Positions 1 through 64,000 of a DNA stretch of 64,000 nucleotides are shown piece after piece. A model generated the notes under the pieces. It was given only the letters and a program-made list of their open reading frames with translations, ran no database searches and was not told where the DNA came from. Source of the stretch: Urechis unicinctus (taxonomy: Eukaryota > Annelida > Polychaeta > Xenopneusta > Urechidae); NCBI GenBank assembly GCA_034190875.2, contig CM067348.1, positions 5,057,464 through 5,121,463 of the forward strand, read 5' to 3'. A program made the position numbers and the translations under genes. Position 1 is the first letter of the stretch, and each line of letters begins with the position of its first letter.

Positions 1-890
1 TAACAAGGAGTGATCAGATGCCAGGAATTGAAGAGGTGCGACGATCAGAAAATAGTGGATGTACTAGGATAGCAAAAGGTCATTGAAGCCAGGAAAATTA
101 CAGTTATGCGCGATAGAAATAGGAAGCCAACAGGACCGGTTATCCTGACCTATACCTAATTGCCCACCTCTGTCAATGTCAACCTGAACGTTCCTCTTGA
201 GTCATATATTCACAATCTATTGCGCTGCTTCAAATGCCAACGCTTTTTTTCATGGCCGGAACATCTGCACTTAAACACTAGCCGGCGCAAAATGTTGAGA
301 GGAGGATCACAGTGAGGATGATTGTCAACAGCATGCTAAATGTGTCAATGAACCACCCAGCTTTGTCCCGTTTTTGTCCTTGATGGATTACAGAAAAGAA
401 AATCCATTAAGTCCGGCACAAGAGAAACATTTAGTTCCCTTTGGCAAGGAGAATTGTGAAAGTGCCAACATGGCACTAAACCCTGTTATGCTAGCGCTGT
501 TAAAAAAGCAACTGTGACAGTTGACACCCAGACCGACTACACGTGGCCAATTAGCAGCGCACAACAAAGGTTGGTTTCCATACATCTTCAAACATGCACT
601 GCCACTCACGCCGCTGCTAAAAAGGCTGTAGACTCATCACTTCATGTGACACTCCATCACGCCCCACATCCACAGTGAATCATAAAAAGCATGATAAAAC
701 ACACTCAAAGGGAACACCAAAGGCCTCAAATGATGTTGTGAGGCTCCACAATAGATATGGCAGCTTGGAGATCATGGATAATGACCATGGGTGTGTATTT
801 CACGCCAAGTCGGTGTTGAGTGCCAAATTGATAACAAACCTACCCTTCATCATAACGTCCCTCTCAGTCATCAGTTGAGGGAGTAACCCC
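1..890 (+). pseudogene. Jockey-type LINE ORF1 (gag-like, CCHC) remnant
   Basis: Decayed first ORF of a non-LTR retrotransposon; the intact family product is an RNA-binding nucleocapsid-like protein. Around 205-260 the plus strand reads SYIHNLLRCFKCQRF, then (after a seven-T run at 244-250 that shifts the frame) HGRNIC. This is the start of the CCHC zinc-knuckle block typical of Jockey-clade ORF1. The frame PTGPVILTY just upstream and EEDHSEDDCQQHAKCVN just downstream fit the flanks of that block. From about 487 the frame YASAVKKATVTVDTQTD also matches the region after the knuckles. Many stops and shifts mean no product. The 5' part lies outside the window. The assignment rests on motif recognition, not on a search. 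Confidence 0.72.
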
Positions 891-1369
891 CAACAGCTTA
901 TATTAATTAAACGCCCCAGTTTCCCAGATCCACAAGTGGCCTACATGTCACCTGCCACTTCCCCCCTCTCCTCATACATACCCCATATTCCAGAGCCACA
1001 TGGCCTTCCTGCCCAGGCAATGCCCGATAGCCCCAACCCTCACAGACCTGGCTATGGCATGTCCCATGAGAATTGGGATGGCGTGCCTTAGTCATTGAGA
1101 GAAGCAACTTATATTTCAAAATCAGTTCTCTCCTGGTCTCCGAGCTCAACACATCTCTCTCTTAAGTTTAGGCTAAGTTACATCTGAAATTCGAAATTGA
1201 AGTCAGCAAAATAAAGTTCAAGTTTGTATAAACCCTACACCTGGAGTTCGATTCTTTACTTATTACAAGTGCGTATCGTGTGCATCTCAACACCACAGAT
1301 CACGTTACGACATCGGGATCAATACCCGCTAGTCCAAGGCGTCCGCCAAGGGCTAACAAAACAACCCCC

Positions 1370-3200
1370 GATGCCCAATAAATTCATCCAATGGAATTGT
1401 CGAGGATTTACTCAAATTTTGATGAGATCCAATCATTGTTTATTACCACCATTCCATCGCTGTTTGTCTTCGGGAAACTTTCCTGAAAGAGACTGATTAA
1501 ATGTCAATGTGAGGAAATTCTATATAAGATAAAACATCTTCATCACAAAACGACTGAAGAGCTGTGGAAGGGGGCATTTATGATTGTTAAACACGGTGTC
1601 CTCCATGAACTTCTTCCTCTGGACGCTTCTCATCAAGCTTTGCAATTAGTATTACCCTCCATAAAACCATCAGTCCCTGTGCCTACCACCAAGCTACAAG
1701 ATTTTACAGAGATACATAGATCATTTGATCACTAAACTTCCATCCCCACTTTTGCTGCTTAGCGATTTCAATGTGGCGATGTGAGGACACTAATGACAAT
1801 AGTCACAGGATAGAATATTTCATTATACAAATTAGTATCCCTTTTAACGAACTCAATAATTAATATATCCACACAAAATGTACTGACATCTTCGACAGAT
1901 TCTTAATGGACATATAGACCATGGTTTTCTGATGCATGCCTAAACGCCGTCAGAGAGCGCAACCGACCACTGTACAGGTTCAAAATGCGGCCTGCCGAGG
2001 CCAACAAGAACCCGTACAAAGTTGCGAGAACCAAAGCTCGACGCGTCATCAAAACTATCAAGCGCAAGTCTTTACACAACATTGTGTCCAAATTAAACAA
2101 CAAGTCTTGCACAAAGATGGCATGAGACATGGTTTCTAGGATTAGAGGAAAGAAAAGTAACAACGCACTGCCACATCTGTTTAAAAACTGTTTAATTTGA
2201 GGGACATCGTCAACACTTTAGGCGATCCCTTCCAAAAGAATTCCTATGACAAAAGTTATGATACAAAATTTCAAATATTTAAACATCATCGGGAGCGATA
2301 AGTTCCTAAATTTTAATCCAACAACGAGGAAAATCATAATTCATTTTTAACGCTAAATGAGTTACATAAATCGAATGACGCAGATAGTGGACCAGATGAT
2401 GTACACTATTAATTTCTAAAACACCTTCCAGAGGAATCCCTAAAAGAACTTTTACACATTTTTAGTGGAATGTTCCAGATTCCCAGATAGTTGAAAAGAG
2501 GCTATTGTTGTCCCGATAACCAAGCCAGGCAAGGATACCACCATTCCTACAAACTATTATCCCGTTGCCTCAACGAGCTGCATCTGTAAAACTATGGAGC
2601 GAATGATCAACAACCGCCAGGTATGGTTTCTATTTCATGGTACCAGAGCGGTATTCGTAACACACAGAGCACGACGGATCACCTATTGGTTCTTGATAGA
2701 TTTAAACGTGACGGTTTTGTGAGGGGGAAACATTCGGTGTCGGTCTTCTTCGATATGGAGAAGGCCAATCGGATTTACACAGCATGGGTCTAAAAGGTCG
2801 CCTGTCTGTATATATTCAAAATTTTTAGAAAACCGAACATTTAACATATCAGCTGACACCATCTCTGATAGTTGTGATCAGGAGATGGGTATCCCACAGG
2901 AAAGTATTTCATCTGTTACTCTTTTTAATGTTAAAACAATGTCGTCAAGCTAGGTGCGGAATGTACACTCAATGTGGATTATTTTTTTATTTATTTAATA
3001 TCCAAAAAAATGAGCACTACTGATTGACAGCTCCAACTTAGTCTCAATAACAATCAAAAATGTGCGGATGAAAATGGATTTTAATTCTCATAATGGAGAG
3101 CTGTTGGCATGCATGTTTGAAAAGGAGAAATTTACGGCAATGTTATTTCTGTGGTTGAAGATACCGAGTTTCTTAGAATTATAAAGCACAAATTTCTTAC
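1370..3200 (+). pseudogene. Jockey-type LINE ORF2 (endonuclease + reverse transcriptase) remnant
   Basis: Continuation of the ORF1 remnant upstream. The apurinic-type endonuclease starts near 1378 (NKFIQWNCRGF), and a decayed LLSDFNVA motif lies near 1750-1780. The endonuclease-RT linker is readable at about 1940-2200 (RERNRPLYRFKMRPAEANK, then KARRVIKTIKRKSLHNIVSK). RT pieces follow: SGPDDVHY near 2390, VVPITKPGKDTTIPTNYYPV near 2505-2560, CKTMERMINNR, QSGIRNTQSTTDHLLVLDRF, motif A SVFFDMEKA near 2740-2766, MGIPQESISSVTLFNVK near 2885-2935, and ADENGF near 3070. The catalytic YVDD box has become NVDY (2971-2982), and there are several stops, so the copy is dead. It ends around 3170-3200 at VVEDTEFLRI, where homology switches to a gypsy integrase. 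Confidence 0.82.
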
Positions 3201-3204
3201 ATAT

Positions 3205-4095
3205 CGTCGCTCAGTCTTTAATGCCATTCACGACATTTCTCACCCCAGTATTCGGTCTACAATAAAACTGATCTTAGACAAATTTGTGTGGCATGGGTTA
3301 CGCAAACACGTGCGCTTGTAGTCCTTTATTTGCATTGGATGCCAAAATGCGTAGAGCCACAGACATTGTCACAGCGGCATTGGAGTGTATCACGCCCCCC
3401 GTTGATATAGTAACACTCACTCCATGTCAAGGAAACATGCACCTCTTAACAATTGTCGATCACTCCACTCGTTGGCTAGAAGCCTTTTCTATGGCTGAGT
3501 CACTACCTATCATTGTGCAACTGCTCTCGTCAACTCAAGGATAACTCGATTTGGGATCCCTGACCACATTATTTCAGATAGAGGAAGACAGATTACTTCC
3601 TCTTTGTGGATATCGCGTAGATGCCTCTTAGGAATGAAACTCCACATGACTACAGCCTACAGACCATAGGCTAACGGCATGGTGGAGCGCGCCCAGCGGA
3701 TCCTCAAGGAATCACCCATGGCTCGCTGTGCTGGCGACAATTGGCTCAGTCTACCTTGGATATTATTAGGCATTCGGACCATGCCACGTGAGGGTCTTGC
3801 CATCACATCAGCAGAGACGGTCTACGGAGAGCCCCTTGTCGTACACGGTAATTTGCTTCCTTACACGCAAGAGGATTCTTCTGATGCTCATCATCTTCGC
3901 AGGTTTGTTGGGACATTCTGTCCTTGGGCATCCCCAAAACTAAGTCACTGCAATGTTTATGTGCCTGATGATCTAAAATCGTTTATTTGTTCATGCGTAA
4001 TGACGCAGTGCGTGGCCCCCTGGTGCCCACATACAAGGATCCCTACAGCGTTTTGCGACGTCGTCAAAAGGCTATTATGTTAGACGTTATCTTTG
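3205..4095 (+). pseudogene. Ty3/gypsy integrase fragment
   Basis: Reads as the zinc-binding, catalytic and C-terminal parts of an LTR-retrotransposon integrase. FNAIHDISHPSIRSTIKLI at about 3210-3270 is the end of the HHCC region. VDIVTLTPCQGNMHLLTIVD (about 3400-3460) with HSTRWLEA is the start of the DDE core. After one frame change, RFGIPDHIISDRGRQITSS carries the second Asp, and MVERAQRILK near 3680 carries the Glu-bearing helix. WLSLPWILLGIRTMPREGL and SAETVYGEPLVV follow. RNDAVRGPLVPTYKDPYSVL near 3990-4050 matches the C-terminal SH3-like domain. Stops and frame breaks (for example before 3544) show it is inactive. No gag, RT or LTR is visible, so this is only a fragment, abutting the LINE on its left. 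Confidence 0.83.
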
Positions 4096-4379
4096 TATTA
4101 ATAGTCGTTAACGACCTAACTTATATGCAACTAGTACGCCCTTCATATGAGGTGCTTTCTTTGTGACATGAGCCTTAGGTGTATTGGTAATGACTTTCAC
4201 TGCATGCGCGTGTGTAAACATTGTTTATTAAGCGTGGGTTATTGCTTCTAAAAACGAACGCCTCTGTGTAAATATCGGATGCTTAATAATTATACACCAC
4301 ATCGTTTGATGACGGCTACTCCCATGTAATAGTGATGGCATACCAAGGGCGATTTTATTGCCACAATCATGTTAACAGG

Positions 4380-4949
4380 TGGAGATGGTATCGCGCACAT
4401 CGAGTTTCACAGAAAGAGGCTGCAATTGCATGATGTTAACGTTAAGCGAACGCCACTTGTCTATAATTACTAGAGCGGTATATTGACCGTGTTAAGTGAA
4501 GACTATTTCAGCTTGATACAATATACGAAAGTTGTCTATTAGTGACTCTTTCGCGATAAGCAACTGCACTGGGTCGTACATGTACAATTCATATACATGC
4601 ATTGCGGTTGAATGCCGCAAGTTTTATAAATACACCAGGCTCGTAATAATATTCATGGTTCTTCAAGTGAGTAATATGACGATTCACATCAGACAAATAT
4701 GGAGTCGAGAAACTTTACTGTTTATGATAGGCGCAATGATGGGTCGATAAATTGTATACCGCCGTTACCACGCTATACTGGTGTTTTGTCACCCAACAGT
4801 ACCAGTATTGGCATAAATACATTACATACCATACTTATCAACATATCTTGGCTGCGGTTGAGATCATAGTTTTTATGTTTAAACTGCATTTGTCAGCCGT
4901 AATAATGGGGATACATGTATGTACTTTATGCTAGATGTTAGCACCACAT
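4380..4949. repeat. Diverged long-unit repeat, right end of an earlier copy
   Basis: Non-coding. The stretch holding GTTAACGTTAAGCGAACGCC (4435), GACGATTCACATCAGAC (about 4678) and the segment near 4740-4830 recurs in order at 12.93-13.32 kb, and part of it at 19.75-19.86 kb. It lies immediately left of landmark A (see next entry), as it does in the later copies. Similarity is by eye and interrupted by indels. 4096-4380 holds nothing I recognise. Confidence 0.5.
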
Positions 4950-5960
4950 TAAATGTCATAAATAGGATGCATGGCAATAAATACAGATCATCGCACAAGT
5001 CACACACCATTAGGACATCCAAAGCAAATATCTATTTAACACTGTCATCCGGTTCACCTTTCTCCCGCCTGAACTCATTTGCAATAGATCAGGGCTTGTA
5101 GGGTCAGCCATTGCAACTTGAAATTTGTTGGTACACCTTTTGTGCGACCTTTGTGTCATAAACGAAGTCCGCCAGTATGAATTCTACATTTGGTTAGACC
5201 ATCTCTTCACCTAACTCTCGTTGTTTTGATGTACGCTACTAATCGGGATGTTCGATATTGATCTGAAATATTGGTTGCGCCTCTTCTTAGATATTAGACT
5301 GCTTGCCTACATGCGAAATTAGAATATCAACCTTTCTTGTACTTAGCATACCTTTCCTCCTCCCAAGTAAAGCATATCGAGATATTGTTTTCTGCTGCTC
5401 GTTTTTAAGATATCTTCATCTATAGTTAAGACACTGACTCTTTTCGTCACTTTGTATGTATTGTAATAATGCGGTTAAGGGTCCAGCTATTACCTTCACC
5501 AATTTCAGATGTCGTAAATAACAAATAAGACTTGCAGGGTAAAAAGTACAACACATTATCTTCATAATGATTGTATTTCCAGTGTTTTCAGAAACTTATC
5601 AAATGCTAACCCCCGTAGCACTGAGCCAGCAGAATCCACAAAGACGCAAACTGCAGCCTCTCGAGCGATGGGGACTCATACAATATAATCTTAATGGGGA
5701 TGGACGGGACATTCCACAATTGCATCCTTGACTTGCTATCAGTGGTTATAATGCTGACCCCATTAAGGCGGAGACGAACGACACATAATTTTGTGTTGTC
5801 TAGCATCTGAAAAATAATAGTGCTTCGCCTGATCTTTACCAGGAATCCGTTTGTATTATTTTCGAAGTATTATAGACGGAGTGACAATTTAACTACATCG
5901 TCGTAGCTTTATAAGAACATTCTAAATGCTTTAATTACGTACATATATATATATATCAGC

Positions 5961-6006
<46 letters not shown>

Positions 6007-9000
6007 TATATATATATATATATAAGCCATAATTTACGCGAAAAAGGAGATTATCGTTCGTATATATACACGCCGAGAAATACAGGAACCTTTTATAAAA
6101 GAAAGTCTGCATCCTAATTCAAGTTATTGTCAATCAAGCCATAAAAAAAGCCTCGTCAAGATTATAATTTAGATGCCTCGGAATTGATAAGAAAATTAGA
6201 TGATGAGAAGAAAGGAAAGACTAAATACCTGAAATTTGTTTATAGTGGAAGTGCTGCCTCTTCGCGAGCAATGTTGAGATCAGTTCCTTCAGGCATTCTT
6301 TTACCTGATAGAATTATACAGCCAGAGTTGCCGTGTCAGTAACGCTATCTAATCACAACGCGAGCAACGTCTTAATTGACACCACTTACGTTGTGTAGTG
6401 ATGTTATCGCATGTAATCGTGGTGAGAAAAACTTGGTGAGGCGATCACATCTATTCATAACGCAGTAGGAAGTTGCAAATCGATATATTGGGTTATTCTT
6501 TTTATCAATGGTAATAATTGCATTACGCATTGTGCACCTTATTATTGTAGTGAAAACTCACAGTCTTGTGCAATTTTGTATCCTTTGTGGCACATTTTAT
6601 ATTATATTAACGATGCATTCATTACCAGCACTAATTCTCGGTGTGGTGTTAGCATTTGCTCAACGGTCGATGATGTTAAGCTACAATATTGAAATATTGG
6701 GCTTATTATAGTACCTGTAAATCATTGTCGTAAGCGCTATCAGCGAGCTGTTGCAGTGCATTGCCTATTACATTGCCAATACGATGTGTGCATGCTGTTG
6801 AATAAAACTGTGATATGGAGGTTTTGGATTGCAATTATTCAATCAGTATCAGCCATCCGAAATGGAACTTAATATACTCGGTGCGTCACTTTCTGAACCA
6901 TGACGTCACGCAGTTGACGGGTGCTCCTGCTGATGACAAACCGATATCAAGCGCGTTGTGTGTCAACAGGCGGCTTAATATCGGACGCTAGAGAGCTTGC
7001 TATTAGTTACATGTAGAGGACTTATTGATCGAAACTTAGATATGTTAGTAATTTTATGCCTTAAAATGACGATCAATATATATGCGAAAAATATTTTGAT
7101 AAGTATTCATTGCATTACGCGTCTTAATAAAGGTAAGGGCTTCTCACGCAATAACAGCAGTTCGGAGACATCAGAGTCACGTTCTTGGCGTCTTGGTACC
7201 GTTCAAATGTTGCAACCGTGACATGCTACTTGTTGCAATGTGACATGACAAATCATACTTCTGCATGTAATATCTTAAACAAAATTATTTAGATGCAAGA
7301 GATTGTAGCCTATCACTATGCTTTAATGACGTGCTACATTTTTGACAGAGACAACCATGAATATGGCATTGGGTTAAATTAATATGCTTCTGGCTTGTGC
7401 ATTTGTATCACAAACTTTGTTGAATTATTGTAGTATTGTCTCTATTTTTTCACAAATTCCATCATTTACATGATGATTCGTGTTGCCGTATCACATAAGC
7501 AATGCGTTAAATCATTGCACGATATAACAAGATGCAGCGAATAGCAGATATGTAATAAAAGATGTAGGTGTATGAGGTATATTGCCCTTTTTAGGCTTCC
7601 AGTGGTCAATAGTAAACCTGCTGTGTAGGATACCCATCTGGCCATATAATTCTACCTATCGCCGCCTCTCCGGTCATGAATATCATGAATGCCGACGCAT
7701 GTGGCCATTTACGGCATATACGCCAAACATATGAGATGCCACTTGTCGATGATAAAATTTGGAGGTTGCTATCTTACAGCACGGAACCTGCAGTGGTCAT
7801 TTTGTGGCTTCCACCTTGCTCGTGCATATAATCTCCGTAATTGACATATATATTAGGTTTATAGCTTCTCACGCGTTCTCAATGTGCAACCCAACAGATG
7901 CATAACTATACCAATGTGTTTCTGTGTTATTGCCGGGGCGATTATCAGATTGCTGTACACATAATACGTCCCATGGCTTGAACTATTGCCCTTTCCTACG
8001 AGCTCTATTGTTGTAATGATTCTGGGACATATATGTGGTCAGGGCAATTATTAGCATTGTAATTTACTGCTCTGTGTTTAATCCAGAACCGCACATTTCT
8101 TTGATATTTGACTCTCATTGTACACAGCATACGATAGTTTCAACGTCGAATTTTGCTACGGCAAATAGGTAACCACTGTTGCACAAATAGTCGAATGAAC
8201 GACACAGCGCTCTGTAGAATAAACTACCCTAACTTAGCCATCTTGTTATTGTTCATGCGATATATATAAATATAACAAATCAACAAAATTGTAAACAACC
8301 AACAAAGTATATAAACCTGTGGTTATTTTTTGCCGGCAGCTCCGATGAAGCCCGGTAATTGCATAAAGCGTCATTAAGGTAATTTTGTGACGTCTTTGAT
8401 GTCCTCTCACTACATAGTGTGAGGTGAAGGAAGACAAAGAGACATATATAGCGGCGGAAGAATATATCATATTTGCACGAAGAAATTATGCTTGTTGTAC
8501 CACCAATATTGCACCAGACCCGAATTGCTCGATGCATGACGTGTTCGTCGAACATGAACTAAGGTGCATACTCTGCCTAATTTGAGATTAGAATTTTCCT
8601 GGACAAACTAATATCCTCCTTGTGTAGATCAGTCCACCGCTGGTCCTCTTGGCAATGATGTTATTCCTCAGTCATTTTAACTTATTAAGTAAAAATAAGT
8701 TTCAAGATTTGTAATATGCCATGGTATTCAATGCGCCAATAGACACTGACCGCATAATTCAATAAAGGCTAAGTACACCCTATTTTACTAGGCTATTTCA
8801 AAAATACGTCGTCTGTTGCCAAATGAGCCAACTCTTGAGTTCTTGTAAGATTGAAACAGCGGGTTACACTATCAATTGGCCTAACTTTATTATCAAAAAG
8901 TGGAGTGCTGTTGCCTGGGTCGGCTTCTGACGTCCCGCTGAGGTCCAATGGTGTTGGTTCGTATCCAATCAAAAATATTAGAGATAACAATATCTTCACT

Positions 9001-10490
9001 TTTATAAGGTAGCTATGGATTGGTGAATATGAGGAAAAAGCCGGTTATTTGATAAATAATTTGTCGGACTTTTCGTGTGATGCGTTTATTGGAAGATCAT
9101 AGCCCCTTTGTTGCTAAGTAAAACACCTGTCTAGACCAAATAAGTTACTCGTAAGGTAATTTAGCTCACTTGTGACGTGTCTAAAATGATTTTCGCCATA
9201 CGGCATTGAATAACGTAACGATATTGTCCATGTAAGCTAGGGTTTCCTTATTATTTAATTAGTCTTACAAAGTCACAAGTAGACGCTGCCGCCAAATTGA
9301 CTTTATATTTAATTGATTTTATATTTAAATATATAATCTGGCCTAATCCAATTTTAAGCGGTCCCTATAAAGCTATCCTTTTGATATCATCTCTAGCAAC
9401 ACGATCAATAAGATGCATGATAAATAAAAAGAAAAGAAAAGAAACGCAATAATGCTTATAGAACAAAATAAGTCCTATGGTAGAACAGTAGAAGCGTCAC
9501 CAGCATGAAGAAATCAACGTATTCCATACAATACAGAGACAGATGGCAAAGGTTACAAGGTTATTGTGACGTTAACATATATAACTGCTTGTCGTAATGA
9601 TTTGCACCGTACGAGCAATATTTGTGTGAATGCTCCGCGTGGACATAGTAAACAAGATTTTCTAAATTTAGGAGAGCTGCAATCACCAATGACAATGATG
9701 ATGATGCCTTGTCATGCAGTGTCATGGTTTATATGATAAGCGAACAGTGTGCCACTCCCGTTGCTTGGCTTGGCTTATAGTGAAATGAAAACCTACAAAG
9801 AACAAGCCACATTGTTGTGTCTAAGAAGCTCACGCATTATGAGCAGAGACATGTTTCTGAGAAGAATGTTATCCATTGAGAATATGAATTTTTTGGTCCC
9901 AATGCAAGTCATGATACATACCTAAAATAAAAAAGTCTTTTTACACTAGAATTATGCTCAGATGACCTGTGATTTTAAATGAAATATAGGTTCTGCCAGT
10001 GTCCCTCACTGTAGTTAGTGGCGTAAAATATGATTATCGGTATTTACTCAAATATAACCGCTGAGTGAGATTTATTGCAACATCAATCAATTTGCAAGAT
10101 ACAACTGACGTTATCGAATCATGGCGTCAATCCCCAGTAATACTTTTCAGCAATAGCAGCACTAAACAGATAGGGTACTGTTTGTAACTTGGTTATGCAG
10201 ACAACGAGAAGGTGTAAAAGCCTATATATAACGGGGAAAAAAACGATAGGCTGTAGTTAATATCGTTCCTACAGCTCCATCGTTGCGTTTTGTTCATTCT
10301 ATGATGATCGTATTGCTGCCTTGCACGTCCAACCCCACATTGATCACATAGCATACTATGGTTACAACTAAAACAGCTTGATTGAGGTTACGTTAGAAGT
10401 TGTTGCATTTACCAAGCACTTGTCATGCAAATTAATGAGGATAGATGCCTATACTATGTGCTGGAAATTCTCACGGAAGTAGAACTTGAT
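4950..10490. repeat. Diverged long-unit repeat, copy I
   Basis: AT-rich, no recognisable gene. I place copy boundaries at landmark A, a block around GGATGCATGGCA / AAGATGCATGGCACC (here 4957). Further landmarks follow in the same order as in copy III: D (CATTGCACGATATA, 7515), N (GATGCCACTTGTCGATG, 7734, then GTGGCTTCCA), T (ACTTAGCCATCTTGTT, 8230, then CAAAGTATATAA), S (TTCGTCGAACATGAA, 8541), H (GACGTGTCTAAAATG, 9175), M (GTCACAAGTAGACGC, 9273, then ATATATAATCTGG and AAGATGCATGATAAATAAA). Between landmarks the match is patchy. Function unknown. It may be an old tandem duplication of a gene, virus or transposon, or of non-coding DNA. Confidence 0.5.
5941..6025. repeat. (AT)n microsatellite
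   Basis: Nearly pure AT dinucleotide run, interrupted by CAGCAG near 5960 and TATCATATAT near 6002. The Tyr/Ile-rich reading frames over it are repeat artefacts. Confidence 0.95.
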
Positions 10491-13400
10491 GCGTATTAAT
10501 GCAATAAACAAGATGCAAGGCATCATAGACTAAGATTAATACCTAGTTGTTGTCGAAAGTCCAACCAATACCAATTGTTGACTCATTTAAAGCTGGCATC
10601 CCTCTACTTGCAGCTTACTGGCAACATGAACTTTATTTGTACACCTTTCAGTGTTCTTTGCGTAACAAATGATGGCCGCAAGTCAAAATTGGCAGTTTGG
10701 TTACACCGTCATTCGTAGGTACGTTACGACAGGGATAGTTAGATATCTCAAATATTGGTGGCGTCTTGTTTGAGATATGTGATATTATAATCGCCATGCC
10801 AAAACTTCTGAGGAGGCATTACTTGTGTAGAACACAAATCCCATGTTCGTTGTAGATGAAATAGTAGTGTGATCTCAATGCTTATCTGCATTTGAAACAT
10901 ATTGCCTTACATATAGCGTTCCGATGGTGTCACTGTATAATAATGCAGCTAAACGACTTTTATTGAAAACAGCAACAATTAAGTTATGATGAGGCATATC
11001 ACACGATTCTAAACAACGAATCAAGCAATCGTCATCACAAGCGATTGAATAATTATTCAATACGAAACTTACTCGGTGTATTCCACGCAGAGTTTGTATT
11101 AACGTTGCATTCATTTCGCCTTCGATGAGCACATTATCCAATGCATAGACCCTTTGGCTAATCTTAATCATCCCATATGAGCGATATGAGCGTTGGCTGC
11201 ATCAAGCTGTTTGCATTGTGGTAAAATAGACTGCTGCAGTTTGCTACAGGGTATACAATATCTATACAATATATATGCATTCCCAGGGGAACGAACTGGC
11301 ACTTCCATTACTCTGCTCTCCTCCATCATTTCATTTGTGATTGCAAATTAGATGCTGTTAAAATTAATTTCGCCGCAGAAACATACCTATGGGATTATTT
11401 TGCTGAACGCAGTTGCGAAATAATTCTACCAGTCGATCGTACAAATATTAACCTCTTATACTATTTAGTCTTGAAGTCTTCTTAGCCTATTCATGGAATA
11501 ACTTCTTTTATGGCTTCATGTAACTTATGCAGCGAGATTCTTTGAGTCTACGGAAGATTCAGCACATGTTCGCAACAAAATAAATGTGCGCATAATATTT
11601 AATCAGTATCGCATTTGTGAAGCAATTTCCGCTGTATGACACATGTGGTAGTCAATTTTCACGAGTGATTTTCTGATGCTCGAGTGCATTGGCGATCCAA
11701 ATTGATCCGTTTTGGTTTAATCTTACCCCTCTGGATTGGCTAGAACGATGAAAATGATGTTCAGACATCCATTGTGAACGAGTAACACACTTGCCTTGGT
11801 CGTATGTGTTTATGACTCACGTGAATGCAATATAATATGGCATTTCTGGCAATGGACAAACGTGTTACTACTGTGTCTGTTGTTAAATGATTCGTGATGA
11901 GTTGTGCGCGAACGATAGTTTGTGAGATCTCTCAAACGAGTGAACTAGAGTCGGATAATCGATGACTAAGGCGGGTAATCAAACATACTTCTCAATTTGA
12001 ATAGAGATTTATCTCATGTCATCGTGACACCAGGCCTGTTCCTCTTCAAATAAAGAACTCACCAGCTGCCCTCCCCTTGTCACTTCAATTTCCATCATTG
12101 ACCACAAAATTTCTGAATTGATTTACAAAGTGGGGGCGTATGGTATTATTCGTTTGTATAAATTTACCTCTAGTTGTCTTTAAACCCTCATGCTAATCCG
12201 TATAACTTTATTTTGAAATCGCAAGTGAGGAATGTCGATCGTTGTGTTTACGTTTAGTATGTTTCTGTTGTACTCGAATGCTAGTATGTGCTACACCTTG
12301 GAAGTTAATTGAGCTAAAGTGTCTAAAATAATGTTTCCCTTACGTATTCTGATTTTAAATGCAGGTTATGATATCTAACCTATTTAATGAACTTAGCAGA
12401 CAAAAAAGTGGAAGCGCTAGGCTAAGCAACTCGTGGGTTTCTTATTTTAATCCATATCTCTAAGCTGATACTATCCGTGTCAAATCTCGCATTACAATCC
12501 GTTAGATGCATGATGAATGAAGTGCAGCATTAAGCCATTAAAGCGCGATAGTGTTTATCGAACATCAAGGTGAAATTGTAGAAATGTACAAGTGTCCCCC
12601 ATATAAAGTTGCAAAGTATCACTTGCAACATGACGGTCGACGGTGAGGCTGGTGTGTTATGTTAATATATATTACTACTTGGAAGGATAATTTTCACCGA
12701 TCAAGGATTTCGTTAGCTATATTGAGGATAGCTTCAATGACCACCGATGGTGAGGGTTGAGCTATCGCGGGCATGGATTAATTGCTAAGCGAATATTGCG
12801 CTAGGCTGTAGGTTTTACTTGACAAAGGATGCTTATGGTCAAATGAGAGCCACCACCATGCCACTAGGTTGATTTTTACAAACAAAGGACAGAGGTATTG
12901 CGCAAAAAGAGGCAGTAATTGTGTGTGGTTAACGTTGAGCGAACGCAACTGGTCAACAAATACTCGAACGGAAGAATGCCGGTGTAAACTTTTACTGCAG
13001 GATACAATCAAATTGTTAAACGTGATGTTCAATCTAGACGTGATTGCTTCGAGACAACCATCAACACAAACATTTGCTATCTCTATGTTTGTATTGTAGC
13101 AAGTTTTATAATTACATCTGGCTCGGGATAATTATTGTTGTTGCTTGTTGCGGAGTACAATATTACGATTCACATCAGAAAAAAGTTTAGGCGAAATAAT
13201 TTTCAGTTTCTGAGATGTAAAATGATGGGTTGATAACTTATGAACCATCGTCACCACGCGATCCGTATGTTGTTTTAACCCACAATACCAGTTTAACCAC
13301 AAATACAAGCCCATTAAATCGGAATGTAACGCAGGCCGCAGTAATCGCTTAACGTAATCGTAATACTGTGATGCACATCCAAGCCAAAATTAAAGGACTA

Positions 13401-13570
13401 ACCTTCCGACTTAGCTTATTAATACATCACATATAATGTTCGAAAAAAACATATCTTAATTTTGGCTGAAATACAAGTTGTGGTATTTACGCGGCAATTT
13501 ACAAATAAAATTTGAAAATTAATGTATGTTCTTTATGCTTGAAGGCATAAAGGAAACAGAGCTAAGTGCT
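10490..13570. repeat. Diverged long-unit repeat, copy II (shortened)
   Basis: Starts at landmark A (TTAATGCAATAAACAAGATGC at about 10496, preceded by GGAAGTAGAACTT, which also precedes landmark A at 20.1 kb). The segment at 10740-11170 (TTGGTGGCGTCTTG, TGTCACTGTATAATAATGC) matches 13.87-14.1 kb and 20.38-20.55 kb. Landmarks D, N, T and S were not found. H appears decayed near 12325 (GTGTCTAAAATAATG), followed by the pre-A block at 12.93-13.54 kb. It therefore looks like a copy that lost its middle part. It contains the 98-codon minus-strand ORF listed separately. Confidence 0.48.
10875..11171 (-). pseudogene. Unidentified ORF shared by long-unit repeat copies
   Basis: A 98-codon minus-strand ORF of balanced composition and unknown family. 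Its middle part (FVLNNYSIACDDDCLIRCLE and following residues) aligns with the minus-strand translation of copy III at about 13.99-14.14 kb, which is open for 47 codons there and reads FFLFNYYAIVYDDDGLFCWL. Conserved positions include the NY pair, the DDD, Leu-x-SC, and a final ALLY-x-DT. A further decayed match lies at 20.5-20.66 kb. That DNA-diverged copies keep a common reading frame suggests the unit once coded for protein on this strand. The surrounding frames are broken, so I call it a remnant. No promoter or splice sites were recognised. Confidence 0.35.
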
Positions 13571-16500
13571 CATTAATGCCATAAACAAGATGCATGGCAC
13601 CATATACTCAGACTAACGACCAGGTTATGTCGCATCACGTAAGTACAACCATTGCAAATATGTTTTTCAGATAACGCTGCCACCCGAATTTTCCTTTTAT
13701 CCGTCCAACGTTTTGCAATGAACAACGCATGTAGGGTCAGCCAGTGCATTCATAATTGCCATCGCGTTTTGCTTAACTGGCGGCAGAAAGGACGACCGCT
13801 AGTCGAAATGAGCTATTTGACCATCACTCCTTCTGACTATTGTTGGCTTGAGGTACGTGACTACAAAGAGAGTAAGATATTGATCTAAAATATTAGTTCC
13901 GTTAGAACAAAATCACCATGCAACAACTTCTGCATCGGCATCATTAGGTGTAACGCGATTAATGATCAAACATATTGTCGTGCATTCAGCTTGGTGTCAT
14001 TGTATAATAATGCAACTAAAAGACGATAACTGAAACGAGCAGCACTTGATTTTGGCTCAGACAAATTACATGATGCCAACCAGCAAAACAGGCCATCATC
14101 ATCATACACAATTGCATAATAGTTGAATAGAAAAAATGGTCACTCAATGTATTTTATTTATGAATTACATTAGCGTTTATTTATTTCTACTTTTAGGAAC
14201 ACACTATGCAATGCATAAACACATTTTTGCTCAACTTTATTTATCGATATTAGCAGCGGCTGTAAGGTTTCTAGCATACAGACCTCTAGCATAAAACGAA
14301 ATTGGAAACTGTGCCATCCTTTTACTTAACGTAGCTTATCTCGCCTCATGTATAGGATACGGAACATTATGTGCGGTTATTCATAACCCTTATCATAACA
14401 CTAGCCTCAAGTTTGAAATGTGATAATATAGTCGTTACCAGTCGAAATGCTCTGCATTGGTTATAATGATAACAATATTGCCACAATACACATGCAAAGT
14501 GTTAGATAATCGCACGATATAGGATCATTCAGCGAAGAGCAGATACGAAATAAATGACGTGGGTGCTTCATCATGATTGCACTTTGAGGTTCCAAGTAGA
14601 CAAATTGCGGCTGCAGAATGATCGACTGATAATATGTAGAATCTGTTCGTTGTTGTAGTGTTGTTACGTCCGACAAAATGCTATCCACAGCTCCATTTAG
14701 ATGCCACTTATACATTGCACGGCAACTACAGAGGTCATTTGGTGGCTTCCATATTGCGTTGGCACGGAGACGTTCTAATTAACATAAACATCGGGTTTGT
14801 AGCTACTCGCTCGTTCGCGATGTGAAACCTACCAAAAGTTAAGCTGTACCAGTGTGTTGTAATCTTATAGGTCTTGCAATACCCAGACAGCTGTACATTT
14901 AAATAACACCTATTCAAGTAATCATTGCCCTTTCCTTGTCATCTCTTCTTTTGCCTAGATTAACGGGCACATATATATTGGCAGAGGGCAATGCTCCAAT
15001 AATATACATTGAAACTAACTGCACTCTGCTTAATACCGCACCTAACATTTACTGGCCATTATCCGTTCATTGTATACAGAACAACGCTTCCACATAGAAT
15101 ATTGACCAGGCAAATAGTCAACGAAGGTTAAAGGAGTAGACGGATGAAAGTCACGGTACTCTGTCGAGTAAAAGCAACCCAACTTAGCCGTCTGGTTCCC
15201 TTTCATGCAATGTTCCGTATATGTAACAAATCGTCAAAATGCATTTGGTAATCAGCCTACAAAGTATATAAGCCCATGATTGTTTATTGCGTTCAACTAC
15301 GACTAGGGCATGGCATTATCGTGTCGATAAAACGATTGCATAATGCACGGTAAACCGCTTATAAGTATAAAAATATAGCTTTTGTGTGGCACGGTATTCA
15401 TAGTGTCGATGATCACATGATTATAGCCCAAAGTACTTAGGGTTACAACGATAAATCAGCAAAATCAACTTATTTTACGGAGAATAGACCAACTCAGCGC
15501 AATGTTTGTAGAATGAATCAGCGGGTTTGTGTAAAACTTTAACAATAAATGGCGGTAGTCATTTCAGAGACACCAGGTCGACATGTTGATATCACATAAA
15601 CAGGTGCTTCATTTAATGCTATGAGCGGTAGAAGAAGAGCAAGCATCATCCTATGATAATTTTTTTACGGTCAGCTACATACAGGGATGCACCATCTTGC
15701 TGATATGTTATTCCAGTAAATGTCATCAACGGCTGGAAGTAATGACTATTTATGCCCTCTTACTAGAAAGTATGAGGTCAAGCAATACAACGGTATAACG
15801 GCGGAAAAATATGTCGCCTAATTAAGAGAAAATGGTCCCTGTTCTACTTATTATTATGCACCAGACAATAAATCTCTTTATGAGATATTCGTCGAACATA
15901 AAGAATGCGCAAACAAAGGTAGCTTCGTGTTTGTGTCTAATTTGCCTTGACAATGGGTAAATCATTCATAATATCCACCCACCTGTCTTCGGGAAGGCGC
16001 CAATATTCAATGGCCTTGTTCGCAGCTGCGGGTAAATAAATCACCCACAGCTATCAAAAGCTTTGCCAGGTCAATGATCCATATTAGTAACGAAAATGAA
16101 TATACAGCTTCGAAATGTGAAAGGGAATTCAAAGCGAAGATGGACAGTGGGCGCAGAATAATGGATCGCGGGACAGAAGTATATAAAAAACTTGCGTGAC
16201 ATTTGAGCTCCTGAATATTGTTCTCATGTTCTGATGACTGCGAGATTAAGAGAATTCGCTTAATGCATCATCCGGAAACTTACCATCTGTATACTGTGAT
16301 CACACCAAAGTATAAGCTACCAAAGTCGAATGCTTCAGCGGCGGAAACATATGGCGGAGGCAAATCTACTTTAGGTCAGTATTAAACGACCATTATCATC
16401 ACTCGATTACGACTCCATTCGCTGAGGAACTGGATAACTGAATGTTTAGTATTTATGACCCAAAACAACATGTTTTTGCAAGGTTCATTTTGAATAAACA

Positions 16501-19500
16501 AGGCCCGATTAGACCTGTTCTAAGCCATCACCACTCTCAACGTTAATGAGTACATGATTCCAGACTTTTAAAAGAGTCCTGTCCATCGAATGTTAATCCA
16601 TGTTTGCTAACTGACATGGGCTCATCGGTATGTTCAATCTGGAATGGTAGTTCGGGAGCTGATCAATAATGTTTGAGATGAATTATAGATTCTTAAAGGC
16701 TGGTCGTTCGTGAACTCAATAATTAGATGGCATTTCCTTATGATAGGAACCACATGTGCAGCATCTCAAGCGATGTCCTTAGTTATCCATGAGTATGATT
16801 ATGGTTGGTGTAAATGCTTCGCAGACATGTATGCAGTGTTCAGTACGCAGGTATCTACATATAAAACAAAAAACCCTCTCCACTCTTAAATCAGCCCACA
16901 GTCCACAGCCACGCCATCACCTCTTCATCCTCCTTAGATTTCCTGCTACTACAATGTATGAGATTGATAAACAAACACTGATCGATGTACGGAGGCAAAA
17001 AAGATGTAAAAACAATGTGCGCAACTCCAATATTTAAACAAAAACCTAACCCATCTTTTTTAACATAATTACATATGAAGATGTACATTGGTGTGATATG
17101 TATGTCTATAATTTTCCCCAGTTTACTATTTACAGGTTAGGTTCAGTGTTCGGTATGTTTTGTGCCAATATCAGCATTTCTTAACTATCCTGTCATAATC
17201 CCTACATTGAGCTCCCTTAGCACAGAGAACCATACTGAAAACGAGAGATGCATCAAAATGTATTGCACATAATATTCGTTTACAATCTCGTGTGGTTTTG
17301 TGTTTTGAATTTCTAAGATACTAGCACGTTTCTCATGATTTATGGATTCCCAAATGGCGCAAACAATTGTCATACCTAGCCGCAAATTCAATGTTTTTTA
17401 TAGCAAATATGGAAGGCTGACAAGTAATCGAATGAACAATCTGTCGCATTGCAATCCAATTGAGCTTTTACAAGTTATGATTTCAAGATACGCTATCGAT
17501 CATTAAATAAGACATTGAAACAGATGCACTCTCTTGTATCCCTTAGCATACTGAACCACAGGTTCATATGTTAACTAAAAACTCATTAAAAGCACATTAG
17601 TTTCACTGGAACAGAATGAATATCAATTGTGTTCAAAACAAAATTTCGGAAAATGGACTTAAAAGACACATGCAGTTTACAGACTTTTTCTGTATTTTAG
17701 AAGCTGCTCAGACGAGCGACATTGTTTGAACGCAAAGAAATCCGAGTGATTGCCGATCAATAAAATTTCCGTTTTGTCTTATGTCGTATTAGTCAATATC
17801 AATTACAACATATATCATCCCGTTCATGATATTCATTTCCATGTAAGTGCATCTCAAAGGCACTTACGTTTGTTCTCTAGTGAATAACCGTGTGATTGTA
17901 AATGTGATGGTCCTAGCTCTTGATTATGTCATCAACGTAATCGGTAACAAACTGCTGATACGGCCGCAATTCTACCGCATTTCTTGTAAAGAAAACAAAG
18001 CCCACGCATCAAACGCAAAACAACGTTGGCACATTTATCCAGGTAACGATGTCAGCACTGCTCTGAGCAGTTTATAGTTGGGGTTACAGGTGGCTGCTTT
18101 ACCATTTACAAAATCATAGAAGACAAAGCAATGCTTTCCATGTTAAAATTGATTAAATAATTGAGAACATCTCGTGACAATGTTATCAGCGAGAGGCGAA
18201 GGATATACGGATTGTGCTAACGTTATTTATCCCTTTTCTAACCGAGCGAGATTATAGCTCACATGGAATTTTTAGTCCTTTATGTGTTAGGTACGCACCG
18301 TTAGAACGGAATGCGACATTGCTAATGGCACAGTTTTCATCTAGCCGTCCATACATATGTGGTGACCGTTATTCTAGTAATAGGACATTTTTAAGCTCTA
18401 ATATCGCGGCGTTATGTATCCATCGCTTGTATTTCTAAAAATTGACGTATGTTCTTTGGCTCCTGTTAAAAGCTGTCCGAGAAGGTAACGAGATTGATCA
18501 GCTTATCTTCTGGATACGATTCGGTTAATATTGTGCAAAAATGTAAGCTATATTTAGAGTTGTTATGTAGGAATGGGTGGAAAAGACGAGTCACTTGATA
18601 CCTGGTACTACCAGTCGGTATACGTATCAATTGTTACAGTTGGAAAAGCCATGTCCAAGCAACGAATACAAAAGGTGCGCGTTCTTCTGCCCATGCGTAC
18701 AAATGTAGCCATGCATCACCCTGGATTATGCATAAATGTTACCAACCAGGTTATAAACTCATTCAATATGCAACAATCAAGCAATCGCTATGATACTGCA
18801 TTTGAAAACTCAAAACATTGTTTAACAAACTTCCGTAGCGCAAGCGGCAAGTTCACTATCCGTTCATCATTATCAACGCTGAGTCGCGTGTCTTGACATT
18901 TATTTACAGTCACGCGCACGCATAAGAACAATACGCAAAAAGTCGGACTTTGGCGATATCCTGTTGTAGATAAGCGAGTTATATCCACAATTTGCTAACA
19001 TATGGTACATTTGCTTGAGCCAACTAATCCAATTTTGAAGGTACAAATCAATGCATTTCACGTCCAACATGGACGCCACTCTAAATAGGTTATCAATCTC
19101 ATTACTGACGTGTCTAAAATGGCTTTGCATATCGTTAACTCTGATGTTTCACGCAACCTATGCTCTGTGATATATTCAATTCGTCACAAGTAGAAGCAGC
19201 AGTCATAGTTACTTGTGGAATGTTTTATATTCGTATATATAATCTGGTTTACTCCACGTTTAAACGACCACAATTCTGCTAAGCTACATATGTCAATTAA
19301 CGCATCACGATCCACAAGATGCATAGTGAATAAAATGCTCCACAAAGTAAATAAAACACAATTGTGTTTAAATAACAAATATGACTTATTGTAGAACCGT
19401 ACAATCGTCACCAATATGAAGTAATCAAAGTATCAGTAACATTGTTCAGAGCGACTTCAATGAGGCTGTTGTGCCAAGTTGATATATATTACTGCTGGTG

Positions 19501-20135
19501 ATAGTCATATTATGTCAGTATAGCGGTTATCATTATGATTACTCCAAGAAGACATAGATACCACCATAATTGTTAGCTATTTTTAGCATGGCTGCACCGA
19601 CCAATAATGATGATGATGATAACCCCTGAGCAAGCGATGTCATGGTTGAAATGTTTAGCAAACAGCGCCGATTTTATTTTATTTTACTGAGATAAGAAAG
19701 CTAATAGTTCAATGAGAGCCTTTATAGAACACACAATATGATTCTGTCTACGAAGCAAACACATTCACATCAGGAACAAACGCGATCACCACGCGATCAG
19801 TGTGTTTGTTTTACTCACATTACCTTTAGTGCCACTAATACAAGCCCATTATACGGGAAGGAGTAATAACCGCATGTTTATCTTACTATGATTGTTCCAT
19901 CGCTGGTTCTCGAGCACTTTATAACGAACGTAATACTGCAATGCACATCCAGGCCAACAATGTAAGATTTGCTCTCGGACTTAGCTCATTAATACATCAC
20001 ATATCACGTTCACGACCAACATATCTTAGCTTAGGTTGCAATACATTTTGTTGTATTAACCTGGCAATTTTTCAATGAAATGAAGATAGATGTTTGTCCT
20101 TTATGCTTGAAGGCAATAGGGAAGTAGAACTTAGC
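13570..20135. repeat. Diverged long-unit repeat, copy III
   Basis: Begins at landmark A (CATTAATGCCATAAACAAGATGCATGGCACC split over 13572-13602). Then D (CGCACGATATAGG, 14511), N (GATGCCACTTATACATTGC, 14700, with GTGGCTTCCATATTG), T (ACTTAGCCGTCTGGTT, 15182), S (ATATTCGTCGAACATAAAG, 15884), P (about 15961-16140), H (GACGTGTCTAAAATGGC, 19108), M (GTCACAAGTAGAAGCAGC, 19184, with ATATATAATCTGG and AAGATGCATAGTGAATAAA), and the pre-A block at 19.77-20.12 kb. The longest clean match to another copy is 13.35-13.60 kb against 19.92-20.17 kb. No gene seen; the short ORFs inside are not supported. 16.2-19.1 kb has no counterpart that I could find. Confidence 0.5.
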
Positions 20136-20724
20136 GCACATTAATGCCATGAAAAAGATGCATGGCACCACATACTAAGATTAATACGTAGGATTTGTCG
20201 CATCACGTAAATATAACCAATGCAAACAGGCATTTCGGATAACGCTGTCACCAGGCTTCTCCAATTCCCCAGTCACAACGTTTCGTCAGCCATTGCAATC
20301 AACTTTTTTCGTTCCTTGCGGCACTCCATCTGACTTTCGTCGCATTGAGGTTCGTAACTAAACGTAGGGTAATAGGTTGATCTCATATATTGTTTGCGTC
20401 TTGTCTGAGGCATATAGGAACCAAATCACTATGCTACAACTTTTGTATAGGCGCCATCAGGGGCGAAACGCGCAGTACATGATGTAACATATTACCATGC
20501 ATTTAGCATCACACAATGGCTTTGTATAACAATGCTACTAAATGACTGTAGTTGAAAAGATCAGCAATTTATTTTGGCTTGGACAAATGACATGATTCCC
20601 TCCAGCGAGTGAATCCATAGTCCATTATTTGTCCGCAAGATGGCTTTATAGACATTGGCCCTTTGTATCCCTTTAAATGTATTGGGACAAATGTTATCTA
20701 AGGGTCCAGCTGTTGCTACTATGT

Positions 20725-20728
<4 letters not shown>
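20135..20728. repeat. Diverged long-unit repeat, copy IV left part
   Basis: Starts at landmark A (CATTAATGCCATGAAAAAGATGCATGGCACC split over 20138-20168). It continues with CGCATCACGTAAATATAACC, GATAACGCTGTCACC and GCGTCTTGTCTGAGG, in the order seen in copies II and III, until it runs into an AT microsatellite. Its continuation appears at 24.6-26.1 kb, on the far side of the microsatellite and the MULE element, so copy IV has been split. Confidence 0.48.
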
Positions 20729-20814
<86 letters not shown>

Positions 20815-21129
20815 CATAGATATATATGTATATATATACATATACATATATATTTATATATACATATATATGTATACCTAAATATATATATATATATATA
20901 TATAGCTTATATATAGCTTATATATAGCATATACATAGATATATATATAGAGAGATGTAGATATATATGAGATAGAGGGATATATAGAGAGAGATCCTAA
21001 GAGAGATCTAGGATAATCTAGAGAAGAGAGATCCCTCTCTCTCTAGATAGAGAGATATCTCTCTCTATATATCTCTCTCTCTCTATAGATCTATCTCTCT
21101 AGATATCTCTCTCTCTCTCTCTCTATATA

Positions 21130-21200
<71 letters not shown>
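20729..21200. repeat. (AT)n / (AG)n compound microsatellite
   Basis: AT dinucleotides to about 20950, then mixed GATA/GAGA and CTCT tracts to about 21155, then AT again to 21198. ORFs over it on both strands are repeat shadows. 21200-21560 is unremarkable single-copy sequence. Confidence 0.95.
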
Positions 21201-21560
21201 TCACTCTCATATAACAAGTTTTAAAAGGGGGTCAATTAAATGGCAAGGCCAGTTAGTTCGGAGGAGTTTAAATGAAAGCGCAAAAATTTAAATTCATATA
21301 GCTATGTTAGAGGTTGGTTAAATTTGTAGATGATATTGTATGTTTCAAGTAATCTTGTGTCTTATGAAATATGTGCCGCCCAGGACAATTCAGGCAATCC
21401 AAAAGAGATAACTGGTCGTTCTGTACCATCGCAACTTGGAATCAGTCAAATCGATACAGCAGTAATGTCATGCCTGGAATCAAACTATTAACACGTCACT
21501 TTCACCAGTGTGACGTTTGGAACAATCCTTAAACTTTTTGGCCACTTTGCTTCTTTACTT

Positions 21561-21569
21561 AACTACAGC
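21561..21569. other. Target-site duplication, left copy
   Basis: AACTACAGC directly precedes the left terminus of the MULE element. The partner AACTACAAC at 24493-24501 directly follows the right terminus. Eight of nine bases match, the 9-bp length usual for MULE transposons. Confidence 0.7.
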
Positions 21570-21740
21570 GGTATCGGGTCACTTCGCCCCCGGGACACGT
21601 CGCCCCCGGGACACTTCGCCCCCACTGGGACAGTTCGCCCCAACTGGGACAGTTCGCCCCCAGGTCAGTACGCCCTCGGTGGGACATTTCGCCCCCAGGT
21701 CAGTTCGCTACCTGGTCAGTTCGCCCCCGCAATGCTACAC
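21570..21740 (+). repeat. Left terminal inverted repeat, minisatellite-built
   Basis: Built from variants of a 16-18-bp module, GGGACAGTTCGCCCCC or GGTCAGTTCGCCCCC. The order of modules (CGGGTCACTTCGCC, GGGACACTTCGCC, CCCCACTGGGACAG, CCCCAACTGGGACAG, GCCCTCGGTGGGACA, GGTCAGTTCGCTACC) is mirrored in the reverse complement of 24316-24492. Reading frames over it are repeat shadows. Confidence 0.8.
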
Positions 21741-21844
21741 CCATGTTTTACAGAAAGGAACATACTGAATGCTACATATTTCATTCAATAAAGGAACAGT
21801 TTTGATAAATTTATAATCCTGATATGAAATAAATTAAAAGCATT

Positions 21845-22085
21845 ATGTCTACCGTCCATCGTCCCCAGATAGAGTGCTGCAAGGGCGTTTCGACTCTGCG
21901 GCAGCGCATTTGGCCGGGCCGCCGTCTTTGGGACAGTTCGCCCCCAGGTCAGTTCGCTACCGGGTCAGTTCGCCCCCGCAATGCTACACTCATGTTTTAC
22001 AATATGTCTACCGTCCATCGTCCCCGGATAGAGTGCTGTAAGGGCTTTTGGACGGGCCGCCGTCTCGGGACGATGTGCCCCTTTA
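21845..22085 (+). repeat. Subterminal direct repeats of the MULE element
   Basis: Two copies of a segment starting TCTACCGTCCATCGTCCCC (21847 and 22006), each followed by GATAGAGTGCTG and GGGCCGCCGTCT. The first also carries three terminal-type modules and CGCATTTGGCCGGGCCGCC. The region just inside the right terminus contains the inverted counterpart of CCCATTTGGCC and CGTCTCGGGACG (24.27-24.30 kb). Confidence 0.65.
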
Positions 22086-22090
22086 ACAAA

Positions 22091-22690
22091 ACGAAGATAG
22101 GAATATTAACACGACTCAGCTCTTAATAAAATATACATGACAAGAATATGAGAATAGCGGAATACGAACTTAAAGCCCACAAAAAAATACATATAACTCA
22201 ATACGACACGGGCACTTTATTCAACATTCATAAAACATAAATAAAGAAAAGAAGATAGGAATATTAACACAACTCAGGCTCTTTATTCAACATTAATAAA
22301 ACATACATGACAAGAATATGAGAATAGAGGAATACGAAATTAAAGCCCACAAAAAAATACATGTAACTCAATACGACACGGGCTCTTTATTCAACATTCA
22401 TAAAACATACATAAAAAAAGAAGATAGGAATATTACCACAACTCAGGCTCATTATTCAACTTTAATAAAACCTACATGACAAGAATATGAGAATAGAGGA
22501 ATATGAACTTAAAGCCCCCCAAAAAATACATATAACTCAATACGACACGGGTTCTTTATTCAGCATTCATAAAACATACATTAAAAAAGAAGGGAGGAAT
22601 ATTAACACAACTCAGGCTCTTTATTCGACATTAATAAAACATACATGACAAGAATATGAGAATAGAGGAATATGAACTAAAAGCACACAT
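22091..22690. repeat. 172-bp tandem repeat inside the MULE element
   Basis: About 3.5 units starting at AACGAAGATAGGAATATTAAC (22090), then near 22250, 22421 and 22590. Each contains CTCAGGCTCTTTATTCAAC, CATGACAAGAATATGAGAAT and AATACGACACGGGC. AT-rich; no coding potential. Confidence 0.85.
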
Positions 22691-22855
22691 GCATTCATAT
22701 TACTCCACACAACCTCGGCTCTTTATTCAACATTCATAAAAATTACATCAAAACAAACATGATACAATTCGGACTCTACATTCATACAATTAATCAGATG
22801 CATTTTGAAAGATGGAGCAGATAGGCTGAGCACGTGGATACGGTCAAAGTGCTCT

Positions 22856-23065
22856 GCGACGTGTCACGTGGTGAGTTGTGAGCGGGAAGCGTCATGAGTA
22901 CAAAGCACATTGCGACGTGACACCTGGTGAGTTGTGAGCTGTCAGCGTCCTGAGTACAAAGCATATCGCGAAGTGACACCTGGTGAGTTGTGATCTGTAA
23001 GCGTCCTGAGTACAAAGCATATCGCGACGTAAACACCTGGTGAGTTGTGAGCTGTCAGCGTCAAG
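22856..23065. repeat. 56-bp tandem repeat inside the MULE element
   Basis: Four units start with GCGACGTG-type sequence at 22856, 22912, 22968 and 23024, exactly 56 bp apart. Each contains CACCTGGTGAGTTGTGA and, in the first three, GAGTACAAAGCA. It lies about 100 bp upstream of the PHD exon, where a promoter for the transposase gene would be expected. A minus-strand ORF across it is a repeat artefact. Confidence 0.85.
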
Positions 23066-23166
23066 AATGCTGTGACCTGGTATGATTCCCTATATAATGT
23101 ACTGATGTCTGTATTTGATCATTCACTTATCAGATTTTCTCTGCTCAAGTGTCACAACCCTGGATC

Positions 23167-23590
23167 ATGAACATCTGCATAATTTGCGCTACTGAAATAA
23201 GAAGAAGGCAACAAACTCTTGAGTGCGAGGGGTGCAGCCGTTGGCAGCACCGAACATGCAACCCAGGAGTGGGTCAGACTAGCTACAGGTTAGCTATCAA
23301 GGACCAGCTTGGTCTCTCGTGGAGATGTGTCGACTGCTCAACAGTTGGCATATTCAGCCCATTAGCCGAGAGCTCCAGATTATCTGCAACGCCAACCACT
23401 CCTGCCGATATGAACCCACAAAGGCATTCCGAACTTAGTGACACGGAAGTACCTTGCTCAACGGCGGATGACCTATCCCCCACCGTCACTTTACCCTTAT
23501 TCAGCACCCCCAGCCACCCTGCTGGAAATCCGATGAGATCGCCGACCCCACCCCAGTTACTTACAAGGTACTCGAGGCAGACTTTGAAAA
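23167..23590 (+). pseudogene. PHD-finger exon of a MULE transposase-type gene
   Basis: From the ATG at 23167 the frame encodes a C4HC3 PHD-type zinc finger with pairs CIIC, CEGC, HRTC and CVDC; WQH precedes the fourth ligand pair, as usual for PHD fingers. A Ser/Thr/Pro-rich linker follows to about residue 140. At 23566-23600, in the next frame, the sequence reads TYKVLEADFEKG, the typical start of a FLYWCH-type DNA-binding domain in these elements, and then breaks off. PHD, FLYWCH and MULE-transposase combinations are known in invertebrate transposons. The frame change and the missing remainder make it non-functional. Confidence 0.65.
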
Positions 23591-23689
23591 AGGTATATTT
23601 CTAGGCTCTTACATGGTTAGTGCTGTGGAAGTTTTGGTTACGGTTAGTATTGGTTGATGTATGCAAGCACAATGCTTTATGTGTGACAG

Positions 23690-24118
23690 GTATTTGGCAG
23701 GGTGTTTGCTAACGTCCAGGTGGGAGGGTGTGCCTTCCATTAGGCCATGGCGGAATGGAGAAAAGTACAGGATGTTGGCCTTCTTGCGGCATGCAGTGAG
23801 GGCCCTGCTGTTTGCAAGATGATACGCCGTCTCCTCTCTCTCCCCTTCCTTCCAGCGGAACACATCGAGCCTGCGTTCAAGAAACTGCAAGACCGGACCA
23901 TCAACGACAGACTGCAGGAGCTCTTCGTCTACGTTTCGAGCATCTGGCGATATAGCCAGTTGGAGTGTGTTTCGACGTTCCATCAGGACCAACAACGACG
24001 TCGAATGATGGCACACCAGGGTGAACTCGAGGGCTGGAGGTTGCCAAATGAACTTCTACAAGCTGCTCACCATCATCCACGAAGAAGCCCGCCTGGTTTC
24101 CATTCAAGTCCGACTGGT
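23690..24118 (+). pseudogene. MULE transposase C-terminal region
   Basis: Reads VFANVQVGGCAFH, stop (TAG 23741-23743, where the family has Trp), then AMAEWRKVQDVGLLAACSEG. IRRLLSLPFLPAEHIEPAF follows, then RTNNDVE, stop (TGA 24006-24008), and WHTRVNSRAGGCQMNFYKLL with TIIHEEARLVSIQVRL. This is the region after the catalytic domain in MULE transposases; GCAFHxxxAxWRKVQ and RTNNDVExWH are the family signatures. A good splice donor (CTG/GTATGT) follows at 24118. Reading past the second stop needs a one-base frame change relative to the upstream part. Dead copy; the region between FLYWCH and this segment is deleted. Confidence 0.75.
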
Positions 24119-24315
24119 ATGTACTTCGTATTCTTGTCATGTATGATTAATGAATGTTGAGTTATATTGAGTTAAATGTACGCGTGTGTGTGCGTATTCC
24201 TATATTAACTTCGTATTTTTGTTTTATTTAACTGATTTTTACGAGTGATCGATTACTGCCATTTCGTCCCGAGACGACGGCATGGCCAAATGGGCTGGCC
24301 GCCGAGTCAAAACAT

Positions 24316-24492
24316 AGGGGCGAACTGACCCGGTAGCGAACTGACCTGGGGACGAACTGTCCCACCGAGGGCGAACTAACCCGGGGGCAAACTGTCCCAC
24401 CGAGGGCGAACTGTCCCAGTGGGGGCGAACTGTCCCAGTTGGGGCGAACTGTCCCGGGGCGAAGTGTCCCGGAGGCGAAGTGACCCGGAACC
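24316..24492 (-). repeat. Right terminal inverted repeat, minisatellite-built
   Basis: Inverted counterpart of 21570-21740, with the same order of modules when read on the minus strand. The outermost bases read CCGGGTCACTTCGCC on that strand. Confidence 0.8.
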
Positions 24493-24501
24493 AACTACAA
24501 C
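24493..24501. other. Target-site duplication, right copy
   Basis: AACTACAAC immediately follows the right terminus and matches 21561-21569 at eight of nine positions. Confidence 0.7.
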
Positions 24502-24599
24502 CGATGAAATGCATTTCCCGCAAAAAAAACCGAATATTTGATTTAAACTTACTTATGGGCCTCTCGTCGCGGCTTTGTTAAAGGTCATTATTGTTGGAA

Positions 24600-26100
24600 C
24601 AACTGAACAATTTCCTAATTGTTGGTTCATTCCTTAACATGCAGTATAAACCTAATCTGTCTGTGAGTACATATATTTGTTCTTTACTTAAGACTGGCGT
24701 ATTTACGTTCATTTCAGCGACACCAGAATGACATGGTGATGTCACATGGACCGGTTGATGCGTCAATTACTGCTTGCTATGTGCCGTAGAGGAAAAGTAT
24801 GTCACCCCACACAACAAGCATCAGCCTACGACTAATTTTCGTGGTCAGTTAAGCAAACCGCTACACCATTTTGCTGAAATAACATTCCATTAAGTGCCGT
24901 CAACGTCTGTAAGAAACGATTTATTGATGCCTTCTTTGTCAAAAGTATGATGTCAAGATAGACAAAGCGATATCTGTAACGGCAGAAAATATGTCGTCAT
25001 GAGATATTCGTCGAACATAAAGAAAGGTCCAAGCGAAGGTAACTTAAGAGTTTTTTTCTTGTTAACCTAATGTCTTCTGTGTGTTAATCATTATCGATAT
25101 CCGCCCTCATGCCATCAGGAAGGCGTCTATTTTCTATGGCCTTGTTCAAAATTGCGAGTTTATAAATCACCTCCAGCTAACAAAAGCATTGGCAAGTGAA
25201 TCATCCATCTTTGTAAGTAAGGGTGAATATACACCTTCGTTACGTGAAACGGCATTTAAAGCGCTGATGGACGCTGAGCGCATGACACGATCCATGGCTG
25301 CACGAGCACTTTCAAGCTTCTATATTTGATGTAGGGCCTTGAGTAGAGCCATTGAACAATCTTATCAAATTTCATAATAGTGGCGATGTAATGTCCAATT
25401 TGATCCTATGGTGTTTGTTCATAACTAACTAACGACATATCAGAGTGATGATGCCGGTACCATGAAGAATATGTCTAGAAAAGCAATGCATTTTGTCCGG
25501 CGGGAGAGGGTCTGAGCTATGCACTTGTGTGCCATTGATAGAGATAAGTCACAATTCAAGGCTAAAATTAAGTACATAAATAGAGAACCTTAGCGTAATA
25601 AGAGGATTGGCTGGAGTAGGCTACGTTGAAGGATCTGCTGCAAACACTGCTCGTCTGTTCCGACTATTCTCGCCGAGCATCTCGCAGCAACTGAGTTCCC
25701 ATACCTGGTTTCTTATGGAATACATGTCCCCTCCCCTACCCCTTCCCGCCCCATCCAAATATATCGGCGTCCTACAACGACCAGGCGGCGTTCTAGTTCT
25801 TCACAAAAATGGATTGAAACATCAACGATTTCTAAATATTTGCGCGTGGGCCAAGAAGTAGCTACAGTGAGACAATCGCTTCTAGTGGGGTGAAGGTCCA
25901 CATCTCCCAGTGCCGCCACCTGCTGAGCGATACTACATTGTAATGTGTCATTTGCTATTAATAACCAACTTCTTACGGAGCTATTCGACGTATGCAAATG
26001 CGTATGTCAAGGAAAATCATAACGCAATGATTACTATCATTGTTACCTCAGCATTTATAGATATATACTGTAATTTGTTATATTCAATTGACAACACAAT
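24600..26100. repeat. Diverged long-unit repeat, copy IV right part
   Basis: 24720-25330 aligns with 15.58-16.19 kb in copy III. Shared pieces include ACACCAG..ACATG.TGAT.TCACAT, AACATTCCATTAAGTGCCGTCAACG against the 15.71-kb equivalent, ATATTCGTCGAACATAAAG (25004), and P, the segment around AAGGCG...TTCNATGGCCTTGTTC (25121-25147). A minus-strand reading, NKAIENRRLPDG against NKAIEYWRLPED, is kept between the two copies over P. The 82-codon plus-strand ORF at 25081-25329 is also open but is not obviously real. Nothing recognisable from 25.4 to 26.4 kb. Confidence 0.5.
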
Positions 26101-26465
26101 TGCTAACAACCTGATGAACAACTTCCTGAGAGTGTATGGGCGGTATTCAATGTTTGAATATATGGCCCAAACAGCATGTATATTACCAGCTCCATTCGAA
26201 ATAAAAAGGGGGAAGACCGGTCGTGCATGAACTCCTCAGCGATCAGACGAGATCTCTTAATAATAAGGCCCCATGTGTCTCTAAAGCTATATCCTCGGTT
26301 ATGCACTTGTGATTATTCATTTAACTTGTGGTAGTGCTTCATGTGATTCGGCCAAGTAGGGAACATATCTAGCGCACAGTTCCAATTCTAATTCTGCGCC
26401 CTTACCTTGTGTCAATTTGACTATGGATGTTGGTAATCTTTGCCTAAAAAATAATATGGCAGCTT

Positions 26466-26831
26466 TTAAGGAAAACTAAGCCATTGATACTCGGGGCATC
26501 CATAATGATGGCGAGATTTTCTCTGCAGCAATAAATTTAGATTTACGGGCGCAGCCTCCATTACATTTCTACACTCTTGCAATGTATCACTAAAGAACTG
26601 TATTTTATCCGACATACAATTATGTTGCCCACGTGTCACTCTCGCTTGAATAATTGATGGTTCACGGTTAATCTCGATGAAAGACATATGCGTTCTTACA
26701 AACCGTTTGTATTGCGTTTCATCCTTGACTTGTTCCATATATGACATGGAACAATTGACACGTGTAAGAGCCTGTGTTATATGGGATGCAAGTACATCAA
26801 AAGAGTTGTAGTATGGCGCTGTTGGTAACAT
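26466..26831 (-). CDS. Unidentified 121-codon ORF
   Basis: The longest open frame in this gene-poor stretch, with balanced amino-acid composition and an ATG at 26831. I do not recognise its family. No signal peptide, membrane segment or zinc motif is evident. I found no clear counterpart in the other long-unit copies, although its position lies in copy IV territory. It may be a remnant exon of whatever the repeat unit encoded, or chance. Confidence 0.2.
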   Translation of the reverse strand: MLPTAPYYNSFDVLASHITQALTRVNCSMSYMEQVKDETQYKRFVRTHMSFIEINREPSIIQARVTRGQHNCMSDKIQFFSDTLQECRNVMEAAPVNLNLLLQRKSRHHYGCPEYQWLSFP

Positions 26832-27659
26832 CGACTATATTTCATCTGCACTTTCATCATTTCATTTGAAGAGAGTGTGAATGGCCCTAGGCGTTGGATA
26901 GGTGACAGGTTTCTTAACTGGCTGGGGTTTATCAATCAATGCGCATTATGAAAGGCATGTCAAGTATCCAACTAATCAGGTGGTAGCACCCGCATCTGCT
27001 TTTCAATTTTACCATATCGGAACCTAATATTCTATATACCATTGAATGCGCTCATGAATTGCCAGTCTCTGATGGATGAGATTATGATTGGGAGAGAATT
27101 TATGATTGAAGCTACATCATTATTATGGCTAAGAGTCTTTCAGTAGCTTCATTATACAGCAAAGAGTCAGTTTATGGTTTATGTACTGAAACAAGTTAAT
27201 AATAAATATTAGGTGTGTTAAACCGCTTAGCCTTAGGCGGCTCGAGAAAATTTAATAACACAAAGACGGTGTACCTGTGGAGACCGTTGTCAATGTTCGG
27301 GTAGTATAATTATACAGCTGCACGTGGCATATAGCAGACATGCAGTCACGGGAGGATGTATCCAGTGGACAATGTTCAATCCTCATCTTGTGAATACATG
27401 TGTTGATCACACGGAGTTAACAGAGGTGGTATGCCATAGAATCCGACATTCTTATTTCTGATTTTCCTTTGGTATAGTCATTCACTATATAAATATATAA
27501 CAAACATATAGTGTTCGGCCACTGTGCATAATCAGTACGTCAGGGACCAACATATGCTGTCGATCCAGCTAAAGTGTTGTCAACGGCTATGACGACGGCT
27601 TTTCACGAGCACACATGGATTTACCTACATAGAAAATACCCTCGCTTGTGCAGTATTCC

Positions 27660-27983
27660 ACACATAAATATTACTTTATTTATATTTATATATATAAATA
27701 TATATGTATGCATATATATATTGTTTTTATATACATATAGATATGTATATATAGACATATATAAATATACATAGAGATATAAGTATATATACATATATAT
27801 ACGTATATATATATATGTATATATTTATATATATCTATCTATCTATTTATATATATGTAAATATATATATAAATATATATAAATATATATAGATATATAG
27901 AGATGTGGAGATCTATATCTTATATTTATAGAGATATATATCTAGATATATATATAGATATCTCTATATATATCTATATATAT

Positions 27984-28061
<78 letters not shown>

Positions 28062-28068
28062 GAGCTAT
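27660..28068. repeat. (AT)n-rich microsatellite
   Basis: TATA/TATATG/AGATAT runs, becoming pure AT from about 27985 to 28055. 26.83-27.66 kb holds nothing I recognise. Confidence 0.93.
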
Positions 28069-28076
28069 GAGCTATT

Positions 28077-28433
28077 TTAGATATCTCGACGCAGCCACAT
28101 ACTTCTGACACAAACAACTCCATAAAATATACCGACTACGCTAAAATACACGAGTTGACAAATGCAGCAGTGCTTACTCGGCTGGGAGATTGATGTTGGC
28201 CACGAGCAATGTAACAGCATTAACTCTTGCCAATGGAATACAGAGTGGCATTGGGCAAGGAGCAAAAAGTGAACTTTTAGCGGAGAGAAGATTATTCTGC
28301 CCTCAAAACGAGATTTTGGTCGACCCTTAATGGAAGTGATGTATTTACGAATGTCATTGCACTGCTGGCGAAACACATTGATCGTGCAATGAGATAAAAT
28401 AATTTGCTTTAAGCGGGAATGGTTTGTATGCAT
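28077..28433 (-). CDS. Unidentified 118-codon ORF
   Basis: Open frame next to the AT microsatellite. The C-terminal half is Cys- and aromatic-rich with a hydrophobic stretch (QLVYFSVVGIFYGVVCV). No family recognised and no second copy found; probably fortuitous. 28433-29408 shows no other feature. Confidence 0.15.
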   Translation of the reverse strand: MHTNHSRLKQIILSHCTINVFRQQCNDIRKYITSIKGRPKSRFEGRIIFSPLKVHFLLLAQCHSVFHWQELMLLHCSWPTSISQPSKHCCICQLVYFSVVGIFYGVVCVRSMWLRRDI

Positions 28434-29917
28434 AAAAATATATGCTTATCTGCAGCGTCTCTTGCAGTAAGCTTTGATTAATCTTTCAGCATTGTTAGTT
28501 CGCTATCTTATGAGCATGGAATATTATTATTGTGATAGGGACCGCATATATATCGTTGGAAGTTATCCGTCAAAAACCATGCTGGGCTTTTGACCTACAT
28601 CTTGTCTTAACCATTTTGATGAGCTAGTGGATTTATACCAAGTGCAAACAGTCTACAACGTATAATTTTGCATTTCACAATCAATTGTGATTGTTTTGAT
28701 ATTAGAATGAGGTTATTGAGTATTAATTCTGAACAATACAGAGCGGATTAGTCAATCCCTTTGACACAACGTGGCATTGTGGCGAACAGCATGGACACAA
28801 AAAGTTTGAAATAATTCGAAATAAATATATTGCCAACGTTGCGGTTTAATTGATCTATTGCTCTAAATTATACATGCCACAAATCTAACCGGGTATTCCT
28901 GTCAGTGATAAAGGTAGCAGATAATGACTGACCATTTAGACAGGTGCAAATAATACATGCATCTGGCAAGTGTACACATTAACAAGATAAAGATCAAATA
29001 GGGATACGATAGTGCCTGAAACGATAAATATACGAACCTATTATGCTGAACATACAAAGTTGCAAAACGTCTTATTTCAACCGCGCCATTACAAAGTAGA
29101 AGGATATTTTCTTAGTTTGAGATAATTATAGATAAATTGTACCAAAATAACCTGTTATGCGACTTTCTCGATATGTTTACCACAAAACTACATCAATTTT
29201 AGTAAGTGCATCACTAGAGCGTTCGAATAAATGATTCAACAAAAGTGTTATTTGTTGAATATTAATTTCTATGCAACACTAAAAATAATATGCCGATCTC
29301 ATTTATATTCAAGACATTGTACTGTGCACCACCATTCGTGCCTAGGTGCATTCTTGACCATGCGTTATATTGTCCTTAGTCAACGCCTTTACCCAGCACG
29401 GCTATGTTTGATTGATTGATTGATTGATTGATTTGTCAACAACAACATATCATACATTATAAATAATAATTCGAGTAAAATATACAAAGTTTGTTGTGAC
29501 AATGAAGACGAGACATCATAAATAAATTGCTTTTAAGAGAAGGACATTCAAGAGAATAAAAAATAATTTATCATACACTTATGAGTATAGTACTATAAAA
29601 ATAAACAAAACCATGTGCCAGGAGAGCATACTTCATAATTTGCGTTCCAGATATTCACGCCTTTTGCGCGCATGCTATTATAGGCAACCTTCGATTTAAA
29701 TAACGGTACAATAAAATTTCTAGATTGTCTTGTAGTAATTGTTTGATTAGAGGATTTTCGTCGAAACATTAATTTGAAAAGATTAGGCAAATCACCTCTA
29801 TATAACTTAAACATAAACAACATGATAGAATATTCATACAACTCAGTAAAACGTAACATATTTAAGTATTTAAATAATGTCAATGAACATGTGGGCTTTG
29901 GCGAACCGGTAATTACT

Positions 29918-31120
29918 CTACAGCATAGTTTCTGTAATTTGACAATAGAGTTTGTATATTTCTTTGCAGCTGTACCCCAAAACTTCAAGACAATATATTA
30001 TGTATGGGTATATAAACGAACAATACAGAGTATTGAAGGTACTTGTTCTAAAAATATTTTTTGCCTTACAAAGTAAGCCGATATTTTTAGCAATTTTCAA
30101 TTTTATATGTTGAATGTGAGACTGCCATGTCAATTCGCTATCTAACTTGACTCCCAAAAATGTTGTCGAGTTCTCTCTCCTTATAACCTGATTATTGATA
30201 TAAAGTGGTTGAGTTGGTGTTGGGCTATAGCGTCCAGGTGCGAATATCAGGTAATGTGTTTTGTTGACATTCAACGAAAGCTTATTGTCATTCAGCCATA
30301 GTACTAAATTTTTAAGCTCCACATTTGCACAGTTTATCATATTATCACTGTTATTACCTGTTACAAACATATTAGTGTCATCTGCATACAGTATAGGATG
30401 CACACATTTCGAAACATTAACAATGTCGTTGACATAGATTAAAAACAAGAGTGGCCCCAAGATTGAGCCTTGTGGAACGCCACAAGTAATACGCCCTCGT
30501 TCAAAGTGGACACCGTTGTAAGTAACATTCTGAGAGGAGTCGCCATTTTTAAATATTGGTATAACTCGAGCGATTTTTAGTTCTTTTGGAATAATTCCAC
30601 TAATAAGTGACATGTTAAGCGTGTGAACTAAGGGTTTTATAATGTGTGTTAAAGTGCTTTTTATTATGGTTGGAGATATGTCATCCCAACCTGGACTTGA
30701 GTGTTTCAGGGATTTTACTATATTAGTTACCTCTATTTCATCTGTGTTTCTAATAAATATAGAGTCAGCATTCATATACTTTAAATATTTAAGAACATCT
30801 GCATTACAAGCAGGGATCTGTTTTTCAAGCGTAGGTCCTATATTTAGATAGAATTGGTTGAACTTGTTAGCAATTAATTTTTTATCGGCGGTAGTTTTAC
30901 CATCAATGATGAATTCTTCTGATAGTTTGGTCTGCTTTTTCTTATTTAGGACATTTTTAATCAACTCCCACGACTTCCTCATGTTACTTTTGTTTTTAGA
31001 AAAGGCATTTTCATAGTAGATTTGTTCACAGGTCTTCATTAGTGAACGCAATTTACATTTGTAGCGTTTGTATTGTGTTTGGTTGGTCAGCGTGGGGTAT
31101 TTGATGCTTTTTATATACAA
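29918..31120 (-). pseudogene. LINE reverse transcriptase ORF with in-frame internal deletion
   Basis: 400 codons open. Residues about 1-140 are the endonuclease-RT linker (KSWELIKNVLNKKKQTKLSE). Residues 141-200 hold the RT start (SPGWDDISPTIIKS, KIARVIPIFKNGDSSQNVT). Residues 201-220 jump directly to YNGVHFERGRITCGVPQGS, then LGPLLFLIYVNDI and the catalytic LYADDTN (about 244-250), then FLGVKLDSELTWQSHI. The segment normally lying between NVT and YNG, including NYRPIS and motif A with its catalytic Asp, is absent (junction near 30520), so the enzyme cannot work although the frame is open. The frame continues upstream of the first Met. The frame at 29593-29988 (FKLYRGDLPNLF, TRQSRNFIVP) continues the C-terminal domain after a frameshift. 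Confidence 0.85.
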
Positions 31121-31294
31121 TTTATTTTTTACTTTGATAGATTGTTTAAGTCCCGATGTTAGCCATTTATATCGATGTTTATATTTCGATTTTGATAGTT
31201 GAATTGGGAAGCATGCATTGTATGGATCTTTAAGAGTACAATAGAACCTTGTGTATGACTTCTGTGCGTCATTGATGTCTAAAACATCCCTCCA

Positions 31295-31630
31295 TTAAAT
31301 TTTTCCAAGTTTCGCAGAGAATTTATCTACTTTTCGGGCCGAGATTTGTCTGTAGTAAAATTGGTCACATTCAGTATTAGTTTTAATGCCGTGGTCGATA
31401 CAGAACACTGGAGAGTTGTCACTTACATCTGTACACAAAATACCGGATATATAATTGTGCTGTAGTTGAAAATTGGTAGAAATATTGTCTATAAGTGTAG
31501 CGGAACGATTTGTTACTCTCGTGGGTTTGGTAATGAGTGGGGTAAAAGAGAAAGAATACACCATTTCAAGGAATTCTGCTGTAGCGACATGGCTATCTAC
31601 ATTTAACAAGTTAATGTTTACATCGCCCAT
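31295..31630 (-). pseudogene. LINE endonuclease C-terminal fragment
   Basis: Reads [13 protein letters not shown] (the GDxN box of the apurinic-type endonuclease), [20 protein letters not shown] and a degraded SDNSPVF (SDH box with His changed to Asn). The frame is preceded, without stop, by [20 protein letters not shown] up to about 31719. It belongs to the LINE above and is separated from the RT frame by a frameshift near 31290. Confidence 0.8.
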
Positions 31631-31718
31631 TAAATAGCAGATTTTGTTTTCATGCTTTATAGTAGATATTATATCAGATACATAATCTATGAAGTCACTG
31701 ATTGAAGTGTTCGGTGGT

Positions 31719-31724
31719 CGATAT

Positions 31725-31769
<45 letters not shown>

Positions 31770-31844
31770 GAGATATATAGATATATTTTTATAGATAGAT
31801 AGAGAGATATATAGAGAGATATATATATATATATATAGATATAT

Positions 31845-31884
<40 letters not shown>

Positions 31885-31887
31885 ATA

Positions 31888-31931
<44 letters not shown>
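31719..31931. repeat. (AT)n / (AGAT)n microsatellite
   Basis: AT runs with AGATAT blocks; truncates the LINE on its left. 31932-32177 holds no feature. Confidence 0.95.
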
Positions 31932-31935
<4 letters not shown>

Positions 31936-32177
31936 CACGAACGCGATCTTAGGTAGACAAAACGTTATCCACTCGTAGACATGGGTCCACGAATGGATAT
32001 ATGTCCACTTGGAGTCACGACATTTTTTCTTTCAAAATGTTTAAACTTATTTTTAAACTAATTTTTCTCAATATTCGTCTCTCACCAACTTTTAGCAAGT
32101 TCGCGAAAAACTACAAATGGCTCATGATGATCATATCTACAATAAATGTTATGATTCTAATCCATGATGACGGAAAA

Positions 32178-32198
32178 TTATATATATATACATAAATA

Positions 32199-32274
<76 letters not shown>

Positions 32275-32522
32275 TGGAAATATTCCTATAAATTTGCATA
32301 TAAATTTGTACATAATTTATATATATATGCATATCTATATATATGAATATATATACATATATCTTTATATAAACATAGATATATATATATATATACATAC
32401 ATATATGTTTTCTATACATATATATATATGTGTATATATATATATTTGTTTATATCTATATATATACACATATACATATGTATGTATATGTATATATATA
32501 TATATAAATATATGTATATATA
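32178..32522. repeat. (AT)n / (ATAC)n microsatellite
   Basis: Pure AT at 32208-32271, then ATATAC/ATATAG-type repeats to 32522, about 125 bp upstream of the first neurabin exon. Tyr/Ile-rich ORFs on both strands are shadows. Confidence 0.95.
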
Positions 32523-32646
32523 CTGTCAAACGCTGTAAAACATTGTGCAAAGCAATAGACACAATACATTGTACAACGCATTGTGTGCAACACACCCAGG
32601 TGTATGTAACAAATGAATGAGCCATGTTTGCCATGTCTGTGTTAAG

Positions 32647-32786
32647 ATGATGAAGGCTACAATGTCTTCCCTGATGGCAGCTATATGTATGAGATTGAAG
32701 GAATCCCAGAAATGGATGCAAATGAAGATATCTACATAACAGCTAAAGAACCAAGTCGTATCCAGTTTTCACAGCAGCCCATCAAG
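32647..32786 (+). CDS. PPP1R9: Neurabin exon 1: acidic segment and PP1-docking motif
   Basis: The frame reads DEGYNVFPDGSYMYEIEGIP, then an acidic segment, ending EPSRIQFSQQPIK. RIQF is an RVxF-type PP1-docking motif in the place where neurabins have K-[IV]-x-F followed by a short segment and IKV. The exon opens after TTAAG with two bases completing a split codon and ends at ATCAAG/GTTGGT in phase 0; exon 2 supplies the following Val. Called exon 1 only for this window. Confidence 0.85.
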
Positions 32787-32877
32787 GTTGGTGTACAACC
32801 CCCTCGCGTCTGTCCTTCGTCTTGTACACCCCATTACTCCCTCTTCCCCCCCTTCCCCTCTTTGATCTCCTGGGGAA

Positions 32878-32923
32878 AAAAAGAGAGAGCCTCTATCTCT
32901 TCCTCTCTCTCTTCACTCTCTCC

Positions 32924-32983
<60 letters not shown>

Positions 32984-33540
32984 CTCCCTCTCCGCTCTCG
33001 ACTCTTCTCTCTCTCTCTCCTCTCTCTCTCACTCTCTCTAGAGGAGAGAGCGAGAAAAGAGAAGAGAGAGAAGAGCGAGAAGAAGAGAGAGAGGACTCTC
33101 TCCCTCTCTCTCTTCCTCTCTCTCCTACTCTCCCTCTCTCGCTAGGCCTCTCTCTCTCTCTCCTCTCCTCTCTCTCTCTCCCTCTCTCTCTCCCTCTCTC
33201 CCTCTCTCTCTCCCACTCTCTCTCCCTCTCTCTCTTCCTCTCTCCCTCTCTCCTCTCTCTCCTCTCTCTCTAAGAGGAAGCTAGAGAGAGCTCTCTCTAT
33301 CTCTTCCTCTCTCTCCCACTCTCTCGCTCTTCCCCTCTCTCTCTTCCTCTCTCTCCTACTCTCTTTCTCCCTCTATTGCTCTTCCTCTCTCTCTGTCTCT
33401 TCCCCTCTCTCTCCCACTCTTCCTCTCTCTCCCACTCTCTCTCTCTTCCTCTCTCTCTCTTCCTCTCTCTCCTACTCTCTCTCTCCCTCTCTTGCTCTTC
33501 CTCTCTCTCTATCTCTTCCTCTCTCTCTTCCTCTCTCTCT
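32878..33540. repeat. (CT)n / (GA)n polypyrimidine tract in intron 1
   Basis: About 660 bp dominated by CTCTCT, with two short GA-rich inversions (33040-33095 and 33270-33295) that could pair with it. It lies just upstream of exon 2, so its 3' end could act as an extended polypyrimidine tract. Ser/Leu-rich ORFs over it are artefacts. Confidence 0.95.
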
Positions 33541-33591
33541 ATGAAGCGCTACAGCCCGTTCATCCTGCTCATTGTCACCTGCCTGCTACAG

Positions 33592-33724
33592 GTGTTCACA
33601 ACGTACTCTGTGGACGACTTTGATGGAAAGAACGAGGACGTTGATCCCACGGCTGCCTCGGCTGAATATGAGCTGGAGAAGAGAGTGGAGAAGATGGACC
33701 TATTTGATGTGCAGCTAGAGAAGG
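33592..33724 (+). CDS. PPP1R9: Neurabin exon 2: linker to PDZ
   Basis: Acceptor CTACAG/GTG. Translation [20 protein letters not shown], then [18 protein letters not shown] and DVQLEK, the most conserved pre-PDZ block of neurabins (VFx[21 protein letters not shown]). Ends AAG-G/GTGAGT in phase 1; exon 3 begins GT TCT, giving G-S-E-G-L-G. Confidence 0.93.
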
Positions 33725-33983
33725 GTGAGTCTGCTTGCTTCTGGCATTGCTCCTGCGGTCGTCTATATACCCGTCATGGGTGTCTGGTTATGGGTGGGTG
33801 TATAGAGGGGTTCCCGGGTCGACAATGTACATCGTGACACGTTATACACCTCTGTCCGTACAGAATAGGGTGTGTATATGTGTGTTAGTCCTGCTCTTCA
33901 TACATGTAAGTCATCTAGTAGTATGTTTAACATATACTGTGGCTATATCACAGCAGCCTGTATTATTAATGTTATTGTTTTAG

Positions 33984-34104
33984 GTTCTGAGGGACTTGGC
34001 CTGAGTATCATCGAGGTGGGGGTGGGGGCTGATGCAGGTCTGGAGAAACTGGGCATCTTCATGAAGACCCTGAATGAAGGAGGCGCTGCTCAGAGGGACG
34101 GGAG
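33984..34104 (+). CDS. PPP1R9: Neurabin exon 3: PDZ first half
   Basis: Acceptor TTTTAG. Encodes SEGLGLSI (the PDZ carboxylate-binding loop is GLGL), then [20 protein letters not shown] and [10 protein letters not shown]. This is near-diagnostic for neurabin/spinophilin, in which G[MV][14 protein letters not shown] is highly conserved. Ends AG/GTAGGA in phase 2; the next exon supplies the G of Arg. Confidence 0.95.
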
Positions 34105-34189
34105 GTAGGAAGTTATCTAAATCATGACTGATCTGATGCTGGATGTTATATTTTACATGTAAAAACCATAGATATTTACATATCACGTC

Positions 34190-34365
34190 AAAGATATTAA
34201 CCATGGTTATTAAGTTAAATTATTACTATGGTTGTTTAGTTTGATTATAACCATGGTTATTTAGTTAAATTATAACTATGGTTATTTAGTTTGATTATAA
34301 CCATGGTTATTTAGTTTGATTATAACCATGGTTAATTAATTTGATCATAACCATGGTTATTTACA
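34190..34365. repeat. 25-bp palindrome-bearing repeat in intron 3
   Basis: About six units of ACCATGGTTATTTAGTTTGATTATA. AACCATGGTT is self-complementary in each unit. Non-coding. Confidence 0.9.
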
Positions 34366-34499
34366 TTTGTACTGTGGGTGTGAAGAATGATCATACAGGA
34401 TAATATCATTCTGATATTTACCTAACATATTTACCTAACATATACATTACTGTTCTTGTCCTGTGGCCTTGTTTGATCTGCTTGATTTGGTTGTATCAG

Positions 34500-34604
34500 G
34501 ATCCAAGTTAACGATTAGATCATTGAAGTGGATGGGAAGAGTCTGGTTGGTGTGACACAGGCCTATGCTGGTTCAGTGCTGAGGAACACAACCGGACAGG
34601 TCAA
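34500..34604 (+). CDS. PPP1R9: Neurabin exon 4: PDZ second half, with in-frame TAG
   Basis: Acceptor TATCAG/G. Reads R-IQVND, stop (TAG 34516-34518), IIEVDGKSLVGVTQAYAGSV, LRNTTGQV. The family has Gln at the stop (IQVNDQI), so a single CAG-to-TAG change explains it. Ends AA/GTGAGT in phase 2; exon 5 starts C-TTT-TTG, giving N-F-L-I-G-R-E-K. The exon occurs once in the window, so no duplicate is available to check the stop. Confidence 0.88.
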
Positions 34605-34712
34605 GTGAGTCACTTTCTATGTCGACAGAGCTTGATGTTGTTTTTTTTATCATGTAATGTTTATTTATGCATTACATAATGGTTAAACAGAACCCAGCCA
34701 AGCCCACGTCTC

Positions 34713-34827
34713 TAGATGTTATGATGTGTAGCTTCCCAGCACTCGGTGTCAATGCCGTATAAGTTGGTGCTAGATGTTATGATGTGTAGCTTCCCAGCAC
34801 TCGGGTGTCAATGCCGTATAAGGTCGT
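34713..34827. repeat. 58-bp direct repeat in intron 4
   Basis: Two adjacent copies of a segment starting TAGATGTTATGATGTGTAGC and ending TGCCGTATAAG. Confidence 0.9.
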
Positions 34828-35069
34828 AAATTGTGGTCGTTGTAATTTAGATTTGTGAACCAGAACAGGACACACGTTCGTCTCTCCCCGTTGAATAGTG
34901 GCTTACTTCGCCTCTTGACCCACAAGTTGTGGGATTAATCCCAAGATATGAAGGTCTTACTAGTTACACTACCTGGTCTGAATTGCATTGTGTCGGACCT
35001 TAGTCCCTGTGGCATGGGTTCCTCTGCCTGGTTTGGGCCATGGGTTAGCCCCAGGTGGTTGGTGCCACA

Positions 35070-35330
35070 GTGAAGACCACAGTGTGCTGGTGTTGGTTCT
35101 GAGAGAAGACCACAGTGTGCTGGTGTTGGTTCTGAGTGAAGTCCACAGTGTGCTGGTGTTGGTTCTGAGTGAAGACCACAGTGTGCTGGTGTTGGTTCTG
35201 AGAGAAGACCACAGTGTGCTGGTGTTGTTTCTGAGAAAAGACCACAGTGTGCTGGTGTTGGTTCTGAGAGAAGACCACAGTGTGCTGGTGTTGGTTCTGA
35301 GCGAAGACCACAGTGAGCTGGTATTGACTC
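35070..35330. repeat. 33-bp minisatellite in intron 4
   Basis: Eight units of GACCACAGTGTGCTGGTGTT followed by GGTTCTGAGAGAA. Because 33 is a multiple of three and the unit lacks stops in several frames, long ORFs appear on both strands (for example 34935-35345 minus); they are not genes. Confidence 0.95.
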
Positions 35331-35665
35331 ACATACGGTATCCACTAACTCTCCATGCTTTATAATATCATCTTATCTTACCAATGATAACAGAGAATTG
35401 TTTTCCAATCTCAAGTGCTTCTTATCCCACCAATCTGACACGAGCCCTTGAGACCTCATTCATTGGAAACCCTTGCCATTCAGTCCAGTTCTTCATCAGT
35501 ATTCTGTCAATAAGTCCCATGTTCCTTATTCAATGGAGAATCTCTGCAAACATCCTGCAGGGATGCTACCTGGCATGTGTTTGCCTTGGTTTGCCTGAGT
35601 TTGATTTATTGAATGTGTCTGAAGGTTAAGAATTCATGTGAATGCAGGTTGTTTTAAGGTTAGTA

Positions 35666-36522
35666 CAGTCGAGTATCCCTTATCCGGAATGGTCGGACCG
35701 GGCGTGTTCCGGATTTCGGAATATGCCTTTCCATACTCCCATTATCATGCATTCGTAGAAGCACAACCGTCAGTGTTAATCATAACGTTGCGGTTTTCCA
35801 AACGAACACCGCCTTGTCCACTTCTGACTTAACATTGTAAATATCGACTCGACGATAGAAATCGAAATAATTTTGTCCAAAAAAAGGGTACGTTAACAGT
35901 CGCAAGCGTACCTCAACGTTATTTCGTGATAGGGAATCTAAAGAAACAGTCAAAGCGACGTGATTGTGTGGGGATTAAATTCTAATTTAGACCCTATTTC
36001 GTCATTGTGGCATACATGCTTGGACACAGGCTAAAGACAATGTCAGCTGAGAATACGACCCGAGGTCCCTTCACTCTTTTCTAGATGTTCGATGTGAGGC
36101 ATATAATAGATCAACAGAACATCACTGATGATTATGCTAATTAGCGTATTATGGTCATTTTATTGGCAAGACACTTGCCCCTGGTCTTTTGATGATCTGA
36201 TGCCTCAGCACGTATATGAGAAATCTAAATTAGTAAACAGCGAGGACGCTGTCAGAGGCGAAGTTTCTTTGCCTTGGTCGTTTTACTGCCTGAATTAGAT
36301 GCGCACGGTTTCAGCATTAATGCTAATTTAAGAGACCCCCCATTGTCGGATGAGAAGGTGCGACTAATTTAAGCACCTTGATAACGGCCCCACAGCCATC
36401 CCACAGTCAATTAAACACGTAATCACCATCTTTACTGCAACGTCATAACGGTGCTTGCCCCAAAAATTCCGGATTTCGGAAGTTTCCGGATTCCGGAATT
36501 CCGGATAAGGGATATTCGACTG
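35666..36522. mobile_element. pogo/Tigger-like MITE, copy 1
   Basis: 857-bp element flanked by TA (35664-35665 and 36523-36524). Termini begin CAGTCGAGTATCCCTTATCC; the other end on the opposite strand reads CAGTCGAATATCCCTTATCC, continuing CGGAATTCCGGAATCCGG. TA duplication and CAGTNGA..CCTTATCCGGA ends are characteristic of the pogo/Tigger branch of Tc1/mariner. No transposase frame remains, so it is non-autonomous. The same insertion sits at the same place in each long block, so it predates the duplication. Confidence 0.85.
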
Positions 36523-36589
36523 TACACATGTCTGGAAGATACAGGGTGTAAATGTCATGAGCATTGAATCCCTAGGATTTTCCTGGCCA

Positions 36590-36905
36590 AGGTTCAAGAT
36601 ATCCATGTCAAACATGCAAATATCCATGACAACAATGGTCTTATCCATGACAACAATTGTTGTGTCCATGTCAATATTGGTTATGTCCATGTCTCAAATG
36701 CTGGTGCCCATGTCTTCCGTGGTTGTTTCCATGTCATCCATGGTTGTTTCCATGTCATCCATGGTTGTTTCCATGTCATCAATGGTTGTATTCATGTCAT
36801 CAATGGTTGTATTCATGTCATCAATCGTCACATCCATGCCAACATATCTTGTATTCATTACAACTTTTGTCATATTCATGTAAACAAAAGTTGTAACCAT
36901 GTCAA
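36590..36905. repeat. 21-bp minisatellite in intron 4, copy 1
   Basis: Units of GTCATCCATGGTTGTTTCCAT and relatives (TCCATGTCAT, TTCATGTCATCAATGG). Block copies 2 (45.86-46.14 kb) and 3 (54.86-55.14 kb) have fewer units of the GTATTCATGTCATCAATGG type. Met/Ser/Val-rich and Asp/Met/Thr-rich ORFs on the two strands are repeat shadows. Confidence 0.9.
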
Positions 36906-37788
36906 CAACAATAATAATATTCAGATCAAGCCATGTCAAACTGAAATTGTTTCCATGTCTACTACAGGCACAATTACTAGTCCATGGTATCACATTGTAT
37001 CTACAGCAGATTAATTATGTATATCACAATCACATCTCCCTGTCACGTGTGACATGCCCCCGTCTTAGTGCCCCATCTTCGTTCTGTTCCTACCAACAAC
37101 AGTCAGCAAGCACTGGGATCAGTCGGAAACAGGGACCATCTCAGAACTGAAATAACCTGACTTTATACCAAGTGTTACCATAGTGTTGCAATCCTCCTTG
37201 TGATTGCTTTACCATGTTTATCTGATAAGCCAGATAATTACCATGTAGGCTAGGATGTTAGCTTGATTAGCTATCTTCCCTGATATGCAGGCTGGCATGT
37301 GATTGAGGAAGGCAGGATGTGAACAAGTTCCTCATTCCTCTTTATCATCCTGCTTGAGTCTCACTCTTGACCAGCAGACTTGTCATTCATTATAAGAAAC
37401 AAGACCCTACAGGAATCGTCAGCATCTAGTCAAAAGAGATCTGTCTTAATTTGGCAGTTGCACGGAATTAAAATCTGTGGTGTGGAAGTGTAGTTTGGAT
37501 TATCCTCTCCATTTATCCTGTGTTTGAGTTGGTTCCCGTTGCAGTGTGGATTAAGGATGAGTGACTGTGAGGGGGTGTGGTGAAAAGTCTTCACATCTCC
37601 ATGGAGCAGGTTGTCAGGTCCATCACCGTCTGTTCAGCTGACATCCTGTGTGTAATCATTGTTTCCTCACCGTTTGTCTGTGTAAATCATGCTTCTCTTG
37701 TTAGATGTGAGGACAACCTTGTTTCCTGGAGACACCTCAGTATCTCTAAATCTAGTCTAATTATTAATCTATATATCGCTGTTTACAG

Positions 37789-38056
37789 CTTTTTGATTGG
37801 CCGAGAGAAGGACCCGTCCGAGAGTGAAGTGGCACGCCTCATCCAACAGTCCCTGGAACAGGACAAGAGGCGCAATGAGGTCCGTAAGCGCGAGCTGGAG
37901 GAGCGTCAGAGACAGCTGGAACAGCTGCAGTTGCAGGTTCAGCAGCAGAAGCAGATGCAGCAGGAGCGTCAGGCGATGGGGCAGACCCCCCAGCCCAGCA
38001 GTCCTCTGGAGGAGTCCGAATCAGATGACGATACCGAATATGTTTCTCCACATGAG
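37789..38056 (+). CDS. PPP1R9: Neurabin exon 5, copy 1: PDZ end and start of coiled coil
   Basis: Acceptor TTTACAG. Encodes FLIGREKDPSESEVARLIQQ, then a Glu/Arg/Gln-rich helix (SLEQDKRRNEVRKRELEERQ and following QLEQLQLQVQQQK) and an acidic tail ESDDDTEYVSPHE. VIGREK..SEVAQLI.Q.LEQ is the conserved neurabin sequence just after PDZ. 268 nt, incoming phase 2 and outgoing phase 0; donor GAG/GTAACC. Confidence 0.92.
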
Positions 38057-38163
38057 GTAACCATAGTAACAGCATCTCATTATTCACTGGTACAATTCAT
38101 CCGCACTAGAACGTGTAATGCTGTGAGTCAAGAGACTGATTTGTTTGCTGCAATGTTTTTCAG

Positions 38164-38310
38164 CATGAAGATACGGAGGAGAATCAGGTGGGTGACGAAG
38201 ATGAGCGTACAACAGCAGAGGTATTTCAGTTAGATGAGGGAAGCAGTGGAGAGTCAGGAGACGTGACTCCGGAGATGAACCCTCAAGTTCTCTTCATCAA
38301 ACTCAAAGAG
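38164..38310 (+). CDS. PPP1R9: Neurabin exon 6, copy 1: acidic linker
   Basis: 147 nt, 49 codons, phase 0 at both ends: HEDTEENQVGDEDERTTAEV, then FQLDEGSSGESGDVTPEMNP, then QVLFIKLKE. Corresponds to the acidic segment before the neurabin coiled coil (xxxEVFELxE.ED...). Acceptor TTTTTCAG; donor GAG/GTGCAG. Confidence 0.88.
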
Positions 38311-38409
38311 GTGCAGTCTCTCTGTTTAAATACTTTTTGGAAAAATGCATCCATAAATCTTGGTGGATATATCAAACCATAGTGTATAATGTTGATGGTA
38401 TGTCTTCAG

Positions 38410-38463
38410 GCGCAGTACAAAAACGCTGTGTCGGAAGCAGAATTAGCCAAACTCAAAGCCAAG
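38410..38463 (+). CDS. PPP1R9: Neurabin exon 7, copy 1: coiled coil
   Basis: 54 nt, 18 codons, phase 0 at both ends: AQYKNAVSEAELAKLKAK. Matches the neurabin pattern (FKEL..K.AV.EAEI.KLK.KL). Acceptor TCTTCAG; donor AAG/GTGAAA. Confidence 0.9.
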
Positions 38464-38600
38464 GTGAAATATCCTCCTTCATCTCAGAATCAATGTTTTC
38501 CTTTCTCACACGACAACCAGCATTCTAACGACGCATGGTTAAGTGACGACCTGTTTGTACTTAGTCATCCTACAGACTCTTCGTATTTCTGTGATTTCAG

Positions 38601-38729
38601 ATGATTCTGCTGGAGAATGCAGATTCCCAGAAGAAGGTATTTGAGAAGAAATATGAGGACATGGCATCTCGCCTGAGAGAGACTGAGAGGAACCTCACCA
38701 CGACCCAGAAGGAAATCACTAACTACCAG
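38601..38729 (+). CDS. PPP1R9: Neurabin exon 8, copy 1: coiled coil
   Basis: 129 nt, 43 codons, phase 0 at both ends: MILLENADSQKKVFEKKYED, then MASRLRETERNLTTTQKEIT, then NYQ; heptad-like. Acceptor GATTTCAG; donor CAG/GTGCCA. Confidence 0.9.
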
Positions 38730-38921
38730 GTGCCATGTTATTCCTATCTATTACATCATAAACTAGGTCCTATAAGTGTTGCACTCACAGATAACTAGAG
38801 GCTTTTGAATAACAAAGAAATTCCACCAATGAATTGGGGAGATTTCCCGGAGCCATTTTACTTTCCCTAGCTACAGGACCAGTTGCTTGTAGATTCTATT
38901 CCTTTGACTGTGTGCTGACAG

Positions 38922-39043
38922 GAGGTGCTCAAGGGCTCTCAGGAACACTATGTCAAACTGGAACAGGATATCCGCGATGAGTATACACAGCTGGAAAAGA
39001 AATACCACAAATCCAAGAAGCTCATCAAAGATTACCAAACCAG
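38922..39043 (+). CDS. PPP1R9: Neurabin exon 9, copy 1: coiled coil
   Basis: 122 nt, phase 0 to 2: EVLKGSQEHYVKLEQDIRDE, then YTQLEKKYHKSKKLIKDYQT-R. Matches the neurabin LEKKY.KAKKLIKD.Q block. Copy 1 has Ser (KSK) where block copy 2 and the last unit have Tyr (KYK). Confidence 0.92.
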
Positions 39044-39089
39044 GTGAGGCCTCCAATTAGTTGTCATGGATCCCAGGAGATGTATTTGA

Positions 39090-39215
39090 CTTGTGGCCAT
39101 TGAGGAATGATTGACAGCCTGCCATACCATGCTGGCAGCTGATTGACAGCCTGCCATACCGTGCTGCCAGCTGATTGAAAGCCTGCCATACCGTGCTGGC
39201 AGCTGATTGATTCTT
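39090..39215. repeat. 32-bp tandem repeat in intron 9, copy 1
   Basis: Units of TGATTGACAGCCTGCCATAC followed by CGTGCTGGCAGC. Three units here and in the last copy (62.17-62.28 kb), two in block copy 2 (47.80-47.88 kb). Confidence 0.9.
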
Positions 39216-39335
39216 TAGAAAATACTGGTTGATACTTAGTTAATGTTTTCTTTAACGTCTCCTCCGAGCAATTACTTTTACTACTGATGTACATGGTTGG
39301 GTGCGGAGGTGAGAAATGAGATTGTTGGTTTTCAG

Positions 39336-39432
39336 AGAGAGGGACTTATTACAAGAACAGGAGTCACAATACCAGCAACAGAGTGAGAAGGAACAGCAGT
39401 ACAACCAACTCGTTAAGTCACTCAAGGACAAG
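39336..39432 (+). CDS. PPP1R9: Neurabin exon 10, copy 1: coiled coil
   Basis: 97 nt: R-ERDLLQEQESQYQQQSEKEQ, then QYNQLVKSLKDK. Gln-rich helix; phase 2 in, 0 out; donor AAG/GTCAGC. Confidence 0.88.
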
Positions 39433-39546
39433 GTCAGCCACTCCTACCCTGTCATGTCTTCATTGTCAATGTATGCGCATATATTAACTAGTCTTCTGTT
39501 TGTTGGGGTTTTTTGAAATCTTATATAATCATGTTGACCTCTCCAG

Positions 39547-39742
39547 ATTTTCGACCTTGAGAAGCAGTTGACTGAGGCATTGAAGGCCAGTGGTCGAAGT
39601 GTCCCGCCCCCATATAGCCAGACAAAGATTGACATGGTGATGCTAGTTGCTGTAGCAACAAGCTATCAGAAGCCACGCCCCTTGGAAATTGACAACCTAT
39701 CAGAAGTTTCAGAAACAGACTCCTCCCCTGAAAACTCCCCTG
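39547..39742 (+). CDS. PPP1R9: Neurabin exon 11, copy 1: coiled-coil end and linker
   Basis: 196 nt: IFDLEKQLTEALKASGRSVP, then PPYSQTKIDMVMLVAVATSY, and an acidic Ser-rich tail ending SPENSPG. IxDLEK is the conserved neurabin end of the coiled coil. Phase 0 in, 1 out; donor CTG/GTAAAT. Identical sequence in block copy 2 and in the last unit. Confidence 0.88.
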
Positions 39743-39864
39743 GTAAATGCTGTTGATGTGTATCGCATTGAGTCGATTGTTCTCATATATTCATCTGGTG
39801 AGATAAATTACTGCTAGAATAGCGTTCAGAATATCTTAATGTTTGATTCTATTTATAATGACAG

Positions 39865-40081
39865 AGAAAGTGATAGCACATGGGAGGAACAGACATGTCA
39901 ATGGCACCCCCAGTGATACCTCGTACGGACAAGAAGTCCTGGATTGTGTTCCCCACACAGAACTTCTCCGATGTCTCTCCCAGTAAGAGATGTCTCTCCA
40001 TCAGTAAGAGCAAGACTCATCTTGCATCTGCCGGGGCCCTGGCTTAACAAAAGCCATTCGAGTAAAACCACCTCATCCACG
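39865..40081 (+). pseudogene. PPP1R9: Neurabin exon 12, copy 1, damaged
   Basis: Counterpart of the intact exon at 48530-48723 but 23 nt longer. It has an extra C near 39968, a partial internal duplication of TGTCTCTCC..CAGTAAGAG (39972-40012), and GGCTTAACAAAAGCC in place of the intact version's TTGCTGGACAAAAGCC. The frame is lost after about 34 codons. Splice sites are still present. Confidence 0.8.
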
Positions 40082-40124
40082 GTAAGTTAACAAAGAACAT
40101 GCGACCATTACAATTGTAAACATC

Positions 40125-40470
40125 CACTTGCAGTTAATCAACCACCCACAGTCAAATAAAACACGTATCCACCATCAGTTACACAGCCACCCACAGTCAA
40201 ATAAACACCTATCCACCATCAGTTACACAGCCACCCCCAGTCAATTAAACACCTATCCATCAGTTACCATCAGTTACACACCTATCCACCATCAGTTACC
40301 ATCCCATCAGTTACACAAATAAAACACCTACACACCCATCAGTTACACAGCCCACCCAATTAACACGTATCCACCATCAGTTACACAGCCACCCACAGTC
40401 AAATAAACACGTATCCACCATCAGTTACACACAGCCATCCCCAGTCAATATATCCAGGTCAGTTACACGT
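40125..40470. repeat. 44-bp VNTR in intron 12, copy 1
   Basis: Units of CCACCATCAGTTACACAGCC followed by ACCCACAGTCAAATAAACACGTAT. About seven or eight irregular units here, about fifteen in block copy 2 (48.77-49.43 kb) and about seven in the last copy (62.99-63.30 kb). Confidence 0.92.
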
Positions 40471-40572
40471 ATTTTTTCATCACCCATTAACTTGACCCTC
40501 TATGATGGGTCTAACGATGCACCCCGCATTGTACAGCTTTGTTCTACCTCACTTTGTTATGTCTGTTGACAG

Positions 40573-40605
40573 ACCTCGCACGAGTCTGATAAGATGATGA
40601 GTGGT
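40573..40605 (+). pseudogene. PPP1R9: Neurabin exon 13, copy 1, broken
   Basis: Begins like the intact 41-nt exon (TSHESD) but one A is missing. The exon end and donor are replaced by TGGTAACCTAGACAGTATCTAGCGAG, a stretch duplicated from further downstream in the intron (about 40788). Confidence 0.8.
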
Positions 40606-41045
40606 AACCTAGACAGTATCTAGCGAGTGACGAATTATCTGTTGCAGTGCTTCACTATTTATATATCTAACTCACTCTTGTGACCTTCACCCTTGTTGGA
40701 TCGTTTTTTGCTTGGTTGCGGTTACATTTGGAGTATACATTCTTTATCATATGCACCTCAGCGACTGTTGTCATGGTGATAGAGTGGTAACCTAGACAGT
40801 ATCTAGCGAGTGACGAATTATCTGTTGCAGTGCTCACTTACTAACGGCTTTGGGTTTTTTTTACATTTGGTTACTGTAGAAACGCCAGCATGTTCTGGTC
40901 TCTAGGTGCACAATAGCCAAATGTCATGTTAACGATAAAGGTCACATGCAAATGACATGACATCAATGGTGTGGGTTTCATTGTGGTGACCTTGCTGTGA
41001 CCTTTGTCCAGTCTTGTATCATCAGGCTTGTTGCTATGCTTCCAG

Positions 41046-41499
41046 TAACCTCTCTATTACTAATATGGGAGATGATGTCTTCCTCGGTCCCCCTCCTCTC
41101 CCCTCTTCCCCACCTCCCCACGAAGAACCAGACGCTCCTCAATCAACCGATGTTCACCTGGGATCCTCGGCACAAGACACAGGTGTCGTTGGAGATGACC
41201 ACTCGGATTTGGATGACTATGAGTTTGTTATTGGCGTGGACCCAAAAGATGTGCTGGCTAATCGAGCTCCGAAAGATGTGGCTACTGAAGATGTTATTGT
41301 ACTCTCTGAGGATACATATGTGGAAATCGAAGAAATTGAAACACAAGAAAATGTAACAAGGGCTGGATGACATTGATAGCAAACCAGGCGGGTGTTGTGT
41401 TGGAGATGAGAGTGTGGCAACATTGACAGCTGTAGGAAATGGTTCATTAGAAGGGATCGGAGACAGCAAGGATCAGTCTGATGATGACAGCCATGCAGG
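41046..41499 (+). CDS. PPP1R9: Neurabin exon 14, copy 1: Pro-rich and acidic segment
   Basis: Reads NLSITNMGDDVFLGPPPLPS, then SPPPHEEPDAPQSTDVHLGS and a long acidic stretch (SDLDDYEFVIGVDPKDVL; VIVLSEDTYVEIEEIE). An extra base at AACAAGGGCTGG (about 41360) shifts the frame; block copy 2 lacks it but has its own one-base loss in the later TGTTGTGTTG(G)AGATGAG. The two copies together imply that an intact exon exists. 454 nt here. Donor CAGG/GTAAGT. Confidence 0.75.
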
Positions 41500-42324
41500 G
41501 TAAGTGGAAGTGGACGGATGATGTGTGTGGCAGCTCTCCGCATGCTCAGGGCAGCTAAGAGATGATGCCATCAGAGATAGGTTGGGTTCATTTCAGGTTC
41601 AGTATTATGCCAATTGCAAAGTATTTGATCAGCTACTGTACTGCGCATAGAACTTTTCCCACATAGTGTGATCGTAATCAACACATACACCCATTGCAGC
41701 CTTACTTGCGTGCTCCATATTAACCCAACAATATATGACAGTTTGCCAAGCTATGCTAACAGTTAGATTACAGCAATTATTACATTTTTTGAATAATATT
41801 CCAATGCAAATTAGCAGTCTTCGATTGCTTTCTCCCATATGGAGTCTGTTGTGGTTTGGCAATCTTCAAATGCTCAAGTTTATTTGTTCATTGCTTCCTC
41901 ATTTTGTTTTAGGGGATGTTTACCCAGTCCATTGCATAATGTAGGGTTTGTTTATAACCGCATGGTTATAGTAATGTGGTTATGGTTATAGCAGTAATAG
42001 GTGGTTATTAAATTTCAGCTCGTTTATTTCAATTAATGATAGAGGTTTTTAATCATAAACAGTTAAATCGACTAAGCCATACCCAATTTATAAATGCTTA
42101 TTTTGACATTCTTATTAACATGTTTTTAGTGAATCAGAAGAATTAATAATTCGACCACAGTACTGTACAATTCTAACTGCATCCTCTTAAGTATCTTTGA
42201 CTCATTTAATTTTTGTACCTCATATGATAATAGCAATTGGTTCCGTATGATAGTCAGCAATTTGCATATGCTAACCCCTATTTGCATATTCTAATATTTG
42301 TCATCACTATTCTATTTCGATTAG

Positions 42325-42507
42325 GGATGACTAATCAGACACCTCCAGTATATCCCAATCATCGTACGACCCATCGCAGCCAATGTTCCCGTCAATGGGG
42401 GCAGAAATCCCCCACGTATCGCCTGATACACAGGAAGGTGGTGTCATGCTGATATCCTCACAACCGCGGCAGGATCACTCTTCCATGGTTACGTTTGACT
42501 TCCACAA
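42325..42507 (+). pseudogene. PPP1R9: Neurabin exon 15, copy 1, with TAA
   Basis: Same as 51332-51514 except for a CAA-to-TAA change at 42332-42334. Otherwise SDTSSISQSSYDPSQPMFPS, MGAEIPHVSPDTQEGGVMLI, SSQPRQDHSSMVTFDFHK. The exon either ends at CACAA/GTGATA or the protein stops at the adjacent TGA. Phase with exon 16 does not fit, so an exon may be missing in between. Confidence 0.65.
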
Positions 42508-42759
42508 GTGATATGGGCTTCTCTTTGGGTGATCATGGTTCTTCCATTTCAATCTACGTGACATAGCTTGGGTGTAGTTTGGGGATAGCTTTTACAGCTT
42601 TTCATACAGATTGCAAAGTTTTGAATGATTCATATAGATTGGAATTGTTGCAATATGTGTAATTTGTGTTAGAGTTTGCATCATGGTGTGGCACCTGCCT
42701 CTTATACAAGTTGTCATGTCTGCATAAAGAAGACCTCATGCAAGATAGGCTTCTCCACA

Positions 42760-42935
42760 AGCATAACATGTTCAGTGAAGCTTACAAGCATAACATATTC
42801 AGTGAAGCTTACAAGCATATCATGTTCAGTGTAGCTTACAAGTATACCATGTTCAGTGTAGCTTACAAGCATAACATGTTCAGTGTAGCTTACAAGCATA
42901 ACATATTCAGTGTAGCTTACAAGCATATCATTCAC
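42760..42935. repeat. 27-bp minisatellite, copy 1
   Basis: Seven units of AGCTTACAAGCATAACATGT followed by TCAGTGT, repeated at 51.77-51.94 kb in block copy 2. The period is a multiple of three, so ORFs are open on both strands (42666-42959 plus, 42714-42968 minus); not genes. Confidence 0.92.
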
Positions 42936-43604
42936 AAGGTCTACTTCCATATTCCTTGATGACAACATATGTGACGATAAAGTGTTGACAACTTATATAA
43001 AACTTGGAGTCCAAATCTTGCAAGAGGTCATTTTTGCTAGCTACGGTGGACGGTTTTACTTACATAAGACTTAAATTATGCACCTTTATGAGTTCCGCAC
43101 TCTTATATTCTACCTAAAAACTTGCACTTGATACTAACTGTGTCTGTGAGACTAGTGTCTGATACTTATCCAATAGCAGTGTGATAGTCCTCTGCTTTCT
43201 GACTCAATTTATTATTTCAGTTCTTCAGTGCATTTGTACTAGTTGTGTTTTTTGCCAAGCTGATGCTGCTAAACCTAGACGGGGCTGCATATATCTATAT
43301 ATCACAGCCAGGTTTCACCTGACATGCTGCCATCATCAGTTGGCAAAGTCGCGTTAATATAATCACCAACGCCCTAAGATATATTCATATAATAAACAGT
43401 GATTGTAAACCTCAGTTGAATTCCCAGTCACAAACAACCAGTGAACAAATAATCCATTAACCGTATTTCTGCCATCCACGACCCATATTCCTCACCAGTG
43501 TATACGCTGATGCAGCAGGGAATTTACTGGCTCGAAGTCTAGTTCTTGTACTACTCAAGTAACATTCCCTGCCCATCCATTGGCAGAAACACATGCGTCT
43601 CACG

Positions 43605-43880
43605 ATGTAGAAGCCCCCCCCCCCCATTGACTTCCCACCCAGCAACAAACACCTCCCATAATATAGAAGCCCCTCCCACTTACTTCCCTCCCAGCAATGA
43701 ACCCCTCCCATAATGTAGAACCCCTGCCATTGACTTCCCACCCGGCAACAAACCCCTTCCATAACTTAGAACCCCCCCCCCCCCTATTGACTAACCATCC
43801 AGTGACAAACCACTCTTATCATGCCCCATCCATGGAACTCTCCTCCTCTCCCTGCAACCCCCCCCCCCCCCCCATTCGTC
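43605..43880. repeat. 50-55-bp C-rich minisatellite before exon 16, copy 1
   Basis: Four units of the type GAACCCCTCCCATTGACTTC followed by CCACCCAGCAACAAACCCCTCCCATAATGTA, with C-runs of varying length, ending in a poly-C run before the exon 16 acceptor. Copy 2 has the same at 52.61-52.87 kb with different C-run lengths. Confidence 0.85.
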
Positions 43881-43903
43881 TCCCACCCTCTCCACCCTAT
43901 GAG

Positions 43904-44131
43904 TGGAGAAGCAAGTACTAAGTGGAGTGTATGCCGGTGCAGCACCCAATGCAGCCGGTCAACCCAAGGCGCTCATTTCCGGGAAGGCAAGCAAAGCTGG
44001 CGGAATCCAGTTAATCTCCAAGAAGCCTGTGCCCAATGACTTTAGTGCTGACTCTGGTGGCATAGCTCTGCTCTCGACCAGATCACTGGATACTGGATAT
44101 GGTCGGGGCCACTTAAACACACACAGTACAG
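43904..44131 (+). CDS. PPP1R9: Neurabin exon 16, copy 1 (provisional)
   Basis: After a C-rich pyrimidine tract and CTATGAG the frame reads EKQVLSGVYAGAAPNAAGQP, then KALISGKASKAGGIQLISKK, then PVPNDFSADSGGIALLSTRS and LDTGYGRGHLNTHST, ending at ACAG/GTAGGT. Composition and splice sites look coding, and the counterpart in block copy 2 differs by few bases. I recognise no domain; membership in the neurabin gene follows from position and strand. Confidence 0.6.
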
Positions 44132-44926
44132 GTAGGTACTCAACAGGCTCTTAATGGATGCAACCCATACATCATATTATGGTTCTTGTATACAGTGATG
44201 GTTCTTTTATCGTAACATCCTTGGAGCAGAACTATCCTGCTTGCCTGGGGGTTTCACCCAAGCTAGCATGAAGAAGCATGATACTTTATACATCTACTGC
44301 GCTTCATGCTTCCTTGTTGGGTCATGCTTCTAATGCTAAATATAGTAAGAGTTGGTGCTGAAGGGCTATCTTAAAACTCAGTCTCAAGTGACACACACAA
44401 AACTCTGACCATTAAGCTGGTAGGTTAACAATACTTGTAGTTTGCTTGGCTATTTTCTGAGTATTGTGCGGTTTCTTGAGACAATGTTCTTCCATGCGGG
44501 GGAATCTGCTGCTGTGTCCCTTAATGATAAATCATTATGAATCCGTAAACCAGCATGTTTGTACCATTTGCCTGGCTATATTGCCTCACATATTAATATC
44601 AACTCATGGTTTATTATGGTGTACACACAAGCTTCTTCCATATAAGTTTATTTCTCTTATACAGCCATTTCTGATTTTCCTTTTCTGCTTACTCGGTACT
44701 TACATGTTCAAGCTATTTGTTTTCTTTGCTTTCATATTCAACTTTTGTTTGTCTAATTTCTCTTCTTTGACTAAATTCACTCGGTAATCTAGGTTGTGTG
44801 TGTTTGATGTGATATCTGTGGAGATTCTCAATGGGTTTGGGTAGCTTTGGTTATTTCACGATTCAGTGTCCAAACAATGAATCATCTACTCAACTCATGT
44901 GAATGCAGGTTGTTTTAAGGTTAGTA

Positions 44927-45783
44927 CAGTCGAGTATCCCTTATCCGGAATGGTCGGACCGGGCGTGTTCCGGATTTCGGAATATGCCTTTCCATACTCC
45001 CATTATCATGCATTCGTAGAAGCACAACCGTCAGTGTTAATCATAACGTTGCGGTTTTCCAAACGAACACCGCCTTGTCCACTTCTGACTTAACATTGTA
45101 AATATCGACTCGACGATAGAAATCGAAATAATTTTGTCCAAAAAAAGGGTACGTTAACAGTCGCAAGCGTACCTCAACGTTATTTCGTGATGGGGAATCT
45201 AAAGAAACAGTCAAAGCGACGTGATTGTGTGGGGATTAAATTCTAATTTAGACCCTATTTCGTCATTGTGGCATACATGCTTGGACACAGGCTAAAGACA
45301 ATGTCAGCTGAGAATACGACCCAAGGTCCCGTCACTCTTTTCTAGATGTTCGATGTGAGGCATATAATAGATCAACAGAACATCACTGATGATTATGCTA
45401 ATTAGCGTATTATGGTCATTTTATTGGCAAGACACTTGCCCCTGGTCTTTTGATGATCTGATGCCTCAGCACGTATATGAGAAATCTAAATTAGTAAACA
45501 GCGCGGACGCTGTCAGAGGCGAAGTTTCTTTGCCTTGGTCGTTTTACTGCCTGAATTAGAGGCGCACGGTTTCAGCATTAATGCTAATTTAGAGACCCCC
45601 CCATTGTCGGATGAGAAGGTGCGACTAATTTAAGCACCTTGATAACGGCCCCACAGCCATCCCACAGTCAATTAAACACGTAATCACCATCTTTACTGCA
45701 ACGTCATAACGGTGCTTGCCCCAAAAATTCCGGATTTCGGAAGTTTCCGGATTCCGGAATTCCGGATAAGGGATATTCGACTG
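44927..45783. mobile_element. pogo/Tigger-like MITE, copy 2
   Basis: Duplicate of 35666-36522 at the same position in the block, same length, with TA on both sides and a few substitutions. Confidence 0.85.
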
Positions 45784-46550
45784 TACACATGTCTGGAGAT
45801 ACAGGGTGTAAATGTCATGAGCGGTTGAATCCCTAGGATGGTTTCCTGGCCAAGGTTCAAGATATCCATGTCAAACATGCAAATATCCATGACAACAATG
45901 GTCTTATCCATGACAACAATTGTTGTGTCCATGTCAATATTGGTTATGTCCATGTCTCAAATGCTGGTGCCCATGTCTTCCGTGGTTGTTTCCATGTCAT
46001 CCATGGTTGTTTCCATGTCATCCATGGTTGTTTCCATGTCATCAATGGTTGTATTCATGTCATCAATCGTCACATCCCATGCCAACATATCTTGTATTCA
46101 TTACAACTTTTGTCATATTCATGTAAACAAAAGTTGTAACCATGTCAACAACAATAATAATATTCAGATCAAGCCATGTCAAACTGAAATTGTTTCCATG
46201 TCTACTACAGGCACAATTACTAGTCCATGGTATCACATTGTATCTACAGCAGATTAATTATGTATATCACAATCACATCTCCCTGTCACGTGTGACATGC
46301 CCCCGTCTTAGTGCCCCATCTTCGTTCTGTTCCTACCAACAACAGTCAGCAAGCACTGGGATCAGTCGGAAACAGGGACCATCTCAGAACTGAAATAACC
46401 TGACTTTATACCAAGTGTTACCATAGTGTTGCAATCCTCCTTGTGATTGCTTTACCATGTTTATCTGATAAGCCAGATAATTACCATGTAGGCTAGGATG
46501 TTAGCTTGATTAGCTGTCTTCCCTGATATGCAGGCTGGCATGTGATTGAG

Positions 46551-47740
46551 GGAACAGGACAAGAGGCGCAATGAGCTCCGTAAGCGCGAGCTGGAGGAGC
46601 GTCAGAGACAGCTGGAGCAGCTGCAGTTGCGGTTCAGCAGCAGGCAGATGCAGCAGGAGCGTCAGGCGATGGGGCAGACCCCCCAGCCCAGCAGTCCTCT
46701 GGAGGAGTCCGAATCAGATGACGATACCGAATATGTTTCTCCACATGAGGTAACCATAGTAACAGCATCTCATTATTCACTGGTACAATTCATCCGCACT
46801 AGAACGTGTAATGCTGTGAGTCAAGAGACTGATTTGTTTGCTGCAATGTTTTTCAGCATGAAGATACGGAGGAGAATCAGGTGGGTGACGAAGATGAGCG
46901 TACAACAGCAGAGGTATTTCAGTTAGATGAGGGAAGCAGTGGAGAGTCAGGAGACGTGACTCCGGAGATGAACCCTCAAGTTCTCTTCATCAAACTCAAA
47001 GAGGTGCAGTCTCTCTGTTTAAATACTTTTTGGAAAAAATGCATCCATAAATCTTGGTGGATATATCAAACCATAGTGTATAATGTTGATGGTATGTCTT
47101 CAGGCGCAGTACAAAAACGCTGTGTGTCGGAAGCAGAATTAGCCAAACTCAAAGCCAAGGTGAAATATCCTCCTTCATCTCAGAATCAATGTTTTCCTTT
47201 CTCACACGACAACCAGCATTCTAACGACGCATGGTTAAGTGACGACCTGTTTGTACTTAGTCATCCTACAGACTCTTCGTATTTCTGTGATTTCAGATGA
47301 TTCTGCTGGAGAATGCAGATTCCCAGAAGAAGGTATTTGAGAAGAAATATGAGGACATGGCATCTCGCCTGAGAGAGACTGAGAGGAACCTCACCACGAC
47401 CCAGAAGGAAATCACTAACTACCCAGGTGCCATGTTATTCCTATCTATTACATCATAAACTAGGTCCTATAAGTGTTGCACTCACAGATAACTAGAGGCT
47501 TTTGAATAACAAAGAAATTCCACCAATGAATTGGGGAGATTTCCCGGAGCCATTTTACTTTCCCTAGCTACAGGACCAGTTGCTTGTAGATTCTATTCCT
47601 TTGACTGTGTGCTGACAGGAGGTGCTCAAGGGCTCTCAGGAACACTATGTCAAACTGGAACAGGATATCCGCGATGAGTATACACAGCTGGAAAAGAAAT
47701 ACCACAAATACAAGAAGCTCATCAAAGATTACCAAACCAG
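46551..47740 (+). pseudogene. PPP1R9: Neurabin exons 5 (partial) to 9, block copy 2
   Basis: Exon 5 remnant 46551-46749 (no acceptor, no PDZ end; starts at EQDKRRNE; two small deletions near 46630 and 46644 compensate in frame). Exon 6 46857-47003 intact. Exon 7 47104-47159 carries an extra TG (56 instead of 54 nt). Exon 8 47297-47426 has an extra C before the donor. Exon 9 47619-47740 intact. Without an exon 5 acceptor this copy could only be used by splicing into exon 6. Confidence 0.85.
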
Positions 47741-48000
47741 GTGAGGCCTCCAATTAGTTGTCATGGATCCCAGGAGATGTATTTGACTTGTGGCCATTGA
47801 GGAATGATTGACAGCCTGCCATACCATGCTGGCAGCTGATTGACAGCCTGCCATACCGTGCTGGCAGCTGATTGATTCTGTAGAAAATACTTGTTGATAC
47901 TTAGTTAATGTTTTCTTTAACGTCTCCTCCGAGCAATTACTTTTACTACTGATGTACATGGTTGGGTGCGAAGGTGAGAAATGAGATTGTTGGCTTTCAG

Positions 48001-48723
48001 AGAGAGGGACTTATTACAAGAACAGGAGTCACAATACCAGCAACAGAGTGAGAAGGAACAGCAGTACAACCAACTCGTTAAGTCACTCAAGGACAAGGTC
48101 AGCCACTCCTACCCTGTCATGTCTTCATTGTCAATGTATGCGCATATATTAACTAGTCTTCTGTTTGTTGGGGTTTTTTGAAATCTTATATAATCATGTT
48201 GACCTCTCCAGATTTTCGACCTTGAGAAGCAGTTGACTGAGGCATTGAAGGCCAGTGGTCGAAGTGTCCCGCCCCCATATAGCCAGACAAAGATTGACAT
48301 GGTGATGCTAGTTGCTGTAGCAACAAGCTATCAGAAGCCACGCCCCTTGGAAATTGACAACCTATCAGAAGTTTCAGAAACAGACTCCTCCCCTGAAAAC
48401 TCCCCTGGTAAATGCTGTTGATGTGTATCGCATTGAGTCGATTGTTCTCATATATTCATCTGGTGAGATAAATTACTGCTAGAATAGCGTTCAGAATATC
48501 TTAATGTTTGATTCTATTTATAATGACAGAGAAAGTGATAGCACATGGGAGGAACAGACATGTCAATGGCACCCCCAGTGATACCTCGTACGGACAAGAA
48601 GTCCTGGATTGTGTTCCCCACACAGAACTTCTCGATGTCTCTCCCAGTAAGAGCAAGACTCATCTTGCATCTGCCGGGGCCCTTGCTGGACAAAAGCCTC
48701 CGAGTAAAACCACCTCATCCACG
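48001..48723 (+). CDS. PPP1R9: Neurabin exons 10-12, block copy 2, intact
   Basis: Exon 10 48001-48097, exon 11 48212-48407, exon 12 48530-48723, all with good splice sites and matching phases (2-0, 0-1, 1-0). Exon 12 reads EKVIAHGRNRHVNGTPSDTS, then YGQEVLDCVPHTELLDVSPS, then KSKTHLASAGALAGQKPPSK. This is the best version of exon 12 in the window and shows that copy 1 and the last copy are damaged. Confidence 0.88.
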
Positions 48724-49543
48724 GTAAGTTAACAAAGAACATGCGACCATTACAATTGTAAACATTCACTTGCAGTTAATCAACCACCCACAGTCAAATA
48801 AACGCGTATCCACCATCAGTTACACAGCCACCCACAGTCAATTAAACACGTATCCACCATCAGTTACACAGCAACCCACAGTCAATTAAACACCTATCCA
48901 CCATCAGTTACACAGCCATCCCCAGTCAAATAAACACCTATCCACCATCAGTTACACAGCCACCCACAGTCAAATAAACACGTATCCACCATCAGTTACA
49001 CAGCCATCCCCAGTCAATTAAACACGTATCCACCATCAGTTACACAGCCATCCCCAGTCAATTAAACACCTATCCACCATCAGTTACACAGCCACTCACA
49101 GTCAAATAAACACCTATCCACCATCAGTTACACAGCCATCCCCAGTCAATTAAACACCTATCCACCATCAGTTACACAGCCACCCACAATCAATTAAACA
49201 CGTATCCACCATCAGTTACACAGCCATCCCACAGTCAATTAAACACGTATCCACCATCAGTTACACAGCCACCCACAATCAATTAAACACGTATCCACCA
49301 TCAGTTACACAGCCACCCACAGTCAAATAAACACGTATCCACCATCAGTTACACAGCCATCCCCAGTCAAATAAACACCTATCCACCATCAGTTACACAG
49401 CCATCCCCATTCAATTAATCAACCACACACAACCACACTTTTTTCCTCATCAGTCCATTAACTTGACCCTCTATGATGGGTCTAACGATGCACCCAGCAT
49501 TGTACAGCTTTGTTCTACCTCATTTTGTTATGTCTGTTGACAG

Positions 49544-50504
49544 ACCTCGCACGAGTCTGATGAAGATGATGAGCTGTATGACGGGTGACGACCCCCTAAC
49601 TGGCTTGGCCTTCTATTTATATATCTCTCTCTCTCTCTCACTCACTACTCACTCTTGTGACCTTCACCCTTGTTGGATCGACTTAAACATGTATTGCTTG
49701 GTTGCGGTGAAGTTAATTTCTTACCTTTGGAGTATAGAGTTGCATTCTTTATCATATGCACCTCAGCGACTGTTGTCATGGTGATAGAGTGGTAACCTAG
49801 ACAGTATCTAGCGAGTGACGAATTATCTGTTGCAGTGCTTCACTTACTAACGGCTTTGGGTTTTTTTACATTTGGTTACTGTAGAAACGCCCAGCATGTT
49901 CTGGTCTCTAGGTGCACAATAGCCAAATGTCACATGTTAACGATAAAGGTCACATGCAAATGACATGACATCAATGGTGTGGGTTTCATTGTGGTGACCT
50001 TGCTGTGACCTTTGTCCAGTCTTGTATCATCAGGCTTGTTGCTATGCTTCCAGTAACCTCTCTATTACTAATATGGGAGATGATGTCTTCCTCGGTCCCC
50101 CTCCTCTCCCCTCTTCCCCACTCCCCACGAAGAACCAGACGCTCCTCAATCAACCGATGTTCATCTGGGATCCTCGGCACAAGACACAGGTGTCGTTGGA
50201 GATGACCACTCGGATTTGGATGACTATGAGTTTGTTATTGGCGTGGACCCAAAAGATGTGCTGGCTAATCGAGCTCCGAAAGATGTGGCTACTGAAGATG
50301 TTATTGTACTCTCTGAGGATACATATGTGGAAATCGAAGAAATTGAAACACAAGAAAATGTAACAAGGCTGGATGACATTGATAGCAAACCAGGCGGGTG
50401 TTGTGTTGAGATGAGAGTGTGGCAACATTGACAGCTGTAGGAAATGGTTCATTAGAAGGGATCGGAGACAGCAAGGATCAGTCTGATGATGACAGCCATG
50501 CAGG
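49544..50504 (+). CDS. PPP1R9: Neurabin exons 13-14, block copy 2
   Basis: Exon 13 49544-49584 (41 nt: TSHESDEDDELYDG, phase 0 to 2). Exon 14 50054-50504 begins with the completing T (G-NLSITNMGDDVFLG). In exon 14 the copy-1 insertion at AACAAGG is absent and the frame continues LDDIDSKPGGCCV. A missing C in CTCTTCCCCACTCCCC and a missing G in TGTTGTGTTGAG each shift the frame. Confidence 0.78.
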
Positions 50505-51331
50505 GTAAGTGGAAGCGGACGGATGATGTGTGTGGCAGCTCTCCGCATGCTCAGGGCAGCTAAGAGATGATGCCATCAGAGATAGGTTGGGTTCATTTCA
50601 GGTTCAGTATTATGCCAATTGCAAAGTATTTGATCAGCTACTGTACTGCGCATAGAACTTTTTCCACATAGTGTGATCGTAATCAACACATACACCCATT
50701 GCAGCCTTACTTGCGTGCTCCATACTAACCCAACAATATATGACAGTTTGCCAAGCTATGCTAACAGTTAGATTACAGCAATTATTACATTTTTTGAATA
50801 ATATTCCAATGCAAATTAGCAGTCTTCGATTGCTTTCTCCCATATGGAGTCTGTTGTGGTTTGGCAATCTTCAAATGCTCAAGTTTATTTGTTCATTGCT
50901 TCCTCATTTTGTTTTAGGGGATGTTTACCCAGTCCATTGCATAATGTAGGGTTTGTTTATAACCGCATGGTTATAGTAATGTGGTTATGGTTATAGCAGT
51001 AATAGGTGGTTATTAAATTTCAGCTCGTTTATTTCAATTAATGATAGAGGTTTTTAATCATAAACATTTAAATCGACTAAGCCATACCCAATTTATACAC
51101 ATGCTTATTTTGACATTCTTATTAACATGTTTTTAGTGAATCAGAAGAATTAATAATTCGACCACAGTACTGTACAATTCTAACTGCATCCTCTTAAGTA
51201 TCTTTGACTCATTTAATTTTTGTACCTCATATGATAATAGCAATTGGTTCCGTATGATAGTCAGCAATTTGCATATGCTAACCCCTATTTGCATATTCTA
51301 ATATTTGTCATCACTATTCTATTTCGATTAG

Positions 51332-51514
51332 GGATGACCAATCAGACACCTCCAGTATATCCCAATCATCGTACGACCCATCGCAGCCAATGTTCCCGTC
51401 AATGGGGGCAGAAATCCCCCACGTATCGCCTGATACACAGGAAGGCGGTGTCATGCTGATATCCTCACAACCGCAGCAGGATCACTCTTCCATGGTTACG
51501 TTTGACTTCCACAA
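51332..51514 (+). CDS. PPP1R9: Neurabin exon 15, block copy 2, open
   Basis: GDDQSDTSSISQSSYDPSQP, then MFPSMGAEIPHVSPDTQEGG, then VMLISSQPQQDHSSMVTFDF-HK. The Gln codon CAA stands where copy 1 has TAA. Followed by GTGATA (possible donor), or by the in-frame TGA. Confidence 0.72.
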
Positions 51515-52903
51515 GTGATATGGGCTTCTCTTTGGGTGATCATGGTTCTTCCATTTCAATCTACGTGACATAGCTTGGGTGTAGTTTGGGGATAGCTTTT
51601 ACAGCTTTTTATACAGATTGCAAAGTTTTGAATGATTCATATAGATTGGAATTGTTGCAATATGTGTAATTTGTGTTAGAGTTTGCATCATGGTGTGGCA
51701 CCTGCCTCTTATACAAGTTGTCATGTCTGCATAAAGAAGACCTCATGCAAGATAGGCTTCTCCACAAGCATAACATGTTCAGTGAAGCTTACAAGCATAA
51801 CATATTCAGTGAAGCTTACAAGCATATCATGTTCAGTGTAGCTTACAAGTATACCATGTTCAGTGTAGCTTACAAGCATAACATGTTCAGTGTAGCTTAC
51901 AAGCATAACATATTCAGTGTAGCTTACAAGCATATCATTCACAAGGTCTACTTCCATATTCCTTGATGACAACATATGTGACGATAAAGTGTTAACAACT
52001 TACATAAAACTTGGAGTCCAAATCTTGCAAGAGGTCATTTTTGCTAGCTACGGTGGACGGTTTTACTTACATAAGACTTAAATTATGCACCTTTATGAGT
52101 TCTGCACTCTTATATTCTACCTACAAACTTGCACTTGATACTAACTGTGTCTGTGAGACTAGTGTCTGATACTTATCCAATAGCAGTGTGATGGTCCTCT
52201 GCTTTCTGACTCAATTTATTATTTCAGTTCTTCAGTGCATTTGTACTAGTTGTGTTTTGCCAAGCTGATGCTGCTAAACCTAGACGGGGCTGCATATATC
52301 TATATATCACAGCCAGGTTTCACCTGACATGCTGCCATCATCAGTTGGCAAAGTCGCGTTAATATAATCACCAACGCCCTAAGATATATTCATATAATAA
52401 ACAGTGATTGTAAACCTCAGTTCAATTCCCAGTCACAAACAACCAGTGAACAAATAATCCATTAACCGTATTTCTGCCATCCACGACCCATATTCCTCAC
52501 CAGTGTATACGCTGATGCAGCAGGGAATTTACTGGCTCGAAGTCTAGTTCTTGTACTACTCAAGTAACATTCCCTGCCCATCCATTGGCAGAAACACATG
52601 CGTCTCACAATGTAGAAGCCCCCCCCCATTGACTTCCCACCCAGCAACAAACACCTCCCATAATACAGAAGCCCCTCCCACTTACTTCCCTCCCAGCAAT
52701 GAACCCCTCCCATAATGTAGAACCCCTGCCATTGACTTCCAACTCGGCAACAAACCCTTTCCATAACGTAGAACCCCCCCCTTTTGACTAACCATCCAGT
52801 GACAAACCCCTCTTATCATGCCCCATCCATGGAACTCTCCTCCTCTCCCTGCAACCCCCCCCCCCCGCCCCCCATTCGTCTCCCACCCTCTCCACCCTAT
52901 GAG

Positions 52904-53131
52904 TGGAGAAGCAAGTACTAAGTGGAGTGTATGCCGGTGCAGCACCCAATGCAGCCGGTCAACCCAAGGCGCTCATTTCCGGGAAGGCAAGCAAAGCTGG
53001 TGGAATCCAGTTAATCTCCAAGAAGCCTGTGCCCAATGACTTTAGTGCTGACTCTGGTGGCATAGCTCTGCTCTCGACCAGATCACTGGATACTGGATAT
53101 GGTCGGGGCCACTTAAACACACACAGTACAG
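52904..53131 (+). CDS. PPP1R9: Neurabin exon 16, block copy 2 (provisional)
   Basis: Same length and frame as 43904-44131 with only a few base differences (for example GGC/GGT in a Gly codon), again after a C-rich tract and before ACAG/GTAGGT. Confidence 0.6.
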
Positions 53132-53896
53132 GTAGGTACTCAACAGGCTCTTAATGGATGCAACCCATACATCATATTATGGTTCTTGTATACAGTGATG
53201 TTCTTTTATCGTAACATCCTTGGAGCAGAACTATCCTGCTTGCCTGGGGGTTTCACCCAAGCTAGCATGAAGAAGCATGATACTTTATACATCTACTGCG
53301 CTTCATGCTTCCTTGTTGGGTCATGCTTCTAATGCTAAATATAGTAAGAGTTGGTGCTGAAGGGCTATCTTAAAACTCAGTCTCAAGTGACACACACAAA
53401 ACTCTGACCATTAAGCTGGTAGGTTAACAATACTTGTAGTTTGCTTGGCTATTTTCTGAGTATTGTGCGGTTTCTTGAGACAATGTTCTTCCATGCGGGG
53501 GAATCTGCTGCTGTGTCCCTTAATGATAAATCATTATGAATCCGTAAACCAGCATGTTTGTACCATTTGCCTGGCTATATTGCCTCACATATTAATATCA
53601 ACTCATGGTTTATTATGGTGTACACACAAGCTTCTTCCATATAAGTTTATTTCTCTTATACAGCCATTTCTGATTTTCCTTTTCTGCTTACTCGGTACTT
53701 ACATGTTCAAGCTATTTGTTTTTTTCTTTGCTTTCATATTCAACTTTTGTTTGTCTAATTTCTCTTCTTTGACTAAATTCACTCGGTAATCTAGGTTGTG
53801 TGTGTTTGATGTGATATCTGTGGAGATTCTCAATGGGTTTGGGTAGCTTTGGTTATTTCACGATTCAGTGTCCAAACAATGAATCATCTACTCAAC

Positions 53897-56642
53897 TCAT
53901 GTGAATGCAGGTTGTTTTAAGGTTAGTACAGTCGAGTATCCCTTATCCGGAATGGTCGGACCGGGCGTGTTCCGGATTTCGGAATATGCCTTTCCATACT
54001 CCCATTATCATGCATTCGTAGAAGCACAACCGTCAGTGTTAATCATAACGTTGCGGTTTTCCAAACGAACACCGCCTTGTCCACTTCTGACTTAACATTG
54101 TAAATATCGACTCGACGATAGAAATCGAATAATTTTGTCCAAAAAAAAGGGTACGTTAACAGTCGCAAGCGTACCTCAACGTTATTTCGTGATGGGGAAT
54201 CTAAAGAAACAGTCAAAGCGACGTGATTGTGTGGGGATTAAATTCTAATTTAGACCCTATTTCGTCATTGTGGCATACATGCTTGGACACAGGCTAAAGA
54301 CAATGTCAGCTGAGAATACGACCCAAGGTCCCGTCACTCTTTTCTAGATGTTCGATGTGAGGCATATAATAGATCAACAGAACATCACTGATGATTATGC
54401 TAATTAGCGTATTATGGTCATTTTATTGGCAAGACACTTGCCCCTGGTCTTTTGATGATCTGATGCCTCAGCACGTATATGAGAAATCTAAATTAGTAAA
54501 CAGCGCGGACGCTGTCAGAGGCGAAGTTTCTTTGCCTTGGTCGTTTTACTGCCTGAATTAGAGGCGCACGGTTTCAGCATTAATGCTAATTTAAGAGACC
54601 CCCCATTGTCGGATGAGAAGGTGCGACTAATTTAAGCACCTTGATAACGGCCCCACAGCCATCCCACAGTCAATTAAACACGTAATCACCATCTTTACTG
54701 CAACGTCATAACGGTGCTTGCCCCAAAAATTCCGGATTTCGGAAGTTTCCGGATTCCGGAATTCCGGATAAGGGATATTCGACTGTACACATGTCTGGAG
54801 ATACAGGGTGTAAATGTCATGAGCGGTTGAATCCCTAGGATGGTTTCCTGGCCAAGGTTCAAGATATCCATGTCAAACATGCAAATATCCATGACAACAA
54901 TGGTCTTATCCATGACAACAATTGTTGTGTCCATGTCAATATTGGTTATGTCCATGTCTCAAATGCTGGTGCCCATGTCTTCCGTGGTTGTTTCCATGTC
55001 ATCCATGGTTGTTTCCATGTCATCCATGGTTGTTTCCATGTCATCAATGGTTGTATTCATGTCATCAATCGTCACATCCATGCCAACATATCTTGTATTC
55101 ATTACAACTTTTGTCATATTCATGTAAACAAAAGTTGTAACCATGTCAACAACAATAATAATATTCAGATCAAGCCATGTCAAACTGAAATTGTTTCCAT
55201 GTCTACTACAGGCACAATTACTAGTCCATGGTATCACATTGTATCTACAGCAGATTAATTATGTATATCACAATCACATCTCCCTGTCACGTGTGACATG
55301 CCCCCGTCTTAGTGCCCCATCTTCGTTCTGTTCCTACCAACAACAGTCAGCAAGCACTGGGATCAGTCGGAAACAGGGACCATCTCAGAACTGAAATAAC
55401 CTGACTTTATACCAAGTGTTACCATAGTGTTGCAATCCTCCTTGTGATTGCTTTACCATGTTTATCTGATAAGCCAGATAATTACCATGTAGGCTAGGAT
55501 GTTAGCTTGATTAGCTGTCTTCCCTGATATGCAGGCTGGCATGTGATTGAGGGAACAGGACAAGAGGCGCAATGAGCTCCGTAAGCGCGAGCTGGAGGAG
55601 CGTCAGAGACAGCTGGAGCAGCTGCAGTTGCAGGTTCAGCAGCAGAAGCAGATGCAGCAGGAGCGTCAGGCGATGGGGCAGACCCCCCAGCCCAGCAGTC
55701 CTCTGGAGGAGTCCGAATCAGATGACGATACCGAATATGTTTCTCCACATGAGGTAACCATAGTAACAGCATCTCATTATTCACTGGTACAATTCATCCG
55801 CACTAGAACGTGTAATGCTGTGAGTCAAGAGACTGATTTGTTTGCTGCAATGTTTTTCAGCATGAAGATACGGAGGAGAATCAGGTGGGTGACGAAGATG
55901 AGCGTACAACAGCAGAGGTATTTCAGTTAGATGAGGGAAGCAGTGGAGAGTCAGGAGACGTGACTCCGGAGATGAACCCTCAAGTTCTCTTCATCAAACT
56001 CAAAGAGGTGCAGTCTCTCTGTTTAAATACTTTTTTGGAAAAATGCATCCATAAATCTTGGTGGATATATCAAACCATAGTGTATAATGTTGATGGTATG
56101 TCTTCAGGCGCAGTACAAAAAACGCTGTGTCGGAAGCAGAATTAGCCAAACTCAAAGCCAAGGTGAAATATCCTCCTTCATCTCAGAATCAATGTTTTCC
56201 TTTCTCACACGACAACCAGCATTCTAACGACGCATGGTTAAGTGACGACCTGTTTGTACTTAGTCATCCTACAGACTCTTCGTATTTCTGTGATTTCAGA
56301 TGATTCTGCTGGAGAATGCAGATTCCCAGAAGAAGGTATTTGAGAAGAAATATGAGGACATGGCATCTCGCCTGAGAGAGACTGAGAGGAACCTCACCAC
56401 GACCCAGAAGGAAATCACTAACTACCAGGTGCCATGTTATTCCTATCTATTACATCATAAACTAGGTCCTATAAGTGTTGCACTCACAGATAACTAGAGG
56501 CTTTTGAATAACAAAGAAATTCCACCAATGAATTGGGGAGATTTCCCGGAGCCATTTTACTTTCCCTAGCTACAGGACCAGTTGCTTGTAGATTCTATTC
56601 CTTTGACTGTGTGCTGACAGGAGGTGCTCAATCAGGAACACT
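53897..56642 (+). repeat. Tandem block copy 3, broken off in exon 9
   Basis: Begins as the other blocks do, carries the same MITE (53929-54785) and the same exon 5 front deletion as copy 2 (junction near 55551). It ends inside exon 9, where sequence jumps back to the middle of intron 4. Confidence 0.92.
53929..54785. mobile_element. pogo/Tigger-like MITE, copy 3
   Basis: Third copy of the same insertion (857 bp, TA-flanked), matching copy 2 more closely than copy 1, for example AGCGCGGACGC against AGCGAGGACGC. Confidence 0.85.
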
Positions 56643-56653
56643 ATGTCAAACTG
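55552..56653 (+). pseudogene. PPP1R9: Neurabin exons 5 (partial) to 9 (partial), block copy 3
   Basis: Exon 5 remnant 55552-55753, exon 6 55861-56007 intact, exon 7 56108-56162 with an extra A, exon 8 56300-56428 intact. Exon 9 starts at 56621, lacks GGGCTC (two codons) and is cut after ATGTCAAACTG (56643-56653). Beyond that the frame runs into intron-4 sequence for about 70 open codons (KLFPCLLQAQLLVHGITLYL...) before a stop. Confidence 0.85.
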
Positions 56654-57971
56654 AAATTGTTTCCATGTCTACTACAGGCACAATTACTAGTCCATGGTAT
56701 CACATTGTATCTACAGCAGATTAATTATGTATATCACAATCACATCTCCCTGTCACGTGTGACATGCCCCCGTCTTAGTGCCCCATCTTCGTTCTGTTCC
56801 TACCAACAACAGTCAGCAAGCACTGGGATCAGTCGGAAACAGGGACCATCTCAGAACTGAAATAACCTGACTTTATACCAAGTGTTACCATAGTGTTGCA
56901 ATCCTCCTTGTGATTGCTTTACCATGTTTATCTGATAAGCCAGATAATTACCATGTAGGCTAGGATGTTAGCTTGATTAGCTGTCTTCCCTGATATGCAG
57001 GCTGGCATGTCCCAGCCCAGCAGTCCTCTGGAGGAGTCCGAATCAGATGACGATACCGAATATGTTTCTCCACATGAGGTAACCATAGTAACAGCATCTC
57101 ATTATTCACTGTACAATTCATCCGCACTAGAACGTGTAATGCTGTGAGTCAAGAGACTGATTTGTTTTGCTGCAATGTTTTTCAGCATGAAGATACGGAG
57201 GAGAATCAGGTGGGTGACGAAGATGAGCGTACAACAGCAGAGGTATTTCAGTTAGATGAGGGAAGCAGTGGAGAGTCAGGAGACGTGACTCCGGAGATGA
57301 ACCCTCAAGTTCTCTTCATCAAACTCAAAGAGGTGCAGTCTCTCTGTTTAAATACTTTTTGGAAAAATGCATCCATAAATCTTGGTGGATATATCAAACC
57401 ATAGTGTATAATGTTGATGGTATGTCTTCAGGCGCAGTACAAAAACGCTGTGTCGGAAGCAGAATTAGCCAAACTCAAAGCCAAGGTGAAATATCCTCCT
57501 TCATCTCAGAATCAATGTTTTCCTTTCTCACACGACAACCAGCATTCTAACGACGCATGGTTAAGTGACGACCTGTTTGTACTTAGTCATCCTACAGACT
57601 CTTCGTATTTCTGTGATTTCAGATGATTCTGCTGGAGAATGCAGATTCCCAGAAGAAGGTATTTGAGAAGAAATATGAGGACATGGCATCTCGCCTGAGA
57701 GAGACTGAGAGGAACCTCACCACGACCCAGAAGGAAATCACTAACTACCAGGTGCCATGTTATTCCTATCTATTACATCATAAACTAGGTCCTATAAGTG
57801 TTGCACTCACAGATAACTAGAGGCTTTTGAATAACAAAGAAATTCCACCAATGAATTGGGGAGATTTCCCGGAGCCATTTTACTTTCCCTAGCTACAGGA
57901 CCAGTTGCTTGTAGATTCTATTCCTTTGACTGTGTGCTGACAGGAGGTGCTCAAGGGCTCTCAGGAACACT
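56643..57971 (+). repeat. Nested unit a (1.33 kb)
   Basis: From the ATGTCAAACTG junction: intron 4 end, a large deletion joining GGCTGGCATGT to CCCAGCCCAGCAG inside exon 5 (57010/57011), exon 5 tail to 57078, exon 6 57186-57332, exon 7 57432-57485, exon 8 57623-57751, exon 9 front from 57944. Exons 6-8 are intact and in phase. Confidence 0.9.
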
Positions 57972-59996
57972 ATGTCAAACTGAAATTGTTTCCATGTCTA
58001 CTACAGGCACAATTACTAGTCCATGGTATCACATTGTATCTACAGCAGATTAATTATGTATATCACAATCACATCTCCCTGTCACGTGTGACATGCCCCC
58101 GTCTTAGTGCCCCATCTTCGTTCTGTTCCTACCAACAACAGTCAGCAAGCACTGGGATCAGTCGGAAACAGGGACCATCTCAGAACTGAAATAACCTGAC
58201 TTTATACCAAGTGTTACCATAGTGTTTGCAATCCTCCTTGTGATTGCTTTACCATGTTTATCTGATAAGCCAGATAATTACCATGTAGGCTAGGATGTTA
58301 GCTTGATTAGCTGTCTTCCCTGATATGCAGGCTGGCATGTGATTGAGGAAGGCAGGATGTGAACAAGTTCCTCATTCCCCTTTATCATCCTGCTTGAGTC
58401 TCACTCTTGACCAGCAGATTTGTCATTCATTATAAGAAACAAGACCCTACAGGAATCGTCAGCATCTAGTCAAAAGAGATCTGTCTTAATTTGGCAGTTG
58501 CACGGAATTAAAATCTGTGGTGTGGAAGTGTAGTTTGGATTATCCTCTCCATTTATCCTGTGTTTGAGTTGGTTCCCGTTGCAGTGTGGATTAAGGATGA
58601 GTGACTGTGAGGGGGGTGTGGTGGAAAGTCTTCACATCTCCATGGAGCAGGTTGTCAGGTCCATCACCGTCTGTTCAGCTGATATCCTGTGTGTAATCAT
58701 TGTTTCCTCACCGTTTGTCTGTGTAAATCATGCTTCTCTTGTTAGATGTGAGGACAACCTTGTTTCCTGGAGACACCTCAGTATCTCTAAATCTTGTCTA
58801 ATAATTAATCTATATATCGCTGTTTACAGCTTTTTGATTGGCCGAGAGAAGGACCCGTCCAAGAGTGAAGTGGCACGCCTCATCCAACAGTCCCTGGAAC
58901 AGGACAAGAGGCGCAATGAGCTCCGTAAGCGCGAGCTGGAGGAGCGTCAGAGACAGCTGGAGCAGCTGCAGTTGCAGGTTCAGCAGCAGAAGCAGATGCA
59001 GCAGGAGCGTCAGGCGATGGGGCAGACCCCCCAGCCCAGCAGTCCTCTGGAGGAGTCCGAATCAGATGACGATACCGAATATGTTTCTCCACATGAGGTA
59101 ACCATAGTAACAGCATCTCATTATTCACTGGTACAATTCATCCGCACTAGAACGTGTAATGCTGTGAGTCAAGAGACTGATTTGTTTGCTGCAATGTTTT
59201 TTCAGCATGAAGATACGGAGGAGAATCAGGTGGGTGACGAAGATGAGCGTACAACAGCAGAGGTATTTCAGTTAGATGAGGGAAGCAGTGGAGAGTCAGG
59301 AGACGTGACTCCGGAGATGAACCCTCAAGTTCTCTTCATCAAACTCAAAAGAGGTGCAGTCTCTCTGTTTAAATACTTTTTGGAAAAAATGCATCCATAA
59401 ATCTTGGTGGATATATCAAACCATAGTGTATAATGTTGATGGTATGTCTTCAGGCGCAGTACAAAAAACGCTGTGTCGGAAGCAGAATTAGCCAAACTCA
59501 AAGCCAAGGTGAAATATCCTCCTTCATCTCAGAATCAATGTTTTCCTTTCTCACACGACAACCAGCATTCTAACGACGCATGGTTAAGTGACGACCTGTT
59601 TGTACTTAGTCATCCTACAGACTCTTCGTATTTCTGTGATTTCAGATGATTCTGCTGGAGAATGCAGATTCCCAGAAGAAGGTATTTGAGAAGAAATATG
59701 AGGACATGGCATCTCGCCTGAGAGAGACTGAGAGGAACCTCACCACGACCCAGAAGGAAATCACTAACTACCAGGTGCCATGTTATTCCTATCTATTACA
59801 TCATAAACTAGGTCCTATAAGTGTTGCACTCACAGATAACTAGAGGCTTTTGAATAACAAAGAAATTCCACCAATGAATTGGGGAGATTTCCCGGAGCCA
59901 TTTTTTACTTTCCCTAGCTACAGGACCAGTTGCTTGTAGATTCTATTCCTTTGACTGTGTGCTGACAGGAGGTGCTCAAGGGCTCTCAGGAACACT
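57972..59996 (+). repeat. Nested unit b (2.03 kb)
   Basis: Intron 4 end, complete exon 5 58830-59097 (variant with DPSKSE and RNELRK), exon 6 59206-59353 with one extra A, exon 7 59454-59508 with one extra A, exon 8 59646-59774, exon 9 front from 59969, then again the ATGTCAAACTG junction at 59997-60007. Confidence 0.9.
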
Positions 59997-62015
59997 ATGT
60001 CAAACTGAAATTGTTTCCATGTCTACTACAGGCACAATTACTAGTCCATGGAATCACATTGTATCTACAGCAGATTAATTATGTATATCACAATCACATC
60101 TCCCTGTCACGTGTGACATGCCCCCGTCTTAGTGCCCCATCTTCGTTCTGTTCCTACCAACAACAGTCAGCAAGCACTGGGATCAGTCGGAAACAGGGAC
60201 CATCTCAGAACTGAAAATAACCTGACTTTATACCAAGTGTTACCATTGTGTTGCAATCCTCCTTGTGATTGCTTTACCATGTTTATCTGATAAGCCAGAT
60301 AATTACCATGTAGGCTAGGATGTTAGCTTGATTAGCTATCTTCCCTGATATGCAGGCTGGCATGTGATTGAGGAAGGCAGGATGTGAACAAGTTCCTCAT
60401 TCCTCTTTATCATCCTGCTTGAGTCTCACTCTTGACCAGCAGACTTGTCATTCATTATAAGAAACAAGACCCTACAGGAATCGTCAGCATCTAGTCAAAA
60501 GAGATCTGTCTTAATTTGGCAGTTGCACGGAATTAAAATCTGTGGTGTGGAAGTGTAGTTTGGATTATCCTCTCCATTTATCCTGTGTTTGAGTTTGGTT
60601 CCCGTTGCAGTGTGGATTAAGGATGAGTGACTGTGAGGGGGTGTGGTGAAAAGTCTTCACATCTCCATGGAGCAGGTTGTCAGGTCCATCACCGTCTGTT
60701 CAGCTGACATCCTGTGTGTAATCATTGTTTCCTCACCGTTTGTCTGTGTAAATCATGCTTCTCTTGTTAGATGTGAGGACAACCTTGTTTCCTGGAGACA
60801 CCTCAGTATCTCTAAATCTAGTCTAATTATTAATCTATATATCGCTGTTTACAGCTTTTTGATTGGCCGAGAGAAGGACCCGTCCGAGAGTGAAGTGGCA
60901 CGCCTCATCCAACAGTCCCTGGAACAGGACAAGAGGCGCAATGAGGTCCGTAAGCGCGAGCTGGAGGAGCGTCAGAGACAGCTGGAACAGCTGCAGTTGC
61001 AGGTTCAGCAGCAGAAGCAGATGCAGCAGGAGCGTCAGGCGATGGGGCAGACCCCCCAGCCCAGCAGTCCTCTGGAGGAGTCCGAATCAGATGACGATAC
61101 CGAATATGTTTCTCCACATGAGGTAACCATAGTAACAGCATCTCATTATTCACTGGTACAATTCATCCGCACTAGAACGTGTAATGCTGTGAGTCAAGAG
61201 ACTGATTTGTTTGCTGCAATGTTTTTCAGCATGAAGATACGGAGGAGAATCAGGTGGGTGACGAAGATGAGCGTACAACAGCAGAGGTATTTCAGTTAGA
61301 TGAGGGAAGCAGTGGAGAGTCAGGAGACGTGACTCCGGAGATGAACCCTCAAGTTCTCTTCATCAAACTCAAAGAGGTGCAGTCTCTCTGTTTAAATACT
61401 TTTTGGAAAAATGCATCCATAAATCTTGGTGGATATATCAAACCATAGTGTATAATGTTGATGGTATGTCTTCAGGCGCAGTACAAAAACGCTGTGTCGG
61501 AAGCAGAATTAGCCAAACTCAAAGCCAAGGTGAAATATCCTCCTTCATCTCAGAATCAATGTTTTCCTTTCTCACACGACAACCAGCATTCTAACGACGC
61601 ATGGTTAAGTGACGACCTGTTTGTACTTAGTCATCTTACAGACTCTTCGTATTTCTGTGATTTCAGATGATTCTGCTGGAGAATGCAGATTCCCAGAAGA
61701 AGGTATTTGAGAAGAAATATGAGGACATGGCATCTCGCCTGAGAGAGACTGAGAGGAACCTCACCACGACCCAGAAGGAAATCACTAACTACCAGGTGCC
61801 ATGTTATTCCTATCTATTACATCATAAACTAGGTCCTATAAGTGTTGCACTCACAGATAACTAGAGGCTTTTGAATAACAAAGAAATTCCACCAATGAAT
61901 TGGGGAGATTTCCCGGAGCCATTTTACTTTCCCTAGCTACAGGACCAGTTGCTTGTAGATTCTATTCCTTTGACTGTGTGCTGACAGGAGGTGCTCAAGG
62001 GCTCTCAGGAACACT
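59997..62015 (+). repeat. Nested unit c (2.02 kb), continuing into the normal gene
   Basis: Intron 4 end, complete exon 5 60855-61122 (DPSESE and RNEVRK, like copy 1), exon 6 61230-61376, exon 7 61476-61529, exon 8 61667-61795, all intact. Exon 9 (61988-62109) is complete here and the gene carries on to exon 10. Confidence 0.9.
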
Positions 62016-62810
62016 ATGTCAAACTGGAACAGGATATCCGCGATGAGTATACACAGCTGGAAAAGAAATACCACAAATACAAGAAGCTCATCAAAGATTA
62101 CCAAACCAGGTGAGGCCTCCAATTAGTTGTCATGGATCCCAGGAGATGTATTTGACTTGTGGCCATTGAAGAATGATTGACAGCCTGCCATACCATGCTG
62201 GCAGCTGATTGACAGCCTGTCATACCGTGCTGCCAGCTGATTGACAGCCTGCCATACCGTGCTGGCAGCTGATTGATTCTGTAGAAAATACTGGTTGATA
62301 CTTAGTTAATGTTTTCTTTAACGTCTCCTCCGAGCAATTACTTTTACTACTGATGTACATGGTTGGGTGCGAAGGTGAGAAATGAGATTGTTGGCTTTCA
62401 GAGAGAGGGACTTATTACAAGAACAGGAGTCACAATACCAGCAACAGAGTGAGAAGGAACAGCAGTACAACCAACTCGTTAAGTCACTCAAGGACAAGGT
62501 CAGCCACTCCTACCCTGTCATGTCTTCATTGTCAATGTATGCGCATATATTAACTAGTCTTCTGTTTGTTGGGGTTTTTTTTGAAATCTTATATAATCAT
62601 GTTGACCTCTCCAGATTTTCGACCTTGAGAAGCAGTTGACTGAGGCATTGAAGGCCAGTGGTCGAAGTGTCCCGCCCCCATATAGCCAGACAAAGATTGA
62701 CATGGTGATGCTAGTTGCTGTAGCAACAAGCTATCAGAAGCCACGCCCCTTGGAAATTGACAACCTATCAGAAGTTTCAGAAACAGACTCCTCCCCTGAA
62801 AACTCCCCTG
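60855..62810 (+). CDS. PPP1R9: Neurabin exons 5-11, last copy, all intact
   Basis: Exon 5 60855-61122, 6 61230-61376, 7 61476-61529, 8 61667-61795, 9 61988-62109, 10 62402-62498, 11 62615-62810. All lengths (268, 147, 54, 129, 122, 97, 196) and phases match copy 1, and there are no stops or shifts. Together with copy 1 this is the only uninterrupted set, and the most credible functional version of the PDZ end plus coiled coil. Confidence 0.88.
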
Positions 62811-62932
62811 GTAAATGCTGTTGATGTGTATCGCATTGAGTCGATTGTTCTCATATATTCATCTGGTGAGATAAATTACTGCTAGAATAGCGTTCAGAAT
62901 ATCTTAATGTTTGATTCTATTTATAATGACAG

Positions 62933-62985
62933 AGAAAGTGATAGCACATGGGAGGAACAGACATGTCAATGGCACCCCCAGTGAT
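62933..62985 (+). pseudogene. PPP1R9: Neurabin exon 12, last copy, truncated
   Basis: Only the first 53 nt (EKVIAHGRNRHVNGTPSD) remain. At CCCCCAGTGATA the sequence jumps to AAACACGTATCC of the 44-bp VNTR, so the rest of the exon, its donor and the start of intron 12 are lost. Confidence 0.85.
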
Positions 62986-63300
62986 AAACACGTATCCACC
63001 ATCAGTTACACAGCCATCCCACAGTCAATTAAACACATATCCACCATCAGTTACACAGCCATCCCCAGTCAATTAAACACGTATCCACCATCAGTTACAC
63101 AGCCACCCACAGTCAAATAAACACGTAACCACCATCAGTTACACAGCCACCCACAGTCAATTAAGCACGTATCCACCATCAGTTACACAGCCACCCACAG
63201 TCAAATAAACACGTATCCACCATCAGTTACACAGCCATCCCCAGTCAAATAAAAACCTATCCACCATCAGTTACACAGCCATCCCCATTCAATTAATCAA
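62986..63300. repeat. 44-bp VNTR, last copy
   Basis: About seven units, fused on the left to exon 12. Same unit as at 40.1 and 48.8 kb. Confidence 0.92.
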
Positions 63301-63421
63301 CCACACACAACCACATTTTTTTCCTCATCAGTCCATTAACTTGACCCTCTATGATGGGTCTAACGATGCACCCAGCATTGTACAGCTTTGTTCTACCTCA
63401 TTTTGTTATGTCTGTTGACAG

Positions 63422-64000
63422 ACCTCGCACGAGTCCGATGAAGAGGGTGAGCTTTATGACAGGTGACGACCCCCTAACTGGCTTGGCCTTCTATTTATAT
63501 CTCTCTCTCTCACACTCACTACTCACTCTAGTGACCTTCACCCTTGTTGGATCGACTTACACATGTATTGCTTGGTTGCGGTGAAGTTAATTTCTTACCT
63601 TTGGAGTATAGAGTTGCATTCTTTATCATATGCACCTCAGCGACTGTTGTCATGGTGATAGAGTGGTAACCTAGACAGTATCTAGCGAGTGACGAATTAT
63701 CTGTTGCAGTGCTTCACTTACTAACGGCTTTGGGTTTTTTTACATTTGGTTACTGTAGAAACGCCCAGCATGTTCTGGTCTCTAGGTGCACAATAGCCAA
63801 ATGTCATATGTTAACGATAAAGGTCACATGCAAATGACATGACATCAATGGTGTGGGTTTCATTGTGGTGACCTTGCTGTGACATTTGTCCAGTCTTGTA
63901 TCATCAGGCTTGTTGCTATGCTTCCAGTAACCTCTCTATTACTAATATGGGAGATGATGTCTTCCTCGGTCCACCTCCTCTCCCCTCTTCCCCACCTCCC
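63422..64000 (+). CDS. PPP1R9: Neurabin exons 13 and 14 (start), last copy
   Basis: Exon 13 63422-63462 reads TSHESDEEGELYD-R, differing from copy 2 (DEDDELYDG) at two places and ending AG/GTGACG. Exon 14 starts at 63928 (NLSITNMGDDVFLGPPPLPS) and is cut by the window end. Confidence 0.78.

What the first reader, a model, noticed from the sequence alone, without database searches (positions are those of the whole stretch)
35634..56642. 9-kb intragenic tandem amplification of neurabin exons 5-16
The block TCATGTGAATGCAGG...CTACTCAAC recurs at 35634, 44895 and 53897 with introns, MITE and minisatellites included, so it was copied as DNA and not by retroposition. A neurabin gene with repeated coiled-coil and C-terminal exons is, to my knowledge, not a described arrangement. 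Near-identity of introns means the event is very recent, or technical.
Basis: seen in the sequence. Interest (0 to 1): 0.75.

Follow-up and report, generated by a model that had tools for sequence, protein, structure and literature searches.

The report
Partly duplicated, non-coding neurabin gene tail
The back half of a nerve-cell scaffold gene (neurabin) is repeated in this animal genome assembly, but the repeats are broken and out of reading frame and sit at the edge of an assembly gap, so they look like a damaged or partly mis-assembled stretch and not a new kind of protein.

Summary
The block starts at 35634, 44895 and 53897 are exactly there. Only two copies are full 9-kb blocks (A1, A2); the third (A3) stops after 2.75 kb and passes into a 2-kb sub-repeat, which runs on towards 64000, where a 7,963-N run begins. 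A1 and A2 differ by 36 isolated substitutions in 7,677 bp. Copies A2, A3, b, c show no isolated substitution in any of 6 pairs but 35 one- or two-base indels, an error signature, so copy number is unreliable. A contig 95 kb on carries one block with open exons, then SAM exons not found elsewhere in the assembly except as weak matches. After the N run lies an inverted, 95-99% copy of the gene's 5' part. The array cannot lengthen neurabin: phases clash, exons are cut or frameshifted, and the second PDZ exon has an in-frame TAG. Best reading: a real but non-functional partial tandem duplication on one haplotype, in a duplication-rich region, inflated and scrambled by assembly. A wholly technical origin is the main rival; reads would decide.

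The parts
32647..32786 (+). neurabin exon with PP1-binding-type stretch (SRIQFSQQPIK; motif name recalled)
   Evidence: splice sites and frame; PF17817 1.2e-29 for this exon with the next; PDB neurabin/spinophilin
33592..33724 (+). neurabin exon ([44 protein letters not shown])
33984..34104 (+). first PDZ exon; the inverted copy after the N run holds only its first 44 bases
34500..34604 (+). second PDZ exon with in-frame TAG at 34516-34518 where PDB neurabin-1 has Q; only copy found in the assembly
35634..44894 (+). block copy A1 (full, about 9.26 kb); exon X8 frameshifted, 40453-40726 unlike all other copies
36933..38960 (+). 2-kb sub-unit (exons X1-X4 and first 39 bases of X5), bounded by a direct repeat with 11 bp identical across the junction
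37309..37854 (+). segment missing from A2 and A3 (547 bp in alignment), includes acceptor and 5' part of exon X1; a 688-bp deletion from about 37301 is in copy b
44895..53896 (+). block copy A2 (full apart from the 547-bp deletion); X1 truncated, X3, X4 and X9 frameshifted
53897..56642 (+). block copy A3, partial; X1 truncated, X3 frameshifted, ends inside X5
56643..57971 (+). sub-unit copy b (688-bp deletion; keeps only the last part of X1)
57972..59996 (+). sub-unit copy c; X2 and X3 frameshifted by one base each
59997..62985 (+). copy d: A1-like to 38960-equivalent, mostly A2-like after 39013-equivalent
62986..64000 (+). tail t, up to the edge of the 7,963-N run; close to A2 and to the single-copy contig
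19707..34027 (+). 5' part of the gene that is present again, inverted and 95-99% identical, right after the N run (71964-86697 in window coordinates); that copy lacks about 32598-33654, with one whole exon and part of the next

Best explanation
A single neurabin locus lies here. On the haplotype carried by the window's contig, the 3' half of the gene (without the SAM exons) underwent a partial tandem duplication: a 9.26-kb unit joined end to start without homology, then further local rearrangement (a 2-kb unit duplicated between 11-bp direct repeats, and two deletions), as expected of end joining or template switching during replication. The duplication is not functional: phases do not match at the repeat junctions and the copies are cut or frameshifted. 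The other contig (130519 onward) shows the unduplicated state of the 3' half, with open exons. Copy number beyond two is unreliable: copies A3, b and c are substitution-free repeats of the A2 sequence that differ by small indels, at the end of a contig, in a scaffold that also holds redundant, inverted and out-of-order copies of the locus. Shown: the layout, the junctions, the divergence figures, the broken frames and the flanks found once. Inferred: that it is on one haplotype, that the first junction exists in the animal, and the mechanism.
For: Identical 9-kb junction found twice, with 0 bp homology; 2-kb junction found three times, with 11 bp homology. The unrearranged sequence on both sides of the block exists on the 130519 contig. 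A1, A2 and that contig's copy (B) are three distinct sequences: 36/7677 (A1-A2), 88/8227 (A1-B) and 87/7653 (A2-B) isolated substitutions, so more than the two alleles that one diploid can have at a single-copy locus. A2, A3, b, c: 0 isolated substitutions in 6 of 6 pairs, 35 small indels, against 88 and 18 for A1-B; the two pairs without shared members alone give 0:13, Fisher p 2.6e-9. B has no stop in the 8 exons for which stops were scored and no indel in any of the 10 exons. Strong matches to the second PDZ exon lie only on the window's contig, strong matches to the SAM exons only on the 130519 contig. N runs at 64001-71963, 87500-87599 and 130419-130518. Older segmental duplications in both orientations surround the locus on C7 between 4.8 and 5.9 Mb, so real local duplication is plausible.
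Against: No reads, depth or second assembly were available. The same three-sequence pattern would arise without any duplication if DNA of several animals was pooled. The inverted 5' copy is about as far from the window (77/12145, 0.63%) as A2 is from A1 (0.47%), while B is farther (1.07%; left flank 18/917), so assigning the inverted piece and B to one second haplotype is not secure. The inverted copy itself lacks one exon and part of the next, so no complete second copy of the gene's 5' half is shown. The contig ends in the array, where errors are likely.
Confidence: 0.5

Rival explanations
1. Wholly technical: alleles and error-rich versions of one single-copy block were strung together at a contig end (heterotype plus homotype false duplication); no tandem copy exists in the animal.
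For: Contig end and N run at 64000; inverted redundant 5' piece and a separate single-copy contig in the same scaffold, separated by N runs; zero isolated substitutions but 35 small indels among four copies; the inverted piece has an irregular join of its own that drops an exon. Gaps between copies, and copies made by sequencing errors, often at contig boundaries, are described as marks of false duplication in PMC9516828 and PMC8081667 (passages read); PMC9516828 describes false gene and exon gains, among them 9 of 11 coding exons of ZBTB11.
Against: Needs several chimaeric joins (9-kb, 2-kb and two deletions) that lie in no long homology; A1-A2 differ by substitutions, not only by errors; A1, A2 and B are three sequences.
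Confidence: 0.37
2. A real, larger complex rearrangement on one chromosome: tandem copies followed by a true inverted copy of the 5' half (fold-back type), in the order in which the scaffold shows it.
For: Inverted 5' copy (0.63%) and A2 (0.47%) are about equally far from their partners, as if of one age; inverted segmental duplications of about 86-95% identity occur nearby in N-free fetched stretches.
Against: The pieces are separated by N runs; the inverted piece and the 130519 contig end 630 bp apart in gene coordinates (34027 and 34657), as two contigs of one allele might; scaffold orientation of a 15-kb piece is weak evidence.
Confidence: 0.1
3. A working neurabin gene with repeated coiled-coil and C-terminal exons making a longer protein.
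For: In A1 nine of the ten traced exons, and in d its seven exons X1-X7, carry no indel.
Against: X11 ends in phase 1 but X1 needs phase 2 and X2 phase 0; X4 ends in phase 0 before X1; X1 or X5 is truncated in four copies (A2, A3, b, c); frameshifts in A1, A2, A3, c; TAG in the second PDZ exon upstream; SAM exons outside the block.
Confidence: 0.03

Closest known systems
[quoted passage not shown] passages read)
   Same: Redundant alleles in one scaffold separated by N runs; copies that differ by error-like indels near a contig end; partial exon sets duplicated.
   Different: Substitution-level divergence between A1 and A2 and three distinct sequences; junctions without long homology. Depth and k-mers, the deciding criteria, were not available.
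Intragenic partial tandem and complex duplications by replication-based repair, e.g. dystrophin (PMC4303224, abstract read) and PAFAH1B1 (PMC4628255, search listing only)
   Same: Non-recurrent copy of several exons, junctions with no or short microhomology, more than one breakpoint.
   Different: Here an unnamed animal, no clinical or read evidence, several nested partial copies, and an uncertain assembly.
Neurabin/spinophilin family (PDB 9gsu, 3hvq, 3egg; Pfam PF17817, PF00595, PF07647)
   Same: PP1-binding/PDZ region, coiled-coil-like exons and C-terminal SAM domain in order.
   Different: The copy in the window has a stop in the second PDZ exon, and no SAM exon was found on its contig.

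Membership tests
False duplication (assembly artefact) | N runs between duplicated copies on one scaffold | tested here: met
   64001-71963, 87500-87599, 130419-130518. Not met inside the window's array itself, which has no N. The cause of the 7,963-N run (sized gap or withheld stretch) is unknown.
False duplication (assembly artefact) | Copies differ by sequencing-error-like changes only | tested here: inconclusive
   Met for A2, A3, b, c (0 isolated substitutions, 35 small indels over 6 pairs); not met for A1-A2 (36 in 7677).
False duplication (assembly artefact) | Half or lower read depth, discordant reads, k-mer copy number | not testable with these tools
   no reads available
Real partial intragenic tandem duplication | Defined head-to-tail junction with the unrearranged state known | tested here: met
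   44894/44895 and 53896/53897 identical; unrearranged flanks on the 130519 contig
Real partial intragenic tandem duplication | More distinct copies than a diploid single-copy locus allows | tested here: inconclusive
   Three distinct sequences A1, A2, B, but a pooled sample cannot be excluded.
Real partial intragenic tandem duplication | Junction present in reads or PCR | not testable with these tools
   no reads, no sample
Neurabin gene | PP1-binding region, PDZ, coiled coil, SAM in order | tested here: met
   spread over two contigs of the scaffold. The coiled coil is judged from sequence and by recall of the family; no coiled-coil program was run.
Neurabin gene | Open reading frame through the PDZ domain in the window's copy | tested here: not met
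   TAG at 34516-34518

The most novel reading that the evidence does not exclude
In a local hotspot of direct and inverted segmental duplication on this chromosome, one haplotype carries a genuine multi-step rearrangement of the neurabin gene (tandem 9-kb copies, nested 2-kb copies and a fold-back inverted 5' copy), segregating as a null copy-number variant with an allele whose 3' half is intact.
Probability: 0.12. Interest if true: 0.4.

Novelty: new member of a known kind. Interest (0 to 1): 0.2.

Why it matters
As drawn, the locus could be annotated as a strange multi-copy neurabin. The evidence says that such a gene model would be wrong. If the core duplication is real, it is an ordinary kind of non-recurrent partial duplication, of local interest because it lies in a region rich in older inverted and direct duplications.

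Tried and rejected
Extended functional neurabin: rejected on phases, truncated and frameshifted exons and the PDZ stop. Retroposition: rejected, since introns are copied. Recombination between long repeats as cause of the 9-kb junction: no homology at the break (0 bp); the high-copy element begins about 30 bp inside the block, not at the junction. A second complete neurabin gene: not found; strong matches to the second PDZ exon only in the window, to the SAM exons only on the 130519 contig, and the inverted copy lacks an exon. The contig 87600-130418 as the other allele's 5' part: its 67-87% matches belong at least partly to a local low-copy repeat family and it held none of the four 5' exons tested, so it was dropped from the argument. 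Literature: 'neurabin' with 'exon duplication' gave one paper, which I did not open; a six-term neurabin search gave none. These two searches do not show that the arrangement is unpublished. Organism not identified.
Full report
What is there. The window is C7:5057464-5121463 of an unnamed 1.19-Gb genome in 926 contigs. The stated 15-mer occurs at 35634, 44895 and 53897, and nowhere else on the plus strand of the window. Self-alignment resolves the stretch as follows: A1 35634-44894; A2 44895-53896, lacking 547 bp (about 37309-37854 of A1); A3 53897-56642, with the same deletion, breaking off inside an exon; then three further copies of a 2-kb sub-unit (36933-38960 of A1): b at 56643 (with a 688-bp deletion), c at 57972, d at 59997. 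Copy d runs on past the sub-unit into a tail that reaches 64000. There a run of 7,963 N begins in the genome record itself. Whether that is a sized gap or a withheld stretch I cannot tell; another N run of exactly 2,500 was seen on C13.

Which gene. The exons at 32647-34604 match PDB neurabin-1 and spinophilin chains (best 9gsu, E 2.6e-62) and Pfam PDZ_5 and PDZ. In the block I traced ten coding exons, X1-X9 and X11, mostly of coiled-coil type by eye; acceptors of X9 and X11 were not fixed. X10 was not confirmed. The SAM domain and last coil exons lie beyond the block, at window-equivalent 143.6-144.3 kb.

Surroundings. Sixteen 10-kb stretches of the same scaffold (2 upstream, 14 downstream) show N runs at 64001-71963, 87500-87599 and 130419-130518. 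The piece 71964-86697 is an inverted copy of window 34027-19707. Six alignments were kept (over 350 columns and above 95%): 12,145 aligned bases, 234 mismatches, 77 of them isolated; four further rows, at 87-90% and around 22.1-22.8 kb, were dropped as internal repeats. The copy lacks three stretches of the window, the last being about 32598-33654; with it goes the exon 32647-32786 and the first 63 bases of the next. The contig from 130519 (its block copy is called B) begins at the equivalent of 34657, holds one copy of the block, and goes on into other sequence with the SAM exons. Searches of the whole assembly with the protein found the second PDZ exon strongly only in the window; the first 44 bases of the first PDZ exon are also in the inverted copy, and there is one weak 38% match on C9. 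The SAM exons were found strongly only after B, with three weak matches of 30-40% on other chromosomes. The block's 3' part has 3 full-length matches. The stretch 38200-39800 has 4 near-full and 3 partial copies, plus two short weak matches on C10.

Divergence. I counted isolated substitutions (no gap within 5 columns, no other mismatch within 6) and indels of 1-2 bases, over five aligned segments; the minisatellites and the stretch 40453-40726, where A1 is unlike all other copies, were left out. A1-A2: 36 in 7677, 20 indels. A1-B: 88 in 8227, 18 indels. A2-B: 87 in 7653, 16 indels. Among A2, A3, b and c: 0 isolated substitutions in all 6 pairs, 35 indels. Unfiltered mismatches do exist in these pairs (up to 8 in the 2-kb unit, A2-A3; 12 in segment I); they are clustered or next to gaps. 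The two pairs without shared members (A2-A3 and b-c) give 0 substitutions and 13 indels, against 88 and 18 for A1-B, Fisher p 2.6e-9. So A2, A3, b and c look like one sequence plus consensus errors. Against a simple error picture: only part of the private small indels lie in homopolymers (for the four copies alone, 7 of 11). A1 is a different sequence, and B a third. Copy d is A1-like up to 38960-equivalent and mostly A2-like afterwards. Not all differences fit simple classes: d and the tail share some letters with B, and tail-specific letters lie near the contig end.

Junctions. The 9-kb junction has 0 bp homology. The 2-kb junction has 11 bp, within a direct repeat of 14 positions (13 alike). 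The two deletions have 0 bp. The 9-kb junction occurs twice, the 2-kb junction three times and the 547-bp deletion twice, each time the same at the join. A loop in an assembly graph would repeat a real junction in just this way; so would real amplification.

Coding. The donor of X11 leaves phase 1, X1 needs phase 2 and X2 phase 0; X4 leaves phase 0 and would meet X1 again in the sub-repeat. In the exon table (10 exons, 7 copies, with details), A1 has net frameshifting indels in X8; A2 lacks the first 66 bases of X1, is frameshifted in X3 and X9 and has a one-base insertion near the end of X4; A3 lacks the start of X1, is shifted in X3 and lacks X5 onward; b scored as lacking X1 (it keeps about the last 68 bases) and X5 onward; c has one-base insertions in X2 and X3 and lacks X5 onward; d with its tail lacks X8 and onward as scored (the tail reaches only the first part of X9). 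B had no indel in any of the 10 exons. Against this, some of the small indels may be consensus errors. The second PDZ exon of the window has TAG at 34516-34518 where neurabin-1 has Q; no other copy of that exon was found for comparison.

Region. The DNA of 12200-13600 matched only C7 between 4.8 and 5.9 Mb, in both orientations, at 67-99% (30 matches, itself included, 20 of 20 candidates scored). Two fetched stretches show long inverted and direct relatives at 69-95%, and 7245-12096 has a 4,985-bp inverted partner at 89.8% upstream in the same scaffold. Most of these are too divergent to be alleles, so local duplication seems a real habit of this region. That raises the odds of a real event and also those of mis-assembly.

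Weighing. For a real core duplication: substitution divergence between A1 and A2, three distinct sequences, non-homologous junctions, known unrearranged state. For a technical origin: contig end, N runs, inverted redundant piece with a lost exon, separate single-copy contig, error-only copies. The published marks of false duplication that can be tested without reads are partly met (PMC9516828 and PMC8081667, passages read); the deciding ones need reads. I put 0.5 on a real, non-coding partial duplication with inflated copy number, 0.37 on a wholly technical origin, 0.1 on a larger real rearrangement that includes the inverted piece, and 0.03 on a working extended neurabin. One point that I could not settle: the inverted piece is 0.63% from the window but B is 1.07% (about 2% at its left flank), so they may not be one haplotype.

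Noticed in passing
window 7245-18769 and C7:4.8-5.9 Mb: A low-copy repeat family found only within about 1 Mb of C7, in both orientations, 67-99% identical; for example 7245-12096 against -27388..-32277 inverted at 89.8%. Ten open frames from the window (nine of them between 6145 and 18893) gave no Pfam match above a curated cut-off.
   Followed up: partly
window 34516-34518: In-frame TAG in the only assembled copy of neurabin's second PDZ exon: a null allele or a consensus error.
   Followed up: partly
window 29637-31723: Transposon-like stretch with a 458-aa minus-strand open frame (looks like a LINE reverse transcriptase, recalled, no family search run), present at the same place in the inverted 5' copy. 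A query from it had 75 matches on many chromosomes, 40 of 227 candidates scored.
   Followed up: partly
window-equivalent 138685-140749, 177052-186333 and 193679-200075: Long tandem arrays downstream, including a strongly expanded minisatellite inside the block copy B that is short in A1 and A2.
   Followed up: no
C13:45134258-45136757 (L035): N run of exactly 2,500 bases, unlike the 100-base runs near the window.
   Followed up: no
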